Assembly (NCBI GenBank): GCA_019694835.1
Contig: JAIBBE010000066.1
Span: forward strand, 1 to 64,000
Direction of reading: 5' to 3'
Source: Fimbriimonadaceae bacterium
Lineage (GTDB): Bacteria; Armatimonadota; Fimbriimonadia; Fimbriimonadales; Fimbriimonadaceae
DNA length: 64,000 nt
In this document: positions 1 through 64,000 of the stretch, one piece after another
Layout: every line of letters starts with the position of its first letter
Position numbering within the stretch: position 1 is the first letter of the stretch
Position numbers and translations under genes: made by a program
Notes under the pieces: generated by a model
What the model was told of the DNA's origin: nothing
Seen by the model: only the letters and a program-made list of their open reading frames with translations
The model's database searches: none

Positions 1-1010
1 TGGTCGATGATGCCACCCGGTACGAGGAAGAGCCGGTTCTCGTCCAGGTTGGTGCCGACCATCAGGTCCACGCCCTTGCTCGCCCCCCGCGCCACCCGTT
101 CGAGCGGCAAGGCGGGCAGCGTCTCGACCTCGACGACCGGCTGCCAGGGCAGGTTGGTGAGGACGACCTCGGCTCCCCACACGGATGGGTCGGGGACTGC
201 GGCGAGGTCGGCGCGAATCTGCCCTTGGTCCCTCACCAGGCGCTCGGGCGGCAGTGCGGCCATCGTGTCGAACTCCGGCTCAACCCCAAGTGCGGCCGCG
301 AATCGCTCGGTTATTCGTTCGGCGATTTCCACGGGTAGCGTGTGCTGGGCCGACCCGCTCTGTAGAATCGCCCGTCGGAAGAGCCCTTCGGCGCGGGGCA
401 TCGCGAGGAGCGTCCCGATGCTGAGGGCTCCCGCTGACTCGCCGAAAATCGTCACGTTCTGGGGATCGCCGCCGAATGAACGAATGTTGTCGCGCACCCA
501 CTCCAGCGCCGCGATCTGGTCGAGGAGGCCGCGATTCGCGGTGCCCGGACCGAGGTACAAGAACCCTTCGGCGCCGACCCGATAGTTGATCGTCACACAT
601 ACGATGCCGTCGCATGCAAACCCCGTCCCGTCGTACCACGGGCTTGCACTCGTGCCGTGATATTCGTACATTCCCCCCGGAATCCAGACCATCACCGGCA
701 GCCCCGCCAATTCGACGTCGGGCGTCCAGATGTTGAGGGTCAGACAGTCCTCGCCCGGATGGTTGAACTCGGGTAGGAGCATCGAAACCTGGGGCGGATA
801 GTCGGACTGGGGCGACTTGGGACCGAACTCCAGCGCGTCGCGCACCCCTTCCCACGGCTCAACCGGCTGTGGAGGGCGAAGATGTCGGGGACCAAAAGGC
901 GGCGCGGCGTAGGGAATGCCCTTGAAGGCGCTGATACCCCCAACGTACTCCCCTCGAACCCGACCACTTTTCGTGTCGACAACCAGATCTTTGCTCAGCA
1001 ATGGCTTCAT
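1..1010 (-). CDS. Type B carboxylesterase, C-terminus off the left edge
   Basis: The frame stays open from an ATG at 1010 to the window edge, giving 336 visible residues of an alpha/beta-hydrolase of the carboxylesterase type B (para-nitrobenzyl esterase) family. It hydrolyses ester bonds of unknown physiological substrates. The N-terminal block FKGIPYAAPP and the nucleophile elbow GESAG (Ser192) are visible; the catalytic Glu and His regions lie mostly beyond the edge. No signal peptide is obvious, so a cytoplasmic location is likely. GAGGTG sits just upstream of the ATG as ribosome binding site. It is divergent from the PFOR operon. Confidence 0.88.
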   Translation of the reverse strand, partial: MKPLLSKDLVVDTKSGRVRGEYVGGISAFKGIPYAAPPFGPRHLRPPQPVEPWEGVRDALEFGPKSPQSDYPPQVSMLLPEFNHPGEDCLTLNIWTPDVELAGLPVMVWIPGGMYEYHGTSASPWYDGTGFACDGIVCVTINYRVGAEGFLYLGPGTANRGLLDQIAALEWVRDNIRSFGGDPQNVTIFGESAGALSIGTLLAMPRAEGLFRRAILQSGSAQHTLPVEIAERITERFAAALGVEPEFDTMAALPPERLVRDQGQIRADLAAVPDPSVWGAEVVLTNLPWQPVVEVETLPALPLERVARGASKGVDLMVGTNLDENRLFLVPGGIID

Positions 1011-1164
1011 GGTTCACCTCATGGATCTACCTTCAAGCTTAGTCGGAGCAGTGTGGACCCGCGGGTCGCCTTTTCCGTGTCATTGGTTCGGGGGACGCGG
1101 GGGAAAGTGTCGTCGAAATGGATGACACGTGGAGATCACCTTATCGGGCTACGCTTGATTCAAG

Positions 1165-2801
1165 GTGAAACACGAACCGACGGACTTGACCACTCCACCT
1201 GACCTTGGGCACGAACGCCGCACCGGCCCAGATCGTGCGCAGCGTCCGATCTACCTTGATCTCCTTCCTCCTTGCAATCAGGCTTGCCCGGCCGGCGAGA
1301 ACATCCAGGCATGGCTTGCTCTGGCCACCGAGGGCCGATTCCGAGAAGCGTGGGAGGTCATTGCGCGGGACAACCCGATGCCGGCGGTGCATGGGCGGGT
1401 CTGCTATCACCCCTGCGAAGTGTCATGCAACCGCGAAAAGCTCGACACCGCGGTGAGCATTCACGCTGTGGAGCGTTTCCTGGGGGACTTGGCGCTCGAA
1501 GAGAACTGGACATTGTCGTGTGCGCAAAGCACCGGCAAGAGAGTTCTCATCGTGGGTGCCGGACCGAGCGGGCTTTCTTGTGCGCACCACCTGTCCCTGT
1601 TGGGCCACGAGGTAGAAATTCGCGAAGCCGGCCCTCTGCCGGGTGGGATGATGCACTTTGGGATCCCGTCCTATCGCCTTCCTCGGCAGGTTCTCGAAGC
1701 CGAAGTGCAGCGGATTGAGGGGCAGGGCGTCAAGATCGTGTTCAACCACAAAGTCGAGAATCTCGCGCAGGAGCGGGAGGGGTTCGACGCCGTCTTCTTG
1801 GCAGTGGGAGCCCATCTCGGGAAGAAGACCGATATTCCGGCGCGCGATGCGGGCAAGATGCTCGACGCCGTACAGTTCCTCCGCGATTTCGAGATGGGCA
1901 ACGCGCCGAAGTTGGGGCGTCGCGTCGCTGTCTATGGCGGTGGCAACACGGCGATGGACGTGGCCCGGATCGCTCGACGAATGGGGGTCGAGCCCCTGAT
2001 CATCTACCGTCGGGACCGGGAGCACATGCCCGCCCACGAATCGGAAGCCGACGATGCCCTCACCGAGGGCGTGAAGATCCATTGGCTTCGCACGATCAAA
2101 TCGATGGATGAAGGCGAGCTCACGATCGAGGTGATGAAACTCGACGAGAAGGGTCGCCCTGTTCCGACGGGCGAACTGGAGACCCTCCAAGCCGACGATC
2201 TCATCCTTGCCCTGGGTCAAGACACGGATACGGAATTCCTTCGGGACCTGCCCGGCATCACCTTCGAAAAGGATGGGACCGTGGTCGTGGATCGCCATAT
2301 GATGACCGGATGCACCGGAGTATTCGCCGGTGGCGATATGGTCCCGGCTGAGCGCACCGTTACCGTTGCCGTGGGGCACGGCAAGAAGGCGGCCAGGAAC
2401 ATCGACGCCTTCTTGCAATCCGATTCCTACGACAAAGTGAAGCGGTCGGACGTGGCGACCTTCGACAAACTCCATCTTTGGTTCTATGCCGACGCGGCTC
2501 AGCGCAGCCAAGCTGAACTTGACTTGGAGCGGCGCAATAAAAGCTTCGAGGAGGTCCTCCAGGGCTTGTCTGCCGACGAGGCGCAGTTCGAGTCGAAGCG
2601 TTGCCTCTCCTGCGGAAACTGTTTTGAGTGTGATGGCTGCTACGGTGCCTGTCCCGAGGACGCCATCGAGAAGCTTGGCCCCGGCCTGCGGTACCGGGTC
2701 AACCTCGACAAGTGCACAGGATGCGGGACGTGCTTCGAGCAGTGTCCCTCCGGTGCCATCACCCTGACCCCCGAACCGGTCAAGAGCCAGGAAGCAAGAG
2801 C

Positions 2802-2805
<4 letters not shown>
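1165..2805 (+). CDS. FAD/NAD(P) oxidoreductase with Fe-S clusters, GltD/PreT-like
   Basis: A 546-residue flavoprotein of the glutamate synthase small subunit/PreT class. The N-terminal Fer4-type Cys region (CNQACPAG, then HPCEVSCN) is followed by an FAD Rossmann motif VGAGPSG near residue 130 and an NAD(P) motif YGGGNTAMD near residue 257. Two C-terminal 4Fe-4S ferredoxin motifs follow (CLSCGNCFEC...CP and CTGCGTCFEQCP). Family knowledge says it moves electrons between NAD(P)H and iron-sulfur partners. Its stop overlaps the start of the PFOR gene (ATGA), so it probably couples PFOR or ferredoxin to the pyridine nucleotide pool (inference). The GTG start at 1165 has a weak ribosome site; a slightly later start is possible. 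Confidence 0.85.
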
Positions 2806-6377
<3,572 letters not shown>

Positions 6378-6393
6378 ACTCTGAGAAAACATT

Positions 6394-7407
6394 ATGGACT
6401 TGACAACCACCTACCTCGGACTTCAACTCAAGCACCCGATCGTCGCATCGTCGTCTCCCCAATCCAAGAACCTGGATGGCATCAAGCGACTTGCGGATGC
6501 TGGAGCTGCGGCGATTACGTTGTTCTCCTTATTCGAAGAGCAGATTAGGCATGAGCAAGAAACTCTTGAGTTTCTTATCGGCAGGAGTACCTATAACTCC
6601 CCTGAGTCGCTCAGCTACTTCCCTGATCCTGGTGATTACAGCGTCAGGCCGGACGACTATGTCGAGTTGATCTATGAGGCCTCTCGCGCGGTTGATGTGC
6701 CTATCATCGGTAGTCTCAATGGGGTGAGTGAGTTAGGTTGGATCGAATATGCCCGCGACATGGTAGATGCCGGAGCGAAGGCCCTCGAACTCAATATCTT
6801 TTTTCTCCCGGTGGATATCGAGGTCAGTGGGGCTCAAGTCGAAGAACAGTACATCAACGTCGTCCAAGCAGTGAGCAATGCGGTCCATGTACCCGTCGCC
6901 GTTAAGCTTTCACCCTTCTTCAGTTCGACCGGCAACATGGCTCGAAGGTTGGTGAAAGCCGGCGCGAAAGGTCTCGTCTTGTTCAACCGATTCTATCAGC
7001 CTGATTTCGACATTGAGAAACGCGCTGTGGAATCCAAACTTGAACTCAGTCAGCCCTCTGAGATTCGTTTACCGCTACTATGGATATCGGTCCTGTATGG
7101 CCAACTTGGATGCTCGCTGGCGGCAACCACCGGAGTCCAGAGCGCCATGGAAGTGCTCAAGTACCTAATGGCGGGTGCCGATGTGGTGATGACGACTTCG
7201 TCCCTGTTGCGGTTTGGCGAAGGCCATCTCCGGACGATTCTGCATGATTTCGAGCAGCGGCTGGAGAGGCACGAATTCGAGTCGGTGAGCCAGATGAGGG
7301 GCTCGATGAGCTATAGGAATTGTGCGGAGCCCGAAGCGATGGTCAGGGCCAACTATCTGAAGATGTTGCAGAGCTACTCAGATCGGCACGCGTTCGCCGA
7401 TATCTAG
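6394..7407 (+). CDS. Dihydroorotate dehydrogenase-like flavoprotein
   Basis: A 337-residue TIM-barrel protein of the class 1 dihydroorotate dehydrogenase-like family (TTYLGLQLKHPIVASSSP at the N-terminus, LVLFNRFYQPD in the FMN half). The gene begins 16 bases after nifJ and ends the three-gene operon. Its stop overlaps the stop of the convergent acyl-CoA dehydrogenase gene by four bases. Orthologues beside PFOR genes are usually annotated only as dihydroorotate dehydrogenase-like. A role in pyrimidine synthesis is not implied by the context, and a redox role alongside PFOR is as likely. The substrate is unknown. Confidence 0.85.
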   Translation: MDLTTTYLGLQLKHPIVASSSPQSKNLDGIKRLADAGAAAITLFSLFEEQIRHEQETLEFLIGRSTYNSPESLSYFPDPGDYSVRPDDYVELIYEASRAVDVPIIGSLNGVSELGWIEYARDMVDAGAKALELNIFFLPVDIEVSGAQVEEQYINVVQAVSNAVHVPVAVKLSPFFSSTGNMARRLVKAGAKGLVLFNRFYQPDFDIEKRAVESKLELSQPSEIRLPLLWISVLYGQLGCSLAATTGVQSAMEVLKYLMAGADVVMTTSSLLRFGEGHLRTILHDFEQRLERHEFESVSQMRGSMSYRNCAEPEAMVRANYLKMLQSYSDRHAFADI

Positions 7408-8549
7408 TTGTCGCTCAGGAAAGACCTTGCGATGACCAGCCTTTGGATTTCGCTGGTCCCTTCGTAAATCTCAGTGATGCGCTGATCTCGATAAAGTCGC
7501 TCGACCTTAAACTCTTTCATAAATCCATAGCCGCCATGCAGCTGTAGGGCCTTGTGACACACTCTATGTGCCATCTCTGAGGCATAGAGCTTGATCATTG
7601 CCGATTCCTTGGTATGACGCTGATGGCTGTCTTTCATCCAAGCGACTCGGTACAGCATGGTCTTCGCCAACTCGATCTCGGTAGCCATGTCGGCGACCAT
7701 AAACTGGATTGCTTGGAGGTCGGCGAGGCGTTGTCCGAATTGAATGCGTTCCTTAACATACTTCACGGCTTCGTCGAAGGCACCTTCGGCAATGCCAACG
7801 GCCTGCGCCGCGATGCCGATCCTCCCGCCGTCGAGCGTCGTCAATGCGACGTTTAGGCCTTTGTTCTCTTGTCCGAGAAGGGCATCGGCAGGCACTCGAC
7901 AATCGGAAAAGACCATTTCCGTCGTGCTGGACGTGCGGATGCCCAGTTTGTTTTCGTGTTTCCCTACTGTGAAACCAGGTGACGAACTTGGGACCAGAAA
8001 CGCTGAGATGCCCTTAGAGCCTTTATCAGGGTCGGTTTGGAAGAACCCGATGATCAGGTCGGCAAAGCCGCCGTTGGTCGTGAAGTTCTTCGTGCCGTTC
8101 AGGACGAAGCAGTCACCATCTCGGTGGGCGGTGGCCCTTAGCGAACCGGGGTCGCTGCCTGCCCCTCCCTCTGTGAGCGAGAAGCAACCCATCAGCTCGC
8201 CGGTCGCTAGCCTGGGGAGATACATCTGCTTCTGGTCTTTGGTGCCCCATTTTGCCAAGGTGTCGTTGACGAGGGAGTTCTGCACGGAGACACCGACCGC
8301 CGTTCCCGAATCAACCTTGCTCAGTTCGATCATCACGCCGACATAGGCAAGGGCTCCCAAGGCGGTGCCTCCGAACTCTTCGGGCGCGGTCATTCCCAGA
8401 AATCCCAACGATCCCAGTTCCTTAAGAGCGTCGAGGTTAACCTCCTGCTTTTCGTCGAGTTCTTGGACGACGGGAGCGAGTCGCTTCTCGGCGAACTTTC
8501 GCGCCTCATCCCAGATCATTCGTACTTCGTCTGTCAAGCTGAAATCCAT
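7404..8549 (-). CDS. Acyl-CoA dehydrogenase
   Basis: A 381-residue flavoenzyme of normal length that introduces the alpha-beta double bond into acyl-CoA thioesters and passes electrons to ETF. Visible marks are CFSLTEGGAGSD, the FAD/substrate stretch FTTNGG, and the C-terminal IYEGTSEIQ containing the usual catalytic Glu. The start is MDFSLTDEV at 8549, preceded by AGGTGAATTG; the frame extends 12 codons further but overlaps the upstream gene. It shares one base (TGATG) with the stop of the cobalamin-binding gene, so the two are translationally coupled. The context suggests short or branched acyl-CoA as substrate (inference). Confidence 0.93.
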   Translation of the reverse strand: MDFSLTDEVRMIWDEARKFAEKRLAPVVQELDEKQEVNLDALKELGSLGFLGMTAPEEFGGTALGALAYVGVMIELSKVDSGTAVGVSVQNSLVNDTLAKWGTKDQKQMYLPRLATGELMGCFSLTEGGAGSDPGSLRATAHRDGDCFVLNGTKNFTTNGGFADLIIGFFQTDPDKGSKGISAFLVPSSSPGFTVGKHENKLGIRTSSTTEMVFSDCRVPADALLGQENKGLNVALTTLDGGRIGIAAQAVGIAEGAFDEAVKYVKERIQFGQRLADLQAIQFMVADMATEIELAKTMLYRVAWMKDSHQRHTKESAMIKLYASEMAHRVCHKALQLHGGYGFMKEFKVERLYRDQRITEIYEGTSEIQRLVIARSFLSDN

Positions 8550-8968
8550 CAATTCACCTGGGCATTTCGGTGGTTCGTGACCCACTCGCTGATGTAGTCG
8601 ACGATGGCCTGGGGATCGTCTCCTGGCCCGAAGAGTTTGCCCACTCCGATCGCTGAGAGCGCTTCGAGGTCCTTCGTTGGGATAATGCCGCCTCCGGTGA
8701 GAAGCCGGTCACCGATTCCTTGGTCAACCATAAGTTGTCTCACGCGCTTGAAGTGGTTCATATGCGCACCTGAGAGTATGGAGAGTCCGATCACGTCGGC
8801 ATCTTCTTCGACGGCGGCGGCAACGATCGACTCGGGTGTCTGCCTCAGACCAAGATAGACAACCTCCATGCCCGCTTCAACGAGAGCACGGGCAACGACC
8901 TTGACCCCGCGGTCGTGCCCATCGAGCCCAGGTTTCGCCACAACGACTTTGATCGGATAACTGTTCAT
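8549..8968 (-). CDS. Methylmalonyl-CoA mutase B12-binding subunit
   Basis: A 139-residue stand-alone cobalamin-binding domain with the DxHxxG signature (Asp16-Gly-His18-Asp-Arg-Gly21), where the histidine replaces the dimethylbenzimidazole ligand of cobalt. Later blocks GLSILSGAH and TGGGIIP belong to the same fold. In many archaea and actinobacteria the mutase is split this way, and the large subunit lies immediately upstream here. The start at 8968 (MNSYPIKV) is chosen because homologues begin near this point; the frame continues 19 residues upstream into the neighbour's 3' end. Confidence 0.93.
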   Translation of the reverse strand: MNSYPIKVVVAKPGLDGHDRGVKVVARALVEAGMEVVYLGLRQTPESIVAAAVEEDADVIGLSILSGAHMNHFKRVRQLMVDQGIGDRLLTGGGIIPTKDLEALSAIGVGKLFGPGDDPQAIVDYISEWVTNHRNAQVN

Positions 8969-8993
8969 GGTTGTCAACTTTGAAGTCCTAGAA

Positions 8994-10622
8994 TCAGAAG
9001 AAGGCCTGTTCCCGGAACTCGCCAAAGACCTTGATCAGGGTCTGCGTAATCTCCCCCTCGGTCGCATAAACTCGCGCGCAATCGAGCATGTGTGGAATCA
9101 AGTTGGCGTTCGTTCGTGCGGCCTTCTCCAGTTTGTCCAATCCGTCAAGGACGGCCACGTTATCGCGATACTCGCGCATGGATTTGACCCTTGCGACCTG
9201 CTCTACCTCCACAGATTCGTCGATTTCGAGGATTGGAATCTCGATCGTCTCGTCCTCGTTGACGAATTCTGTGACGCCAACCATGACCTTTCGTTTATCG
9301 GATAGCGCCCGTTGGTATTCGTAAGCCGATCTCGTGATTTCCTGCTGGGGGAAGCCTCTTTCGATGGCTTTCACCATACCACCCATGGCCTCGATTTGCT
9401 CGAAGTAGCGTTCCGCATCGTTTTCGATCGCGCGGGTCAGATTCTCAACATAATAGGATCCGCCCAGGGGATCAGCAACGTTAGCCGCCCCACTTTCGAA
9501 GGCAATGACCTGCTGAGTCCGCAGCGCGATTTCGACCGCTTTGTCCGACGGCAATGCCAGTGCTTCATCCATGGAGTTGGTGTGCAGGCTCTGGCATCCG
9601 CCCAAGACGCCAGCAAGAGCTTCCAAGGCCGTACGAACAATGTTCACTTCGGGTTGCTGTGCAGTCAGGCTGCATCCGGCTGTTTGCACGTGGAAGCGGC
9701 AAAGCCATGAACGCGGATTCTTGGCGCCGAACCTCTCTTTCATGTGTCTTGCCCAGATTCGTCTGGCCGCCCGGAATTTGGCGATTTCCTCAAAGAAGTC
9801 CATGTGCGAGTTGAAGAAGAAGGAGAGTCGCGGCGCAAAGTCATCAATGTCCATCCCAGCCGCAATCGCTCGTTCCACGTAGGTAAAGCCGTCCATCAGC
9901 GTGAATGCCAACTCCTGGGCGGCCGTCGCTCCCGCCTCGCGAATATGATAACCACTGATGGAAATCGTATTCCATTGAGGTACATGTTCTGCGCAGAATG
10001 CGAAGAGATCGGTGATGATCCGCAGGTGTGGATCAGGCGGGAAGATCCACTCTTTCTGCGCGATGTACTCCTTCAAGATGTCGTTTTGAAGCGTGCCCCG
10101 AAGTTTCGAAAACGGCACACCCTGTTTCTCGGCGTTGGCGAGGAACATCGCGAAAATCCATGCCGCCGGTGCATTGATGGTCATCGAGGTCGAAACCTGG
10201 TCAAGTGGAATGGAATCAAAGAGTCGTTCCATATCGGCTAGCGAGTCGACCGCAACCCCGGTTCGACCGACTTCACCCTCCGATAGCGGATGGTCAGAGT
10301 CCCAACCGTAGAGCGTTGGATTGTCGAACGCCGTCGAAAGCCCTGTCTGCCCGCGCTCAAGTAAAAACCTGAATCGTTGATTGGTTTGTTCCGCCGTACC
10401 CATCCCAGCGAATTGGCGCATCGTCCATAACTTGCCGCGATACATCGAAGGGTGAATGCCGCGGGTGTAGGGATACTCGCCGGTCAAAGCTAGTTCCGAA
10501 CCAAGGTCCACATCGGCGACATCGCTGCGTGTGTAAACCGGTAACACCTCGCGGCCTGAAATGGTGGTGAAATCGGCCTCGCGTGTGGGTATCTCGTTAG
10601 TCTCAATGGTCTTCTGGCTCAT
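8994..10622 (-). CDS. Methylmalonyl-CoA mutase large (catalytic) subunit
   Basis: A 542-residue TIM-barrel substrate-binding subunit of an adenosylcobalamin-dependent acyl-CoA mutase, interconverting methylmalonyl-CoA and succinyl-Co[17 protein letters not shown] and the block around GWDSDHP are diagnostic. Tyr61 in PSMY and Arg201 in HLRII match the tyrosine and arginine that contact the methylmalonyl carboxylate. In isobutyryl-CoA and hydroxyisobutyryl-CoA mutases these are replaced, so methylmalonyl-CoA is the favoured substrate. It overlaps meaB by 20 bases and is followed 25 bases later by the B12 subunit gene. Confidence 0.94.
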
Positions 10623-11625
10623 GGTGCTTTGCTTCTCGTAATGTCATTTGGATTCTCGAGCAGACTTGACGGACGAAAGGGTAGGGCGATCCACCTGTTC
10701 GTGCGAGTTCCCCTGCGGTCCGATCGATCTCGTCCCCGGCGGATGTCAACGATAGAAAGTCCTCCCAAAGCTGCCGCTGAATCGCAGTTCTCATCTCGTC
10801 TTTTAGGCGAGCCTGCTTGCGCACCCGGTGCGATCCCGACTCGACAAGGGTCGTCGCTAGCCGCCCTACTTCGCTGACCAAGTTCTCGATTCCTTGGGTC
10901 TGTTGCGCGGAGGTGGGAATGAGGGGTGGGGCGGGCTTGCCGCGACGCGGGCCACTCAAACTGAAGAGAAAGCGGAGGGACTGCAGAACGGTGTCCACTC
11001 CCGGAAGATCAGATTTGTTGACGACGATGAGATCGGCTGCTTCGATGATTCCCGCCTTGAGCGTCTGAATCGCATCCCCGGTACTCGGTTGGAGGACGAG
11101 CACGACCATATCCGCGCAGTCCATCACGTCCAGTTCAGCCTGCCCCACGCCCACCGTTTCGATCAGGATGCGATCCATGCCAAAACCCTCAAGGACGTCC
11201 ACGACTCCTGGAGTTGCAGGAGAGAGTCCGCCACGCCCCTCGCGTGAGGCCAACGACCGAACGAAGATCCGATCGTCACCCGCCAAGCGGTCCATCCGCA
11301 CGCGGTCACCCATGAAGGCACCCCCGGTGAAAGGGCTGCTGGGGTCTACGGCAACAATTCCGACTCGGTGACCTGCCTCAGCCAGTCCATGGGCAAGGGC
11401 AGAACAAAGGGTGCTCTTACCCACCCCGGGCGGGCCGGTGATTCCGATTCGAACGGCCTTCCCCAGCCGGCTTCCCAGCGCATCCTTTAAGGCAGGCAAC
11501 AGGCTCGGATCATTCTCAACGCGCGTGATCAGCTGGGCGCAGGCGCGCCGACTGCCATCCAGAAAAGCAGCCCAAAGATCAGGCGAAACAGGAGGCGTCT
11601 CGGTATGGCTGGCGGAGGTTCTCAT
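10603..11625 (-). CDS. meaB: Methylmalonyl-CoA mutase-associated GTPase MeaB
   Basis: A P-loop GTPase of about 340 residues that loads and protects the adenosylcobalamin cofactor of the mutase. Walker A GPPGVGKS lies at residues 64-71, with [28 protein letters not shown] and the guanine-specificity NKSD also visible. The start MRTSASHT at 11625 was chosen as typical of the family; it lacks a clear ribosome site. An in-frame ATG at 11676 is possible and would nearly abut the upstream hydrolase gene. Confidence 0.93.
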
Positions 11626-11680
11626 GCGCGCGAAATAGATCGTTTCAGTATCCCCAAGATGGCACAAAACGGCCATTGCC

Positions 11681-12514
11681 TCATGTGGGCATTTTGCCTG
11701 ACAGGTCGAGCTCTTCGGCGAGGTAGGGCTTGGAGTTGGCGTCAAAGGCCAAGCGTCCAGCCTGCACAACTGGATCGTGCTCGAAGACAACGATCCATGA
11801 CTCCTCGATGGCTTGCCTAAGAAACGCCCCTTTCTCCATCATGGAGCGCTCGGCACAAACGTCGTAGCCCATCACGTAGGGGATTGGCAAGTGATGCGAG
11901 GTTGGCACGAGGTCAGACGGAAAGGCGATGGTCTTGCCGTCGGCGGTCAGCTTGACCCACTGGAGCCCACGCGTATGACCGTCCGATCGATGGACGGTGA
12001 GCCCGGGCCAAATCTCCTGGTCAGGCTGGGTGAGCACGAAGTTCGTCTTCGTGAGAACGTCGATGTTCTCCGACCGGTAGCTTGCCCGCTCGCGGATATT
12101 GGGTGCCTTGGCGTTGGAGTAGTTCGCCTCAGACACGTAGTGGGTCGCTGTGGGGTAGCAGGGCTCGAGGCTCGTACCCGAAGCGAAGCGCGAGACTCCT
12201 CCCGCGTGGTCGAAGTGGAGGTGAGTCAGCACAACATCGGTGACACCGGGCACCGGGACATAGGGTCTTTCTTCAATTCCGAAGATCGACCGGCCCTTCT
12301 CGGTCCACTTGTCCCCGCAGCCGACGTCCACGAGCAGCTTGCGCGCTCCATCTTCGACCACGAGAGAACGGGTGGCGAGCAGAATGCGGTTCTCATTGTC
12401 CGGCGGCGCAACTCGAGCCCAAAGTGCCTTCGGAACCGACCCAAACATCGCTCCTCCGTCAAGACGGAAGAAGCCGTGGTTGTGGACGTGTACGCGATAA
12501 CGCCCGAAATTCAT
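11681..12514 (-). CDS. Metallo-beta-lactamase-fold hydrolase
   Basis: A 277-residue MBL-fold protein with the zinc motif THLHFDHAGG (His98, His100, Asp102, His103) and a further HSDGHTRG block. Enzymes of this branch hydrolyse lactones, thioesters or similar bonds; the substrate cannot be told from sequence. It is the first gene of the minus-strand mutase operon and ends before meaB. A role in acyl-thioester or lactone metabolism would fit but is inference. No export signal is seen. Confidence 0.85.
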   Translation of the reverse strand: MNFGRYRVHVHNHGFFRLDGGAMFGSVPKALWARVAPPDNENRILLATRSLVVEDGARKLLVDVGCGDKWTEKGRSIFGIEERPYVPVPGVTDVVLTHLHFDHAGGVSRFASGTSLEPCYPTATHYVSEANYSNAKAPNIRERASYRSENIDVLTKTNFVLTQPDQEIWPGLTVHRSDGHTRGLQWVKLTADGKTIAFPSDLVPTSHHLPIPYVMGYDVCAERSMMEKGAFLRQAIEESWIVVFEHDPVVQAGRLAFDANSKPYLAEELDLSGKMPT

Positions 12515-12563
12515 GGATCAGGATATTGCCACACCCGCAGGCTGGAGTACATCGCTGGTGGGC

Positions 12564-12881
12564 TCAGTCTCTCGGGTGATCCAAAGCGACTTCTCGCTCA
12601 AGCATCTCGATGCGCTGCAGGGCTTGTCGCTCCGAGAGAACTTTCAAGTACTGCACACTCAGCACGTTGACCCAGTAGACGGACCCCGTCCGGTGAACGC
12701 CATCGATCGCATCGTAAATGAGATCGAGGCAGATCATGTCGGACTCAAGTCCCCTCACGACGTACACGCACTTTTCGCATTGGCGCTTGGCCATCGGGTG
12801 GGTAGCCGTCCAGCGAACCTCGACGAACTGCCCAACCAAATCCAACCTGGACCGATCGGTGGAAAGGACGTTTGCTTCCAT
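12564..12881 (-). CDS. Hypothetical 105-aa protein
   Basis: An unrecognised protein with a Cys-x-x-Cys pair (QCEKCVYV) and a mixed C-terminal half. The composition looks coding and it fits between the neighbours without overlap. CATAAT lies eight bases before the ATG, resembling a -10 box, so the transcript may be leaderless or nearly so. A GC-rich palindrome sits just upstream of that box. Confidence 0.5.
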   Translation of the reverse strand: MEANVLSTDRSRLDLVGQFVEVRWTATHPMAKRQCEKCVYVVRGLESDMICLDLIYDAIDGVHRTGSVYWVNVLSVQYLKVLSERQALQRIEMLEREVALDHPRD

Positions 12882-12895
12882 GCCCCGATTATGAA

Positions 12896-12915
12896 GGGCC
12901 AGGTTGACCTGGCCC
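12896..12915. promoter_or_regulatory. 8-bp palindrome, possible operator
   Basis: GGGCCAGG and CCTGGCCC are separated by four bases. The site lies 15 bases upstream of the ATG at 12881 and overlaps the expected promoter of that minus-strand gene. No T-run follows on either strand, so an operator is as likely as a terminator. Confidence 0.35.
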
Positions 12916-13080
12916 GTACCACTTTGTTGTGACGGATCCGCAGTGACCGGAATTGAAGTACGGCTGTGCGATGGAACTTCTGGCGACGAGCCAAGGCGTC
13001 GACGTATCGCATTATCTGTTCGGACGCCTGCTTCTTCAACCTAGCCAGATACGACCGTGGAATTCCTGTATCATGCGGGA

Positions 13081-15081
13081 ATGGGTGTATTCCCGTCTTT
13101 ACTCGCGCTCGCATTACTCGGCCCTTTCCCTCCCAATCCGTCCCACTACAAGCAAGACGACTCAAGCCAATTGGTTGCGGCAATTCGTCGGCTTCAAGCC
13201 CATATTCAAGGAGATGCGCCGCTCGAGTCGTCCGATATCCAGGAGATCGCGTCTACGATCACCAGCGAGGCAGTTCATATTGCCGACAATGCTGACCCGG
13301 TCCGACGCGCTCTGAAGACCATCGAAGCCTACGAATCCAGTGCCGGGCCGCTGTTTTTGAACCCTGACACGCGGAACGGTTTCCCCCGAAAGGCCTCTAG
13401 CGGCCTGGAGGTTCACCGAGCGCTGTTCGCCCTGCAGCAGGCATTGCTCGACCATGCTTTCACGCCGGGCAACCTTGTCAAGTACAGGTCCCTGCTTGAA
13501 GGTGCCCCCTTCAAGACTTCAGCGTACTTCCCGGGACCTGTCGATGCCGCGCCGAATCCCAGCCAGTCGTACCGGGTCAAAATCAACGCCTCGCAACCGG
13601 CCGCATGGGGCAGTCCAGTCATGTTCGACGAAGATCCCGCCCGCCGTCCTACCGGGTGCTATCTGGCACCAGGTTCGTTCGCGACCGTAACGGTGCCCAA
13701 GGAGTTGGTCGGAAAGGGCTTTTCCATCCGGGTTGGAGCCCACTCATGGGACCTCAAGAACAAACCCGTCATCAAGCGTTTGGATCGGGTATCGCTGGTT
13801 TTTCCGATCGAAACAGCTGCGACACTCATCGCCAATCCACTTGGCGGAGGCATCTACATCGAAGTTCCACCCATGGCTAGTGCCGGACTAGTAGACGTGT
13901 CGATTAAGAATGTCGTCCGCTCGCCGTTTTTCTCATCTCGGGAATTCGACAAAACTTCATTGGCAAAGTGGCGGGACACAGAGCGCAAGCATCCGGGCCC
14001 TTGGGCCGACTTCGAATCGGATCGGTTTATGATGCAAGTGCCGACCAAATGGATATACGCGTTCGATGATCCAGCGACCTTGATGAAGGATTGGGATAAG
14101 GCACTTAACGTAGTTTCCGCGCTCTTCGGCTATCCAGAGGTTCGCCCCAAGTCCGTCCTCTATCTGCAGGTCGACGTCGTTCTGAGGGGTTCTGCTTTCT
14201 TCCCAGGCTATCCGCAATCTAATTTCTTGTACAGCCCGCACGCTCCCGAGAAGGGCTTGAGCGACCATTGGTTGCTCAAGGGACCGCAGTCGAACGGCGC
14301 TACGATCTTTCATGAACTTGGCCATGCCCAACTCTTTACAAAATTCCGAGGCGAAACCGAGGCTGCAGTCAACCTGCCCTATGTCGCCGTACTCAACAAA
14401 GCTTTTGGTGTCGATCTCGACTTGGCGTTCGGGAGATCCTTCGATAATGCGGCAATCTCCCTCGACCAAGCTGCGATTATGTGGATGGTCACCCAGAATT
14501 TTCGCGACGGAAAACCCATGGACATCTCGAACAGCGAGCAAAACGAAGTCCGGTACCAGCATAGGGGCTACGCCAAATATGTGGAGGTCGCAAAGCTCTT
14601 TGGATGGGAGACCCTTGAGAAGTTTTGGAGATCATTCCAACTCGACTACATGAAGGGCGAACGACTGAAAGACAGAAACGCCGATCCGACAGACAGTCGC
14701 ATTTTTCGCCTATCGAAACAAGCGGGTGTCGATTTGACGCCTTTGATTCACTTCTGGGGCGTGCATCCGGAGAAGCCAGCCGAACTTCGCAAGGCAATGG
14801 CTAACAACAAGCTTCGGTCGTCGGCCAAGATCTTTGACCGTCTTAAGCACTATATGGATCTGATTCCGATGAGCCGCGATGAGTTCGCAAAACATGCTTC
14901 TGCAATCTATCCGAAGGGCATCCGCAAGGGCCAGAATCCTAACTTCGGCGTTGGCTGGTACGAAGTCTGGCTGCAGAAGTACGATCGATCGCACGGTGAA
15001 TCCGCGAAAGCATCCCTACAAAAAATCATCTACACCTACTTCCCAGAGGGCCGCCCGGTGATTACGGATAGCACTTGGTAA
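13081..15081 (+). CDS. Secreted M60-like (enhancin-type) metallopeptidase
   Basis: A 666-residue protein with an N-terminal hydrophobic export signal (MGVFPSLLALALLGPFP). The middle part follows the M60-like layout: a beta-sandwich with TGCYLAPGS and NPLGGGIYIEVP, a WADFESDRFMMQVPT block, and the zinc motif HELGH at residues 411-415 with a downstream Glu in GETEAAVN. M60-like peptidases cut glycoproteins such as mucins. Here the protein is probably exported and used in scavenging (inference). The ATG at 13081 is preferred because it puts the signal peptide first; an in-frame start at 13057 adds eight residues. Confidence 0.8.
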   Translation: MGVFPSLLALALLGPFPPNPSHYKQDDSSQLVAAIRRLQAHIQGDAPLESSDIQEIASTITSEAVHIADNADPVRRALKTIEAYESSAGPLFLNPDTRNGFPRKASSGLEVHRALFALQQALLDHAFTPGNLVKYRSLLEGAPFKTSAYFPGPVDAAPNPSQSYRVKINASQPAAWGSPVMFDEDPARRPTGCYLAPGSFATVTVPKELVGKGFSIRVGAHSWDLKNKPVIKRLDRVSLVFPIETAATLIANPLGGGIYIEVPPMASAGLVDVSIKNVVRSPFFSSREFDKTSLAKWRDTERKHPGPWADFESDRFMMQVPTKWIYAFDDPATLMKDWDKALNVVSALFGYPEVRPKSVLYLQVDVVLRGSAFFPGYPQSNFLYSPHAPEKGLSDHWLLKGPQSNGATIFHELGHAQLFTKFRGETEAAVNLPYVAVLNKAFGVDLDLAFGRSFDNAAISLDQAAIMWMVTQNFRDGKPMDISNSEQNEVRYQHRGYAKYVEVAKLFGWETLEKFWRSFQLDYMKGERLKDRNADPTDSRIFRLSKQAGVDLTPLIHFWGVHPEKPAELRKAMANNKLRSSAKIFDRLKHYMDLIPMSRDEFAKHASAIYPKGIRKGQNPNFGVGWYEVWLQKYDRSHGESAKASLQKIIYTYFPEGRPVITDSTW

Positions 15082-15410
15082 TCTGCTTAACAACCAACGG
15101 AATTGGGTGTCCTTTATCGATACTCTTCGACTCAAATGGAGATTGACCCGACGCTCGCGGAGTTAGTGATGGAGGCAAGTGATCGCGGCTGCGAAATACC
15201 GTAGCAGGTGGAACTGGCTCGAAGGCGCTTGTGAACAAGATGATAGTGGAGGCGTTGGGGGAAGCGAGGTGCCCTATCGACAGGGGTATCCGTCTACATA
15301 CTCTTTGAATAGTTCAATACCCCACAAATGGTGGCACCTAAGAACGAGGTCAGGTCGGGCTCACCAGAACGACTTCAAACAGACCCGGTCTTGAATGGTA
15401 ACCTTCGCAA
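15082..15410. other. Intergenic stretch, no gene supported
   Basis: About 330 bases between the M60-like and DUF1549 genes. Only short open frames with unlikely composition occur. No clear terminator hairpin or tRNA was seen. It presumably holds the promoter of the downstream gene. Confidence 0.6.
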
Positions 15411-18400
15411 ATGAGGTCTTGCCGATATTGCCCCACAGTCCTAATCGGACTCAACGTGGTATGGATCGGCGCATTCGCCCTCGCTCCAACTGCGGTGCCG
15501 CGTCAAGAGGCCCCAATGGTGAGTTTTTCGCGTCAGATTTTGCCGCTCCTTTCCGACCGGTGCTTCACATGCCACGGCCCCGACGCTTCATCTCGCAAGG
15601 CCAACCTGCGACTCGACACCCCGGAGGGTGCTTTTGCCGATCGCGGGGGGCGGTGGCCGATCGTTCCTGGAAAACCCGAGGACAGTCTCGTGGTGCAGAG
15701 GATCACGGACCCCGATTCGCCGATGCCACCCCATACTTCAGGCAAGTCCCTCAGCGCCGAAGAGAAGCAGCTGATTACGCGGTGGATTTCCGAGGGGGCA
15801 AAGTACGGCAAACTCTGGTCATTCGAACCGTTGCCCGCAACGGTCGACATCCCAAAGGTCAAAGGAACGTGGCCACGAGACGACCTTGACCGGTTCATTT
15901 TGGATCGCGTCAATCAGGTCGGACTGAAGCCCACGAAGCCTGCCCCTCTGGAGAGATGGCTTCGACGCGTGACCCTCGATCTGACAGGTCTGCCTCCAAC
16001 AGATGCGGAAATCGTCGCCTTTGAGAAGGAGAAGGACTACGAGAAGGTGGTTGACCGACTGCTCTCCAGCCCCCGCTTTGGCGAACGCATGGCGGTGGAC
16101 TGGCTCGACGCAGCGAGATACTCCGACAGCTATGGCTACCAGTCCGACCTGCTCATGCCGACTTGGCCGTATCGGGACTGGGTGGTCAAGGCATTCAACG
16201 ACAACCTCCCTTACGACCAGTTTCTCACCGACCAGATCGCGGGCGATCTGTTGCCTGACGCGTCTCGCGACCAGATCCTCGCCACCGCGTTCAATCGCCT
16301 GCACCGCCAGTCCAATGAAGGCGGCTCAATTGCCCAAGAGTTCAAGACGGAGTATGCAGTTGACCGCGTGAGCACCTTTGGGACCGCCTTCCTCGGTCTG
16401 ACGCTCGGGTGCGCACGTTGCCACGATCACAAGTTCGATCCGATCACGCAGAAGGACTTCTATCAGCTTTACGCGTACTTCAACTCCATCAGCGAGTACG
16501 GCCTCATCCTGAGCACGGAGATCGTCCCGACCCCGTCACTCTTGCTCCCGACGCCGGAGCAGGAGCAGAGACTCAGCGAGCTCAAAGCACAGGTCGGTGC
16601 AGCCCACCGGACGCTGAGCGAAGCCGCGCAGATTTCGGGAGACCGATTCCGACTGTGGATCGCGTCTAAGCCTGAGGTTAAGACAATCCCAGGGCTCATC
16701 GGTCAGTTCGACCTGGATGCCTACACCGACAAATTTGCAAACCTGACCGGTGAAAAACCGATTGGGCATAAGATAGGAAATCCGACGATGGTAGATGGGG
16801 TCAAGGGAAAGGCCCTCGAACTGGATGGCGATAACGGACTCGTGATTCGGGGTCTGCCCGCAAAGGAACGATGGGAGCCATTCACGTGGTCCTTCTGGAT
16901 CAGCGATCCGCGCCAAACCGGCCCGGTGGTTTTGCTCCATCGGACCGGAGGCACCGACGTCGGATTCTGCGGCTTCGACTTGATGCTCGAAAACGGCTAT
17001 CTCACCGCCCGTGTGATGCGGCACTGGCCCGGCAACGCGGTCTCGATCAAGTCAACCGGTCAAATTCCCAAAGACAAGTGGTCGCACATCGGCTGGTCTT
17101 ACGACGGAAGCTCACGAGCGGCGGGCTTGAGGCTCTATCTGGACGGCAAACCGATGCCGACCACGGTTGTCGTCGACAAACTCTGGAAGAAAATCAATGC
17201 TTACGGCGACCTCGGACCGAGCGGAGGGGATTGGTCCTTTGGGCAACGCTTCCGTGATGCGGGATTCAAGGGCGGGAAGATCGATGAAGTTGCCTTCGCC
17301 AACCGCGCCTTGAGCGATATCGAGGTGGCCCAGCTCTTCGATGGCAAGTCGCTCACTGATCCCAAAGCGGACCTCCGAGACTTCTTTGTGGCCGCCGTGG
17401 ATCCTCAGGTAATCGCGGCTCGGGCCGCGCTCCAAAAGGCCCAACAGAATCTCACAGAATTCGAGGAAGGCATCCGCGAGATTTCGGTCATGGAGGAAGC
17501 AATGCCAGAAGTACCCGCCTATCTCCTCGCGAGAGGCGCGTACGATGCCCCCAAGGAAAGGGTGAGCCGGGGCGTCCCCGCATCCCTGCCCCCCCTGAAA
17601 TCCGGAAACACCGATAGGCTCGATTTGGCGAAGTGGGCAACGCAGCCCGACCACCCACTCACGGCACGAGTCGCGGTCAATCGCCTTTGGCAGATGATCT
17701 TCGGGGTCGGCATCGTGGAGACCAGCGACAACTTCGGCATGCAGGGTTCTCAGCCCTCACATCAAGAACTGCTCGACTTCCTCGCGAGGCGCTTCGTCAA
17801 CGAAGGATGGGATGTGAAGAAGACGCTCAAGCACATCGTGCTATCGGCGACCTATCGCCAGGATTCAGTACGCCCCAAGAACAGCACAGCGTCGCAGATC
17901 GATCCGCTCAATCGGCTGTACTCTCGCGGCCCGAGCAACCGGCTCACGGCGGAAATGATCCGTGATACGGCTCTCGCAGCGTCAGGCCTTCTCAATCAGA
18001 AGCAGGGTGGTCCCCCAGTCAATGCCTATCAGCCTGCGGGAATCTGGACCGAGAACAACTCAATGACTCCCGGCTTCGTTCAGAGCACCGGCACCGATCT
18101 TTACCGACGCAGTCTCTATTCGACGTGGAAGCGAACGACCCCCGTGCCGAGCATGATGATGTTCGACGCGACTTCCCGGGAAGCATGCTCAATGCGACGG
18201 CCATCCACGAACACACCCTTGCAGGCGCTCGTGCTCCTGAACGACATTCAATTCGTTGAAGCCGCCCGCGTATTGGCTGAGAAAACACTCGAACAAAACA
18301 AGGGGTTTGATTTCGCGTTTCTTCGGCTAGCCGGGCGCAAGGCAACTGCCGCCGAGACCGCCGTGTTGAGACGAACCTTGAAGGAGCAACGCGAGGTGTT

Positions 18401-18545
18401 CGCTCAAGACCCTTCGGCGGCCGCGAAGTTGATCGCAGTAGGTGCCTCAAAAGCGAACCCTGCTTTGAACGCCGTCGAACTCGCCGCGATGACCGTCGTC
18501 GTCCAGACGATTCTCAACTCAGACGCCGTGATTTGGAAGAGGTAG
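15411..18545 (+). CDS. PSCyt1/DUF1549/LamG/DUF1553 cytochrome protein
   Basis: A 1044-residue exported protein of the planctomycete cytochrome family. It has a signal peptide (residues 1-30), a haem-binding CFTCHGP near residue 51, a DUF1549 region containing MAVDWLDAARYSDSYGYQ, and a LamG-type concanavalin domain around residues 440-640. The C-terminal DUF1553 region contains NRLWQMIFGVGIV and SATYRQD. These proteins are usually cotranscribed with a DUF1501 protein and are thought to act on external polymers, though the chemistry is unproven. Here the DUF1501 gene lies about 5 kb downstream, with three other genes between. Confidence 0.93.
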   Translation: MRSCRYCPTVLIGLNVVWIGAFALAPTAVPRQEAPMVSFSRQILPLLSDRCFTCHGPDASSRKANLRLDTPEGAFADRGGRWPIVPGKPEDSLVVQRITDPDSPMPPHTSGKSLSAEEKQLITRWISEGAKYGKLWSFEPLPATVDIPKVKGTWPRDDLDRFILDRVNQVGLKPTKPAPLERWLRRVTLDLTGLPPTDAEIVAFEKEKDYEKVVDRLLSSPRFGERMAVDWLDAARYSDSYGYQSDLLMPTWPYRDWVVKAFNDNLPYDQFLTDQIAGDLLPDASRDQILATAFNRLHRQSNEGGSIAQEFKTEYAVDRVSTFGTAFLGLTLGCARCHDHKFDPITQKDFYQLYAYFNSISEYGLILSTEIVPTPSLLLPTPEQEQRLSELKAQVGAAHRTLSEAAQISGDRFRLWIASKPEVKTIPGLIGQFDLDAYTDKFANLTGEKPIGHKIGNPTMVDGVKGKALELDGDNGLVIRGLPAKERWEPFTWSFWISDPRQTGPVVLLHRTGGTDVGFCGFDLMLENGYLTARVMRHWPGNAVSIKSTGQIPKDKWSHIGWSYDGSSRAAGLRLYLDGKPMPTTVVVDKLWKKINAYGDLGPSGGDWSFGQRFRDAGFKGGKIDEVAFANRALSDIEVAQLFDGKSLTDPKADLRDFFVAAVDPQVIAARAALQKAQQNLTEFEEGIREISVMEEAMPEVPAYLLARGAYDAPKERVSRGVPASLPPLKSGNTDRLDLAKWATQPDHPLTARVAVNRLWQMIFGVGIVETSDNFGMQGSQPSHQELLDFLARRFVNEGWDVKKTLKHIVLSATYRQDSVRPKNSTASQIDPLNRLYSRGPSNRLTAEMIRDTALAASGLLNQKQGGPPVNAYQPAGIWTENNSMTPGFVQSTGTDLYRRSLYSTWKRTTPVPSMMMFDATSREACSMRRPSTNTPLQALVLLNDIQFVEAARVLAEKTLEQNKGFDFAFLRLAGRKATAAETAVLRRTLKEQREVFAQDPSAAAKLIAVGASKANPALNAVELAAMTVVVQTILNSDAVIWKR

Positions 18546-18547
18546 CG

Positions 18548-19489
18548 GTGACTGCCTCCCTGTCGATCATTGCCCAGACTGGCGAGGACTTCAGTGATTT
18601 CGCACCCTATGTGGCATCGATCAACGACGATGGGATCGTGGCGTTCCAGGCGACCTTGGCGTCGGGCGGCTCAGGAGTGTTCACGGGAAACGGCGTAGAG
18701 AGAAAGAAGATTGTCGAGACGGGAGACTTCGGGATTACAAAGGTCATTAGTCATCCGGATATCAACAACGAGGGGTCGGTGTGCTTCTACGCGAACATGG
18801 AAGCAGGGTGCGAATCGGCTTTGCTTAGCCGAGGTGGCGAGGTAACCGCAGTGAGAACCGGAGTCGGTCCACTCGGACCAACCATGAACCAGGCCGGAAC
18901 GGTCGCCTACCGTGCCACCCTATCTTCGGGCGAGAGTGCGATCTTTGCAGGGGATTTCGAAGTCGCGAGGTCGGGCGAGCGCTTCATGGGCTTTCACGGT
19001 CTGCTCGTCATCAATGAACAGGGCTTGGTCGCCTTCCGTGCCGATCTGGCCAACGGCAGCGAGGGCATCTATGTATGGGATCGGGGCAAACTGGAGACCA
19101 TCGCCGAAACCGGCGGCGCCCTCTCTGCCCTCGGCCGCTTCCCGATGATCGACGACAACGGCAGGGTCGCCTTTGTGGCCGAGCTGCGGCAGGGCGGTTC
19201 CGCAGTCGTCACTTCGACCGAAGGAAGAATCACGATCGCGGATTTTGAGAGCATCCGAGGAGTCTTAATCAGCGAAAGTGGAGACCTTATCATCTACGCC
19301 ACTCCACCGGATGGAAATCTTGGAATCTACCGCCACGAAGCGAGGATTCTTGGAGTTGGTGACGAAGTGTTCGAATCCACCGTTTCGGAGTTTGCCTTAA
19401 ACCCGGTCTCCATCAACCGCAAGGGCCAGCTTGCGATCCGGACGAAACTCACCGACGGTCGACAGTTCATCCTTCGCGCGGATTCGTAG
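18548..19489 (+). CDS. NxxGxVAF-repeat protein
   Basis: A 313-residue protein built of about five to seven tandem blade-like repeats carrying the choice-of-anchor NxxGxVAF consensus: INDDGIVAFQA, INNEGSVCFYA, MNQAGTVAYRA, INEQGLVAFRA and IDDNGRVAFVA. The function of such proteins is unknown; the repeats probably form a beta-propeller-like surface. The GTG at 18548, three bases after the upstream stop and preceded by AGAGG, is the likely start. An ATG at 18533 inside the previous gene also opens the frame. No export signal is seen, which is odd for this family. Confidence 0.75.
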   Translation: MTASLSIIAQTGEDFSDFAPYVASINDDGIVAFQATLASGGSGVFTGNGVERKKIVETGDFGITKVISHPDINNEGSVCFYANMEAGCESALLSRGGEVTAVRTGVGPLGPTMNQAGTVAYRATLSSGESAIFAGDFEVARSGERFMGFHGLLVINEQGLVAFRADLANGSEGIYVWDRGKLETIAETGGALSALGRFPMIDDNGRVAFVAELRQGGSAVVTSTEGRITIADFESIRGVLISESGDLIIYATPPDGNLGIYRHEARILGVGDEVFESTVSEFALNPVSINRKGQLAIRTKLTDGRQFILRADS

Positions 19490-19624
19490 TCGGCTAGTTC
19501 GGCGAACGAAGGTCCAGCCGACGGAACCGAGTCTTAATCCCAATTTCCGACCCCATTTAAGACCTGCTTAAGACCCCCCTGGCTATCCTCCTGATATCGG
19601 CGCACGACGCCATTCGGAGGAATC

Positions 19625-21622
19625 ATGAATCGGATGCTCATTCTCGCCTCGTCAACCCTCGCCCTGGTTCTAGGCAGTTTCTACCTCACCACCCGGGCCG
19701 AATCCCAACCCACGGCAAAGGGCATCGTCACCCTTCAGCCCACCACCCCTGGTACCCCCCAGACCGGGCACAGCAACATCAGCGGCACATCAGAGGCGGG
19801 ACAGTTTGTGGGCGGAGGAGCCGGGCTCACCGGGCTCAATGCAAGCAACATCGCTTCTGGCACGCTTGCCGATGCCAGGCTCAGCAGCAACGTGGCGCGC
19901 CTCAATGTAGTCCAGGGCTTCACGGGGGCGAACACCTTCACCAATCCCCTCAATTCGTTTGCAGGTAATGGGGCCCTGCTCACCAATCTCAATGCCAGCA
20001 ACGTCACTACGGGCACCCTTGCCGATACCCGCTTGAGTACAAACGTGGGACTGCTTTCGGGTATCCAGACCTTCACCGGGGCCAAGACCTTCTCCAACAC
20101 TCTGAACTCGTTCACGGGGAATGGCTCCGGACTGACGAACATTCCGTGGTCCGGGATCACGGGAGCTCCCGCATTTGGCCAGTTGGGTGCTGCCAACACC
20201 TGGACGGCAGCGAACACCTTCTCCTCAACCAGCAATGTCTTCGTGGGCAATGGAGCCGGACTCTACGGAATTCCGGCTAACACCCTGGGCGGCACACCAA
20301 CCTACTTGGCGGCCAACCAAACTTGGACCGGGGAGAACCAGTTTCCAAATCCCGGGAACGTCTTTGTCGGCAACGGCTCAGGACTGACCTTGCTCAATGC
20401 CAGCAACATCATCAACGGTACGCTGGCGGACACGCTGCTCAGTTCAAATGTTGCTCTTCTGAATCGGTCGCAGACCTTTACAAGCACAAATATCTTCCAG
20501 TCCACGACTCACTTTCAAGGAAACGTAGGAATTGGCGTTGCGGCCGGATCGGCCCCACTTTCGTTCTCCGCCGGTGTCGGAAACAAGATCGGATTTGGCA
20601 GTGGGAACGGCATTGCGATGGCCAGTAATTCCATGCAGATTTTCGGCGCAGCGATCGACTTTGGATACAAACCCGGCGGCAACAACTTCATCTCGCGAAT
20701 GCTCTTGAATAGCAACGGACTTACGTTGGCGGGTGAGCTTCAGACAAGCACGTTCAAGATGACCAACGGTGCTGCAGCCAGTACCGTGTTGCTCGGAGAC
20801 AGTACCGGAGAGGCGACCTGGGGACAGGTTACCTTCCAACAACTGGCCTCCGATCCCAACTCACTGGAGAAGGTGACCGGCGGCAACTTCAGCATTGTCA
20901 ATGGCGGAATGCTCGGGGGATGGGGGAACGGTATCACTCTCCAGAAAGGTGGCGCATCTCCGGGTACTACGATCACCCTCGATCCAAGTTCATCGACCGA
21001 GGCTGGACTCGTCTTTGTTCGGGGCTACAACGGATTTGCCAACGTAGTCTTGACGTCCACTACCTCTGGCAACCGAGGACATGCTGGCGTCTACGACGCA
21101 AACGGATCGACGGCTGCCTATATGTATGTTGACGATGACTCGCGGGGTCGCATCGTGGCGGAAGCCAAGAACTTCGTCGTGCCCGATCCGCGCGATCCTG
21201 AGTTCAACCTGGTCTATGCATGCGTGGAGGGTCCGGAAGCCGCTATGTACACCCGAGGAACGGGACAGCTCGTAAACGGGAGAGCCGTGCTTGAATTGCC
21301 CGACCACTTTGAAGTAATGGCCGTGATGCCATCCGCAACCGTGTTAGTCACTCCTCTTGGAGATTGCAATGGCCTCTTCGTGACCAAAGCCGACGGACAA
21401 GTCACGGTGAAGGAGTTCGGTGGAGGTCGCTCGAATGTAGCGTTCGATTGGGAGATTAAGGTCGTTCGCAAGGGCTATGAAGATTACAAGGTGCGTGAGC
21501 ATTGGACCGTCTCACGCCCCGAGGGTGACCTGGCCCAGCAGTGGCACGCTCGCCTAAAGACCATCGCCGAAAGACAAGCCAAGGACCAGGCCAAGGCTAG
21601 AGTGCGGGGAAACAACCGATAA
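19625..21622 (+). CDS. Secreted tail-fibre-like repeat protein, paralogue 1
   Basis: A 665-residue exported protein with a strong ribosome site (GGAGGAATC) and signal peptide (MNRMLILASSTLALVLGS). Residues 40-300 hold repeats of roughly 38 residues with GNGSGLTNL, NASNIASGTLADARLS and FTGANTFTN, typical of beta-helical phage tail-fibre and bacterial surface stalk proteins. The C-terminal domain begins at NFVVPDPRDPEFNLVYACVEGPEAAMY and resembles S74/endosialidase-chaperone-associated ends. It shares this C-terminus and repeat plan with the next gene, so they are a tandem duplication. It probably forms a trimeric surface fibre (inference). Confidence 0.8.
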   Translation: MNRMLILASSTLALVLGSFYLTTRAESQPTAKGIVTLQPTTPGTPQTGHSNISGTSEAGQFVGGGAGLTGLNASNIASGTLADARLSSNVARLNVVQGFTGANTFTNPLNSFAGNGALLTNLNASNVTTGTLADTRLSTNVGLLSGIQTFTGAKTFSNTLNSFTGNGSGLTNIPWSGITGAPAFGQLGAANTWTAANTFSSTSNVFVGNGAGLYGIPANTLGGTPTYLAANQTWTGENQFPNPGNVFVGNGSGLTLLNASNIINGTLADTLLSSNVALLNRSQTFTSTNIFQSTTHFQGNVGIGVAAGSAPLSFSAGVGNKIGFGSGNGIAMASNSMQIFGAAIDFGYKPGGNNFISRMLLNSNGLTLAGELQTSTFKMTNGAAASTVLLGDSTGEATWGQVTFQQLASDPNSLEKVTGGNFSIVNGGMLGGWGNGITLQKGGASPGTTITLDPSSSTEAGLVFVRGYNGFANVVLTSTTSGNRGHAGVYDANGSTAAYMYVDDDSRGRIVAEAKNFVVPDPRDPEFNLVYACVEGPEAAMYTRGTGQLVNGRAVLELPDHFEVMAVMPSATVLVTPLGDCNGLFVTKADGQVTVKEFGGGRSNVAFDWEIKVVRKGYEDYKVREHWTVSRPEGDLAQQWHARLKTIAERQAKDQAKARVRGNNR

Positions 21623-21656
21623 GCGAACTTTGGTGTCGCCATTAGGAGCACAAACC

Positions 21657-23663
21657 ATGAAAACAACTCAAAGACTCGCACTTGCCGTGGCCCTTTCGGC
21701 AACCGCCGCCGGCACCCTCATCATTACGCAACCCGCAGTTGCTCAAGTGATCCGTGCCATGGTGGATCTTCAACCATCCTCCCCGGGCACTGTTCAAACC
21801 GGTAACGTCAATCTCACGGGAACGCAGGCAGCTGGACAATTCGCGGGCGGCGCAAGCGGCGTCAGCAACCTTAGCGCCAGTTCGATTACAACGGGCACAC
21901 TGAGTACCACCCGCCTCTCATCGAACGTCATGAGATTGGATACTGATCAGCTCCACAGCCAGCAACACTTGTTCCCCAACATGTCCAACTCGCTCAGCGG
22001 TAACGGCAGCGCATTGGATCTTAGCGCCACGGGAATTTCTTCGGGAACTCTATCCTTTGGGAGGATGTCGAGCAATGTGCTCTCCACGGACAGTTCTCAG
22101 ACTCTGGCCGGACGCAAGACCTTTTCGAACGCCGGGAACCAGTTTATCGGCAGCGGAATCGGATTGACAAACATTCCCTGGTCGAGCGTTACTGGAGCAC
22201 CTGCCTTTGGACAAATTGGGGTCACGAATACGTGGACTGCTGCGAACCAGTTCACCAACTCAGCCAACTCATTTTCTGGAAACGGGACGCAGATTACGGG
22301 CGTTCCCTGGAGCGGCGTTGTGCTAACGTCCATCTTTTATGCAGACCAACGTGACTGGTCTGGTGCCAATACGTTCACCAATGCAAACAACACGTTTGTC
22401 GGCCGTGGAGATGGCTTGTCTGCTTTGAATGCAAGTAGCTTCGCATCGGGGGCGCTGAGCGACAGTCTGCTGACTTCGAATGCCGCTCGGCTAAGTGGTG
22501 TCAACTTCTGGACTAATTCCCTCGCCTTCTCACAAGGTGCGACGCTCACGGGATCAGTTGGCATCGTGGATGGATATACCGGAGAATTCCCACTCGCGAT
22601 TGGCGGAATAGGGGGCCAGAGTATCAGACTTGGAAGCACCTCGGGCCTTGATCACACGATTAACAGCGATACCAGTCGGTTGGCATTTTCGTCAGCTCAG
22701 AGCAGTTCCATAATGGTGTTTGGTGATGCGTATCCAGTCGTCAATGAGTGGGCGCGGCTGCGAAGCGCGGGTCTGCTGGTCGATCAAAAGACAACCACAC
22801 ACCGCGCAAGAATCGACGATGCCAACGGGGCCAACGGATCAGCAATGCTTGGAAATGGCAACGGCACTGGCACCTGGGGTCAAATCGGCAGCGACCGCTT
22901 GGCCAGTAGCACGGGCAGCCTGTTGCGAGTAACGGGAGGTGCCTTCAGTGGGGGCGCAAACTTCTCTGGACAAATCGATAAGGACATCACCTTTTTCAAA
23001 GGTGATGGGACAGCCACTATTCAACTCGATGCATCGACTCTCACCGAAGCGGGCCGCATTGTAGTGCACGGCTACAATGGAAATGCGAACAGTGTTCTCT
23101 CATCCGTTTCTGGCAACGGCAATTACGGATACATGTCCGTTAACGACGGTAGTGGAGCCAATGCCGCGACAATGCTCTATGTTTGGAATACTAACGGATA
23201 CTATAACGGGGTCCTTCAGGCCGACATCAAGAACTTCTCCGTCCCTGATCCCCGCGATTCAGAGTACAACTTAGTCTACGCCGCGATGGAAGGCCCTGAA
23301 GCCGCCATGTACGATCGAGGTTCCGCCCAGCTCGTAAACGGACAAGCTGTCATCCAGTTACCCGACCACTTTCGCTCGCTTGCAAACCTGGATACCATGA
23401 CCGTGCAGCTCACCGCCACCGGTGAAGTCCGGGGCCTCTATGCGACAAAGGTCAATGGGGAAATCCTCGTGAAAGAGCTTCGCGGAGGGCAGTCAATCGT
23501 GAGCTTTGATTGGGAGGTGAAGGCAGTGAGAAAGGGCTTTGAAGGACACGAAGTGCGGCAGCACTGGACCAAAGTGCGGCCCGAGGGCGACGAAGCTGAG
23601 CAGTGGCAAGCACGGCTTGAGTCGATCGCGGCCAAGCGCAGCCGCAACAGCCGCCAGCCCTGA
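21657..23663 (+). CDS. Secreted tail-fibre-like repeat protein, paralogue 2
   Basis: A 668-residue paralogue of the upstream gene with signal peptide (TTQRLALAVALSATAAGTL), the same GNGSGLT/SGTLS..RLSSNV repeats and the same C-terminal block NFSVPDPRDSEYNLVYAAMEGPEAAMY. The start at 21657 follows AGGAGCACAAACC; a longer frame to 21630 lacks support. The two paralogues have diverged strongly in the middle, while the first 60 and last 180 residues are conserved. That pattern fits recognition or adhesion fibres. Confidence 0.8.
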   Translation: MKTTQRLALAVALSATAAGTLIITQPAVAQVIRAMVDLQPSSPGTVQTGNVNLTGTQAAGQFAGGASGVSNLSASSITTGTLSTTRLSSNVMRLDTDQLHSQQHLFPNMSNSLSGNGSALDLSATGISSGTLSFGRMSSNVLSTDSSQTLAGRKTFSNAGNQFIGSGIGLTNIPWSSVTGAPAFGQIGVTNTWTAANQFTNSANSFSGNGTQITGVPWSGVVLTSIFYADQRDWSGANTFTNANNTFVGRGDGLSALNASSFASGALSDSLLTSNAARLSGVNFWTNSLAFSQGATLTGSVGIVDGYTGEFPLAIGGIGGQSIRLGSTSGLDHTINSDTSRLAFSSAQSSSIMVFGDAYPVVNEWARLRSAGLLVDQKTTTHRARIDDANGANGSAMLGNGNGTGTWGQIGSDRLASSTGSLLRVTGGAFSGGANFSGQIDKDITFFKGDGTATIQLDASTLTEAGRIVVHGYNGNANSVLSSVSGNGNYGYMSVNDGSGANAATMLYVWNTNGYYNGVLQADIKNFSVPDPRDSEYNLVYAAMEGPEAAMYDRGSAQLVNGQAVIQLPDHFRSLANLDTMTVQLTATGEVRGLYATKVNGEILVKELRGGQSIVSFDWEVKAVRKGFEGHEVRQHWTKVRPEGDEAEQWQARLESIAAKRSRNSRQP

Positions 23664-23672
23664 GTCATCAGC

Positions 23673-23699
23673 GCCTCCTACCGAAGTTCGGTAGGAGGC
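23673..23699 (+). terminator. Strong hairpin after the fibre genes
   Basis: A perfect 12-bp stem (GCCTCCTACCGA paired with its complement) with a three-base loop lies nine bases after the stop. No long T-run follows, so it may act as an imperfect terminator or an mRNA-stabilising hairpin. Confidence 0.6.
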
Positions 23700-23779
23700 T
23701 ACTGTATGGCGAACTGCCAGCTGTCCTTCCACGGGGTCGCTTCGCTCAGACTCCGCAAAACCTTGTAGACTTAGACACC

Positions 23780-25276
23780 TTGTTGCCGCACGACCCTGAC
23801 CATCCGCTCAGCCCCCTCCTTGGCCTCACCCGGCGTGAGTTCTTTGGGCGCACAGCTCAGGGGTTCGGTGCGCTGGCACTGGCCTCTCTTATGCCCGGTT
23901 TCGCCTACGGCCAGGACAAGAAGCCGGGCGTGATTGGAACCGATCATCCGGCCAAAGCCAAGAGGATCATTTATCTCTTCCAAGCCGGCGGCCCTGCCCA
24001 ACAGGATCTTTTCGACTACAAGCCGATGCTCAACGACAAGCACGGCCAACCATTGCCGGATTCAGTGAGACGCGGTCAACGCCTGACCGCGATGAGCGTC
24101 AACCAAAGCGTCATTCCACTCGCGGGTTCGCCATTCAAGTTCGCCCAACACGGCCGAAGCGGAGCCTGGATGAGCGAGATTCTCCCCCACCTGGCTGGAG
24201 TCGCCGACGAACTCTGCTTCGTGAAATCCATGTTCACCGAAGCCATCAACCACGATCCGGCAATCACCTTCTTCCAGACCGGCAGCCAGATCGCAGGTCG
24301 CCCATCGCTTGGCTCGTGGATTTCGTACGGACTCGGTTCGATGAACGAGGACTTGCCGGCCTTCGTCGTCCTGGCGAGTGCGAACAAGGGAGACCAGCCG
24401 CTGTATGCTCGCTTATGGGGGAGCGGATTCCTCGACTCTCGATTCCAGGGCGTGCGTTTCCGCGCGAGCGGAGAGCCGGTTCTTTACCTTTCGAATCCCG
24501 ATGGCGTCTGCCAGTCTGGACGCCGGGCCATGCTCGATCGGCTGAGCGAGTTGAACCGCCTCGAGTTTCAAAAGGAGCTCGACCCCGAAATTGAGAGCCG
24601 AATCGCGCAGTACGAAATGGCCTACCGGATGCAAACGAGCGTGCCGGAGGTGACGGACTTGAGCAAGGAGCCCGACGAGGTCTTCGAGCTTTATGGCCCG
24701 GACGCCCGCAAGCCAGGCACGTTTGCCGCGAATTGCCTGCTCGCTCGACGATTGGCTCAGAAGGGAGTCCGGTTCATCCAGCTTTACCACCAAGGCTGGG
24801 ACCAGCACGGGGGGCTCCGAGACGGCATTCAAGTTCAGACCCGAGACACCGACCGACCCACCGCGGCGCTGATCAAAGACCTTAACCGACTTGGAATGTT
24901 GGATGACACCCTCATCGTCTGGGGAGGCGAATTCGGTCGCACCAGCTATTCCCAGGGCCCCCTCGATCCAGGCTCATTCGGTCGTGACCACCACCCGCGG
25001 TGCTTCACCGTCTTCATGGCAGGCGGCGGCGTGAAGGCCGGCACGACCTATGGCCGAACCGATGACTATGGTTACAACATCGTCGACGCAGACGGCAAGG
25101 CGATTGAGCCGACAAAGCACGAATTCACGGAGGGCGCGGTGCACGTCCACGACTTACAAGCCACGATCCTGTGGCTCATGGGGGTGGACCACAGGCGCCT
25201 GACGTTCCCGTACCAAGGAAGGGACTTCCGGATTACGGATGTCCACGGCCACGTGGTTAGCGCTTTGATGTCCTGA
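23780..25276 (+). CDS. Tat-exported DUF1501 protein
   Basis: A 498-residue DUF1501 (sulfatase-like fold) protein with a twin-arginine signal (TRREFFGRTAQGFGALALAS, Arg18-Arg19). Conserved blocks include YLFQAGGPAQQDLFDYKP, the GGEFGRTSYSQG stretch and FGRDHHPRCFTVFMAGGG. The family is normally paired with DUF1549/DUF1553 cytochrome proteins in planctomycete-like bacteria; the reaction is unproven. There is no ATG in the right place, and the start is TTG at 23780 or 23783 without a clear ribosome site. Confidence 0.88.
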   Translation: MLPHDPDHPLSPLLGLTRREFFGRTAQGFGALALASLMPGFAYGQDKKPGVIGTDHPAKAKRIIYLFQAGGPAQQDLFDYKPMLNDKHGQPLPDSVRRGQRLTAMSVNQSVIPLAGSPFKFAQHGRSGAWMSEILPHLAGVADELCFVKSMFTEAINHDPAITFFQTGSQIAGRPSLGSWISYGLGSMNEDLPAFVVLASANKGDQPLYARLWGSGFLDSRFQGVRFRASGEPVLYLSNPDGVCQSGRRAMLDRLSELNRLEFQKELDPEIESRIAQYEMAYRMQTSVPEVTDLSKEPDEVFELYGPDARKPGTFAANCLLARRLAQKGVRFIQLYHQGWDQHGGLRDGIQVQTRDTDRPTAALIKDLNRLGMLDDTLIVWGGEFGRTSYSQGPLDPGSFGRDHHPRCFTVFMAGGGVKAGTTYGRTDDYGYNIVDADGKAIEPTKHEFTEGAVHVHDLQATILWLMGVDHRRLTFPYQGRDFRITDVHGHVVSALMS

Positions 25277-25378
25277 AGATAGGCAACGCGGGCCACAAAG
25301 TCCAAACCCTGTTCATCGCCGGTCCAGTATCTTGGGCAGCGGTTTGGCCTAGCCGCGACCCGCAAGCAGGGCTAAAGC

Positions 25379-25427
25379 TGGAGCCGACGACCGGACTTGA
25401 ACCGGTGACCTGCTGTTTACGAAACAG
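25379..25427 (-). other. Attachment site: 3' part of a tRNA-Thr(CGT) gene
   Basis: Read on the minus strand, this begins in the anticodon arm (CTGTTTCGTAAACAG, anticodon CGT). It continues through a variable loop, a proper T arm (ACCGG TTCAAGT CCGGT), the 3' acceptor strand CGTCGGC, discriminator T and an encoded CCA. The D arm and 5' acceptor strand are absent: the DNA beyond 25427 is unrelated. This is the standard trace left by integration into a tRNA 3' end, and the integrase gene follows at once. The element should extend rightwards to a full minus-strand tRNA-Thr, which I did not find in this window. Confidence 0.8.
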
Positions 25428-25508
25428 AGGCAAGCATGTTCACAGGTGTTCATATTCGTCCATTTTGAATCTAAATCGGAGGTCGATGGTCCGTAGTCGT
25501 TCGTCTTT

Positions 25509-25550
25509 TCTGCTGTCAAAACACGCTCTCTGCTGTCAAATCTGCTGTCA
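25509..25550. repeat. Three direct copies of TCTGCTGTCA upstream of the integrase
   Basis: Identical 10-mers at 25509-25518, 25529-25538 and 25541-25550, ending 11 bases before the integrase ATG. They may be arm-type binding sites for integrase or excisionase, or operators for autoregulation. Confidence 0.55.
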
Positions 25551-25560
25551 TAATCTGACC

Positions 25561-26709
25561 ATGGCGCGCAGACAGACGAGGAGGGCTCACGGCTATACGA
25601 CCTTCAAGAGAAGCGATGGTCGGTGGGGATGGGCAGTCACCATCGGGGTGGATTCAAGAACCGGTAATCCGAAGCGAAGGCAAGGAACCTGCGCGACCGA
25701 AAAGGAAGCCCGCGACCGGGCTCACGAGGTTCTTCAGCAGCATCGCCAGGGCACCCTGCCCAGCTCAGCGAAGAGTCCTCGCTTCGATACTGTTGTCGAC
25801 GAGTGGCTTCAAGTGGCGGTGTTGCCCAATCTGGCTCCGAAGACAGCCAAGTATTACGCCGACATGGTTCGTCTTCACCTCAAGCCGGACCTTGGAGCCT
25901 TGGCGATCGACCGCATCTCGTCGCCGGTCATTCAGAAATTACTAAATGGAAAATTCAGTGCCGGCCTCAGTCCTCACACGGTGCGAGGCATCTTCGCGGT
26001 GTTGAGAACTGCCCTCAACTACGCCCAAGAGGTCAATCACCTTACTCTCAGGCCCAACTTGAGAGTAAAGCTACCTCGGCATGCCCCCAAAGACGTTCAA
26101 TACCTAAGCCTTGCCCAGGTGAGGCGGCTGTTGGCGGCTGCCGAGGGGGATCCGATGGAACACCTCATCACGGTCGCCCTCTCGACCGGAATGCGAATCG
26201 GTGAGGTCACGGGCCTCACGTGGAGCGATGTCGACTCAGAGGCGCGGGTTATTCGCGTTCGGCAACAGCTCCAGAGGGTTGATGGGCTTCTCGTCTTACG
26301 GCCGCTGAAGTCTCGATCCTCAAAAAGGGTCTTGCACATCTCGGACCTGGCTTACAGGGCGTTCACCAAGCAGCGAGCTCACACCGAGGGCCTGGAGGAC
26401 GTCAACTCAACTGGGCTGGTCTTTGTGACCGGCGTTGGGACGCCGCTGGACCCTCGAAATGTCAACCGAACGCTCTACCGTCTTCTCGAAAAGGCCGGCC
26501 TTCCGCGCGTTTCAAGCCACGCTCTGCGCCACACGGCAGCGACACTATCGGTTTCCAGCGGAGTCCCCCTTGCCGTCGTCAGGGACCAACTCGGTCACAG
26601 TTCGATCGCGCTCACCGCAGGAGCGTACAGTCACGCCGTTCCCGAGGCCATGAAACAGGGCGCCAACCGCCTTGCGGAGGCCATCGAGGGGAAAATCGAG
26701 GGGAAATAA
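25561..26709 (+). CDS. Tyrosine recombinase (integrase)
   Basis: A 382-residue site-specific recombinase with an N-terminal AP2-like arm domain, a SAM-like core-binding domain (residues 75-165) and a catalytic domain. The catalytic set is complete: Arg212 (STGMRIGE), His320 and Arg323 (HALRHTAA), His346 (QLGHSS) and Tyr356 (GAYSH). The ATG at 25561 is preferred over upstream in-frame starts, which would run through the repeats and the tRNA fragment. It presumably integrates the element at the tRNA-Thr site beside it. Confidence 0.95.
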   Translation: MARRQTRRAHGYTTFKRSDGRWGWAVTIGVDSRTGNPKRRQGTCATEKEARDRAHEVLQQHRQGTLPSSAKSPRFDTVVDEWLQVAVLPNLAPKTAKYYADMVRLHLKPDLGALAIDRISSPVIQKLLNGKFSAGLSPHTVRGIFAVLRTALNYAQEVNHLTLRPNLRVKLPRHAPKDVQYLSLAQVRRLLAAAEGDPMEHLITVALSTGMRIGEVTGLTWSDVDSEARVIRVRQQLQRVDGLLVLRPLKSRSSKRVLHISDLAYRAFTKQRAHTEGLEDVNSTGLVFVTGVGTPLDPRNVNRTLYRLLEKAGLPRVSSHALRHTAATLSVSSGVPLAVVRDQLGHSSIALTAGAYSHAVPEAMKQGANRLAEAIEGKIEGK

Positions 26710-27089
26710 GTATTTCGCCCACGTGGGTCAGCCGCAGGCGTCTGAGAACGCCCCCTTGAGCTGAAACGAGAAAGGGCAAAGGTCGGTGATCTCGCGATTT
26801 CACCCAAATACCTCCAACGCGAGAAAACTCATACTGTGAGCTGACCTAATGAAAAACACCAATTCGACGGTTAGCCCGTACCCGCCGTAAGGGTGGGCCA
26901 GGGATGTTCGTTGACCATCGACGTGATCGCGATGATCAGTTGCCCCAGGGAATTGACCGAGATGCCACCTGTCGAAATTGAGCCAGCCCAGAGGTGAATC
27001 GGTACTCATCGTCAGAGCGCATCGGTCACGTGCTGGCCGAATATATGTTTTTTGCTCTGGCCCAAGCCGACGCAAAGCTTGTCAAGAAC
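26710..27089. other. Intergenic stretch, no gene supported
   Basis: Open frames on both strands here are short and of unlikely composition. No hairpin or RNA signal stood out. Confidence 0.55.
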
Positions 27090-27425
27090 CTATGGCCGGT
27101 TGACGAAGAACTCCACGCGGAGCTCACCACGGAGCACGCACAGTATGCGAACGAGAATGCTGACGTCGCGGATCAGCTGGGTGTCTCGCGAGTTTCTCAA
27201 TTCGCCAAGAACTTCTTCAAGAACGTGGCCCACTTGGTCAGCCAGATCGTTAACGGCGAATTTGTCATCTTTACTCGCGCGCGCGCGCGCGCGAGTGACA
27301 GCCTTACGTGCCCCGCTTTCCTCAGCAAATCCGAGAAATGTCGCGATTTGCGAATTCGGAATTCCGGCAGACCGGCAGAGAATTGCGGCAGTGTCTCTAG
27401 CGACTTGCAGATCCACGTGATTCAT
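27090..27425 (-). CDS. Hypothetical 111-aa protein, probably leaderless
   Basis: Unrecognised small protein, mostly helical, with a HTH-like stretch (SAGIPNSQIATFLGF). A consensus -10 box TATAAT ends nine bases before the ATG, so transcription would start at or just before the start codon. A CG-dinucleotide run at 27279-27294 encodes the alternating Arg-Ala stretch near residue 47. An overlapping plus-strand frame (26994-27485) is less convincing. Confidence 0.5.
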   Translation of the reverse strand: MNHVDLQVARDTAAILCRSAGIPNSQIATFLGFAEESGARKAVTRARARASKDDKFAVNDLADQVGHVLEEVLGELRNSRDTQLIRDVSILVRILCVLRGELRVEFFVNRP

Positions 27426-27427
27426 CT

Positions 27428-27440
27428 ACAACTATTATAC
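27428..27440 (-). promoter_or_regulatory. -10 box for the 27425 gene
   Basis: On the minus strand TATAAT is followed by AGTTGTAG and then the ATG at 27425. No consensus -35 was seen at the usual spacing. Confidence 0.45.
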
Positions 27441-27666
27441 GAATTCATCAGCTCCAATGAAGCTCATCGTCAGAAGTTGCAGTGATCCCAGGTTCAAAAC
27501 ACGACCGGAAATGACATTCTCGATTGCGATCGGAGGAGCGTCGTTGCGCTGACGTGTGAGTTTCAAAATGATCGGATGGGGACGATCACGCAATTCTTAA
27601 GTTTTCTGGCTGACGTAATGTTTTGTAGAATATCAGTACGACCTAGCACGGTCAACGACGAAAGCC

Positions 27667-27897
27667 ATGAAAAAAGAAATATCCAGTCAAGCTCCGATTC
27701 TTCTCACTGTTCGCGAATCCGCATCTGTCCTTGGTATTTCGCGAACCACTTTGTACTTACTCATCAACCAAGGACGCTTGCGCGTGGTTCGAATTGGGTC
27801 AAGAGGCGTGCGGATTCCGGTTTCCGAACTTGAAAAATTTGTTGATGATCAAGTCGAGAATTCGGATAAACAAATTTCCGTAACGTCGACTGAGTGA
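27667..27897 (+). CDS. Excisionase/AlpA-type helix-turn-helix protein
   Basis: A 76-residue MerR-like winged HTH of the excisionase family: LTVRESASVLGISRTTLYLLINQGRL followed by RIPVSELEKFVDD. Such proteins act as recombination directionality factors or regulators for integrated elements. Its place between integrase and replication gene fits that role. Confidence 0.85.
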   Translation: MKKEISSQAPILLTVRESASVLGISRTTLYLLINQGRLRVVRIGSRGVRIPVSELEKFVDDQVENSDKQISVTSTE

Positions 27898-27971
27898 AAT
27901 CGCCGTGAACTTCTTAGGCCATCAAGCAGCCGGCGTACTGTGCTGCACCGACATTTAGGTACCGGAGACCG

Positions 27972-29978
27972 ATGATTCATCCAATCACATTCTCAACCCT
28001 CAGCGAAAAACGGGACAATCGCCCGGTGATCGTTGGCGACTTGGCCCCAGGACAGTTCGTTGAGCAACTCGTACTCCGAACGCGTAAGGACGCCGTAACC
28101 AAAGATGGCCCGGCCTTCATGGTAACCACTTTCAAAGGTGAACCATTGCGTAAGAATGAGGAAGTCGCCACGGTGACAGCTCTCGTTCTGGATTGTGATC
28201 AGGGCGAACCTTTCAAGGCGATCCAGGCGCATCTCGATGCGCTTAAACTGTTCTACGTCGCCTATCCGACTTTCTACAACCAAAAAGTTAAGAACTCGGG
28301 CAAAGCGGCGGAGGAACCTGCGCGCGACCGGTATAGGGTCGTCGTGTCTTTGAGCGAGTCGGTACCGGCGGCAGAATACGGAGAGTGGTATCCGAGAGCC
28401 GCCGATTTCGCGGTCGGTCCCGGTAACTGGGATCCTGGCGCCAAGGACGCCGCGCGTCTTCACTACTTGCCGGTCTACCCGGTCGGTGCCGCTGGCGGGA
28501 TTATCGCGGAGATCGGTGAAGGCCGGCGTGCGCTTGACCCTTGGCGAGACGTTCCGCCCCCATATCCGGAAGAACCTAAAGCTGATAGCCGTCAATCCGG
28601 GGGCGCCGTGACCTTGAAGCCGTGGCAAGCCTACAACGCCGCACACGGACTGGAGGAACTCGTGGAGGTGCTGGAGGACAACGGCTACCACACCCGGGTG
28701 CCAGATGGTCGGACGGGAGGTTATCGGCTTACGCGGCCCGGTCAGGAGGCCTCAAAAGGGCGCAGCGTTTCTATTTGGCCCGGCGATTGGCGCGGCGCTA
28801 TCGTTAAGGTCTTCTCGTCGAGTTGCGAACCGCTTCGCGAGGGTCAGGTTTACAACGCCTTTGGGCTCTTAGTCGAGCTCAAGCACGGCGGCAACGTTAA
28901 AGCTGCAACCCAAGATGCGCGTACATGGCTGGATGCAAACGGAATACCTTACTCGGGCAACGACGAGAGCCTGAAGACGGCTAGCAGTAAGTCCCAATTG
29001 ACTCGGCTATCGCTGAAGACCTTTGGATCAGACTTCCAGCCCGAGCGGCTGACATTTCTTGTCGAGCCGTACTTTCCGAAGGGGCGGGCACTGGTCTTCG
29101 ACGCTGACGGCGGCACTGGAAAAACCAGCTTCATGCTCGCCCTTGCCGCGTCCCTGAGTCGCGGAGTCAATCCCCTAACCGGCGAGAGTGTCGAACCAGT
29201 ACGGACTCTGTACCTGCACCGTTCGGAGGACTCAAACGAGGCTCTCGAAGAGGTGTATCGCGCGAACGATGGCCGACAGGGCTATATAACTTTCTGCGAC
29301 GACTCAAGACTTTTTTTCGACGAAGCCGGTTGCAACGCTCTTCGTGAAGTCATTTTGGAAGGTGGGTTTGGCCTTGTGGTCACCGATGCGCTCTTCTACT
29401 TCTTCCCGGCAGGTGAAGTCCGTGAGGCGAACCATGCGATGCACGTTTTGCCCGTCATGGAGCGGATCAACCGACTGGTCAGGGACACCGGGGTTTGCTG
29501 GGTTGACGTTCGCCACACCTCAAAAGGCCGTTCGGGCAAGTCCCCTTCGGAGTACGGCCTCGGCAGTGGGCAGATTAAGAACTCACATCGCGGCCAATTG
29601 TTGGCTCGTTTCCACCCTCTCGACCAGAGTCTCGTTGTAGTCACTGACGAAAAGGGATCCCTCCTAATTAGACGCGGCAAGCCATTCGGGTTCAGGAGGG
29701 AGGGGAATCGGATCGTCATCACGCACGAGTTCAGCATGGAAGCCTTCGAGCAGAAACCGCCGTCAAAGCTGGATGAGGCAAAGCAGTTTCTCCTTATCAA
29801 TCTCTCGGATGGTCCTATTGCATCGGAAAGGATCGAGCAACTAGCAATGGAGGCCGGCATCGCGATGGCGACCGTCCGCCGCGCAAAAACGGCACTTGGA
29901 ATCGTCGCGGAGCCTAACAACGAAGGATCCGGACGCGGCGCGAAAGGCTGGCGATGGCAGCTTCCTGAAATCGAGTAG
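27972..29978 (+). CDS. Primase/RepA-like replication ATPase of the element
   Basis: A 668-residue protein with an N-terminal primase-polymerase-like part (TALVLDCDQ; DRYRVVVSLSE) and a central RepA/AAA_25-type ATPase with Walker A DADGGTGKTS at residues 377-386. A C-terminal winged-helix-like region (ERIEQLAMEAGIAMATVRRAK) follows. Proteins of this make-up start replication of plasmids, phage satellites and excised islands. No conjugation, capsid or packaging genes accompany it. The left inverted-repeat cluster begins one base after its stop. Confidence 0.8.
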   Translation: MIHPITFSTLSEKRDNRPVIVGDLAPGQFVEQLVLRTRKDAVTKDGPAFMVTTFKGEPLRKNEEVATVTALVLDCDQGEPFKAIQAHLDALKLFYVAYPTFYNQKVKNSGKAAEEPARDRYRVVVSLSESVPAAEYGEWYPRAADFAVGPGNWDPGAKDAARLHYLPVYPVGAAGGIIAEIGEGRRALDPWRDVPPPYPEEPKADSRQSGGAVTLKPWQAYNAAHGLEELVEVLEDNGYHTRVPDGRTGGYRLTRPGQEASKGRSVSIWPGDWRGAIVKVFSSSCEPLREGQVYNAFGLLVELKHGGNVKAATQDARTWLDANGIPYSGNDESLKTASSKSQLTRLSLKTFGSDFQPERLTFLVEPYFPKGRALVFDADGGTGKTSFMLALAASLSRGVNPLTGESVEPVRTLYLHRSEDSNEALEEVYRANDGRQGYITFCDDSRLFFDEAGCNALREVILEGGFGLVVTDALFYFFPAGEVREANHAMHVLPVMERINRLVRDTGVCWVDVRHTSKGRSGKSPSEYGLGSGQIKNSHRGQLLARFHPLDQSLVVVTDEKGSLLIRRGKPFGFRREGNRIVITHEFSMEAFEQKPPSKLDEAKQFLLINLSDGPIASERIEQLAMEAGIAMATVRRAKTALGIVAEPNNEGSGRGAKGWRWQLPEIE

Positions 29979-30019
29979 TTTTTCCAGGTGCTCATATTGT
30001 AAATGAGCACCTGGAAAAA
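29979..30019. terminator. Long hairpin after the replication gene
   Basis: A 17-bp stem (29979-29995 with 30003-30019) around a 7-base loop, T-rich at one foot and A-rich at the other, so it can work as a bidirectional intrinsic terminator. It is built from the first two copies of the 13-bp repeat. Confidence 0.75.
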
Positions 30020-30067
30020 ACTGAACCTAAATTGACGTGTGTTCATGGAATTGGTGAGCATCTGGAA
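29979..30067. repeat. Left inverted-repeat cluster
   Basis: Three copies of a 13-bp unit TTCCAGGTGCTCA: plus orientation at 29982-29994, minus at 30004-30016 and minus (one mismatch) at 30055-30067. The spacings are 9 and 38 bases. The cluster is the mirror image of the one at 52182-52276. Confidence 0.8.
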
Positions 30068-30093
30068 CAAAGCTTAATGATGATGTGAAACAC

Positions 30094-30243
30094 ATGTACG
30101 ATCGGCAAAGTACTTCATTTGAGGACGATGCCAGCATAGCCTGGGCCGAGCGGAAGTGCCCAGATACTCACCTGAGTAGACTACAAGTGTTGCACTGGAG
30201 ATTCGACAAGGATCGCTACGAAGTGGTTCACGATGATGACTGA
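30094..30243 (+). CDS. Possible 49-aa small protein
   Basis: An ATG-initiated frame (MYDRQSTSFEDD to the Asp-rich end VVHDDD) with plausible composition but no clear ribosome site. It may be a remnant. Otherwise 30068-30475 holds no gene I can support. Confidence 0.25.
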   Translation: MYDRQSTSFEDDASIAWAERKCPDTHLSRLQVLHWRFDKDRYEVVHDDD

Positions 30244-30475
30244 ATGATATGGAACACGATCTCTGGTAACCGATAAGAAAGCGAGGAATATGTCATGACA
30301 CGAAAGGCAATAGCGTGCGAAAAGTGAGTTGAATATAGACTTAGTGTGAGGCGAACAAATGCAGATCACGCTTTACACCAGCGAATCAAAATCGGATTGC
30401 ATTTCGACTGTAAACGTGACTCCAGTGGACCATCGCTGGCCGACGAAGGAGTTCGGATATCGATAACGAAGTTGC

Positions 30476-31405
30476 TCAGCCATCGAGCGCTTTAACAACT
30501 GCCCGATCCACATCTCCGTAGAACGCTAGATCAAGTTTCTCGACGACATCTTCAGGGAGCCCACCGAACTGACTCTTGTTGCCAATCGGCAAGAGTGCGC
30601 GAATGGCTCCGTTGTCAAGAGCCAGCTGAAGCGGTTCTTGGATCGAGTTCATCGCCTTGAGATTTCCTTGGACGGAAAGGTCTCCCAAGATCACCGTGCC
30701 TCCCTGCACTTGACGATTCTGAATAGCCGAAATGAAGGCGACCAGGAACGCCACGCCGGCATCGCATTCGACGTTGCCGCCTGTAAGATCTACAGCCTCG
30801 ACGAACATGTCCTTTCCGGCGAGTGTCTGAGCCCAGCCAAGCTTGCCTTTCACGGACTGCAGGTACGCGAACGCTCGGTTCATCGACTCCTTAGGTCCCT
30901 TCTCCAAGCCGCTGGGAATTCGGAGTTTTCCTGTGCCGGCAGAGGTCGAAACTTCCAACCGGAAGAGCCCGACCTTTCCCACGTCATCGGTGGAAGCAGT
31001 GTAGACGCTGCCAGGTGGCAGAGGATCCTGACTGATCAAGCCAGTTCCGCCTTGCTCGGGAACGCCGACCACACGCTCGGCCCCGCTCGCTTGGTCGATA
31101 TAAGAGAAGCTTGTTTTGTAGAACTCGAATGAACCTCTCTTCTTGAGCTGTTGCTTAACGCGACGGCGTCCTTGAAGCGCGATCTGGAGGTATTCCTCAA
31201 GCGCCCCTTTACTCCAGCCGCCACCCGGATGCAGTCCAAAAGTGAACCAGCCACGGCACACGCCGAGGAGATAGCGATCGGCGAACGGAGGCCGCTGATA
31301 GTGCGATAGAGAGTGTGCATCCAGGATCGCTCTCTGGCAGATTCCGGATCCACTAGTCTGATGCTGTACATGAGAGCGGCAGTTGGCGGGCGGACTGACT
31401 GACAT
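30476..31405 (-). CDS. Detached Lon-like domain of BrxL (5'-truncated)
   Basis: From about residue 58 the 309-residue product matches the C-terminal third of BrxL: LHPGGGWSKGALEEYLQIAL, GRRRVKQQLKKRGSFEFYKT, SYID, VPEQGGTGLI, then the Lon-like part with VILGDLSVQGNLK and NGAIRALLPIGNKSQ. The first ~57 residues do not resemble BrxL, so the ATPase half has been lost. A canonical Lon GPSA serine motif is not evident. It lies 77 bases after the desulfurase gene and is the last gene of the defence operon. Either it is a relic of an older BrxL or it supplies the Lon domain in trans to the short BrxL upstream; the sequence does not decide. Confidence 0.75.
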   Translation of the reverse strand: MSVSPPANCRSHVQHQTSGSGICQRAILDAHSLSHYQRPPFADRYLLGVCRGWFTFGLHPGGGWSKGALEEYLQIALQGRRRVKQQLKKRGSFEFYKTSFSYIDQASGAERVVGVPEQGGTGLISQDPLPPGSVYTASTDDVGKVGLFRLEVSTSAGTGKLRIPSGLEKGPKESMNRAFAYLQSVKGKLGWAQTLAGKDMFVEAVDLTGGNVECDAGVAFLVAFISAIQNRQVQGGTVILGDLSVQGNLKAMNSIQEPLQLALDNGAIRALLPIGNKSQFGGLPEDVVEKLDLAFYGDVDRAVVKALDG

Positions 31406-31482
31406 TTCCTCCCAGCCATCTTCTCCTGTGGACTGTTGAGAGGGTGATGGGGCTAGCGTTTCAACACTGATCTTCTGTACTG

Positions 31483-32610
31483 CTACCGGTTGAGCGCGAG
31501 GATTTGTGCAGTTTCCAGCAGTGCAACTGCGGCATGATGGCCATCTTCCTCAGAATGACTCCGACCAAATGACACGCGTACCGTTTCTAAAGCCTGAGTG
31601 CGACTCAGGCCCATAGCAAGGAGGGCGGAGGAGGGGCCAGGTGCCCCTGAAGAGCACGCAGTCCCGAAACTCACCGCGACTTCTGTGTTTAGTCCTATGA
31701 GGTCGCCGTCAATACCTGGGAACCGCACACTGGCCGTATTTGGAAGGCGGAAGTGGGATTTGAAGTGAAGTTCGCACGCTGGCTCCTGAGAAATTCTATC
31801 CTCGAAAGACGTTCTTGCTTCAAGAGCACATGCTCGCCAAGTCTCCCCTTCGGAACATGCAAGTTCTACAGTAGCGGCCATACCCACCGCACCAGCCACG
31901 TTTACCGTGCCCTCTCTAACACCTTGATCTTGGGCGGGCCCGAGTCTTCCTCGTTTCAAGATAGACATGAACTCTCGTCCTAGCATCAAAGCGCCAACTC
32001 CTTTCGGGCCATAGGCCTTGTGCGCCGAGAGAATCACTGCGTCAGGACTCCGTGCGTACTCACCGCTGTCGATCTTCCAGAGCCCTTGCGCCGCATCGCA
32101 AATGAGTATTCCTCCTATTCCGTGAATATGCTCGGCAAGTCGTTCAATTGGTTGAATGACACCTGTCTCCGAATTTGCCGCCTGAATAACGTAGATTCCA
32201 ACCTCGGTCACGTTCGCCACATTGAGAATGCCATCCTGACAGTCCAGTATCCGAATATCAATGCCGCGATGTGAGAGTCTGTGAAGGCAGTTCTGCACGG
32301 CCCGATGCTCAAATGGTGTTGAGAAAATCGTACTTCCTTGGACGAAGTCGGCAGACATTGACTCCAGGCACAACTGTATTCCCTCGGTTGCACCCGAAGT
32401 GAATACAACCTCATCAGGATCGCGCTTAAGCGCCGCTGCGCAACGGTCCCTCGCGCCCTGGAGTGCTCTTGCAGCTTGTCTCCCGAACTGATGGATACTG
32501 CCCGAGTTCGCGAACACGTCCGTATGGAAGGGCCGCATCTCCTCTAGAATGCGCTCGTCACACGGTGTCGTTGCATTGTGGTCGAGATACATCATGTCTA
32601 AATGTGTCAC
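31483..32610 (-). CDS. Cysteine desulfurase (IscS/DndA-type) in the BREX operon
   Basis: A 375-residue PLP enzyme that takes sulfur from cysteine onto its own cysteine as persulfide. Lys198 (SAHKAYGPKG) is the PLP lysine, Cys319 (GTACSSGAPGPS) the catalytic cysteine, and SGATEGIQL the cofactor-binding loop. The GTG start overlaps the brxL stop (GTGA), so the two are coupled. In Dnd systems such an enzyme (DndA) feeds sulfur to DndC. Here the natural acceptor is the PAPS-reductase-like BrxP of the same operon (inference). Confidence 0.93.
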   Translation of the reverse strand: MTHLDMMYLDHNATTPCDERILEEMRPFHTDVFANSGSIHQFGRQAARALQGARDRCAAALKRDPDEVVFTSGATEGIQLCLESMSADFVQGSTIFSTPFEHRAVQNCLHRLSHRGIDIRILDCQDGILNVANVTEVGIYVIQAANSETGVIQPIERLAEHIHGIGGILICDAAQGLWKIDSGEYARSPDAVILSAHKAYGPKGVGALMLGREFMSILKRGRLGPAQDQGVREGTVNVAGAVGMAATVELACSEGETWRACALEARTSFEDRISQEPACELHFKSHFRLPNTASVRFPGIDGDLIGLNTEVAVSFGTACSSGAPGPSSALLAMGLSRTQALETVRVSFGRSHSEEDGHHAAVALLETAQILALNR

Positions 32611-34046
32611 ACCACATCTGCCCTAAGCAGCTCGTCAAATTTTAGGTATTCCTTGTCCCTCGCTCGCAGCTCGTTCCAGATATTCTGCCGATATTCTAAG
32701 GCAGGAAGCACGCATAAGTCTTCAAGCTCTGAGCGGTTGTAGACTTCGTGAGGAAACAACAATTTAAGATACCCGCTTGCTATAGCGCGAACGGCCTCTT
32801 GATTTCTATGATATGGCGCAGAACCTGATAGCCTCACACGAGAGGTTACTGCTTGATCATAAGACAGTTCATCTCGAAGCCCACATAACACTTCACCGAA
32901 AAAGTCCGACTTCATTCCGAGGCCACTAGAAAATGACTTTGTGTTAAGCTTAGGCAGTTTCCAACCGGGCACAATACCGCGGAACCGATCAAGCAAAGCA
33001 GATTCATGAAACTCACGAGGTAGTTCTTGCACTAACGAATCGCCAAGAGGCATGAGATCCTCATTCAATGGAATGTTTGCCAAGAGCACCAGAGAGCAGT
33101 CTGATCCAGTCTCATATTTGCCGCCACGCGTAATCTTGCCATTCGCGAGGTAGCCCTTCAACCCACCAACGATCTCGCTAGAATGTCCAAGTTTCAAGGT
33201 CTGGACTTCATCCAATACGACGACTTTGAAGCGGGCAAGTAATCCCCACTGGCCGGAAGCATTGTTTACAAACAAGACTGCAGGTGAGACTGATCCTGAT
33301 GAGATAAGCCGGACACGAGGGCTGATATTCTCATACAGGTAGCTTTTTCCTGTGCCCTTCGGTGCGAGCTCCATCAAGTGCATGCTTTGCTGGGTCAGCG
33401 GAAGCAGCCGCGACAGGGCGTACAAGTGCTGCTGCGGTGTCATTGATGTCGCGTCCAATCCCATCGAATCAATCAGGAGGTGGATCCATTCAGTGGTCGT
33501 GAACTTAGCTCTTGCAGCCTTAAACAGCTCCACATCGATAGTGGCCTGCATCGGCTTGAAGTCAGCTAGGTAGACACCAGGTCCACCTTCGATAGTTGCA
33601 ATTCCCCACATGCCTTGCTTCAGAAGGTCAGGATAATCGTGCATCGTTGATTGCAGAATCTGAGCATCACGAATTCCTAGGAGCGGAAACACCGCCCTTG
33701 TGTCTGCTTCCTTATCCTTATGAAGTACAACCTCAGCTTCGACTGAGGTCAGTACCCTAAGCACTTGGCCCGATGAAAGGCGAAGCCTCACGACAGGAGC
33801 TTCTTCCGTGGTGGGCATCTTCTCTCTTGCCCAGTCAAGAACCTTCCGCCCGTCATCTATCGACAGTGGGCCGTCTCCAGGAACAATTGAGCTAAGCACC
33901 CACTCACCGACATAAGCCGGGATTCCACGAGCGGTCAACTTGGAAGCAGGAAGTCGCCGCTTATCAATGACAAGGTCGCCAAAAGCATCACGAACCTTGG
34001 TTCGCAGTTCTTCAAGCTCAAACTTGCTCTCGTAGCCCACTGTCAT
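32607..34046 (-). CDS. brxL: BrxL-type AAA+ ATPase lacking the Lon domain
   Basis: A 479-residue protein matching the N-terminal and ATPase parts of BrxL: FTTTEWIHLLIDSMGLD, LMELAPKGTGKSYLYENISP (Walker A 228-236), VVVLDEVQTL (Walker B, about 275-284), the FHESALLDRFRGIVPGW block and LKLLFPHEVYNRSELEDL. Normal BrxL has about 680 residues with a Lon-like C-terminal domain. This one stops just where that would begin, and a separate Lon-like gene lies two genes downstream. BrxL forms ring assemblies on DNA and is needed for phage restriction in BREX. It overlaps pglZ by four bases (ATGA). Confidence 0.88.
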   Translation of the reverse strand: MTVGYESKFELEELRTKVRDAFGDLVIDKRRLPASKLTARGIPAYVGEWVLSSIVPGDGPLSIDDGRKVLDWAREKMPTTEEAPVVRLRLSSGQVLRVLTSVEAEVVLHKDKEADTRAVFPLLGIRDAQILQSTMHDYPDLLKQGMWGIATIEGGPGVYLADFKPMQATIDVELFKAARAKFTTTEWIHLLIDSMGLDATSMTPQQHLYALSRLLPLTQQSMHLMELAPKGTGKSYLYENISPRVRLISSGSVSPAVLFVNNASGQWGLLARFKVVVLDEVQTLKLGHSSEIVGGLKGYLANGKITRGGKYETGSDCSLVLLANIPLNEDLMPLGDSLVQELPREFHESALLDRFRGIVPGWKLPKLNTKSFSSGLGMKSDFFGEVLCGLRDELSYDQAVTSRVRLSGSAPYHRNQEAVRAIASGYLKLLFPHEVYNRSELEDLCVLPALEYRQNIWNELRARDKEYLKFDELLRADVV

Positions 34047-36100
34047 AGGTCACCAAGTAGATCGATGTTTTGCTTCTGCATTTTTCTGACAAGCGTCGTA
34101 AAGGGAACGGCGATTGCACGAATTTGGCCGTCCGGAGCCTTCAGTTCAAGAGTGGCCACTTCAGAGACGCGATCAAACAAACTAGGAAGATCCAGAATTA
34201 TTGGCATAGTCGTAGCAGGTGGCACGAATATAGAATGAGCATCGATCTCGATATCCTCTTTGTCCATCTTCCAGCATACGCGAACCAGATGCAGCGCAAC
34301 TATTGAGTGATTTTCGACAGACACATGCAACTGGCCGCCTTGCCCCTCTATTCCGTGCTGTTCGACGTGACCGGAGACCAGAAGGTCCATCGGTGCCTTT
34401 CGAAGCTCCATCCAGTGTACAAAGCCTTCCTCAGGTAAGAGGCCGCCATGGGGATACCACACTTCAGGGACCCCTTTGAATGTCGTTGCGCCAAGGGCCA
34501 CGACAGCATCACCTTGCGAGTCGAAGCCGTAGAGTTCACCATTTAGGCGAACTGATCCCGGGGGGACGTCGCCGCTATCACGCGGCACCTGCAGTATGGC
34601 TCGTCGATGCACTTTTCCCTCGCTAACCCGGTCCACGGTTGGCTCCACCCTGCCCAGACAACGGCCATGATCTGCGCATAGAATGATGCGGTCGATCGGC
34701 AAATCATCGCAAATATCCGACAGCTCGTCCGCAATCATGTCCAACTGCGAGCGCGCCAGCCTTTTCAGCGTTGAGTCATTGACGCTGAGAGTTTCGTATG
34801 CCCTATCTGGTTGCAGGAGCTTGACGATTACCAAATGCGCGTTTGCTTCTAAAAGCGCCTTCGCTTTTGCTAGTGATGTAACCGCATCGCCTTCATCTTC
34901 GCTGAAGGCTGCCGCGACGCCTGCAGTCATGCTTGGCCTACAAACTTCAGTTACCGTTGGAACTGCTGCGAGAAGCCACTCCGAATTCACGATAGTCCAC
35001 TGAGGGTGTCTTGACCTGAACCTCTTGAAGAGAGCACTTGTGTCATCGGGCAATGGGCCATCTAGAATCAGAAGAAGAGCCGACCGAGCGTCCGAATCAA
35101 TGGCTCTAACTCTGTGCATCGCTAAGGGCCCCTTGCCACTTCCGATCCCGTCTCGTATTGCGGCAAGATATACTTTTGAAAAAGCATCCCAAATTGGAGC
35201 AACTACATCATCCGATGCAATCTGGCGGGCGTGCATCCACCTTCGATAGGGCAGGTAACTTGATTCGAACCATTGCCCCAACTCGGAGAAATCATCAGGC
35301 ACTTCTGATGGCGGCGTCGGAGGGCATGCTTCGCGCAGTGTCGTCAAGTGCTGCCCATCCAGATATGGATGTACGAGCTCGAAGAGGGCGGCGTCTGCCG
35401 GAAGTCCGTTCCGAACTGCCAAGGCGTAAGCCTTCGCTACTTCCGTCTTAGCTGGAATGGCCGCCTCGGATGTTAATGCAACCCGCAGCCCTCCAGGACC
35501 ACTTGCTGACAGTTGCTTTAGGGTCCAAGCCTCGATCGCATTAGCAACGTGAGGCTCCTCGTATACCCGGAATTTCGAAACAAGTACAGGGCTTCTGACT
35601 CCGACAAGGTGCTCGACTATTTCATCTTGACTGGCATGACTAGCAATTCTATAAGCGTCTGTTGAAGGAGCATCCGCGAATTCATCCAAGACACATTCCA
35701 ATAGGACACCCTCTCCTTGCGAGAGCAACTGGCCCAGTCTCCAACGAGCCACTGCCTCAGCGTGGTGGAGAGATGGTCGCGGTGCGGATGGGAAACCTAA
35801 CTTCAACTGAGCCCAGGCGAAAACGGAGGAACAATTCGCAGCTTCGTTGTCGGGCACAAGCAAGGATGCGTAGGGCGCTAACTTTGAAAATCTGGCGAGT
35901 AGCCAGGATCTTGCACTTTGAACTTCTTCAACGTGCCAGCCCCGGACATATGCAATGGTCTTCAACCAGGTCGCCAATTGGCTATCCGATGAAACATGGA
36001 TCACTTCGTCTCGTGCCAGGGCTCTAAAAACCTCAGCGTCACAAGTCACGGCTGTATCTGGAAGCATCGCCGACGGCCCAACACGGAGCTTCTTAACCAT
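34043..36100 (-). CDS. pglZ: BREX phosphatase-fold protein PglZ
   Basis: A 685-residue member of the PglZ family, the hallmark of BREX, with an alkaline-phosphatase-superfamily core. Visible marks are the metal/nucleophile strand LLLILDGPLPDD (Asp347), ADHG at 476-479, and the C-terminal signature HGGLLPEE at 551-558, matching the HGGxSPEE block of PglZ proteins. The start shares one base with the brxC stop. The N-terminal ~300 residues are helical, as in other PglZ proteins. Its exact biochemical role in BREX is unsettled. Confidence 0.88.
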   Translation of the reverse strand: MVKKLRVGPSAMLPDTAVTCDAEVFRALARDEVIHVSSDSQLATWLKTIAYVRGWHVEEVQSARSWLLARFSKLAPYASLLVPDNEAANCSSVFAWAQLKLGFPSAPRPSLHHAEAVARWRLGQLLSQGEGVLLECVLDEFADAPSTDAYRIASHASQDEIVEHLVGVRSPVLVSKFRVYEEPHVANAIEAWTLKQLSASGPGGLRVALTSEAAIPAKTEVAKAYALAVRNGLPADAALFELVHPYLDGQHLTTLREACPPTPPSEVPDDFSELGQWFESSYLPYRRWMHARQIASDDVVAPIWDAFSKVYLAAIRDGIGSGKGPLAMHRVRAIDSDARSALLLILDGPLPDDTSALFKRFRSRHPQWTIVNSEWLLAAVPTVTEVCRPSMTAGVAAAFSEDEGDAVTSLAKAKALLEANAHLVIVKLLQPDRAYETLSVNDSTLKRLARSQLDMIADELSDICDDLPIDRIILCADHGRCLGRVEPTVDRVSEGKVHRRAILQVPRDSGDVPPGSVRLNGELYGFDSQGDAVVALGATTFKGVPEVWYPHGGLLPEEGFVHWMELRKAPMDLLVSGHVEQHGIEGQGGQLHVSVENHSIVALHLVRVCWKMDKEDIEIDAHSIFVPPATTMPIILDLPSLFDRVSEVATLELKAPDGQIRAIAVPFTTLVRKMQKQNIDLLGDL

Positions 36101-39100
36101 CAGCTTTCTTCCGCCAAATCTTTGAGAAACTTAGCGAGTTCCAACAGGGTCTTCTTGTCATCCTTGATCCGATTTGCGATACTGCGGATATAGTCTGCAC
36201 TTCGAGTGACTAGGAGCGTCTCGATCTCAACGACATGGGAGGCTGCACGAAGTCGCCTGTCGCCGCTGACGTACTCAGGTGGAGACGCAAAATACTCCTG
36301 AAGTCTCTCAAGGTCTCGGATCTTTGTGGTTCTGGCAGCGATCGACCTTTCGTTGCGCTCGAAATCTTTATCGGCAGCGCGAATCCTGGCCGCCTCAGTT
36401 GATCGAAGAGAGGCCAAAACGCGCTCAGCCACTTGCTGGATAGCAGGAGGTGCCGATTTGTCATCGACGTACCTTTGGACTTCTTCCGCCTTTTTCAGAA
36501 GTTTTGAGCGGGCTTCGGGAGGGTTCTTGTCAATGGCCTGTAGGTCATCAATGAGTTGCAGGAATCGTTCGGCACGATCTCTGAGCTGGACGACCCCGTT
36601 AGCCTCTGGAGTTCCGTGAAGACGATCAGCGAGACGCTCAAGACTAGTGTTCAGCGCGTGAAGGGCCCGCCAATTGCCAACCTGAGAAAGCGTTACCTGA
36701 ATGGAGCCCGCTGGATCAGCGAGTCCAGAAATCTCGGCATCAATATCGGCAAGCTTCGCCGCGAGTTTTTCCTCCACCTCCGGAGCCAAAGGTGCAATCG
36801 ACTCGGCTTGCTTTAGGAAGGCTTCACGTGCCTGCCGCAGTTCCAGCAGCGTCTGCCGCTTTGGCTGAAATCCGCGAAGTTCTCCTACGAGCTCCTTCTG
36901 CTCCGCCAGAGATGCAAGCAGCTTCCTGCGCTCGTCAAGTTTGACGAGAGTTTCCCGAACTTGTTCCGCAAATCCCGTTGCCCCAATCTTAGTTGCCTTG
37001 GACTCCAGTATCCGGAGCCTCTCTCTTTGCAGTTCATACTGAGTCAAATCCTTGATTTCCGCTGACGCTGCGCCATTCGTTTCCCAAACACTAGTAAGTG
37101 ACTCACTGACATTCGTCCGTAACTCAATTGGGGCGGGCCAGCCCTCATTGACTCGTCCAGGGGTTGCCTTTCCAAGCTTCTCCAAGCAGTCCAGCAGCCT
37201 TCCTGGATTGTTAAAAGACTCCGCAACACCGTTGACCAAGGCATAGTAAGCGCGGGCCGCCTCCAGGTCGGCTTGAAGCACTTGAACGGCAGACTCGCAA
37301 CGTGACTCCCAACCTTCCAATGGGGCTTTCAGAAAATTCTCGAGAACCCTGATAACCTCAGTTGCTTCCGCGCGCGTGAAGACTTCACTTTGGCTCTCAA
37401 TCTGTTCAATGAGAACCTTCGCTCTCTCGTTGAGCTCTCCGATGTCTTCACGTTTAATCTTCAGCCGCAGTAGATTGCCGAGTAATGTTGTCATCTTCTG
37501 GTCAGGACAAAGCCTGGACATGGTCGTTGGACCATCCAGATTCAGTTGTACTTCTCGGCCCTGAGAGCCGAGCCATCCGCATGTGACCAGAGCTACGGTG
37601 CAAGTATCGAGTCCATAGGGTGGTCGGGCAAATCGTTGAAGAATTGGAGCAAGGGGTCGAGAACTACCTGCTGGGAATTCTTCGTGAAGCTCAGCCCACA
37701 GCGCAAGGATTCGTGAATCGTTCGGACTGCGAAGTTGGTAGTCCGCATCGAGAATGCCCCATTCGTTCCGGAGATAGTTCTCCGCGACAGTCATGGCGGG
37801 ACCGTTTGGTTCCGCTGTCCTTATCGCGTTTACAGATCCTGTTAGAAGCGCGCCGGCCAGTTTTGCGCAACCGTTCGTGAAACTGTGCTGTCCCAAATGT
37901 GAGGCGGATGAGAACTTTGCGGGGCCCTTGGAATATGCCTTACGTAGCAGTCCGGCTCCTACGGCTTGATCGCTCTTATCCCCGAGCGCATCCAGCGTTG
38001 ATCTGAGGGGCGGAGCCACAATCCGAGTCACCTTTTCGCGGCCATACTTGTCGACCGCCGCACGAAGACGCTGCTTGACTTGGTCAAGGCCTGTGGTCCA
38101 CTGATCACGCAGTTTTATTCGATCGTCTTGGCTAACAAGATCTGTCGCCGCCAGATCAACAAGGGCGGCTTCAACCGCGCTCGCGACTTCAGTTGCAGTC
38201 ACGATCACCACTGGAGGGGCTTCGAGAGAAGGATATGCTTGTTGAATCAGTGAAGGGCCCTCCCTTTTAATCCACTCGACATCGTCCGGAGAAAGGGGAA
38301 GAAACACCAACTCGACAGCACGGACCCAGTCCTTGGTTCCAGCAAAGGACAACTGGTCAGAGAAGCGGGGAAGCTTGGACAATAACCCTGCTTCAAGCTG
38401 AGATCGCATGGCAACCAGCCGCACAAAACCCCAGTCCGTACTGGATCCCCAGTCGACGGCCGCTGGCTTCGCGCGCATGAAGTCAGGGGCGGATGAAGCG
38501 ACAAGCGTCGTGAGCTCATCGATTGACTTCAAGTCGAGGCGAACATTCCCACGGGCGGCACGTAATGCCTGCTCAAACTGAGCACGGTTCGCGCCACTGA
38601 AGAAGCGATATGCGCCGGAAACTCGTTCAAGTTCAATGATTCCCCTTTCCAACAGGTCATCAAGAGTTTCCTGAGCGGTCTGTAGACTTATGCCCGCAAT
38701 CTCAGAAACGAGTCGAGCGTATCCGCCTCTACCGGCATTTAGAGTGGGTAGGTTGCCAGCCGCAATAAGGGTCATCGCTCGGAGCACCCAATCGTGCTCT
38801 GCCGAACAATCGCCGCCCAGCGAATCCCTCGCCGCCTCCACTTTGCTTCGAAGCTCCGATTTGAACATCGGAAAGAATGGCTCATAGAGCTCGTTCGCGA
38901 CGATCCAGTTCGGATGACCGTCCACCAGTGCATCCTGGTCCGTCATGCGGAAGAACTGATCCTTCACGAATTCCAAGACACCACGTGGGTTTTGCACCAC
39001 GTCAAAGCGAAGGTTGCTCAGTAGCATCGTTGAGATCGGATGCAAAGGAAACGAGCCGATCGTGATCTTGTTCTTGACTTGGTCGAGACTGTAACCAAGT

Positions 39101-40278
39101 TCGACGCTAAGCCGATCCTTGAATGCCTCAAAGGTGACGATCGTGGCATCGCGAATGGACTCGGTAACCGACGGCTGGAACACTTCCCATTGACTTGGTT
39201 GCTGCTCTAGAAGTCCATCGAGCACTGCTTCCAGTTCCGATCGGAGTTCGTAGCGATGCTCTCTGGGTATTCGGTTGAGCTGCTTCGCAACAGGATTATC
39301 AGGCAATAGTTCGCCAATCGACCTTCTGGCAGCCTCGTTCGGATCCATGGTTCCTAACGCGACCAGAACTGCGGTTCCATGCTTCCTGCGCTCAGGGGCG
39401 AGAATCGCCTCGAACAGGTCTTGCAGCGTATCTCCCGGCTCGGGGCGTCGCGCTACCGAATCAATGAAGACATGGAACTCATCGAAGATGATAGCGATGC
39501 CCGTGAAGGGCTTGCCTTCTCCGCATAGGTCATCATGCAACGTATCAAGGAGGCTGCGAACAGTGATTTCGAACCCAAACTGCTTCGGGATGCCATCCGC
39601 CACAACGGCAGCCGATAACTCGTCAACGAGCCGCCTGAAATCTGTCCGAGAGTCTCGTTCAACCAGGGATTTTCGAATGTCTGCAAGATCGCGTCCCTTT
39701 TTGTTGAGCCATTCCTTTGCAGCCGATTCCGTCGTCGCATCCAGTCGATCGATCCACTCCAGAGCTTTGGCTTGCCAAAGCGGGGGAGCGTAGTCTTTCG
39801 ATGCCTCATGACGAAGCAACTCCCTCTCGACTTCCTGCAATACCGCCTGCTTCAAGTTGGGCATTTGGTGGCCTTGCAGACAGAGAGTCAAGTACGGCTT
39901 GGGATGCGCTTGCCGCCAAGCTAAGATCTGTTCCGCGTGCTCCTGCGATGAGACTGATGCCAACAGCTCCTGAATCTTGCTAAGATTGCTATCGCCCCAG
40001 GGCTGGCCGAAGAAGTTAGCGAGCACGACCCCGAAGTGGGTTTTTCCGTGTCCGTAGTTGGCCGTCAGCGACCAAATGTTCTTTTGGCCGGTGGCCAACC
40101 CGATCCCGACCATCCTGAGCCAATCCCAACTTCCGAACACGGGCTTTTTCTCGAGCCTAGCAAAGCAGAATGACCCACACAGCTCTGCATTGGACTCCGG
40201 CTTGCGGAAATCCATGAGGTCAATCGCAGTGGCAAAGCCTGCGTCGCGATTCAGTCTAACAAGATCGTGTACCTTCAT
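36100..40278 (-). CDS. brxC: BREX P-loop ATPase BrxC/PglY
   Basis: A 1392-residue ATPase, slightly longer than the usual ~1200 for BrxC/PglY. Walker A is YGHGKT (75-80), followed by HFGVVLANFFG, and Walker B is FDEFH (265-269). A long coiled-coil-rich C-terminal third is visible around residues 1090-1390. BrxC is a core BREX component thought to help recognise or remodel DNA with BrxB/PglZ-type partners. It precedes pglZ with a one-base overlap. The ATG at 40278 follows an AGG-containing leader. Confidence 0.88.
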   Translation of the reverse strand: MKVHDLVRLNRDAGFATAIDLMDFRKPESNAELCGSFCFARLEKKPVFGSWDWLRMVGIGLATGQKNIWSLTANYGHGKTHFGVVLANFFGQPWGDSNLSKIQELLASVSSQEHAEQILAWRQAHPKPYLTLCLQGHQMPNLKQAVLQEVERELLRHEASKDYAPPLWQAKALEWIDRLDATTESAAKEWLNKKGRDLADIRKSLVERDSRTDFRRLVDELSAAVVADGIPKQFGFEITVRSLLDTLHDDLCGEGKPFTGIAIIFDEFHVFIDSVARRPEPGDTLQDLFEAILAPERRKHGTAVLVALGTMDPNEAARRSIGELLPDNPVAKQLNRIPREHRYELRSELEAVLDGLLEQQPSQWEVFQPSVTESIRDATIVTFEAFKDRLSVELGYSLDQVKNKITIGSFPLHPISTMLLSNLRFDVVQNPRGVLEFVKDQFFRMTDQDALVDGHPNWIVANELYEPFFPMFKSELRSKVEAARDSLGGDCSAEHDWVLRAMTLIAAGNLPTLNAGRGGYARLVSEIAGISLQTAQETLDDLLERGIIELERVSGAYRFFSGANRAQFEQALRAARGNVRLDLKSIDELTTLVASSAPDFMRAKPAAVDWGSSTDWGFVRLVAMRSQLEAGLLSKLPRFSDQLSFAGTKDWVRAVELVFLPLSPDDVEWIKREGPSLIQQAYPSLEAPPVVIVTATEVASAVEAALVDLAATDLVSQDDRIKLRDQWTTGLDQVKQRLRAAVDKYGREKVTRIVAPPLRSTLDALGDKSDQAVGAGLLRKAYSKGPAKFSSASHLGQHSFTNGCAKLAGALLTGSVNAIRTAEPNGPAMTVAENYLRNEWGILDADYQLRSPNDSRILALWAELHEEFPAGSSRPLAPILQRFARPPYGLDTCTVALVTCGWLGSQGREVQLNLDGPTTMSRLCPDQKMTTLLGNLLRLKIKREDIGELNERAKVLIEQIESQSEVFTRAEATEVIRVLENFLKAPLEGWESRCESAVQVLQADLEAARAYYALVNGVAESFNNPGRLLDCLEKLGKATPGRVNEGWPAPIELRTNVSESLTSVWETNGAASAEIKDLTQYELQRERLRILESKATKIGATGFAEQVRETLVKLDERRKLLASLAEQKELVGELRGFQPKRQTLLELRQAREAFLKQAESIAPLAPEVEEKLAAKLADIDAEISGLADPAGSIQVTLSQVGNWRALHALNTSLERLADRLHGTPEANGVVQLRDRAERFLQLIDDLQAIDKNPPEARSKLLKKAEEVQRYVDDKSAPPAIQQVAERVLASLRSTEAARIRAADKDFERNERSIAARTTKIRDLERLQEYFASPPEYVSGDRRLRAASHVVEIETLLVTRSADYIRSIANRIKDDKKTLLELAKFLKDLAEES

Positions 40279-40307
40279 TGAGGGCTACCTTTGTCGATTG
40301 TTCGGGT

Positions 40308-40748
40308 TCAAAGTACAACGAGTCGCTTCTCACTCTCGAGCTGATCCCGCTCGGGACCCTGAGGTCCCAAAAAGGAGGCACTTTTTGGCAATAGCAAAAT
40401 GACGGGGTGCGGGGCATTGCGAGCAAGGCGGGCGAATGCGAGCCAAAACTCATCAAGGTGCTGACGACTCCATCGAGATAGAACCACATCAAAGTTCTCA
40501 ACTAACCTGCAAAGGAATGGAGCGCTCTCGGCTGCAATCAGTCTCAGCTCGGCTATCATCTTGTCACAACTTTGGTCAACCCACCTTTGATCACTCTCAA
40601 GGCCTGCAAGGGTTCGACCAACCCAGTCAACACGATCAGCTGGGAGCCTCGTTGCCAGGTCTTCGGCTACGTTCAGCGTATACGCAAAGACAACACCGCT
40701 TCGATGATAGAGCGATTGGTCGGTGAATGCGCTTAGTTCATTCTTCAT
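40308..40748 (-). CDS. Unknown 146-aa BREX-operon protein
   Basis: I do not recognise this protein. The start MKNELSAF at 40748 lies seven bases after the DUF4007 gene stop; the frame is open 15 codons further. The product is helical in its first half and has a hydrophobic strand HPVILLLPKSA near residue 117, but no P-loop or metal motif. It is too unlike BrxF (type 3) to use that name. It lies between the sulfur/DUF4007 module and the core brxC-pglZ-brxL block and is co-directional, so it is a candidate new component. Confidence 0.75.
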   Translation of the reverse strand: MKNELSAFTDQSLYHRSGVVFAYTLNVAEDLATRLPADRVDWVGRTLAGLESDQRWVDQSCDKMIAELRLIAAESAPFLCRLVENFDVVLSRWSRQHLDEFWLAFARLARNAPHPVILLLPKSASFLGPQGPERDQLESEKRLVVL

Positions 40749-40755
40749 CGCCAAA

Positions 40756-41559
40756 TTAATCGTATAAGCCGGCCATGACCTCGCTGACGTCATGCCACCG
40801 ACGAACTATCTGATGGGGAGGAGCAGAAGTATAGAGATCGATTATTCCAAGTTGCTTCACCTTCTCAAGAAGTGCTTCTATATCAAGTTTCGAGAGCCTA
40901 AAGATATCCTGGAATCTCGAAGCGGACAGGAATGTATCCATTCCAGCCGTGAGCTGATCTGGATGAATATCACTCCAGCGTTTTGCCAAGACATAGGCGA
41001 CCACCGCTGCGGAAGGCCGCGCATTCGGAGCTGTCCCAACGTAAGCATCCCCATTCCAGCTCATCAACGCTAGATTTCCAAGGAGGTCAGCTTTGGTGTA
41101 GCCATCAGTAAGTTTCGTGACAGCGGCCTGGATCTTGGGACGGACCACTGACTCCCCCTCAGAAACAACATTAGCAAGCTCAATTGAAGTTCGCGGTGCT
41201 CCAACAATCAAGAAATCAAGCATCAACTTGCCCCAATAAGTAGGACCGCGTCCAGCCGGGTCGACCAAGCCAAAGTGCATGAGCCATATCGAATCCATTT
41301 CCTCAAGAAAAGGATCGTGAACAATCACCCTTTCGCCGAGCTCCGTGAGTCTTCTCCCATTACCAGCCTCCTCCACAAAACCACAACCTACTCCCAGGTT
41401 TGGGATGGCAATGGCCATGTTTGCGCCCAAATCTGTCCCCCGGCGGATGACGTCCCGGTTCGCACCCGGGTTGTCGCGCAGAAAGCGCAGGACACTCGAA
41501 AGCCGTTCGCGGCTCAGCTGTAGACCCTCGTGAAAGTTAATTCCTATGCGCTTAGTCAT
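40756..41559 (-). CDS. DUF4007 family protein, second copy
   Basis: A 267-residue DUF4007 protein: FHEGLQLSRERLSSVL at the start (the family's F-x-x-HE block), RGTDLGANMAIAIPNLGVG, RRLTELGERVIVHDPFLEE and SIWLMHFGL. DUF4007 proteins occur beside PAPS-reductase-like proteins in DNA phosphorothioation and BREX type 4 loci; their job is unknown, and the fold looks like winged-helix DNA-binding. The start at 41559 overlaps the stop of the upstream gene (ATGA). Confidence 0.82.
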   Translation of the reverse strand: MTKRIGINFHEGLQLSRERLSSVLRFLRDNPGANRDVIRRGTDLGANMAIAIPNLGVGCGFVEEAGNGRRLTELGERVIVHDPFLEEMDSIWLMHFGLVDPAGRGPTYWGKLMLDFLIVGAPRTSIELANVVSEGESVVRPKIQAAVTKLTDGYTKADLLGNLALMSWNGDAYVGTAPNARPSAAVVAYVLAKRWSDIHPDQLTAGMDTFLSASRFQDIFRLSKLDIEALLEKVKQLGIIDLYTSAPPHQIVRRWHDVSEVMAGLYD

Positions 41560-42014
41560 TTTCGATAAAGCTCCTGCCTCAAGACTTCCATCAGGCGAAA
41601 CGAGCATAACAAGTTTGTAGCCTCTTCCTTCCAAAACTCAAGCATTGGAGACTGGATCTCTGCGTGTGAGACAGACCTAACCAGGACCGACGTGAAACCA
41701 GTCCTTAGATGTTCCAGATCTTCCGAGTTAACACCGGGCACCGGGACAAGCTGCCAAAAGTCGGAGTTTCGAAGATGGATAAACGGATTTGCAAGTTGCA
41801 CCCTATCTGTAGGTCCCTGTGTAAGAGAAAAGTAGAGCCGAAAACGATTTTCCAACCGAGAATCTGGCTTGATAATGCCATCCCACGTCGGCGTGCTTCG
41901 AGCTATATCTAGCGCTGCAAGTAGTAGGACAACCTTATGCGGTTTGTGTGAGGCACCGCTCTTCAGTCGACGAGACGGAGCAACTGAAGATACGAGCTGA
42001 TCCAACGGGTTCAT
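41556..42014 (-). CDS. Stand-alone ScoMcrA-head-like protein
   Basis: A 152-residue protein resembling the N-terminal head domain of ScoMcrA-type and related HNH endonucleases: KPHKVVLLLAALD at 24-36, the spacer DSRLENRFRLYF, and NPFIHLRNSDFWQL at 76-89. In full-length enzymes this head accompanies sulfur-binding or SRA domains and an HNH nuclease; here it stands alone. It overlaps brxP by four bases (ATGA), so it is made together with the PAPS-reductase-like protein. A role as adaptor or modification reader is inference. Confidence 0.7.
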   Translation of the reverse strand: MNPLDQLVSSVAPSRRLKSGASHKPHKVVLLLAALDIARSTPTWDGIIKPDSRLENRFRLYFSLTQGPTDRVQLANPFIHLRNSDFWQLVPVPGVNSEDLEHLRTGFTSVLVRSVSHAEIQSPMLEFWKEEATNLLCSFRLMEVLRQELYRK

Positions 42015-42802
42015 AGACGACAAACCAGACAGGAGTCGTCTCCGTCGTCCTCCATCGCAAATGTTTCCACCAATTTCAGTGGTCGGAATCCGCGCCGAGC
42101 ACTTCGTTCTTCAGCTTCCAGACGTATTTGGCTGATTCGCTCTGGGCGCTGGAGTTCCTCCAGACTCTCCCGTGAAACCCAAGTAAAACGTTCACCTGTC
42201 TCAGGATCATACTTCTCGAAAGATTTTGCCTTCTCAAAGAGTTCGGGATGCTCTTCGCTCAAATTTGCCCACTCTTGACGCTGCTGAAAGAAGCAGAAAT
42301 AGCAACCAGATCTCGATCGCCATCGATAGTAGTCCGGAAGCCCCAGGCCACTTTCTAAGAGAATACGCTCGACTCCAGCACGATCAATGCCGTCGTCCTT
42401 AAACGGATACACGGGAATGATGTTCTCCTTTTTGGAAATGTAGCCACTCCGATTCTCATCCGCCCTGATGCCAATATAGCTGTAGACCAGACCATCTCCG
42501 ACGTACTTCTCGAATGGCTTTATCTTGAGCATTCTTGTGCACCATCGAGTTCTTGGATCAGGCAGGACGCCACGGTATAGCTCTAGGTAGTGTGCGAATG
42601 GACGCTCAGGATTTAGTCGGACAATTTTCCGATCTAGAAATGCTTCCAGCTTGTCTATGTATTCATACGTCTCAGATAACTCTTCACCGGTATCGCAAAA
42701 GATGTATTCCATCTCGGGAATCCGGCCCCTCATGTGGATTGCGAGAGCAGTGCTATCTTTTCCGCCAGATAGGGAAAGGATATGTCGAGGCGATTTGTTC
42801 AT
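42011..42802 (-). CDS. brxP: PAPS-reductase-like BrxP (DndC-related)
   Basis: A 263-residue PP-loop protein with SGGKDS at residues 12-17, the CDTGEE block, WCTRMLK and a C-terminal cysteine set (GCYFCFF and the end motif CLVC) that could bind an Fe-S cluster. DndC and IscS-dependent sulfurtransferases share this design: ATP activates a phosphate for sulfur transfer. A PAPS-reductase-like BrxP defines BREX type 4. The ATG at 42802 lies four bases after the ATPase stop. Expected partner: the cysteine desulfurase at 31483-32610. Confidence 0.9.
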   Translation of the reverse strand: MNKSPRHILSLSGGKDSTALAIHMRGRIPEMEYIFCDTGEELSETYEYIDKLEAFLDRKIVRLNPERPFAHYLELYRGVLPDPRTRWCTRMLKIKPFEKYVGDGLVYSYIGIRADENRSGYISKKENIIPVYPFKDDGIDRAGVERILLESGLGLPDYYRWRSRSGCYFCFFQQRQEWANLSEEHPELFEKAKSFEKYDPETGERFTWVSRESLEELQRPERISQIRLEAEERSARRGFRPLKLVETFAMEDDGDDSCLVCRL

Positions 42803-42806
42803 GGAT

Positions 42807-45800
42807 CTACTTTGCCTCCAGTGTCCGCAGCAACTCTCGAACCGATTCAATCATCGTCTGCCTGTCAACATCTTCGAAAGCCGTGAGAGTAGTATAGAGC
42901 TTGGAGGCAATTTGGCGTGCTTGCTGATTGACCTTGCGAGCGGATGAGCCAAGTTGGCGAAGCACCTCTTCCTTGATTTCCCCACATAGGGCCTTCGCAC
43001 GGGCCTCAAACAGCTCGCAATCTTGATCGGTCCACGACTCGACCGGACGCATTGCAACCAGCGCCAGTGCACCCGTTTCGGCACTCTCCACGTCTTCGAT
43101 GGCTAAGCGTGAACATAGCTCGCGCGCCCTAGGATCCTCAAGACGGTCCCGGATGTTGGCGGACAGACGCATCAACTCTGTAAATCCATATGTTGATGCT
43201 TCCAGACCGGCTTCATTTGCCAAGACGTAAGACGCCCACTTGCGAGTCGATGCCACAACTCCGTCAAGTTCCCTCAGAACCAGAGAAAGGCGAGTCACGA
43301 ACTCAGAAGCATTGTTCGGATCGTGTTCGCCAAGGGGTTCAAGCTCAAGTGCCGTGGGCAGGTCGTGGAAAAAGAACCGTTCAGGGGACCGGGCATCCAA
43401 CGCTGAAGAACGAGCTGCCCTCGCTCTCAAAGATACTTGCTGAGTCAACTTAGCGCGGGGAGGCAATCCGTCAATCGCCCGAATGACAAACTTCACCGCT
43501 GGCATGAGTGACGAAGGCTCCACTCCGAGGCGTCCGCAAACGTCGTCAAGGGCCAATTGCCGAGCTCCTGTCTGCCGACATCCGGCAATGGCAAAGAGCT
43601 CCGGCCGACGGATGAGCAGTTCCCAATGAGCGATGTTGGGCTCTGACACAAACGAACCCTCTCGGTAGAGTGCGACCTCTTTCTCGTGGCACATCATGAA
43701 TGCCAACAAGATGATTGGCAGGGGCCCCTCTACTGCGCCGAAGGGAGGCACCGCCAGCTGTTCAATCAACCGCGAAACCGTGATGGGCTCGGGAAAGGAA
43801 CCAAAAAGTGTCTTCGCGAGGTGATCCCATAGTGGCACCAAGTTGCAGGGGTCGGTATCGCGTGGTGCCCCAAAATGCCATTGCCCATCTGGTTGTTGCC
43901 TGTGGATGCCGGATTCAAGCAGCACTGACTCGTATATCGCTCGATCCGGGGGGTAGCCGTCGACATATCCGAGCCTGCTCTCAGACCGCCGAGTGAGCAT
44001 CCGCTCCAATAGATCCCGTCTCGCTGCCGCGGCTGCCGAGGAGAGTGAGCGTCGATTGATTAGTTCATTTCGAATACGGGGAGCCTGTACATAGCGATTG
44101 TCGCAAACAGTGCTGTAGAGTCTTGTAAGGTCTCGGCGGCTTGCTACGTTTTGCCTGCACCCCTTGTGATAGAAAATGCACCCATTCGGGCCAGTTGGGT
44201 CAAGGAGCCGATCTGCTTCGGAAGCCATTGCTGCTGACAAAGCGGCCCGCCTGGACGCCAGCTCTTCGCGAGCAACCCTATCTCCCCGCAGCTCGTGGCT
44301 TGACGCTTCCACCAAGGTGATCGCTTCTAGCTCTTCCGCCATTGCTCGAAAGTTTGGAGCTCGATGTGCAACAGCGACAATCACGTCGTCACGTCCCAGG
44401 TCTTGCGCCCATCGTTCGAACTTCTGCTGAGAACTTGACGATTGCCCAAAGCTGATCGCCAAAATGCAGTTCGTCTCATCAACCACTTCAGGCAACTCAA
44501 TGTGATCAGGGTCTGTCAGGATGACCGGTGCAAACCAACGCAAAGTCCCTGTTTCCTCGAAGTGGCGTTGGGCGATGCCTGCCCTCATTGAGCCAGTCTC
44601 CTTCAGCAACTTGGGGAGATTCGAGCGGCCGGCAACTTCGACCCTGGACTTCTCAAGGAGACTATCCAGGTCCACATCGCTGCCCTCCCAAAGAACCCAG
44701 GCTCCTAGGTGGCGGCGATGAACGACTGCCGATCGGCTCGCCAACCGATCAAGGGCAGGCTTCGCATCAGAGCCGAGGGCCAAAGAGATTGCCTCAGTGG
44801 TTGAAGTGAAGGGTGCAAATCGTCCCAATGCAGTTAGCATTGCCACGGTCCTCAAGACGTCGCGCTCATCTGCGTCGAATCCCGGCCTTGAGTGGAGCAG
44901 TTCCAGGGCAACGCGCCACCGTCGGGATGCACTGTGGGACCTGGCGCCATGCCCAATCCACTCCGAGACATGCTCAAACAAATCACAGAGTCTGATGAAT
45001 CGAGAATGCTCGTGAGACGTGAGGAGTCCCCGCTCAACAAGGAAAGCAAACAGTGATCGTTCGTTCTGCCCAAACCTTCGCATGAGGATTGGAATGGCCG
45101 CTACGACAACTGGATGAAGCGGCCAGCTCATGGCACATATTTCGACGAACCTGTCCAGATGCATCGACGCGGGCCAGATTCCCGGCAAGCCGCGAACAAG
45201 ATCCGCCGTGCGAGCCACCTCGTCTAGCTCAGGCGGTGCGCTGTTGATGGAGTCGGCAACGAGCTTGGCAAGTGTCTCTTCCGGCGGTAAGTAGGGGATA
45301 TCGCTAAATCGCCCCTGCACCTTGATCCACTCATTTCTTGCGGTTGTGTCGAGTCCCTCAGCGTAGCCGACGAACGACTGATGGAGAACTCCCACCACCA
45401 CCATTGGCGGTGTACTTCGATTCGCCGCCTCACCTAGTTCCTGGAGGACGTATGGGTCCCCGAGTCTCGGCTCGCTGAGCGCGTACTCGAGGGGCTTTCC
45501 CAGTTCATCGAGCACGAACAGAACACCATCGAACCCCTGAGCCTCGGCCGCCCTCGGCAGCTCGTCGAATGATAGGCCAACCGGTAGCCCGAACCTGATA
45601 CAACTTGCATCGATCGCGTCGCTGATCAGGTTCTTGATCGGTGCCGCAGTGCAAGTTGCTAATATCGGAAGGAAGCGTCTCTTCGGTTGACGATTCCTTG
45701 TTGCTGACTCTAGCCGGTCGAGCGCTCGCAACTGTCTGCTCTCGCTTCCGCACAACAAATCCGTGAGGAACAAGACCATCGCTGACTTACCGGTGCCAAA

Positions 45801-45983
45801 CGGGCCGGTGAGCGTAAACGCGCGAGTGGCAAACATCCCTTCCGTCGCGGCGAGGACTTTGCTGAGCGCTTCTACAGACGATGGGCTCAGGAGGTAATTC
45901 TCCGTTGGGTCCACGGAAAACCAGTCCGACTCAATTCGAACCGACCTCAGGATGCGTGGATCAAGCAGGCCCTTCTCGTTCAT
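42807..45983 (-). CDS. Large AAA+ ATPase, accessory to the BREX operon
   Basis: A 1058-residue ATPase with Walker A GPFGTGKS (60-67) and Walker B VLDELG (157-162). It is distinct in sequence from BrxC but of the same broad kind (large P-loop protein with a helical C-terminus). The start MNEKGLLD at 45983 overlaps the DUF4007 stop (ATGA); the frame reaches back to 46082 inside that gene. BREX type 4 as described has one BrxC; this would be a second large ATPase. DNA translocation or remodelling is inferred only from the fold class. Confidence 0.85.
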   Translation of the reverse strand: MNEKGLLDPRILRSVRIESDWFSVDPTENYLLSPSSVEALSKVLAATEGMFATRAFTLTGPFGTGKSAMVLFLTDLLCGSESRQLRALDRLESATRNRQPKRRFLPILATCTAAPIKNLISDAIDASCIRFGLPVGLSFDELPRAAEAQGFDGVLFVLDELGKPLEYALSEPRLGDPYVLQELGEAANRSTPPMVVVGVLHQSFVGYAEGLDTTARNEWIKVQGRFSDIPYLPPEETLAKLVADSINSAPPELDEVARTADLVRGLPGIWPASMHLDRFVEICAMSWPLHPVVVAAIPILMRRFGQNERSLFAFLVERGLLTSHEHSRFIRLCDLFEHVSEWIGHGARSHSASRRWRVALELLHSRPGFDADERDVLRTVAMLTALGRFAPFTSTTEAISLALGSDAKPALDRLASRSAVVHRRHLGAWVLWEGSDVDLDSLLEKSRVEVAGRSNLPKLLKETGSMRAGIAQRHFEETGTLRWFAPVILTDPDHIELPEVVDETNCILAISFGQSSSSQQKFERWAQDLGRDDVIVAVAHRAPNFRAMAEELEAITLVEASSHELRGDRVAREELASRRAALSAAMASEADRLLDPTGPNGCIFYHKGCRQNVASRRDLTRLYSTVCDNRYVQAPRIRNELINRRSLSSAAAAARRDLLERMLTRRSESRLGYVDGYPPDRAIYESVLLESGIHRQQPDGQWHFGAPRDTDPCNLVPLWDHLAKTLFGSFPEPITVSRLIEQLAVPPFGAVEGPLPIILLAFMMCHEKEVALYREGSFVSEPNIAHWELLIRRPELFAIAGCRQTGARQLALDDVCGRLGVEPSSLMPAVKFVIRAIDGLPPRAKLTQQVSLRARAARSSALDARSPERFFFHDLPTALELEPLGEHDPNNASEFVTRLSLVLRELDGVVASTRKWASYVLANEAGLEASTYGFTELMRLSANIRDRLEDPRARELCSRLAIEDVESAETGALALVAMRPVESWTDQDCELFEARAKALCGEIKEEVLRQLGSSARKVNQQARQIASKLYTTLTAFEDVDRQTMIESVRELLRTLEAK

Positions 45984-46888
45984 GACACTCCCAACATGTA
46001 ATATTCTTCCAGAAGCTCGAGATCGGAGACCGGTGGAACGAATCCGATTCTCCTGATCGGGCCATCTACGTTTACAATCCATCTCCTCGGGTTCAATCGT
46101 TCGAGACCACGCATGTGGGCGGCGACTGAATCTTCATCCAACTTGAATGCCTGTCCTGGGCTGCCGGGAAGGTAGGTTGCATCTGACAGGGAGCACTCTG
46201 AAGCCTCTTGCAACCTGAGAAACTGCACGAGTGCGAATCCGAAGACCTCGTCTGGTAGGGACCGCTTCGGACCAACATTGAACGAATACCTTTCACCGCC
46301 GCCGTGTGAAATGAGGCCCAGGTCTGTCAAAGGGCAGCTGAAATCTTCCTCCGATCCAGAGCTCCGGATGGTGACATAACACCTCACCAGCACGTCGGCG
46401 TCCCGCGACACTGTCGATTCTTCAACTTTCTGGCCCCCAGAGTGCGTCACCGCCAGCGACACCAAGTCCGACTTTCTGAACTCGTTCTCCTTGCTGTACA
46501 TGAAGGCGATCCGCCAGAGGCTCAGGCGTTCCAGATTCGTCACGAGCAGCCAGTGGATCAGCCAAAGAGTTGCGGCATCCTCCATGTAGGGATCGCTAGA
46601 TTCGCCGAAGATGACCTTGGCCACGGCGCTAGGTGCCAGTTGCCGAACTCGACTGGCACCTGCAACAGGTTTCTCCTCAAGCATCTGAGTTGCAAGGCAC
46701 CACGTGCGAATTGATCGCACCATGTTCTTGCCAACACCGAGCCGGACAACCGCGTCCTCAGCGTTGAAGGCGTTTGGGTCGCCGACCGCCAGCACGCCTT
46801 TTCGAATCCACCCAAGTCGAAACGGGAAGGACTCGTGTCCACCGAACGAGACCTTGGATGAAATATCAATGGCTGTTGATGTGATCAT
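45980..46888 (-). CDS. DUF4007 family protein, first gene of the defence operon
   Basis: A 302-residue DUF4007 protein with the classic FGGHESFPFRLGWIRKG block at 15-31, GVGKNMVRSIRTWC and DPYMEDAATLWLIHWLL. It heads the eleven-gene operon, with AGGGTGAG just before the ATG. It is only distantly similar to the second DUF4007 protein at 40756-41559. The two probably serve different complexes, or one is a regulator (inference). Confidence 0.85.
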   Translation of the reverse strand: MITSTAIDISSKVSFGGHESFPFRLGWIRKGVLAVGDPNAFNAEDAVVRLGVGKNMVRSIRTWCLATQMLEEKPVAGASRVRQLAPSAVAKVIFGESSDPYMEDAATLWLIHWLLVTNLERLSLWRIAFMYSKENEFRKSDLVSLAVTHSGGQKVEESTVSRDADVLVRCYVTIRSSGSEEDFSCPLTDLGLISHGGGERYSFNVGPKRSLPDEVFGFALVQFLRLQEASECSLSDATYLPGSPGQAFKLDEDSVAAHMRGLERLNPRRWIVNVDGPIRRIGFVPPVSDLELLEEYYMLGVS

Positions 46889-46965
46889 CGACTCACCCTA
46901 AGTGCTGGCTGCGTCACCTGTCCACCCTATTTCAGCTATTGCGAGTGGACTCAAAGACTACCTGA
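46889..46965 (-). promoter_or_regulatory. Probable promoter region of the BREX operon
   Basis: The only gap upstream of the eleven tightly packed genes. A TTGAGT hexamer with A/T-rich DNA 17 bases downstream is a weak sigma-70 candidate, and AGGGTGAG is the ribosome site. No strong operator palindrome was seen. Confidence 0.3.
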
Positions 46966-47119
46966 AGTATAGACGGGTTGGGACCTGCTGACCACACAAA
47001 TCAGGATCACGGGCCCTGGGACTTACGAGCGATGGCTTGCTTCTGAGCTCCGCCTCCCCTAAAAGATGAAGCCCTGAACTTCATCACTTCGCCATCAGGT
47101 CCATCTTCCCCCCTCGGAC

Positions 47120-47404
47120 TCAACCTGATTCGTCAATCGCCGCAACGGTACCCGTCACCGCCGACCTGAATACTGAGACGACGAAGATCTCATGTCCCGC
47201 CTTATGGGCAAGTTCAACCTCATTCCTGGTCATGATCATCAGCATCCGCCGGTCCCGCCGAACCCTTAACTTCGACCATGAGGACCTATCCGGCGGAAAG
47301 TCCAAGGCGCTCCCGAACGGAAGTGCGAGCAAGTCCGCACCCTCGACTTTGGTCTGGAGGTTGAGAATGGATTTTGACCTCTGAATTGGGTCACGACGAT
47401 GCAT
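47120..47404 (-). CDS. Hypothetical, DUF3883-like fragment
   Basis: A 94-residue product whose C-terminal half (MIMTRNEVELAHKAGHEIFVVSVF) resembles the strand-helix end of DUF3883 domains, often fused to defence ATPases and nucleases. A parent of normal size is missing, so this may be the remaining end of a larger gene. Weak similarity, judged by eye. Confidence 0.4.
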   Translation of the reverse strand: MHRRDPIQRSKSILNLQTKVEGADLLALPFGSALDFPPDRSSWSKLRVRRDRRMLMIMTRNEVELAHKAGHEIFVVSVFRSAVTGTVAAIDESG

Positions 47405-48143
47405 CTCTGTTCACCTTCTCACGGCTCCAACTATCGCTACAGCGCAACACGATCGTTCCGGGAGTTCGCACCCGCTCGTTTAGGGTATGTGAATGTCCAG
47501 CCTGACGTTGCGGCTCAGGCTACGACTCACCGAGCAAAAAATGAAAGGCGCCACGTCCAAGGACGGTCGTATCTGTCCACGTGATCGCTCGGTGTCATGC
47601 TGTAGCGCTGAAGCGGGATAGGATCAGGAGATCTGCCCAAGTTCTGCAATGAGATGGGTGAAATCATTCATGGACTGAGGTCTCGTCCTGGTGGAATCGC
47701 CCAAGTCATCTAATGACCTAAAGGCGACTCCTCCAGAAGCTCGGTGCGCCGGGGTCTCCGATGTCGGCAATCATAGCGCTACTCGATCCAGTCGCAGTTC
47801 CCCGGGTTCCCCCCACCTTCGTGTCGTCGGGCATAGATCCTTGGAGGCTGTCGTGTCGTCGAACGTTCTGATGAGGACCTAGTCATTCACATTGATCACC
47901 CCTGCGAAGCAAGATATTGGATGAGCGGTCCCCTTGTGCGGGTTGCATTCCAGGAAGTCGAAGTCGGCAGTTTTGAAGACCGGTGTGGCTGTTCAGAGAG
48001 TAGACGCTGAGGCGAAATCACTGACTAGCAAGGGAGAATTCCAAGTGCCCCAGAATCGGAAGGCTTCGTGGGAGGTCGCCTTTGTTGTGGCGGTGAAGGC
48101 GTTGAGAAACGAACGATTGAACCCACCGCATGTCGGCTCTTGA
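47405..48143. other. Non-coding or decayed stretch
   Basis: About 740 bases with no convincing intact gene. A plus-strand frame at 47934-48143 (VPQNRKASWEVAFVVAVKAL near its end) and short pieces around 47650 look like eroded coding DNA. This marks a boundary between the BREX operon and the next accessory genes. Confidence 0.45.
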
Positions 48144-48164
48144 CTGCGCGTTCCTGCTTCTGAA

Positions 48165-48344
48165 TTGGCTGGCACGGTTGCGATCACCGAAAGGAGATCG
48201 ATCGGAGATGACTTACGTCATCGTTGGGGCGGCATCAACGGTGTTGTCGTCGGGCTCACGGTCAAACGCAACTACTGCTCGAATACTGATTCTCATTGGC
48301 GCCTGAACGGCATGTACGAGGTCGATTTGGAAGACCAGCTCTGA
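48165..48344 (+). CDS. Possible small protein or gene remnant (59 aa)
   Basis: A plus-strand frame open from 48144, with a TTG at 48165, ends in a protein-like stretch: WGGINGVVVGLTVKRNYC followed by SHWRLNGMYEVDLEDQL. No ribosome site is seen. The compact, polar C-terminus suggests the end of an older gene. Confidence 0.3.
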   Translation: MAGTVAITERRSIGDDLRHRWGGINGVVVGLTVKRNYCSNTDSHWRLNGMYEVDLEDQL

Positions 48345-48397
48345 GTACCTAGCGTCCTGGTACCGCTGCATCGCTGCCAACCCATGTCATTTCATGC

Positions 48398-49092
48398 CTA
48401 CTCATCGGTCGCTCCGTACCCAAAGAACTCCACCAGGCCTTTCCCTTTAGGAGTGATCTTATAGCTGCGGGCGGTTTCGCCGATTTTTTCGGCCAAGCCC
48501 GCTTGCACTAGCTCACGCATAGTAGCCGCAATTTGGGTTGGGTCAAGCCTTGCCGTGCTGAGTGCCTTTGAGCTCGTACCTGATCGCCGAAGGCCGCAAG
48601 CTCGGCAAGTAGCATCTGAGTACGGGGCGTCAGCTGTGAATGGAGAAACTTTATATCATTGAAGTGCTTATGCGAAGTCTCCCCTCCGGAAAAGACTTTG
48701 AGAGCTTGCTCTTGAGCTGGGCTAAGGTGTAGCGGGTCTTCCGGTTGGCTTAAGGACTCGATCGTTTTTTGCGGCGGCCCGTACTCGGAATCGCCAACCT
48801 TGAGTCTAAAGTTCCTCAGCATGTAATCGAGGGCCTCTCGATGGCGGAAAATGACCAGTGAGACAATGAGCAAGACGATAGTTGGCCATGAAAGCAGCTT
48901 CTCAAGGAGCGAGTGGAACTCCTTCTCATTAACGGATGGCAGATTTAGAATCCACAACCAATGCCCGAGTAGACTGGCGGCACCGATCAGCATTGCCGCT
49001 AGCACGAAGACTACGATTAACTTTGAAAGCCAGCCCCATAGATGGGTGAGTTGCTCCCTCCAATGTGAGTCCCTCCAATGTTCTATCGCCAA
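48398..49092 (-). pseudogene. Frameshifted membrane protein with winged-helix C-terminus
   Basis: The first frame (49092 to about 48590) encodes an N-terminal segment with two membrane helices (LIVVFVLAAMLIGAASLLG and WPTIVLLIVSLVIF) and a cytoplasmic linker, then reads out of phase to a stop at 48508. From about 48580 a shifted frame continues as a good winged-helix domain: LDPTQIAATMRELVQAGLAEK and SYKITPKGKGLVEFFG, stopping at 48398. Joined, they give about 230 residues of a membrane-anchored helix-turn-helix protein. The break may be a true mutation, a sequencing error or recoding. Confidence 0.65.
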
Positions 49093-49185
49093 TGCGGTTG
49101 ACCTCCTAAACCAATCCGAGACTCCCGTTACCCGGTCACTTCAGGTGCTCTTTTTGAAATTGCCAAGTCGCCGCTCAGCGGGACA

Positions 49186-49407
49186 TTAAGTGAGGCCCTC
49201 CTCGCTTGCGGCGAAGATGTAACCCAGTTTTGATCGATAAGCGGGAGACAATTGCTCGCGCGCGGTGACGCGAACCTGCGAGATTTCAAGTGCCCCTCCA
49301 ACCGCTAAGCCTACTGCAGCACCCAGGACACTGCCAGTGGGACTTCCTGAGTGGGCTCCAGCGATGAAGTGCGGATTCGGATAATTGACGTAAACGGCGA
49401 GCATCAC
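49186..49407 (-). CDS. Hypothetical 73-aa glycine-rich protein
   Basis: A small protein with a Gly/Ala-rich hydrophobic centre (TGSVLGAAVGLAVGGALE), possibly one membrane segment. It follows the 49434 gene by 26 bases on the same strand. Function unknown. Confidence 0.45.
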   Translation of the reverse strand: MMLAVYVNYPNPHFIAGAHSGSPTGSVLGAAVGLAVGGALEISQVRVTAREQLSPAYRSKLGYIFAASEEGLT

Positions 49408-49433
49408 CGGAGGTTACCTTCGGTAGACTTCGC

Positions 49434-49970
49434 TCATTGGTAGCCTCTCCAGTACTTCTCAGCCTGCCAAAGCGGCTGGCCAGCGAGTGAGGAGCGCAGG
49501 TTCCTGATGATCCGCTCGTATTGGTCAGAGTCGAGGTTTGACCACCTGATCTTCATGGCCTGTTTCCACTCGCGGCGTAAACCTCCTACATCTTGCTCGG
49601 AAAGCTCTGCAAGCAATACAGCGTCGATCGGCGGATGCAGCGCCCTCACCCGGTCATGATCGTGATGTCCCCCACAGACATAGCTGGCCTTGAGATAGAT
49701 ATTGACCAGCTTGGCGGCTACGCCGTGGGTGAAGTCCAGGCCCTCAGCATTCGCGGCCTCGATGACTCGCAGCCGCCATTCGCGATGGGCTGCATCAATC
49801 TGGTCGGGCTCCGGAAGATGTTCGGTACCTTCGAGTAACCGATGCAATTCTGCACGTTCCAGGACGGCTTTGCCCTGCTGAACCGTAAAACGGCAACCGT
49901 TAACGCTCGCCGCTCTGCTGGCAGCCCAAGCGGCAAACCGGTGGCGGTGCTCGTCGATGGTGTAGCTCAT
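49434..49970 (-). CDS. Hypothetical 178-aa protein
   Basis: An unrecognised but clearly protein-like product. It contains a YVCGGHHDHDRVRALHPPID block that could bind a metal, and a C-terminal LWQAEKYWRGYQ. The start MSYTIDEHRHRF at 49970 follows GAGGACC. Similar small proteins occur in accessory regions, but I cannot assign a family. Confidence 0.65.
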   Translation of the reverse strand: MSYTIDEHRHRFAAWAASRAASVNGCRFTVQQGKAVLERAELHRLLEGTEHLPEPDQIDAAHREWRLRVIEAANAEGLDFTHGVAAKLVNIYLKASYVCGGHHDHDRVRALHPPIDAVLLAELSEQDVGGLRREWKQAMKIRWSNLDSDQYERIIRNLRSSLAGQPLWQAEKYWRGYQ

Positions 49971-50351
49971 GGTCCTCATCATATCCGGTCAGCCGCTCGG
50001 GATCAAACCCTCCGTCTGGCGGCAGCACCTCAGTTAGGAACGTCAGTGGGGCTCCCCGCCACACCCCAGCGTGTCCAGGTCTAAAGAATGCGGTCGGGCA
50101 AGAGTTGTCGGCACACTTCTGCCAGAGCCTGGTTGTCCACCGGCTTACAGGACATAACACGGCTGGTCGCCGAACGGCCTCTCGCCGGAGCCAAAGCAAG
50201 CAATACCTTACTAGTAAAAATACCAGAGATACTCAAACACTCAACCACTGAAACTTGCAAAACATCATGACTTGGCTGGTAGCTTGCAGGCGTCTGTTAG
50301 TGCAAGTGAACTTTGGAACTTGGCAAGATTCCGGACACCGAGGAAGTACAA
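49971..50351. other. Intergenic stretch between divergent genes
   Basis: Holds the divergent promoters of the 49970 and 50352 genes. A minus-strand frame (49900-50199) containing GVWRGAPLTFLTEVL could be a gene remnant but overlaps the start of a better gene. Nothing else is supported. Confidence 0.4.
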
Positions 50352-50966
50352 ATGTCGCGAGAACAAGAGGTCCTATCTTTCATCACAGCTCATCCAGGGT
50401 CAACTGAGCCCGAGGTTGCCCGCGGTGTGTGGGGCCCCGGAGGATATCAGCAACTCGCCAACGCAGTTGTACGACGCCTTGGCGATCGTGGCCTCGTCGA
50501 AAGAAGACGCGAGGGTGGAGTTTACCGGTGCTACGTCACTGGGCAACGACCTCCCGCCCCGCCCCCATCCCAGGGTGCTCTGCTTATCCATGAAGGTGCC
50601 CCACTGAGCGAGGACCAGATCAAACAGGTCTTGTGCCGACGCCTGGGCCAGGACGGCTGGACTTGCGAAGTGAAGATGGGTCAAGAGCGGGGAATCGACA
50701 TCGACGCACATCGAAGCGGCGCACGATGGATCATCGAAGCAAAAGGGCCGGGGTCGTTGCAGCCCATGCGCGTCAACTACTTCTTGGCCATTCTGGGAGA
50801 GACACTGCAACGCATGGACGACGCCAATGCGAGATACTCCATCGCGCTGCCAGACATACCTCAGTATCGGAGACTCTGGGAGCGACTACCCAAACTGGCA
50901 AAGGAGCGAACCCTGATTACGTGCATCTTCGTTGGGCCGAGGGGCGAAATCCAGGAGTACAGGTAG
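50352..50966 (+). CDS. Winged-helix protein with PD-(D/E)XK nuclease-like domain
   Basis: A 204-residue protein. Residues 1-65 form a winged helix (REQEVLSFITAHPGSTEPEV ending VERRREGGVYRCY). Residues 88-204 look like a restriction-type core with GIDIDA (Asp116/Asp118) and IIEAK (Glu129-x-Lys131), the order expected for PD-(D/E)XK enzymes. The start at 50352 follows AGGAAGTACAA. It is the first gene of a three-gene run with the EVE-like gene two bases on, suggesting a modification-dependent restriction or sensing unit (inference). Confidence 0.72.
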   Translation: MSREQEVLSFITAHPGSTEPEVARGVWGPGGYQQLANAVVRRLGDRGLVERRREGGVYRCYVTGQRPPAPPPSQGALLIHEGAPLSEDQIKQVLCRRLGQDGWTCEVKMGQERGIDIDAHRSGARWIIEAKGPGSLQPMRVNYFLAILGETLQRMDDANARYSIALPDIPQYRRLWERLPKLAKERTLITCIFVGPRGEIQEYR

Positions 50967-50968
50967 AG

Positions 50969-51469
50969 ATGTCGGTCCCATTTGCGGATTGCACGGTCTG
51001 GCGGCTCATGACCCACCACGTTAACCCGAGCGACGCTCTTTATCGCTACGTGAAGGAGGGCTGGATTGGACTCGGTTGGAACGAGATCGGAGACCCTGGT
51101 CGATTCAGTTCACCCCAAGCACTTGGGGAAGCTGTCCGAGCGACAGGTAATCGTAACTGGCCCAGTGCAGGGAAACAGATCTGGCGCTTCATGCACGAAA
51201 TGTCGCGCGAGGATCTAGTCATTTTGCGCGGCGGCGGGCGGAGTGTCGTGATGCGGGTAACGGGCGACTGGAACTTTGAACCTAACCAAGACGTTCGAGT
51301 ATCCTACGCCAATCGCCGACCCGCCGGGGCCACCAATCTCGACCCCCGAGAGTTGTGGAAACGCGCTGGCGGGATGAAACAAGGCGATTCCATCCGTTTG
51401 ACACTAATACGAGGAGCACACTCGGTTAACCTTAAGGAGGCAGGCAAGGATGAGAACGAAAGCACGTAA
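50969..51469 (+). CDS. EVE/PUA-like domain protein
   Basis: A 166-residue protein resembling the modified-base-reading domain found at the N-terminus of Mrr/McrB-type restriction proteins: WIGLGWNEIGDPGRF, then QIWRFMHEMSREDLVIL and VMRVTGDW. The ATG lies two bases after the nuclease-like gene stop. In larger enzymes this domain and a nuclease are fused; here they are separate neighbours. Recognition of modified DNA is family-based inference. Confidence 0.65.
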   Translation: MSVPFADCTVWRLMTHHVNPSDALYRYVKEGWIGLGWNEIGDPGRFSSPQALGEAVRATGNRNWPSAGKQIWRFMHEMSREDLVILRGGGRSVVMRVTGDWNFEPNQDVRVSYANRRPAGATNLDPRELWKRAGGMKQGDSIRLTLIRGAHSVNLKEAGKDENEST

Positions 51470-52079
51470 CGACTGCGAAGCGTCCGCGCAAGGCGATAAG
51501 GTCAGCTTAGCGTCTGCTGTCAAGCTCTACCGTAAGTACTGCCAGCCCATGACCGCGGCGGTACACGCACAGTTTGCAGCGATTCCAACGCTAGAGGGTT
51601 GCATCGAGCAAGCCTGCGAAGCGCTTGTCATCTTGGACAAGAATGGCGTTCCTTCGACGGAGGGGAGGCTTCAGGTCCATGGCCATCAGAGACGAACCAA
51701 GCGAGAAGGGCGGCACTTAATGAAGAATATGGTCCTAAGAAACGTTAGGCCAATCAGACGATGCAAGACCTTCGAGGACCTTCACGAACTGATAAGGAAC
51801 CTCTCCGACGGCGTCGAGAGAATCGGCCCCATTTATGTCTACGACACAGCAATGCGAATTGGGAGCCACACCAGCCTTAATTTGCGGCCCAAGGCCGTTT
51901 ACATGCATAGTCATCCGGGCCATGCCGCCAGAGATTTGCTAGATGCAAAACTGCCGTCGCCTTGTCCAAAAGATAGGTTTCCAGCGGAGCTCCAGGGTCT
52001 AGAGCCCTGGGAGATTGAAGATTTCCTTTGCATCTATCGGAATCGACTGCGGCCTAAACGCGTGAATTCACCTGAATGA
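51450..52079 (+). CDS. Hypothetical 209-aa protein, third gene of the run
   Basis: Not recognised. AAGGAGG lies 11 bases before the ATG and the gene overlaps the previous one by 20 bases, so it is cotranslated with it. The second half has a YMHSHPGHAARDLL block and a C-terminal LEPWEIEDFLCIYRNRLRPK. It could be a regulator or third component of the nuclease/EVE-like unit. Confidence 0.65.
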   Translation: MRTKARNDCEASAQGDKVSLASAVKLYRKYCQPMTAAVHAQFAAIPTLEGCIEQACEALVILDKNGVPSTEGRLQVHGHQRRTKREGRHLMKNMVLRNVRPIRRCKTFEDLHELIRNLSDGVERIGPIYVYDTAMRIGSHTSLNLRPKAVYMHSHPGHAARDLLDAKLPSPCPKDRFPAELQGLEPWEIEDFLCIYRNRLRPKRVNSPE

Positions 52080-52181
52080 GCGGTTGAGACAAAGAGTTAG
52101 AATAGTGAGATGATTGCCATGATTGCCGCGCTGCTCCGGCTTCAATAGTGCTAGTGTCGTCATATTTCGACCACCCTGATT

Positions 52182-52276
52182 GTTTTTTTTTCCAGGTGCT
52201 CAACTATTCATGCACACACGCCGTTTATAGGTTCGAAATGTCCCAGATGCTCATTTCCTCAGATGAGCACCTGGAA
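52182..52276. repeat. Right inverted-repeat cluster
   Basis: Three copies of the 13-bp unit: plus at 52190-52202 (exact), plus at 52241-52253 (three mismatches) and minus at 52264-52276 (exact). The spacings are 38 and 10 bases, the mirror image of the cluster at 29979-30067. The 38-base interval also shares partial sequence with its counterpart (ACACACG and GGTTC). Confidence 0.8.
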
Positions 52277-52449
52277 GACTTCGTGAACGCGGACTGCCAC
52301 TAGGTGTCCCATCGTACGTCACCAACGTTAACCGGTTGTCGACGCCTGGATCAACATCACGAGGTTGACTTGAGTTTGGGTGCGTCCATTTCGAGGTCCA
52401 TGGGTAATGCTGGACCTATGCTATCCCGCTCGGTCTGAATGAGTCACGG

Positions 52450-52455
52450 TATAAT
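52450..52455 (+). promoter_or_regulatory. -10 box TATAAT before the first structured RNA
   Basis: A consensus TATAAT lies seven bases before the first base-paired stem of the RNA at 52462, so transcription should begin at the RNA's 5' end. No good -35 was seen. Confidence 0.5.
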
Positions 52456-52461
52456 GCGGAA

Positions 52462-52540
52462 AGCATCAGGAGCGGCCCCATGGGCCCGGCAACCGAGCCA
52501 GAAGACGGCCACGGTGCCAGGAGCAACCAAGCTCGATGCG
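52462..52540 (+). ncRNA. Structured leader RNA resembling SAM-I/SAM-IV riboswitches, copy 1
   Basis: A closing stem GCATC/GATGC encloses GAGCGG, a short GC hairpin, CCGGCAACCGA, a second hairpin, CCACGGTGCCA and a GAGC/GCTC hairpin. GGCAACC and GGTGCC in this order are the core of the SAM-I/SAM-IV superfamily. The kink-turn and long P2 of SAM-I are absent, so it is at best a compact variant. A terminator-like hairpin follows at 52574-52599. Confidence 0.4.
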
Positions 52541-52573
52541 CAGGACGGACCTGAAAAAGGAGTTCTTCGCTGG

Positions 52574-52599
52574 AACTGTCGGGGCCGCTGACGAGAGAT
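52574..52599 (+). terminator. Hairpin after the first structured RNA
   Basis: GCCGCTGACG pairs with CGTCAGCGGC around a six-base loop, followed by a pyrimidine-rich run with several Ts. It lies between the RNA and the coding start at 52669, the place for a transcription-terminating expression platform. Confidence 0.55.
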
Positions 52600-52668
52600 C
52601 GTCAGCGGCCTTCTCGCTTTCTCTAAGGGGCCGATTGACGCCAGAAAACGAGCATCAGGAGGCTGAAT

Positions 52669-53028
52669 TTGAATACCGAAGATCGCGCCGTAAGGGCGCA
52701 AATCGCTTTGTCCATCCGCAAGCTGACCCCGACCGAATTCGAAACGTGCACAACTGCATCGGGTATCGCTTCCGCCTGCCGACTTGCTGAGGCGGCAATC
52801 GCCGGCATGTGGTTCTTCTTGGGGTTCCAGGTGGACCCGGTTGGGCTTCGGCCGCAACCAGTGCGGCTTCTTCAGTTCAGTCACGGCGACGAACCCATGT
52901 TTGCACTTGTGTTGGACGATCGGCGGCGTCTCATCGCTGCATCTAGGGTGAGTGCCGATGAGGTGCTGAACATGCTCAAGGGATTGCAGATCGACGTCGC
53001 GTGGGCGAGGGAGGCTGACCCTGACTAG
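52669..53028 (+). CDS. Hypothetical 119-aa protein downstream of RNA copy 1
   Basis: The TTG start is supported by a perfect AGGAGG at 52658-52663. The product starts with a helical region (QIALSIRKLTPTEFE), and the rest is mixed alpha/beta (MFALVLDDRRRLIAAS). No family is recognised. Its only visible regulatory link is the structured leader. Confidence 0.6.
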   Translation: MNTEDRAVRAQIALSIRKLTPTEFETCTTASGIASACRLAEAAIAGMWFFLGFQVDPVGLRPQPVRLLQFSHGDEPMFALVLDDRRRLIAASRVSADEVLNMLKGLQIDVAWAREADPD

Positions 53029-53064
53029 GGACCTGCGCGATGTGCAGTCCTGAGACCGGAAAAG

Positions 53065-53070
53065 TACAAT
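53065..53070 (+). promoter_or_regulatory. -10 box TACAAT before the second structured RNA
   Basis: TACAAT ends seven bases before the first stem of the second RNA, the same arrangement as at 52450. Confidence 0.45.
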
Positions 53071-53076
53071 AGAAAA

Positions 53077-53140
53077 AGCATCCAGAGCGGCAACCGCCCG
53101 GCAACCGAGGTGATCTCCCCACGGTGCCCAAACGATGTGC
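53077..53140 (+). ncRNA. Structured leader RNA, copy 2
   Basis: Same layout as copy 1: closing stem GCATC/GATGT, GAGCGG, a short hairpin (GCGG/CCGC), CCGGCAACCGA, a GAG/CTC hairpin, then CCACGGTGCCC. The hairpins differ in sequence while the single-stranded core is kept, the pattern of a conserved RNA rather than a recent DNA duplication. A small AGAGA/TCTCT hairpin follows, but no clear terminator. Confidence 0.4.
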
Positions 53141-53197
53141 AGAGACAAGGTTCTCTGAAACAAAGGCAAGCCTATTTTGGATGCATGGAGACAAACC

Positions 53198-53689
53198 ATG
53201 CAGAGATTCAACGCCAATTCATACGACTCAGAATTCGATCGATCGCCGATGAAAGGCCAGATGCGCGATTACGTCGTCTTAAGCCTCGCTGATGTGGAGT
53301 CGGGACATAGCTCAATTCGCCGGCCCCACATCCTTCTGTCCATAGGCGACGCCGACGCCCAGGATCCCCGCTTGACTCCGAGCGTTAACCGGCTCGGCGT
53401 ACTGAGGCTGCAGTTTGACGATGTCGGACGGGGCGCAGATCCGGACGAAATTCCTTTTGACGACTTCTTGGCCAGGGACGTCGCCGACTTCGTCCTTGGC
53501 CATGAGCCTAGTGTCCGCATCGTCGCTCATTGCTTCGCCGGAATACGCCGCTCGGCAGGCATGGTGGCGGGCATTGCCCAGGCTGTTGGGGACCTTGACG
53601 TCCGGGCCGAGTGCCATCGTCGCTATATGCCCAACACCTTGGTTGAGGAACTGACACTTAGGGCGGTGTGGGCTGCCTTGTCTCGTTAG
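53198..53689 (+). CDS. CX5R tyrosine-phosphatase-like protein
   Basis: A 163-residue protein with HCFAGIRRSAGM (Cys112, Arg118), the HCX5R signature of protein tyrosine and dual-specificity phosphatases, and an upstream DARDVADF-type helix with FDDVGRGAD as the likely acid loop. It resembles the predicted phosphatases common in phages and their hosts. The ATG at 53198 follows GGAG at good spacing; an in-frame TTG at 53177 is less likely. Expression is presumably governed by RNA copy 2. Confidence 0.7.
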   Translation: MQRFNANSYDSEFDRSPMKGQMRDYVVLSLADVESGHSSIRRPHILLSIGDADAQDPRLTPSVNRLGVLRLQFDDVGRGADPDEIPFDDFLARDVADFVLGHEPSVRIVAHCFAGIRRSAGMVAGIAQAVGDLDVRAECHRRYMPNTLVEELTLRAVWAALSR

Positions 53690-53779
53690 ACTGGGTGCCG
53701 TTCACTCACCGAGTTCTCAAAGTGGGTGGACGTTCATTCAGTCACCGTCATCCATTCGTTTACGGAGGTTCAAGAACCC

Positions 53780-53962
53780 GTGAAATACCAGAAGAAGGGC
53801 TGCGTAAAAGACTCAGGCTTCTTGCCAGCAGATCACCCGATGTTCAGCGAAGTCTGGATCGTTCCATTGCCGAGATCGAAGAAGCTCAGCAAGGACTCTA
53901 CGAAAACCGCAGATGAGAGCCCTCAGGAACGCCCGAAGGGCTCAGAGAAAACTCATGAGTGA
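53780..53962 (+). CDS. Possible 60-aa protein
   Basis: A GTG start with GGAGG 11 bases upstream opens a frame encoding KYQKKGCVKDSGFLPADHPM and a lysine/serine-rich tail. An overlapping frame (53668-53916) is also open, so only one of them, or neither, is real. Confidence 0.3.
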   Translation: MKYQKKGCVKDSGFLPADHPMFSEVWIVPLPRSKKLSKDSTKTADESPQERPKGSEKTHE

Positions 53963-53985
53963 GCTTCAAATGCAGGAGCCTCACA

Positions 53986-54020
53986 ATGACGGATGGCGAC
54001 CCTGCCTCGCCATCCGTCAT
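53986..54020. terminator. Bidirectional terminator hairpin
   Basis: A perfect 14-bp stem (ATGACGGATGGCGA with its complement) around a seven-base loop lies between convergent genes and covers the last codons of the 54017 gene. Confidence 0.7.
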
Positions 54021-54808
54021 GGAGCATAATCGATCGTTCCACTAACGAGAAATTTCCGGTGAGCAGATTTCGTTCGCTCAAAGATGCTCGGACGAATTCC
54101 AACACCGGATTCCGTTGATCCGTATTTCTTGGAGAGCGTAGCCTCGACTTCTTCTTGAAGCAGTTCAAACTCTCTATTACGGCGGCGAAGTATTCGCATC
54201 GTGTCGGCATAGGGAGTTGTGCTTGCACCAGTGCCCAATTTCTCGGCTAGGTCAGACACCGAGAGATCCTGGAGCTCGACGGCAAACGCCAGGAGTTGGA
54301 GATTGTACGTCCAGGCAAGTCGCTCATTCCCGTCCTCATTGTCGATAAGGTCTTCGTCAGGACACACCCCATCGCCTATATCGCACCTGGCTTCGATATC
54401 GGGTTTCAAACTTCCGTAGAGGGCGTAAGCTTCTGCCAGCCATTGGTCGGGGAGTAGCAGAATAGATTCACCCCATGGAGAATCGTACTCATCTTCTATC
54501 CTGAGCCAACAGATCTCGATCACATGTGTTTGATAGGGTTCAAACGACGGAGCTTCGCACCAAACCGAAGATTCCCATGGAACACCCCATCCATCGCCTT
54601 CGTTAGCAAGAAACCTCGCGATGGCCCGCCACGGAGATGGCTTGGCGGAGAACCTCTTGGAAGCCCGGTAATATTCATCCTCTGTCCGTGCCCGGATCAC
54701 ATTCCCTGACTGCCAGAAGTCGACACTTGCCCCCCATGCCGCTCCCGGCGACCCTGAGTATCCGCACGAAAGCGAGACAATGGGCTCACGAAGACTCTTA
54801 GTTTCCAC
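54017..54808 (-). CDS. Hypothetical 263-aa protein
   Basis: Unrecognised. The product is acidic and tryptophan-rich (AWGASVDFWQSGN, WGVPWESSVW) with a helical C-terminal half. The GTG start is well supported by GGAGGTGAGG upstream. It may belong to the accessory region or to the host flank. Confidence 0.65.
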   Translation of the reverse strand: METKSLREPIVSLSCGYSGSPGAAWGASVDFWQSGNVIRARTEDEYYRASKRFSAKPSPWRAIARFLANEGDGWGVPWESSVWCEAPSFEPYQTHVIEICWLRIEDEYDSPWGESILLLPDQWLAEAYALYGSLKPDIEARCDIGDGVCPDEDLIDNEDGNERLAWTYNLQLLAFAVELQDLSVSDLAEKLGTGASTTPYADTMRILRRRNREFELLQEEVEATLSKKYGSTESGVGIRPSIFERTKSAHRKFLVSGTIDYAP

Positions 54809-54938
54809 GCCCTCACCTCCTCTCCCATTTTACCTCAGGGTCACGCTGCGTTAATCTCCGGCCTCGCCAAAATTCTGGGACAGAATCGCGAAGTATCCGC
54901 GCCATCGAGTTTTAGATCAGCAGTCTCGAACGCGCATC

Positions 54939-55059
54939 GAATTCGAACTCAGCGACCTGGTTGGTCGCAAAGTGGACCTACGCGCGCCCGACGACGCCTC
55001 TTTCCGCGAAGACAGTCTACCGACGGATGGGCAACAGGTTGAGCCGATAGAGTTCTAGT
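54939..55059 (+). pseudogene. Remnant of a nucleotidyltransferase C-terminus
   Basis: A frame reads RIEFELSDLVGRKVDL and continues RAPDDASFREDSL, resembling the end of MNT-type nucleotidyltransferases (the ELSDLVGRKVDL block). The N-terminal GSRARG part is missing and the frame runs into the 3' end of the opposite gene. Judged by eye only. Confidence 0.35.
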
Positions 55060-57011
55060 TCTTGCAGTTGGACCCAATTCTGGGCGACATCGCTCACGAC
55101 ACGTACATACCGGCCCGTGACCGGATGGAAGGTGTATTCGACTCGGTTCTCCAGGCCGGTCAAGCGTTGAAGAGTGTAGTCGCCCATGGTACGCGACTCG
55201 TCCCAGTTCGTCTCCAGCGGGACGACAGTCTGCTCCCCTTGGAAAGAGCCCGTATTTGAGACCTCAAGATGGAACTGCGCGTACCAGTCGTGGGGATTGC
55301 CGGCAAAGCCATAGATGATGGCGCGGGCGATAGTCTCTTTCTTGCCAAGGTCAACCTGCCACCACTGACCTGCGAGAGGGGGATCTGGCGGCCACGCGCT
55401 GGACGGGTCGAGAGTGTTGCCATCGTTGGCCTTATTCGCCATGCCCACGTTTGAAGAAGCGGTTGCCGGTTTGCCCCTCGCGATGTTCTGTATCTCAAAT
55501 TCAGGAACGACGCGGCCGTTCATAATGATCTTACTGTCGAATCGGATCGTTGTTTGGCTTTGCTGGCCAGCCCAGTAGGCTTCATTCAATTGGACGATCT
55601 CGAACCAGCGGAAGTCCTCTTGAGTCCCTTTGGTGATCTTGACGAGCATTGAGTTGGTCCTGGCCACCACGTCAACGTGTCCAAACGGATTTGCACGCAA
55701 GGTATGGCCCGTTGCGGTCGTGGTGCCACTGACCGAACGATTGGGCAGCAAAGCACGGCCGCTCGTATCGGTGTTCACCGTAAATGTCGGCAGATTGGTA
55801 ATCACCTCGCTATCATTCTTCTGGTAGAAATCAAGGCGAGCACCCGGGAGCGCATTGCCGCGAATATCGAAGACTTGCACGTAGGTCTGTAAAGGAGTAT
55901 CGAACATGTACTCGCCGTAGTAGCCGCGACGATAGTGGAGGTTCCTGTTCATTGCTGCGGCAACGTGAGACTCGAAGACAACTTCCGATGTGTTGAGTAC
56001 GTTGCCTCCACCCATGAGGCCGCCCTTGCTAAAGATGTGCCTCGTATTCAGGCGGGTGCCATCTTGACGAAGGACGTCATTTTGGTGAGTCTCTAGGTTC
56101 ATTCGGTAGCCGTCAACCATGCCTAACTGATGCGTCATTTCATGGATGAGTCCATAGTCATACTGTTGCGCGAATAGGTCAAGATAGAACTGCCATTGAG
56201 CCTGTTTGGCTGGCAAGGTGTTCTCGTAGTTGGTGAACTGCCACCGGCCATCATTCAACAGTTCGTGCGGATCAGCGCCCATCGCATCGATCCAATTGTT
56301 CAGATTATTGACATCAAACGGCACCACGACGATCTTGTCCAATCGGATGCGTTCAACAATTCCACTCGGAGCGAGGACGGGGTAAACGGATCGGGCAAAG
56401 CAGGCGCGCATTTCGTCGAACTGCCACCGGAACCAGTCTTCGAAACCATAGGTGCCGAAGCCGTTCAGGCGGGTCTTGAACAGGTCGTACAGACCTTGCT
56501 CAATCCAGATGCTGAAGCTCAGAGCATTCGTATGATCGGTATAGGTGTTGTTCTGCCGAAGGTTGTCGGTGAGCATCTGATTCGGATCGACCTCAATCGT
56601 GACGGTGTGGTCGCTAAGGTTAGCTGGCCATGTCCATGCAAAGGTGACATCGGCCGACTGTCCGGGAGCGAGCGGTGTGTTTGCCGTCTGAATTGCGCCC
56701 TGAGGAACGCCGTCGATTGCCCACCGGTATTGCCAGAAGGCAACGCTTGTGCTGCCATGGTTCTTCACATGGGCGGTGAAGGTGACCTGCTCACCCGGGT
56801 CTGGCCAGTGCTTATCGAGCAATGGGTTTTGTCCATTATGGGTGGGAGCAAGGAACGGCACACCATTGGCGTACTGAACGTTGTAGCGCCAGTAGAGCGG
56901 CGTACGGGAAATGTGTGTCACGCCGAGCTCCGGTGCAGCCAAGGCAAGCCCCAGCGAACATAGAGCGAGGGCAGAGGTAAAACTAGCTTTCAGAGTAGAA
57001 ACAATCAACAT
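55017..57011 (-). CDS. Secreted CARDB/metallopeptidase/discoidin protein
   Basis: A 664-residue exported protein with a signal peptide (MLIVSTLKASFTSALALCSL). A CARDB-type beta-sandwich (about 70-155) follows, then a region with a zinc-type HEMTH motif (about 290-294) followed by QLGMVDGYR, a CNA-B-like strand region and a C-terminal F5/8 type C (discoidin) domain starting near ARGKPATASSNV. It looks like a surface-binding metallopeptidase or adhesin. The ATG at 57011 follows GGAG at nine bases; a TTG at 57026 is in frame but less likely. Confidence 0.78.
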   Translation of the reverse strand: MLIVSTLKASFTSALALCSLGLALAAPELGVTHISRTPLYWRYNVQYANGVPFLAPTHNGQNPLLDKHWPDPGEQVTFTAHVKNHGSTSVAFWQYRWAIDGVPQGAIQTANTPLAPGQSADVTFAWTWPANLSDHTVTIEVDPNQMLTDNLRQNNTYTDHTNALSFSIWIEQGLYDLFKTRLNGFGTYGFEDWFRWQFDEMRACFARSVYPVLAPSGIVERIRLDKIVVVPFDVNNLNNWIDAMGADPHELLNDGRWQFTNYENTLPAKQAQWQFYLDLFAQQYDYGLIHEMTHQLGMVDGYRMNLETHQNDVLRQDGTRLNTRHIFSKGGLMGGGNVLNTSEVVFESHVAAAMNRNLHYRRGYYGEYMFDTPLQTYVQVFDIRGNALPGARLDFYQKNDSEVITNLPTFTVNTDTSGRALLPNRSVSGTTTATGHTLRANPFGHVDVVARTNSMLVKITKGTQEDFRWFEIVQLNEAYWAGQQSQTTIRFDSKIIMNGRVVPEFEIQNIARGKPATASSNVGMANKANDGNTLDPSSAWPPDPPLAGQWWQVDLGKKETIARAIIYGFAGNPHDWYAQFHLEVSNTGSFQGEQTVVPLETNWDESRTMGDYTLQRLTGLENRVEYTFHPVTGRYVRVVSDVAQNWVQLQELELYRLNLLPIRR

Positions 57012-57077
57012 GACAATATTCTCCAAAACTTGAATAGGGCAGGGAAATGCTTGAGGTTGAGGGTGCCATGCGAGACC

Positions 57078-58052
57078 TCAGCCCCTTTTCAAAGCACTCA
57101 TGATTTTCTGGTGACCCGCATCCAGGGCGGATACCTCGGGCCCTTTGGGTTCGCGATACTCGCCGGCGGCGCTCTTGATCAACAACCAACCATCTGCCTG
57201 TTTCTTCCAGGTGTCCTTGAAATCGTGGCTGAATGAGTACCCACCGTCGAGTAGTTCGCCCTCACTTGCCGACTTCCATGAGCCGTACGAGAATCCGTCG
57301 ACGATCGCTGTGTCGCCTGCGATGCTGATCTTCTTGACCCACACCCGCGTGGGCCCGTTGCTGGTCTTACCTTTCCATGCACTTTGAACATTGAGTTCAT
57401 CAACCCACCATTGGCGGTTTCGGGAGCGTTGCTTGGGATCGGCGGCGGACTCGAGAGTTTCCACGTACTGTGGAGCCCACGCGCTTACGATTTTGTCAAT
57501 GTCTCCAGCTTTGAAACGGGCAACGAAGGTGTCATACCAGTCGAAGATTTCCGCTTCGGAATTGATGGGAGTAGCCGAAGACACGCATGGAATCAGCTTG
57601 ACGGAGATGCCTCGAATGAAGATCGTACCGGGCTTGGATGACAGCATGAAGGCAGGTGCCGCGATGCGTTTCGTAAAGCGAGGTACCTCAATGTCGATGT
57701 TGTGCTGCGACCAATCTTCGCTGGTTGGCACCGTCTGCTCAGGCCCCAGGAGCGTGAAAGGGCTTAGCGCGCCCTGGCACTTGACAACGATGCTCGCCCC
57801 CGATGTGCTCTTCGCTCCGAACGAGAGCCGGTACTTCTTGCCCGAGAATTGGCGCTCCTGAATCCAGAAGATCTGGACTCCCCAAGGCTCAGGTCCGGGC
57901 TCGGTTACGGTGACCTCGTGGACTCCGTTTTGGAAACGGTACGTCGCTTTCGCCGCCGGGTCCGTCCAGAACTTTGGCTGACCATTGAGCAAGTTGGGGC
58001 CGCCAGGCGTTGCTTGTCCGATCGTCGCCAAGAGAAGGAGTGCAGTTGTCAT
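57078..58052 (-). CDS. Secreted protein with carbohydrate-binding-like and NTF2-like domains
   Basis: A 324-residue product with a short signal peptide (MTTALLLLATIGQATPG). The first half resembles CBM4/9-like beta-sandwiches (YRLSFGAKSTSGASIVV). The second half, from FDWYDTFVARFKAGDIDKIV, resembles a DUF4440/SnoaL-type NTF2 fold with DTWKKQADGWLLIKSA. The ligand is unknown. Confidence 0.65.
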   Translation of the reverse strand: MTTALLLLATIGQATPGGPNLLNGQPKFWTDPAAKATYRFQNGVHEVTVTEPGPEPWGVQIFWIQERQFSGKKYRLSFGAKSTSGASIVVKCQGALSPFTLLGPEQTVPTSEDWSQHNIDIEVPRFTKRIAAPAFMLSSKPGTIFIRGISVKLIPCVSSATPINSEAEIFDWYDTFVARFKAGDIDKIVSAWAPQYVETLESAADPKQRSRNRQWWVDELNVQSAWKGKTSNGPTRVWVKKISIAGDTAIVDGFSYGSWKSASEGELLDGGYSFSHDFKDTWKKQADGWLLIKSAAGEYREPKGPEVSALDAGHQKIMSALKRG

Positions 58053-58088
58053 CGTTTGTTGGGCTCCTCAAGTGTGCCTGATGAATCC

Positions 58089-60044
58089 TTAGAGATGGAA
58101 ATTGGTGTCCTCATGAGTCGTCACATTGACCTGGCCGTTAAAATAGGCCTTCAGTTCGTCCCGGATGACTGTAAATGGCCGACCACCACCTTTCAACAGA
58201 ATGTCATGGAAGCGGCGAATATCGAACCTGTCGCCCATTCTTCTCTTGCCTTCTTCGCGGAGCCGCATGATCTCCAATTGGCCACACTTATAGGCTAGGG
58301 CTTGTCCTGGCGTTGCGATATAGCGATCGACTTCTGAAAGTACGTCCGAGGGCGACAGCCCCGTATTTTCTTGCATGAATCGGATGGCGCGCTGCCGACT
58401 CCAGCCAAAATAGTGGATTCCTGTATCAACGACCAGGCGTGCGCATCTAAGGGCGTCGCCGGTAAGCATTCCTATGCGATAGAGGTCGCTGCTATAAAGA
58501 CCCATTTCATCTGCAAGACCTTCTGCATAGAGAGCCCAACCTTCTGAGAAGTCATCATCGATAAACCATTTTCTGAACTCCGGTATGCCTTTCAGCTTGG
58601 CGGCAATCGATAATTGCATGTGATGCCCTGGGAGAGTCTCGTGAAAGGTGATATCTTCCATTTCAAACCGAGGCTGTTCAGCCGGATTCAGCGGGTTGTA
58701 CATGAAGTATCCCGGGAGATTTCGGTTGAGGGGGCCGGGTGAGTAGTAGGGTCCTCCTGATGAAACTGCCTCAATGGAGGTCATGGGTCTGACGAGGCAC
58801 GTGGTCGGCGGACTGAGCGAGAACCACTTTGGCAACTCCCGTTCGGCGCGACGCATCGCCGCATTGGCAACGTCCTCAATCTCCTTGGATGAGACAAAAC
58901 GCCAAGTCACTTCGTCTCGCAGTCGATTAAGAATGGTTGCGAACGTCCTCTCGCCTAAGAGGGAGCCACCTAAATCCTCTATTCTCGTTCGTATCTTCCG
59001 TAACTCCATGAGGCCTAATTCGTGCAACTCTTCTGGCTGGTAATCACCCGATGTCGCCACTCGAATCGCCTTGCGATATAGGTTGCGTCCGTTCTCCAGA
59101 AACACAAGTCCAGGGGACTCGGACGATCGGGCTTTCGGCAGAATGATGCGTTTCAAGAAAGACCCATATCTTGCAAATGCGGGTCGAAGGTGCGTCGTGA
59201 TGCAGGTGAGAAGCTGTTTGTGAAGTCTGCTCAGCCTGGATCTATTCAGCCCGGTCTCCCTTCTAAGGGGATCGAGGAGGGGCCAATCTTGTGGCTTCTT
59301 CTGAATCAACTCATCTATCTGCTTCAGGGCGCCGATGATGACGTCCTTGTTCGCGACTAGGCCTGAATGCAGCCCTTGGCTCAGGTTGTCTGCGTGGACC
59401 CTGAGAATGTCTGCGTACTTCCGGCATCGCACTATGTAACTTTCGGCGTCTCGGTTTGAGTAGAGATGCGTGGTGTTGGCGTCGTCCAGCATTTGGATGA
59501 GAGGGCCAGCACCGGTGCTCACTGACCAACGATGAAATCCACTCGAGATCCAGAAGAGTTCCTTCTCAAGTTCGCGAGTTAGAGCGGCGAAGGAGATGCG
59601 ATCATTCAATACAAGGACTTTGCTGTCGATTTTGGAAAGACGATGTTGGAGGTTTCTCAGGGCAGCGGCGCGTTTCATTAGGGCTGCGGGCCGGATGTCC
59701 TCCAAGTGATCTTGGTATCGCGGATCTCCCACCCGCCGGGCCAAATCTGGATGCGTGCGAAGCATGAGCTCCCAGAAGTCCGAGCAAAGGGCGTTGAGCC
59801 GCTCGAGCCCATTGTCTTTGTGGAGCGTGGGAAGTACTTTTGAGCAGCCAAGGAGGCACAGGCAACTCACGCTGTTTGCTCCCCCCGGCAGGCTGGGTAG
59901 TAGGAGAAGTAGCTGCAGTGCCAACCTCGAGGCCACCCAACCGCGAGTTCTCCGCCTCCGAGCACCAAGCCATGGACATCGCGATAGGACGGAATCAGTC
60001 ACCTGCAGCTCTTTGGAGGTCGGCAAGCCCATATCTGCCGCCAT
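58089..60044 (-). CDS. DUF885 family peptidase-like protein
   Basis: About 651 residues from the ATG at 60044. The DUF885 signature FHETLPGHHMQL and DDFSEGWALYAEGLADEMG are clear, as is the C-terminal YIATPGQALAYKCGQLEI. Family members are predicted zinc metallopeptidases related to carboxypeptidase-type enzymes. A hydrophobic segment LALQLLLLLPSLPGG with a following LLGCSK suggests export, perhaps as a lipoprotein. The true start is uncertain: the frame is open to 60263, and a GTG at 59936 would place the signal first. Confidence 0.82.
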   Translation of the reverse strand: MAADMGLPTSKELQVTDSVLSRCPWLGARRRRTRGWVASRLALQLLLLLPSLPGGANSVSCLCLLGCSKVLPTLHKDNGLERLNALCSDFWELMLRTHPDLARRVGDPRYQDHLEDIRPAALMKRAAALRNLQHRLSKIDSKVLVLNDRISFAALTRELEKELFWISSGFHRWSVSTGAGPLIQMLDDANTTHLYSNRDAESYIVRCRKYADILRVHADNLSQGLHSGLVANKDVIIGALKQIDELIQKKPQDWPLLDPLRRETGLNRSRLSRLHKQLLTCITTHLRPAFARYGSFLKRIILPKARSSESPGLVFLENGRNLYRKAIRVATSGDYQPEELHELGLMELRKIRTRIEDLGGSLLGERTFATILNRLRDEVTWRFVSSKEIEDVANAAMRRAERELPKWFSLSPPTTCLVRPMTSIEAVSSGGPYYSPGPLNRNLPGYFMYNPLNPAEQPRFEMEDITFHETLPGHHMQLSIAAKLKGIPEFRKWFIDDDFSEGWALYAEGLADEMGLYSSDLYRIGMLTGDALRCARLVVDTGIHYFGWSRQRAIRFMQENTGLSPSDVLSEVDRYIATPGQALAYKCGQLEIMRLREEGKRRMGDRFDIRRFHDILLKGGGRPFTVIRDELKAYFNGQVNVTTHEDTNFHL

Positions 60045-60198
60045 GCTGAAGACCTGTCTCCGTACGATCCCCAGAAGACTCTGGTAGCAATAGTAGCGCG
60101 GGGTGGTAAGGGCAAGCCTAGGCCCCTCCTCCCGGAAGAGATGCCCGAGTCGTCCGGTGTGCTCATCAAGGCTCTCGAAATCTCCAGGTTCAGTAATC

Positions 60199-62340
60199 TC
60201 AATCACCAACCATTCCGTAGGTGGCGCTGAGCACGGCGTAGTCGGCGATGTCGGCGGTTTCATCGCCGTTTAGGTCGGCACGCACATCGAATCCGGCGTC
60301 TCCAACCGAGTAGCCGTAGGAGCCGGACAGGATCGCGTAGTCGCCTATTGCCACTTCGTTGTCGCCGTCGCAGTCCCCGTTGATCAAGTTGAAGTCCATG
60401 TCCGTCACAGAGGCACCAGACAGGCTAACGGGCGCTGATCGCGCAAGCCAGTGATCGGCCTTCACTCTTAAAGTCAGAGCTCCAATTCGCTCCAATATTA
60501 GTGCATACGCCCCGTCGCTTTCAAGAGTAACCGTCTTTAGGGCAACGGGTACCCCATCTCGGAGCACTTCAACCGTCACAGGGTGCACCGACGAACTGCC
60601 TACGAAATCACTCAGAATTACGCGGCCTGTAACAAGTGTCGGCAGTATTGAACGCTCTGCAATGAACCCGCGCAATGAACCACTGTTGTATCTTCCAACA
60701 CCTACGATGACTCCGGAATCGTTAATGGCTGTCCCCCTTTGCAGTTTCCAGCCCTGGGACTGAGGAGATAGAAGATCATCAATCCTTTGCGTGCCGCCAT
60801 CCGTGGTATTCAAGAACGCGTACTCTTCACCGTTTGACACCCGAAAGTAGCCGACAACGGTGCCGTCGAGGTTGACGTCGAGCGCTTCAGAGTGAACGGC
60901 CTCTGCAGGCATTGAGATCGGCACGAGTCCGTTGGAATTTGACCAAGTTGCAGCGTAGCGCTCTGGTCCAAGAAGAATAGGTTCGGAGCCACACACCTGG
61001 GCGAGATTGTTTATTGCTTGGGGGAAGCGGAGAGGAATTTCCTGGCGAGCCTGCCCGAACCAGATGGCTCCCGAATGGGGAGAGTCATCATACCAATCGC
61101 GGTATTGCCCGGTGGACACTCCATTGTCATTAATATCCGTCGCTTCACCATACCAAGGGAACGGCCCGGAGTAGGCGGGCAGGGAGAGTGGAACCATCGC
61201 TTGGCCGGGAGACTTTATCATCGGAATAATGAAAGAGTTTATTCCATTCGAGTGCCCGACAATCACCCCCGCTGAGTTTATTCCACGCGCAGCTGCGATT
61301 GGAGTTGAAGCCACATTGCCGACAAGTCCAAGGTCAATCCGAGCATTGTAAGGTGGATCCCACTTCACCGCACGAGTACCCCCGTTGGTGTAATAGAAAC
61401 CAACTACGGTTCCAGAGTCATTTATCGCTGATAGTTCCGATGCTCCTGCAGCCGTCCACCTTGAGCCATTGATCTGCTTGATATCGCCGTTTCTATCCGC
61501 AACACGCCCGCTATTGGATATGTCGACGGGGTACGAAACATAATTATCGAACATATCTAAGACGGTGTATCGAAGATCTGCTTGGCTAGGGTCCAACGAA
61601 AAGGCCTGGAGCGACACATCGTCGAAGAACATGGGACCTTGCGAGCCCCACATGGTGAGAAGACTGACCGTCAGTGGCTTCCCGATGTTTGGATCTGCGG
61701 CGGAAGCGTAGTAGGTCAAGTAAACTGTCTTTTTGACGCTGTTCGTCAGAATCGTCGTTGCGCCCGAAAAGTTGCTGGTACCCACGATCGACTGCGCCAG
61801 GACTGTGGCACCCGGTGCGAGGTTATCCTTATTCCCGGGGTCTGTAGTACCAGCAACCAACTGAATTTTGCCGCCCCTAGCTTGCGTAGGCGGGTTGAGT
61901 TGAACGAAGGCACTGGCTTTCAAGAAGTAGACCCGATTGGGCTCAATCTGGATGGGGGCCATCTGGCTGACCCGCCGGTCCCAGTTGTTGATGAACAAGG
62001 CCCTCGGGCCGTCAGAGCCAACCTCGGTCTTCCTCGCGATCCCGTGATCTGAAGAAGTGCCACCGTCATTGGGCACACGGTAGTCCCATCCCGGTACACC
62101 TCCGATGCCGAAAGAGTAGTAAAGGGGGTGGGAGGAGCTCAGTACTATGAGCTTCTGCTGGCCAATTGCCACATCTGTCTGACCCGGCAGTAAATTCGGC
62201 GCAGCTTCAAAACCCCCATTTACTAAGAGCGATTGGGCTGGAGCTGACGGGCTGCCGATAAGCGCGCCACAGGCGAAAGTGAGCTTCGCTGCGATGCAGC
62301 AGTGAAGACGAGTATTAGAGTTTGCTTTCATATCTTTCAC
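60199..62340 (-). CDS. Secreted HAF-repeat protein with dockerin-like C-terminus
   Basis: A 713-residue exported protein (signal LTFACGALIGSPSAPAQS). The N-terminal region (SLLVNGGFEAAPNLLPG) resembles a carbohydrate-binding-type jelly roll. A middle series of HAF-type repeats carries INDSGTVVGFYY, INSAGVIVGHSN, INDNGVSTGQY and INDSGVIVGVGR. The end is a dockerin-type pair of calcium loops (GDCDGDNEVAIGDYAILS and ADLNGDETADIADYAVLS). A cell-surface or complex-anchored role is likely; the function is unknown. Confidence 0.82.
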   Translation of the reverse strand: MKDMKANSNTRLHCCIAAKLTFACGALIGSPSAPAQSLLVNGGFEAAPNLLPGQTDVAIGQQKLIVLSSSHPLYYSFGIGGVPGWDYRVPNDGGTSSDHGIARKTEVGSDGPRALFINNWDRRVSQMAPIQIEPNRVYFLKASAFVQLNPPTQARGGKIQLVAGTTDPGNKDNLAPGATVLAQSIVGTSNFSGATTILTNSVKKTVYLTYYASAADPNIGKPLTVSLLTMWGSQGPMFFDDVSLQAFSLDPSQADLRYTVLDMFDNYVSYPVDISNSGRVADRNGDIKQINGSRWTAAGASELSAINDSGTVVGFYYTNGGTRAVKWDPPYNARIDLGLVGNVASTPIAAARGINSAGVIVGHSNGINSFIIPMIKSPGQAMVPLSLPAYSGPFPWYGEATDINDNGVSTGQYRDWYDDSPHSGAIWFGQARQEIPLRFPQAINNLAQVCGSEPILLGPERYAATWSNSNGLVPISMPAEAVHSEALDVNLDGTVVGYFRVSNGEEYAFLNTTDGGTQRIDDLLSPQSQGWKLQRGTAINDSGVIVGVGRYNSGSLRGFIAERSILPTLVTGRVILSDFVGSSSVHPVTVEVLRDGVPVALKTVTLESDGAYALILERIGALTLRVKADHWLARSAPVSLSGASVTDMDFNLINGDCDGDNEVAIGDYAILSGSYGYSVGDAGFDVRADLNGDETADIADYAVLSATYGMVGD

Positions 62341-62742
62341 ATTAGTTGGCCTTTGAGGGAATTAGCCATCCCGACGTCCAAAGACCGCCACGGCGATCAA
62401 CCGTGAGGTCCCCTCGGCGGGTCAGCGGGCGACTGTCCGCTCTGCGAACTTTTCATCTAGGCCTCAAGGTCGTATTGAGCGATCAAGCACAGGCTCTTTC
62501 CGGGTCGGTTCGCGCCGGAGTGCCGCGCGGTGTTAGCGAAGCGGCCGACCAGCCATGTTCGGTTCCAGCGCGAGAGCTTGGAGGGCATCTCCCTCTCCCC
62601 GAGGGGCTGGCCGCTGCGGCGCGGGCTGCGCTTCACAGGGGACATTGTGCGAGAGCCCATGTCTAAATCCCAGCTAAGTTCTCATAAGATAAGGCTGGAG
62701 AGCCTAAGTTAACCTATCTCTGTGGTTCAATAGGGGGTGACG
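62341..62742. other. GC-rich intergenic stretch
   Basis: About 400 bases between divergent genes. The part 62457-62660 is strongly GC-rich with inverted stretches and looks unlike both flanks. Its minus-strand frame (RHSGANRPGKSLCLIAQYDL) has poor coding character and may be a dispersed repeat. AGGGGGTGA before 62743 is the ribosome site of the next gene. Confidence 0.45.
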
Positions 62743-64000
62743 ATGATCGAAACTGGCCGCGAGACCGAAGGGGGTGAGAGCCCGCGACCACGACCGCGAA
62801 AGAGGGCGGTTCGGCTAACCGATGACGCGCTGGCGCAACTGATGAATGCGCTCTACACGAGATGGAAGGCCAGTGGAGCGACTGGCCGATTGACGCGTGA
62901 GGCCCGAGCGGAGTTGCTCGGGGTAAGCGTCTCGACAGGGGACCGCATCATCAATCAGCAGGGCGTTGATCGCCACACGCTCGTGCTTGCCTTCCAGAGC
63001 CTGACGCTTGAATGGGGAGACGGCCTGTGTGAATATGTCGTTCGGCCCGGTGACGAGGAACCTGAACCACCCGCTGCCACGGTAGACCCCGCAGTTCCCT
63101 CACCGCTTACGCGATCAAAGCGGAGAATGCGCTGGCTGCTCTGGCCGTTGGCCGCCCTGTTCTTGGTTGGGGCAAACCCGGTCTACCAGGAGGTCTCATT
63201 TTGGTACGACTCCGCGTACATTTCCAGCCTTGCAGAGGACTTCAACAAGAGCCTGAATATGGCCACCAACGAGTACTTTGCGGGGCATTATGTTGTTGCG
63301 GAAGAAGAGATCGGGAAAGCCCTCAAGTTGGCGCGTCGGCTCGGTAGGGCCGAGATGATTGCACTCGCATTGCGGATCGAAGCTGACATTGTCGCCGCCC
63401 AAGGATCGCTCTCCGAAGCGAGAGATCTCTATGCTCAGGCATTGACCATCAGAGAGTCCATGCGTGACGCGCGCAGCCGACCGGCCTTGCTTGAGGCCAT
63501 CGGCGACCTAGAGACCCGGATCGGAGACCTCAAGAGCGCCGAGATTCACCTCAAAGAGGGGCTGAAGGGCTACTCGCAGCAAAACGACCTTGGAGGTATT
63601 ACGATGTGCACCCGCGACCTCGGCACCGTCGCAATTGAGCATGGCCGACTGGACGAGGCTTCCCGCCTGTTCGCGTCGGCTCTGGAAGTTCTCGCAGGCA
63701 AAGACCCGGCCATGGTCAAGGATATCGAGGCACGCCAAGCCTTGGTACTTGGCGAGCGAGGTCAGTTTGCAGAGGCGAAGGAGGCTCTCCAAGCCTGCCT
63801 CGACTTTTGGGTCAAAAAGGATCATCAGAGGTGGATCGCTAAGACGCGATGGCAACTTGCGACTGTTGAGGCAGCGTCCGGGGATCTTCGCAAGGCGCTT
63901 CAAAGCCTGGCCCTTGCCAGGGAAGGCTACCAGCGCGCGGGTGATCGGGCTGGGGTTGCGGATTGTGAGCGCACTTTGCAGGAACTTCAGCGGACACAAG
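62743..64000 (+). CDS. HTH/transmembrane/TPR protein, off the right edge
   Basis: From an ATG with AGGGGGTGACG upstream, 419 residues are visible. A basic N-terminus leads into a HTH-like domain (residues 25-95, ARAELLGVSVSTGDRI), a single membrane helix starts near residue 129 (MRWLLWPLAALFLVG), and at least six TPR-like helical repeats follow (LEAIGDLETRIGDLKSAE). The plan is of a membrane-tethered DNA-binding or signalling protein with an external TPR array. The C-terminus is missing. Confidence 0.78.
   Translation, partial: MIETGRETEGGESPRPRPRKRAVRLTDDALAQLMNALYTRWKASGATGRLTREARAELLGVSVSTGDRIINQQGVDRHTLVLAFQSLTLEWGDGLCEYVVRPGDEEPEPPAATVDPAVPSPLTRSKRRMRWLLWPLAALFLVGANPVYQEVSFWYDSAYISSLAEDFNKSLNMATNEYFAGHYVVAEEEIGKALKLARRLGRAEMIALALRIEADIVAAQGSLSEARDLYAQALTIRESMRDARSRPALLEAIGDLETRIGDLKSAEIHLKEGLKGYSQQNDLGGITMCTRDLGTVAIEHGRLDEASRLFASALEVLAGKDPAMVKDIEARQALVLGERGQFAEAKEALQACLDFWVKKDHQRWIAKTRWQLATVEAASGDLRKALQSLALAREGYQRAGDRAGVADCERTLQELQRTQ

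Follow-up and report, generated by a model that had tools for sequence, protein, structure and literature searches.

A putative phosphorothioate writer and a PglZ/BrxL core encoded in one operon of a Fimbriimonadaceae bacterium

A ten-gene operon on the minus strand of the window (the whole 64,000-nucleotide stretch of Fimbriimonadaceae DNA analysed here) is predicted to encode a phosphorothioate (PT) writer together with PglZ and BrxL. On balance, we lean towards a two-module anti-phage operon, in which SspABCD would mark host DNA and the core (genes 5–9) would block unmarked phage DNA. This reading takes from the sequence the writer identities, the homology of a sulfur-binding domain (SBD), a doubled ATPase–DUF4007 pair, a conserved gene order and modularity. 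The proposal of the first-pass annotation that a PT-type sulfur pathway shares one operon with PglZ and BrxL, with no PglX, agrees with what appears to be encoded.

The ORF check recovered the eleven annotated ORFs at their coordinates, all on the minus strand (30476..46888). They had been described as a mostly overlap-joined unit, which holds for genes 1–10 (31483-46888, minus strand) but not for gene 11, lying 77 bases downstream of gene 10. With the starts of genes 2, 3, 4, 5 and 6 refined, six junctions among the ten genes of this tight operon are overlaps (4, 4, 4, 1, 4 and 4 bases) and the other three are gaps (4, 7 and 29 bases). Gene 11 (30476..31405, minus strand) matches the PADLOC BrxL model at 6.8e-75, covering positions 427-678 of 680 aa. 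It had been taken for a detached BrxL/Lon domain; a Lon domain split off from gene 9 is ruled out, as gene 11 also bears the end of the ATPase domain, and it is the C-terminal piece of another, long and Lon-bearing BrxL. No matching ORF was found elsewhere in the fetched loci (blastp, 1e-3), and gene 11 probably lies outside the system. The absence of a methyltransferase was confirmed: methyltransferase families had no match in the eleven proteins in Pfam/PADLOC-type profile scans (one of which covered nine), and no PglX was found among genes 1–11, some of the flanking ORFs being scanned as well. Promoter and terminator counts were not clearly above those of shuffled sequences. No attachment repeats were found from two stretches near an integrase, megablast gave no plasmid matches to positions 20000-30400, and neither an IMG/VR scan with the alignment of the gene 7 family (BrxC2, see below) nor a first scan of genome contigs returned anything; a phage search with SspC gave 2 records.

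By profile, genes 1–3 and 10 make up a complete PT writer, SspB-SspC-SspD-SspA, and not BrxP. Gene 1 (45980..46888, minus strand) keeps its annotated DUF4007 domain (Pfam 2.2e-68) and is now assigned to SspB (PADLOC 1.9e-72). Gene 2 (42807..45983, minus strand; start refined, the listed ORF beginning at 46082) had been called simply a large ATPase and turned out to be SspC (PADLOC 8e-229; Walker A). The product of gene 3 (42011..42802, minus strand; 263 aa), previously a BrxP-like PP-loop protein, is the PP-loop sulfurtransferase SspD (PADLOC 5e-111; Pfam PAPS_reduct 2.8e-12), its match to the PADLOC BrxP model being 1.2e-9 and restricted to model positions 134-320 of 779. Gene 10 (31483..32610, minus strand) encodes the cysteine desulfurase SspA (PADLOC 1.1e-85; motifs). 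Walker, PP-loop and desulfurase motifs were found in the writer genes. PT formation by type-4 BREX has already been published, as has the desulfurase of that type. The desulfurase as an extra sulfur supply is not new to type 4, where an excerpt of PMC12839542 (Rakesh and Krishnan 2026) counts it in 255/457 taxa.

Gene 4 (41556..42014, minus strand) had been labelled ScoMcrA-head-like, which we correct to a stand-alone SBD and putative PT reader. It matches PDB 8h0l (SBDHga1) at 8.9e-8 alone and at 5.2e-36 with a 4-row profile. P80 is invariant in 4/4 aligned rows. The residue before it is N in gene 4 and Y in SprMcrA, matched by eye; part of PMC7470945 reports that loss of this tyrosine nearly abolished binding by SprMcrA. 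Among the 120 SBD relatives listed (872 found), 11 are without PF13391 (HNH). We use the term reader slot for the gene place after SspD and before the second DUF4007. It holds an SBD in the window and in three relatives (L011, L012, L043); in L025 and L033, and in L030 as a partial ORF, the SBD and the second DUF4007 form one fused protein. In four cyanobacterial relatives the slot is taken by the PT-sensing effector SspE (PADLOC SspE 2e-86 to 3e-73, at slot coordinates). Among genes 1–11 there was no SspE match at E <= 0.05 with a PADLOC library that includes an SspE model, and no match named SspF, SspG or SspH with a library not confirmed to hold these models. Occupation of the slot by SspE, which needs PT, counts against a shield logic and would also fit a PT-activated system.

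If the defence were PT-activated, host PT would be sensed by the SBD or by gene 5, which would turn the core on like SspE; the mark would then be an attack licence and not a shield. SBDs bind PT, and SspE works only with PT according to excerpts of PMC8092258 and PMC9646914. Still, we consider this reading unlikely: the four relatives hold SspE along with the core, and PMC8092258, in part, describes one writer serving both SspE and an effector of opposite logic, SspFGH, which damages DNA without PT. Since SspE can share its writer in this way, the reader slot need not set the logic of the core.

The core begins with gene 5 (40756..41559, minus strand), the second DUF4007 protein (Pfam DUF4007 5.9e-10; model pLDDT 87.9). 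A BrxA-like fold was not borne out for it; weak winged-helix-type matches were obtained, none at E <= 0.001. Gene 6 (40308..40748, minus strand) encodes a 146-aa protein, for which the predicted model (pLDDT 90.6) gives weak matches to a P-loop-like fold lacking Walker A. It is present in 21/24 relatives, and its position ahead of the BrxC-type gene resembles L096-L099. An identity with BrxB was not borne out: there is no sequence link (hhalign probability of 0.04% against 5 BrxB) and the fold matches are weak. Gene 7 (36100..40278, minus strand; Walker A) is a second SspC/BrxC-family ATPase, here BrxC2. Its annotation as BrxC is barely reflected in PADLOC (BrxC PDLC02480 0.002; SspC models 4.1e-14), but profile comparison by hhalign connects it both to SspC (99.3%) and to canonical type-4 BrxC, two from L091/L092 (98.5%). 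In a quick tree with long-branch warnings, the SspC and BrxC2 families are separate clades. Gene 8 (34043..36100, minus strand) is the PglZ and putative effector, matching PADLOC PDLC02549 at 2.6e-30 and having no match to Pfam PglZ at 0.05. It retains 6/7 conserved positions checked; its activity is unsure because E436 replaces the H of 60/63 aligned sequences. Gene 9 (32607..34046, minus strand; 479 aa) is a BrxL without a Lon domain (PADLOC BrxL 1.6e-160), and PMC12839542, in part, defines type-4 BrxL as Lon-less. The assignments of PglZ and BrxL by the first-pass annotation are far above background.

Relatives were picked by BrxL similarity (174 pattern stretches, 79 with a relative, 77 distinct loci). 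A locus was counted when 8 kb or more of DNA lay upstream of BrxL (non-cyanobacterial 24/35, cyanobacterial 32/41); L075 was omitted, having no BrxL match, and the DUF4007 kinds were pooled because the first SspB model mixed both. The order DUF4007-gene 6-BrxC2-PglZ-BrxL on one strand was found in 21/24 non-cyanobacterial loci, SspC and SspD being also present in 19/24, and SspA was found in 22/28 loci with enough downstream DNA. Among the 32 cyanobacterial loci, PglZ was found in 31, BrxC2 in 29, DUF4007 in 21, gene 6 in 19 and an SspD-like protein in 5; SspC was found in 0/32 within a 10-kb flank that is too short to reach it. SspB-SspC-SspD precede the core on the same strand in 10/10 fetched cyanobacterial SspD regions, and in L020 the writer lies on the opposite strand, divergent from the core. 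The gene order of core and writer is shared across many phyla. By its predicted genes, this layout is found again in distantly related bacteria.

In six loci of Nostocales (L050, L052, L059, L065, L066, L075) the core is flanked by dndE and dndD, as checked by profiles for members of L052 and L066; a DndC-class ORF was not seen in the fetched L065 locus. These six are close relatives and perhaps represent one event. Full DndC (E < 1e-100) and SspD are both missing from 3/34 core-bearing genomes (of L064, L042 and L049). Compared with a phylum background of 192 (194 cyanobacterial genomes minus two core-bearing ones of the sample), full DndC was more frequent in core-bearing genomes (25/34 vs 52/192, p = 5e-7), as were either writer (31/34 vs 67/192, p = 4e-10) and DndC in SspD-less genomes (17/20 vs 42/167, p = 3e-7). 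The order background has full DndC in 119/148 genomes, or 115/144 after removal of four of the sample, and the unlisted rest of this draw may still include unmatched core-bearing genomes. Against it DndC is not enriched (25/34 vs 115/144, p = 0.49) and SspD is modestly higher (14/34 vs 23/144, p = 0.002). Genome-level Dnd enrichment, strong against the phylum and gone against the order, was dropped as support.

These arrangements bear on a joint or double writer, in which the gene 5-gene 7 pair would also place PT, with a second site specificity, as is thought for canonical type-4 BrxC, leaving PglZ and BrxL as the sole restriction parts. Through its DUF4007, gene 5 is related to SspB; gene 7 is related to SspC and to type-4 BrxC, and an excerpt of PMC12839542 states that core parts of type-1 BREX are required for modification, too. 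We nevertheless find this quite improbable, as the writer set is already complete and the core is colinear with PglZ and BrxL, whereas it diverges from SspBCD in L020 and is found inside dnd operons elsewhere. More tentatively than the two-module reading itself, genes 5–9 could be a BREX-type effector cassette that stands on its own, is keyed to PT and can be combined with an Ssp or a Dnd writer. Its DUF4007-ATPase pair would duplicate the pair of the writer, as an Ssp equivalent of the Dnd/Pbe arrangement, and the reader slot beside it would be variable (SBD, SBD-DUF4007 fusion or SspE).

In the two-module operon that we favour, SspA would draw sulfur from cysteine, SspD would relay it, and SspB with the SspC ATPase would place PT marks in host DNA. 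The gene 5 DUF4007 protein and the gene 7 ATPase may form a parallel DNA-scanning pair carrying the gene 6 regulator, the PglZ phosphodiesterase/nuclease and the helicase-like ring of BrxL. The gene 4 SBD would read the PT mark and hand 'self' information to the gene-5 side. Unmarked DNA, e.g. incoming phage DNA, would be handled by PglZ/BrxL and replication would stop. We infer all activities, the reader role of the SBD and the direction of discrimination; as the Ssp effectors described so far follow opposing logics, unmarked phage DNA is a putative target that sequence cannot settle. The basis of self/non-self discrimination in BREX, and the division of its parts into those that mark and those that attack, is still an open question in the field, because type 1 also needs most core parts for marking. 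Here the two jobs each seem to own an ATPase-DUF4007 pair, so that the writer could be deleted or exchanged independently of the effector, and vice versa. The operon allows a direct test of whether a sulfur mark can drive a PglZ/BrxL effector, even when the writers are unrelated, and gene 4 is a candidate PT reader that is small and free of a nuclease.

A doubled ATPase-DUF4007 pair with an SBD was not found described in the literature. Among known systems, BREX type 4 (Rakesh and Krishnan 2026, with Yuan et al. 2024 as a further citation) is the one that the first-pass annotation had named, in an expanded form. PglZ, BrxL and the missing PglX agree with this name; what does not is that an Ssp writer, complete with an ATPase and a DUF4007, stands in place of BrxP. 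As far as the excerpts of PMC12839542 go, type 4 and the window have in common PglZ, a Lon-less BrxL, a PAPS-reductase-type sulfurtransferase, DUF4007, a desulfurase and the lack of PglX. In the window SspD (263 aa) replaces the BrxP of 779-786 aa, no full-length BrxP being found in the operon, where gene 3 is best matched as SspD. The window further has ATPases of two families, a pair of DUF4007 proteins, an SBD that stands alone and, as a separate gene product, the P-loop-like protein of 146 aa. As annotated, the set is larger than the type-4 layout, exceeding the two canonical loci compared (L091/L092), where a single ATPase accompanies a BrxP of 786 aa. An ordinary BREX type 4 with SspD for BrxP and passenger genes, mechanistically nothing new, would account for the shared parts, and PADLOC files as BREX the models that equal the Thermomicrobium roseum relative or were derived from it. 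We think this very unlikely in view of the two ATPase families in separate clades (quick tree), the core and writer gene order conserved over many phyla and the absence of a full BrxP. The T. roseum plasmid locus (NC_011961) has the same order (DUF4007, SspC, SspD, DUF4007, small protein, BrxC2, PglZ, BrxL, desulfurase), but no SBD match, and identity is 35% for SspC and 25.5% for BrxC2. SspABCD with SspE or SspFGH, in the portions of PMC8092258 and PMC9646914 used here, shares with the window complete SspA, SspB, SspC and SspD; in the window the partner is the PglZ/BrxL core with no SspE match, and four relatives carry SspE. The SBD-HNH type IV enzymes ScoMcrA and SprMcrA (excerpt of PMC7470945) share the SBD, which in the window is without HNH. 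Identity with PbeABCD is excluded, as no Pfam family of HKD-SF2 helicases or ABC ATPases matches genes 1–11. The Dnd-PbeABCD/CxC ABC-ATPase systems, from parts of PMC6459918 and PMC10853773, resemble the window in that an ATPase and a small DNA-binding partner are duplicated into a writer and an effector pair. Their parts (HKD-helicase, ABC ATPase, DndE) are non-homologous to the SspC/BrxC-family ATPase, DUF4007, PglZ and BrxL of the window.

The region 30476-46888 holds eleven open reading frames (ORFs), all on the minus strand. Once we had refined the gene starts, the junctions of the ten genes running from 46888 to 31483 measured as overlaps of 1-4 bases or gaps of 4-29 bases. The first-pass annotation, which described eleven mostly tightly joined frames, is borne out for these ten, and the eleventh stands 77 bases away from gene 10. 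Promoter-like and terminator-like sites were no clearer than in shuffled sequence.

Four of the ten genes resemble the Ssp system. More specifically, genes 1, 2, 3 and 10 match the PADLOC profiles of SspB (1.9e-72), SspC (8e-229), SspD (5e-111) and SspA (1.1e-85; DndA 5.6e-82), respectively. The expected motifs were found: a Walker A in SspC, SGGKDS in SspD, and SAHK and CSSG in SspA. Sulfur chemistry had been ascribed to BrxP, an assignment that does not hold: gene 3 matches SspD at 5e-111 versus only 1.2e-9 for the BrxP model, over model positions 134-320 of 779. Judged by sequence, the sulfur pathway of the window is a complete Ssp phosphorothioate (PT) writer, not BrxP.

The remaining core, genes 5-9, consists of a second DUF4007, a 146-aa P-loop-like protein (g6), a second SspC/BrxC-family ATPase (BrxC2), PglZ and a BrxL without Lon. 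We fetched 77 loci by BrxL alignment, and BrxL relatives occur in Chloroflexota, Thermomicrobiota, Armatimonadota, Acidobacteriota, Deinococcota, Myxococcota, Thermodesulfobacteriota, Bacteroidota and Cyanobacteriota. There are 35 non-cyanobacterial loci with a BrxL match, and the counts use the 24 whose sequence upstream of BrxL extends for 8 kb or more. DUF4007-g6-BrxC2-PglZ-BrxL lies in this order on one strand in 21 of them (exceptions L029, L035 and L072), 19/24 have the full set of seven classes, SspC through BrxL, and SspA is found in 22 of the 28 loci having at least 1.3 kb downstream. The window gene order is kept on a Thermomicrobium roseum plasmid, without the sulfur-binding domain (SBD) of gene 4, and in Pseudanabaena galeata, with a Uma2-family gene in its place. 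L072 (Chloroflexota) lies outside the main BrxL clade and has SspD, a DUF4007, a 1677-aa SspC-like ATPase, PglZ and BrxL; it may be intermediate between Ssp and type 4. Some cyanobacterial PglZ proteins (1567-1593 aa) have NERD nuclease and protein kinase domains at the N-terminus and resemble a PglW-PglZ fusion (L064:5194-9975, L078:5269-9972 and L054:5206-9966; the domain scan covered these three of nine ORFs longer than 1400 aa).

The core is found in several relations to PT genes. In L020 the core and SspD-SspC-SspB face each other from opposite strands. In six Nostocales loci (L050, L052, L059, L065, L066 and L075) it sits between dndE and dndD. A DndC-class ORF follows in L050, L052, L059 and L066 and, by position, in L075; none was seen in the fetched L065 locus. 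Profiles identified DndC, DndD, DndE and a DGQHR protein in L052 and a dnd methyltransferase and TIGR04062 proteins in L066, and the dnd genes of L050, L059, L065 and L075 were assigned by clustering. The 10-kb flanks of other cyanobacterial loci were too short for the upstream genes. SspD regions were fetched from 10 of the 14 SspD-positive genomes. SspB-SspC-SspD precedes the core on the same strand in 10/10; eight regions extend to the second DUF4007, and L102 and L112 were joined to L041 and L037 via contig coordinates. The 34 core-bearing cyanobacterial genomes have full DndC in 25 cases, SspD in 14 and either in 31. A seeming Dnd enrichment relative to 194 genomes of the phylum was rejected, as the order-level control has DndC in 119/148 genomes (p = 0.49). 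SspD is modestly commoner in core-bearing than in order-level genomes (p = 0.002). Only physical nesting supports a pairing of the core with Dnd, and the six nested loci are close relatives.

Gene 4 has no Pfam match. Its similarity to SBDHga1 (8h0l), a sulfur-binding domain of solved structure, reaches 8.9e-8 for the sequence alone and 5.2e-36 when a four-row profile is used. Gene 4 lacks HNH, and PF13391 is absent from 11 of the 120 listed among 872 relatives in the protein database. The sulfur pocket of SprMcrA is described as Y31, Q32, Y78, P79 and A82 (PMC7470945). Matched by eye, gene 4 keeps the pocket proline with an asparagine before it, and because of this residue sulfur binding by the putative reader is not assured. 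In L093 an SBD stands immediately ahead of the second DUF4007, and in L025, L033 and L030 (a partial ORF) the two are fused. SBD ORFs akin to the stand-alone form also adjoin dnd genes at L066:17638-18579 (313 aa) and L103:10880-11848 (322 aa); for the former, the PT-DNA restriction model NF045808 scores 3.5e-37.

A variable slot separates SspD from the second DUF4007. It holds a lone SBD in the window, L011, L012 and L043, a Uma2-type gene in L002, NOV_C-type genes in L101 and L108, and a GmrSD-type protein in L107, L109, L112 and L102 (the last assigned by position). The GmrSD-type protein is SspE by PADLOC (2.2e-86, 4.8e-78, 4.2e-75 and 2.5e-73 at these slot coordinates); the same model also matches, as a looser family, at 1e-5 in 6/14 control genomes. 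SspE is described as sensing PT via DUF262 and nicking via DUF1524 (PMC9646914). The SBD thus sits where some relatives have a known PT sensor, and this position favours gene 4 as a putative PT reader. At L104:11648-13556 a tandem DUF4007 gene pair lies downstream of SspD. The best reading of the operon would be a sulfur-marking writer and a separate PglZ/BrxL effector with its own scanning pair and PT reader. The PT mark could be protective or activating here; both modes have precedent, in SspFGH and SspE, and can share one writer (described in PMC8092258). SspE in the slot of relatives feeds the alternative that the effector is PT-activated, and it also backs a reader slot; the odds of the readings are unchanged.

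Gene 11 (30476-31405, minus strand) had been described as a detached BrxL/Lon domain. This description needs revision: the gene starts within the ATPase domain and covers BrxL model positions 427-678 of 680 (6.8e-75; Lon_C 7.8e-13). No match to it was found among the other ORFs of the fetched loci. We read it as a probable remnant of a long, Lon-bearing BrxL, and such a tail directly past the operon could be the trace of an earlier BREX locus. To the left of the operon are a tyrosine integrase (25405-26709), a short HTH-like reading recognised by eye near 27650 and an AAA_25 ORF (27972-29978), which together suggest an integrated element at 25405-29978. No attachment repeats were found near the integrase. 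The DNA around the operon carries DUF1501, DUF1553 and planctomycete-type cytochrome genes, a gene content that suggests a host resembling Planctomycetota.

Regarding known systems, two canonical type-4 loci, L091 and L092, each encode a 786-aa BrxP, a single BrxC-type ATPase of 1385 or 1383 aa, PglZ and BrxL. They come from a Bacteroidota draw with BrxP at 1e-60 in 2/296 genomes, and PADLOC scoring of their proteins covered L091. The PADLOC models PDLC02478, PDLC02507 and PDLC02549 fit T. roseum proteins end to end; this relative has therefore already been classed as BREX, its SspC being named BrxC. BrxC2 of T. roseum matches no PADLOC model at 0.01. Type 4 is described as five components plus a desulfurase (Rakesh and Krishnan, PMC12839542), and the passages of that account covered here mention neither a further ATPase-DUF4007 pair nor an SBD nor nesting within dnd genes. 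Among the papers listed in a literature search there was no description of SspBCD with PglZ/BrxC, SBD with BREX, or PglZ with DndC and BrxL, though such loci may have been listed before. Duplicated ATPase-DndE pairs are described for Dnd/Pbe (PMC10853773), and the window operon follows a similar pattern with other parts.
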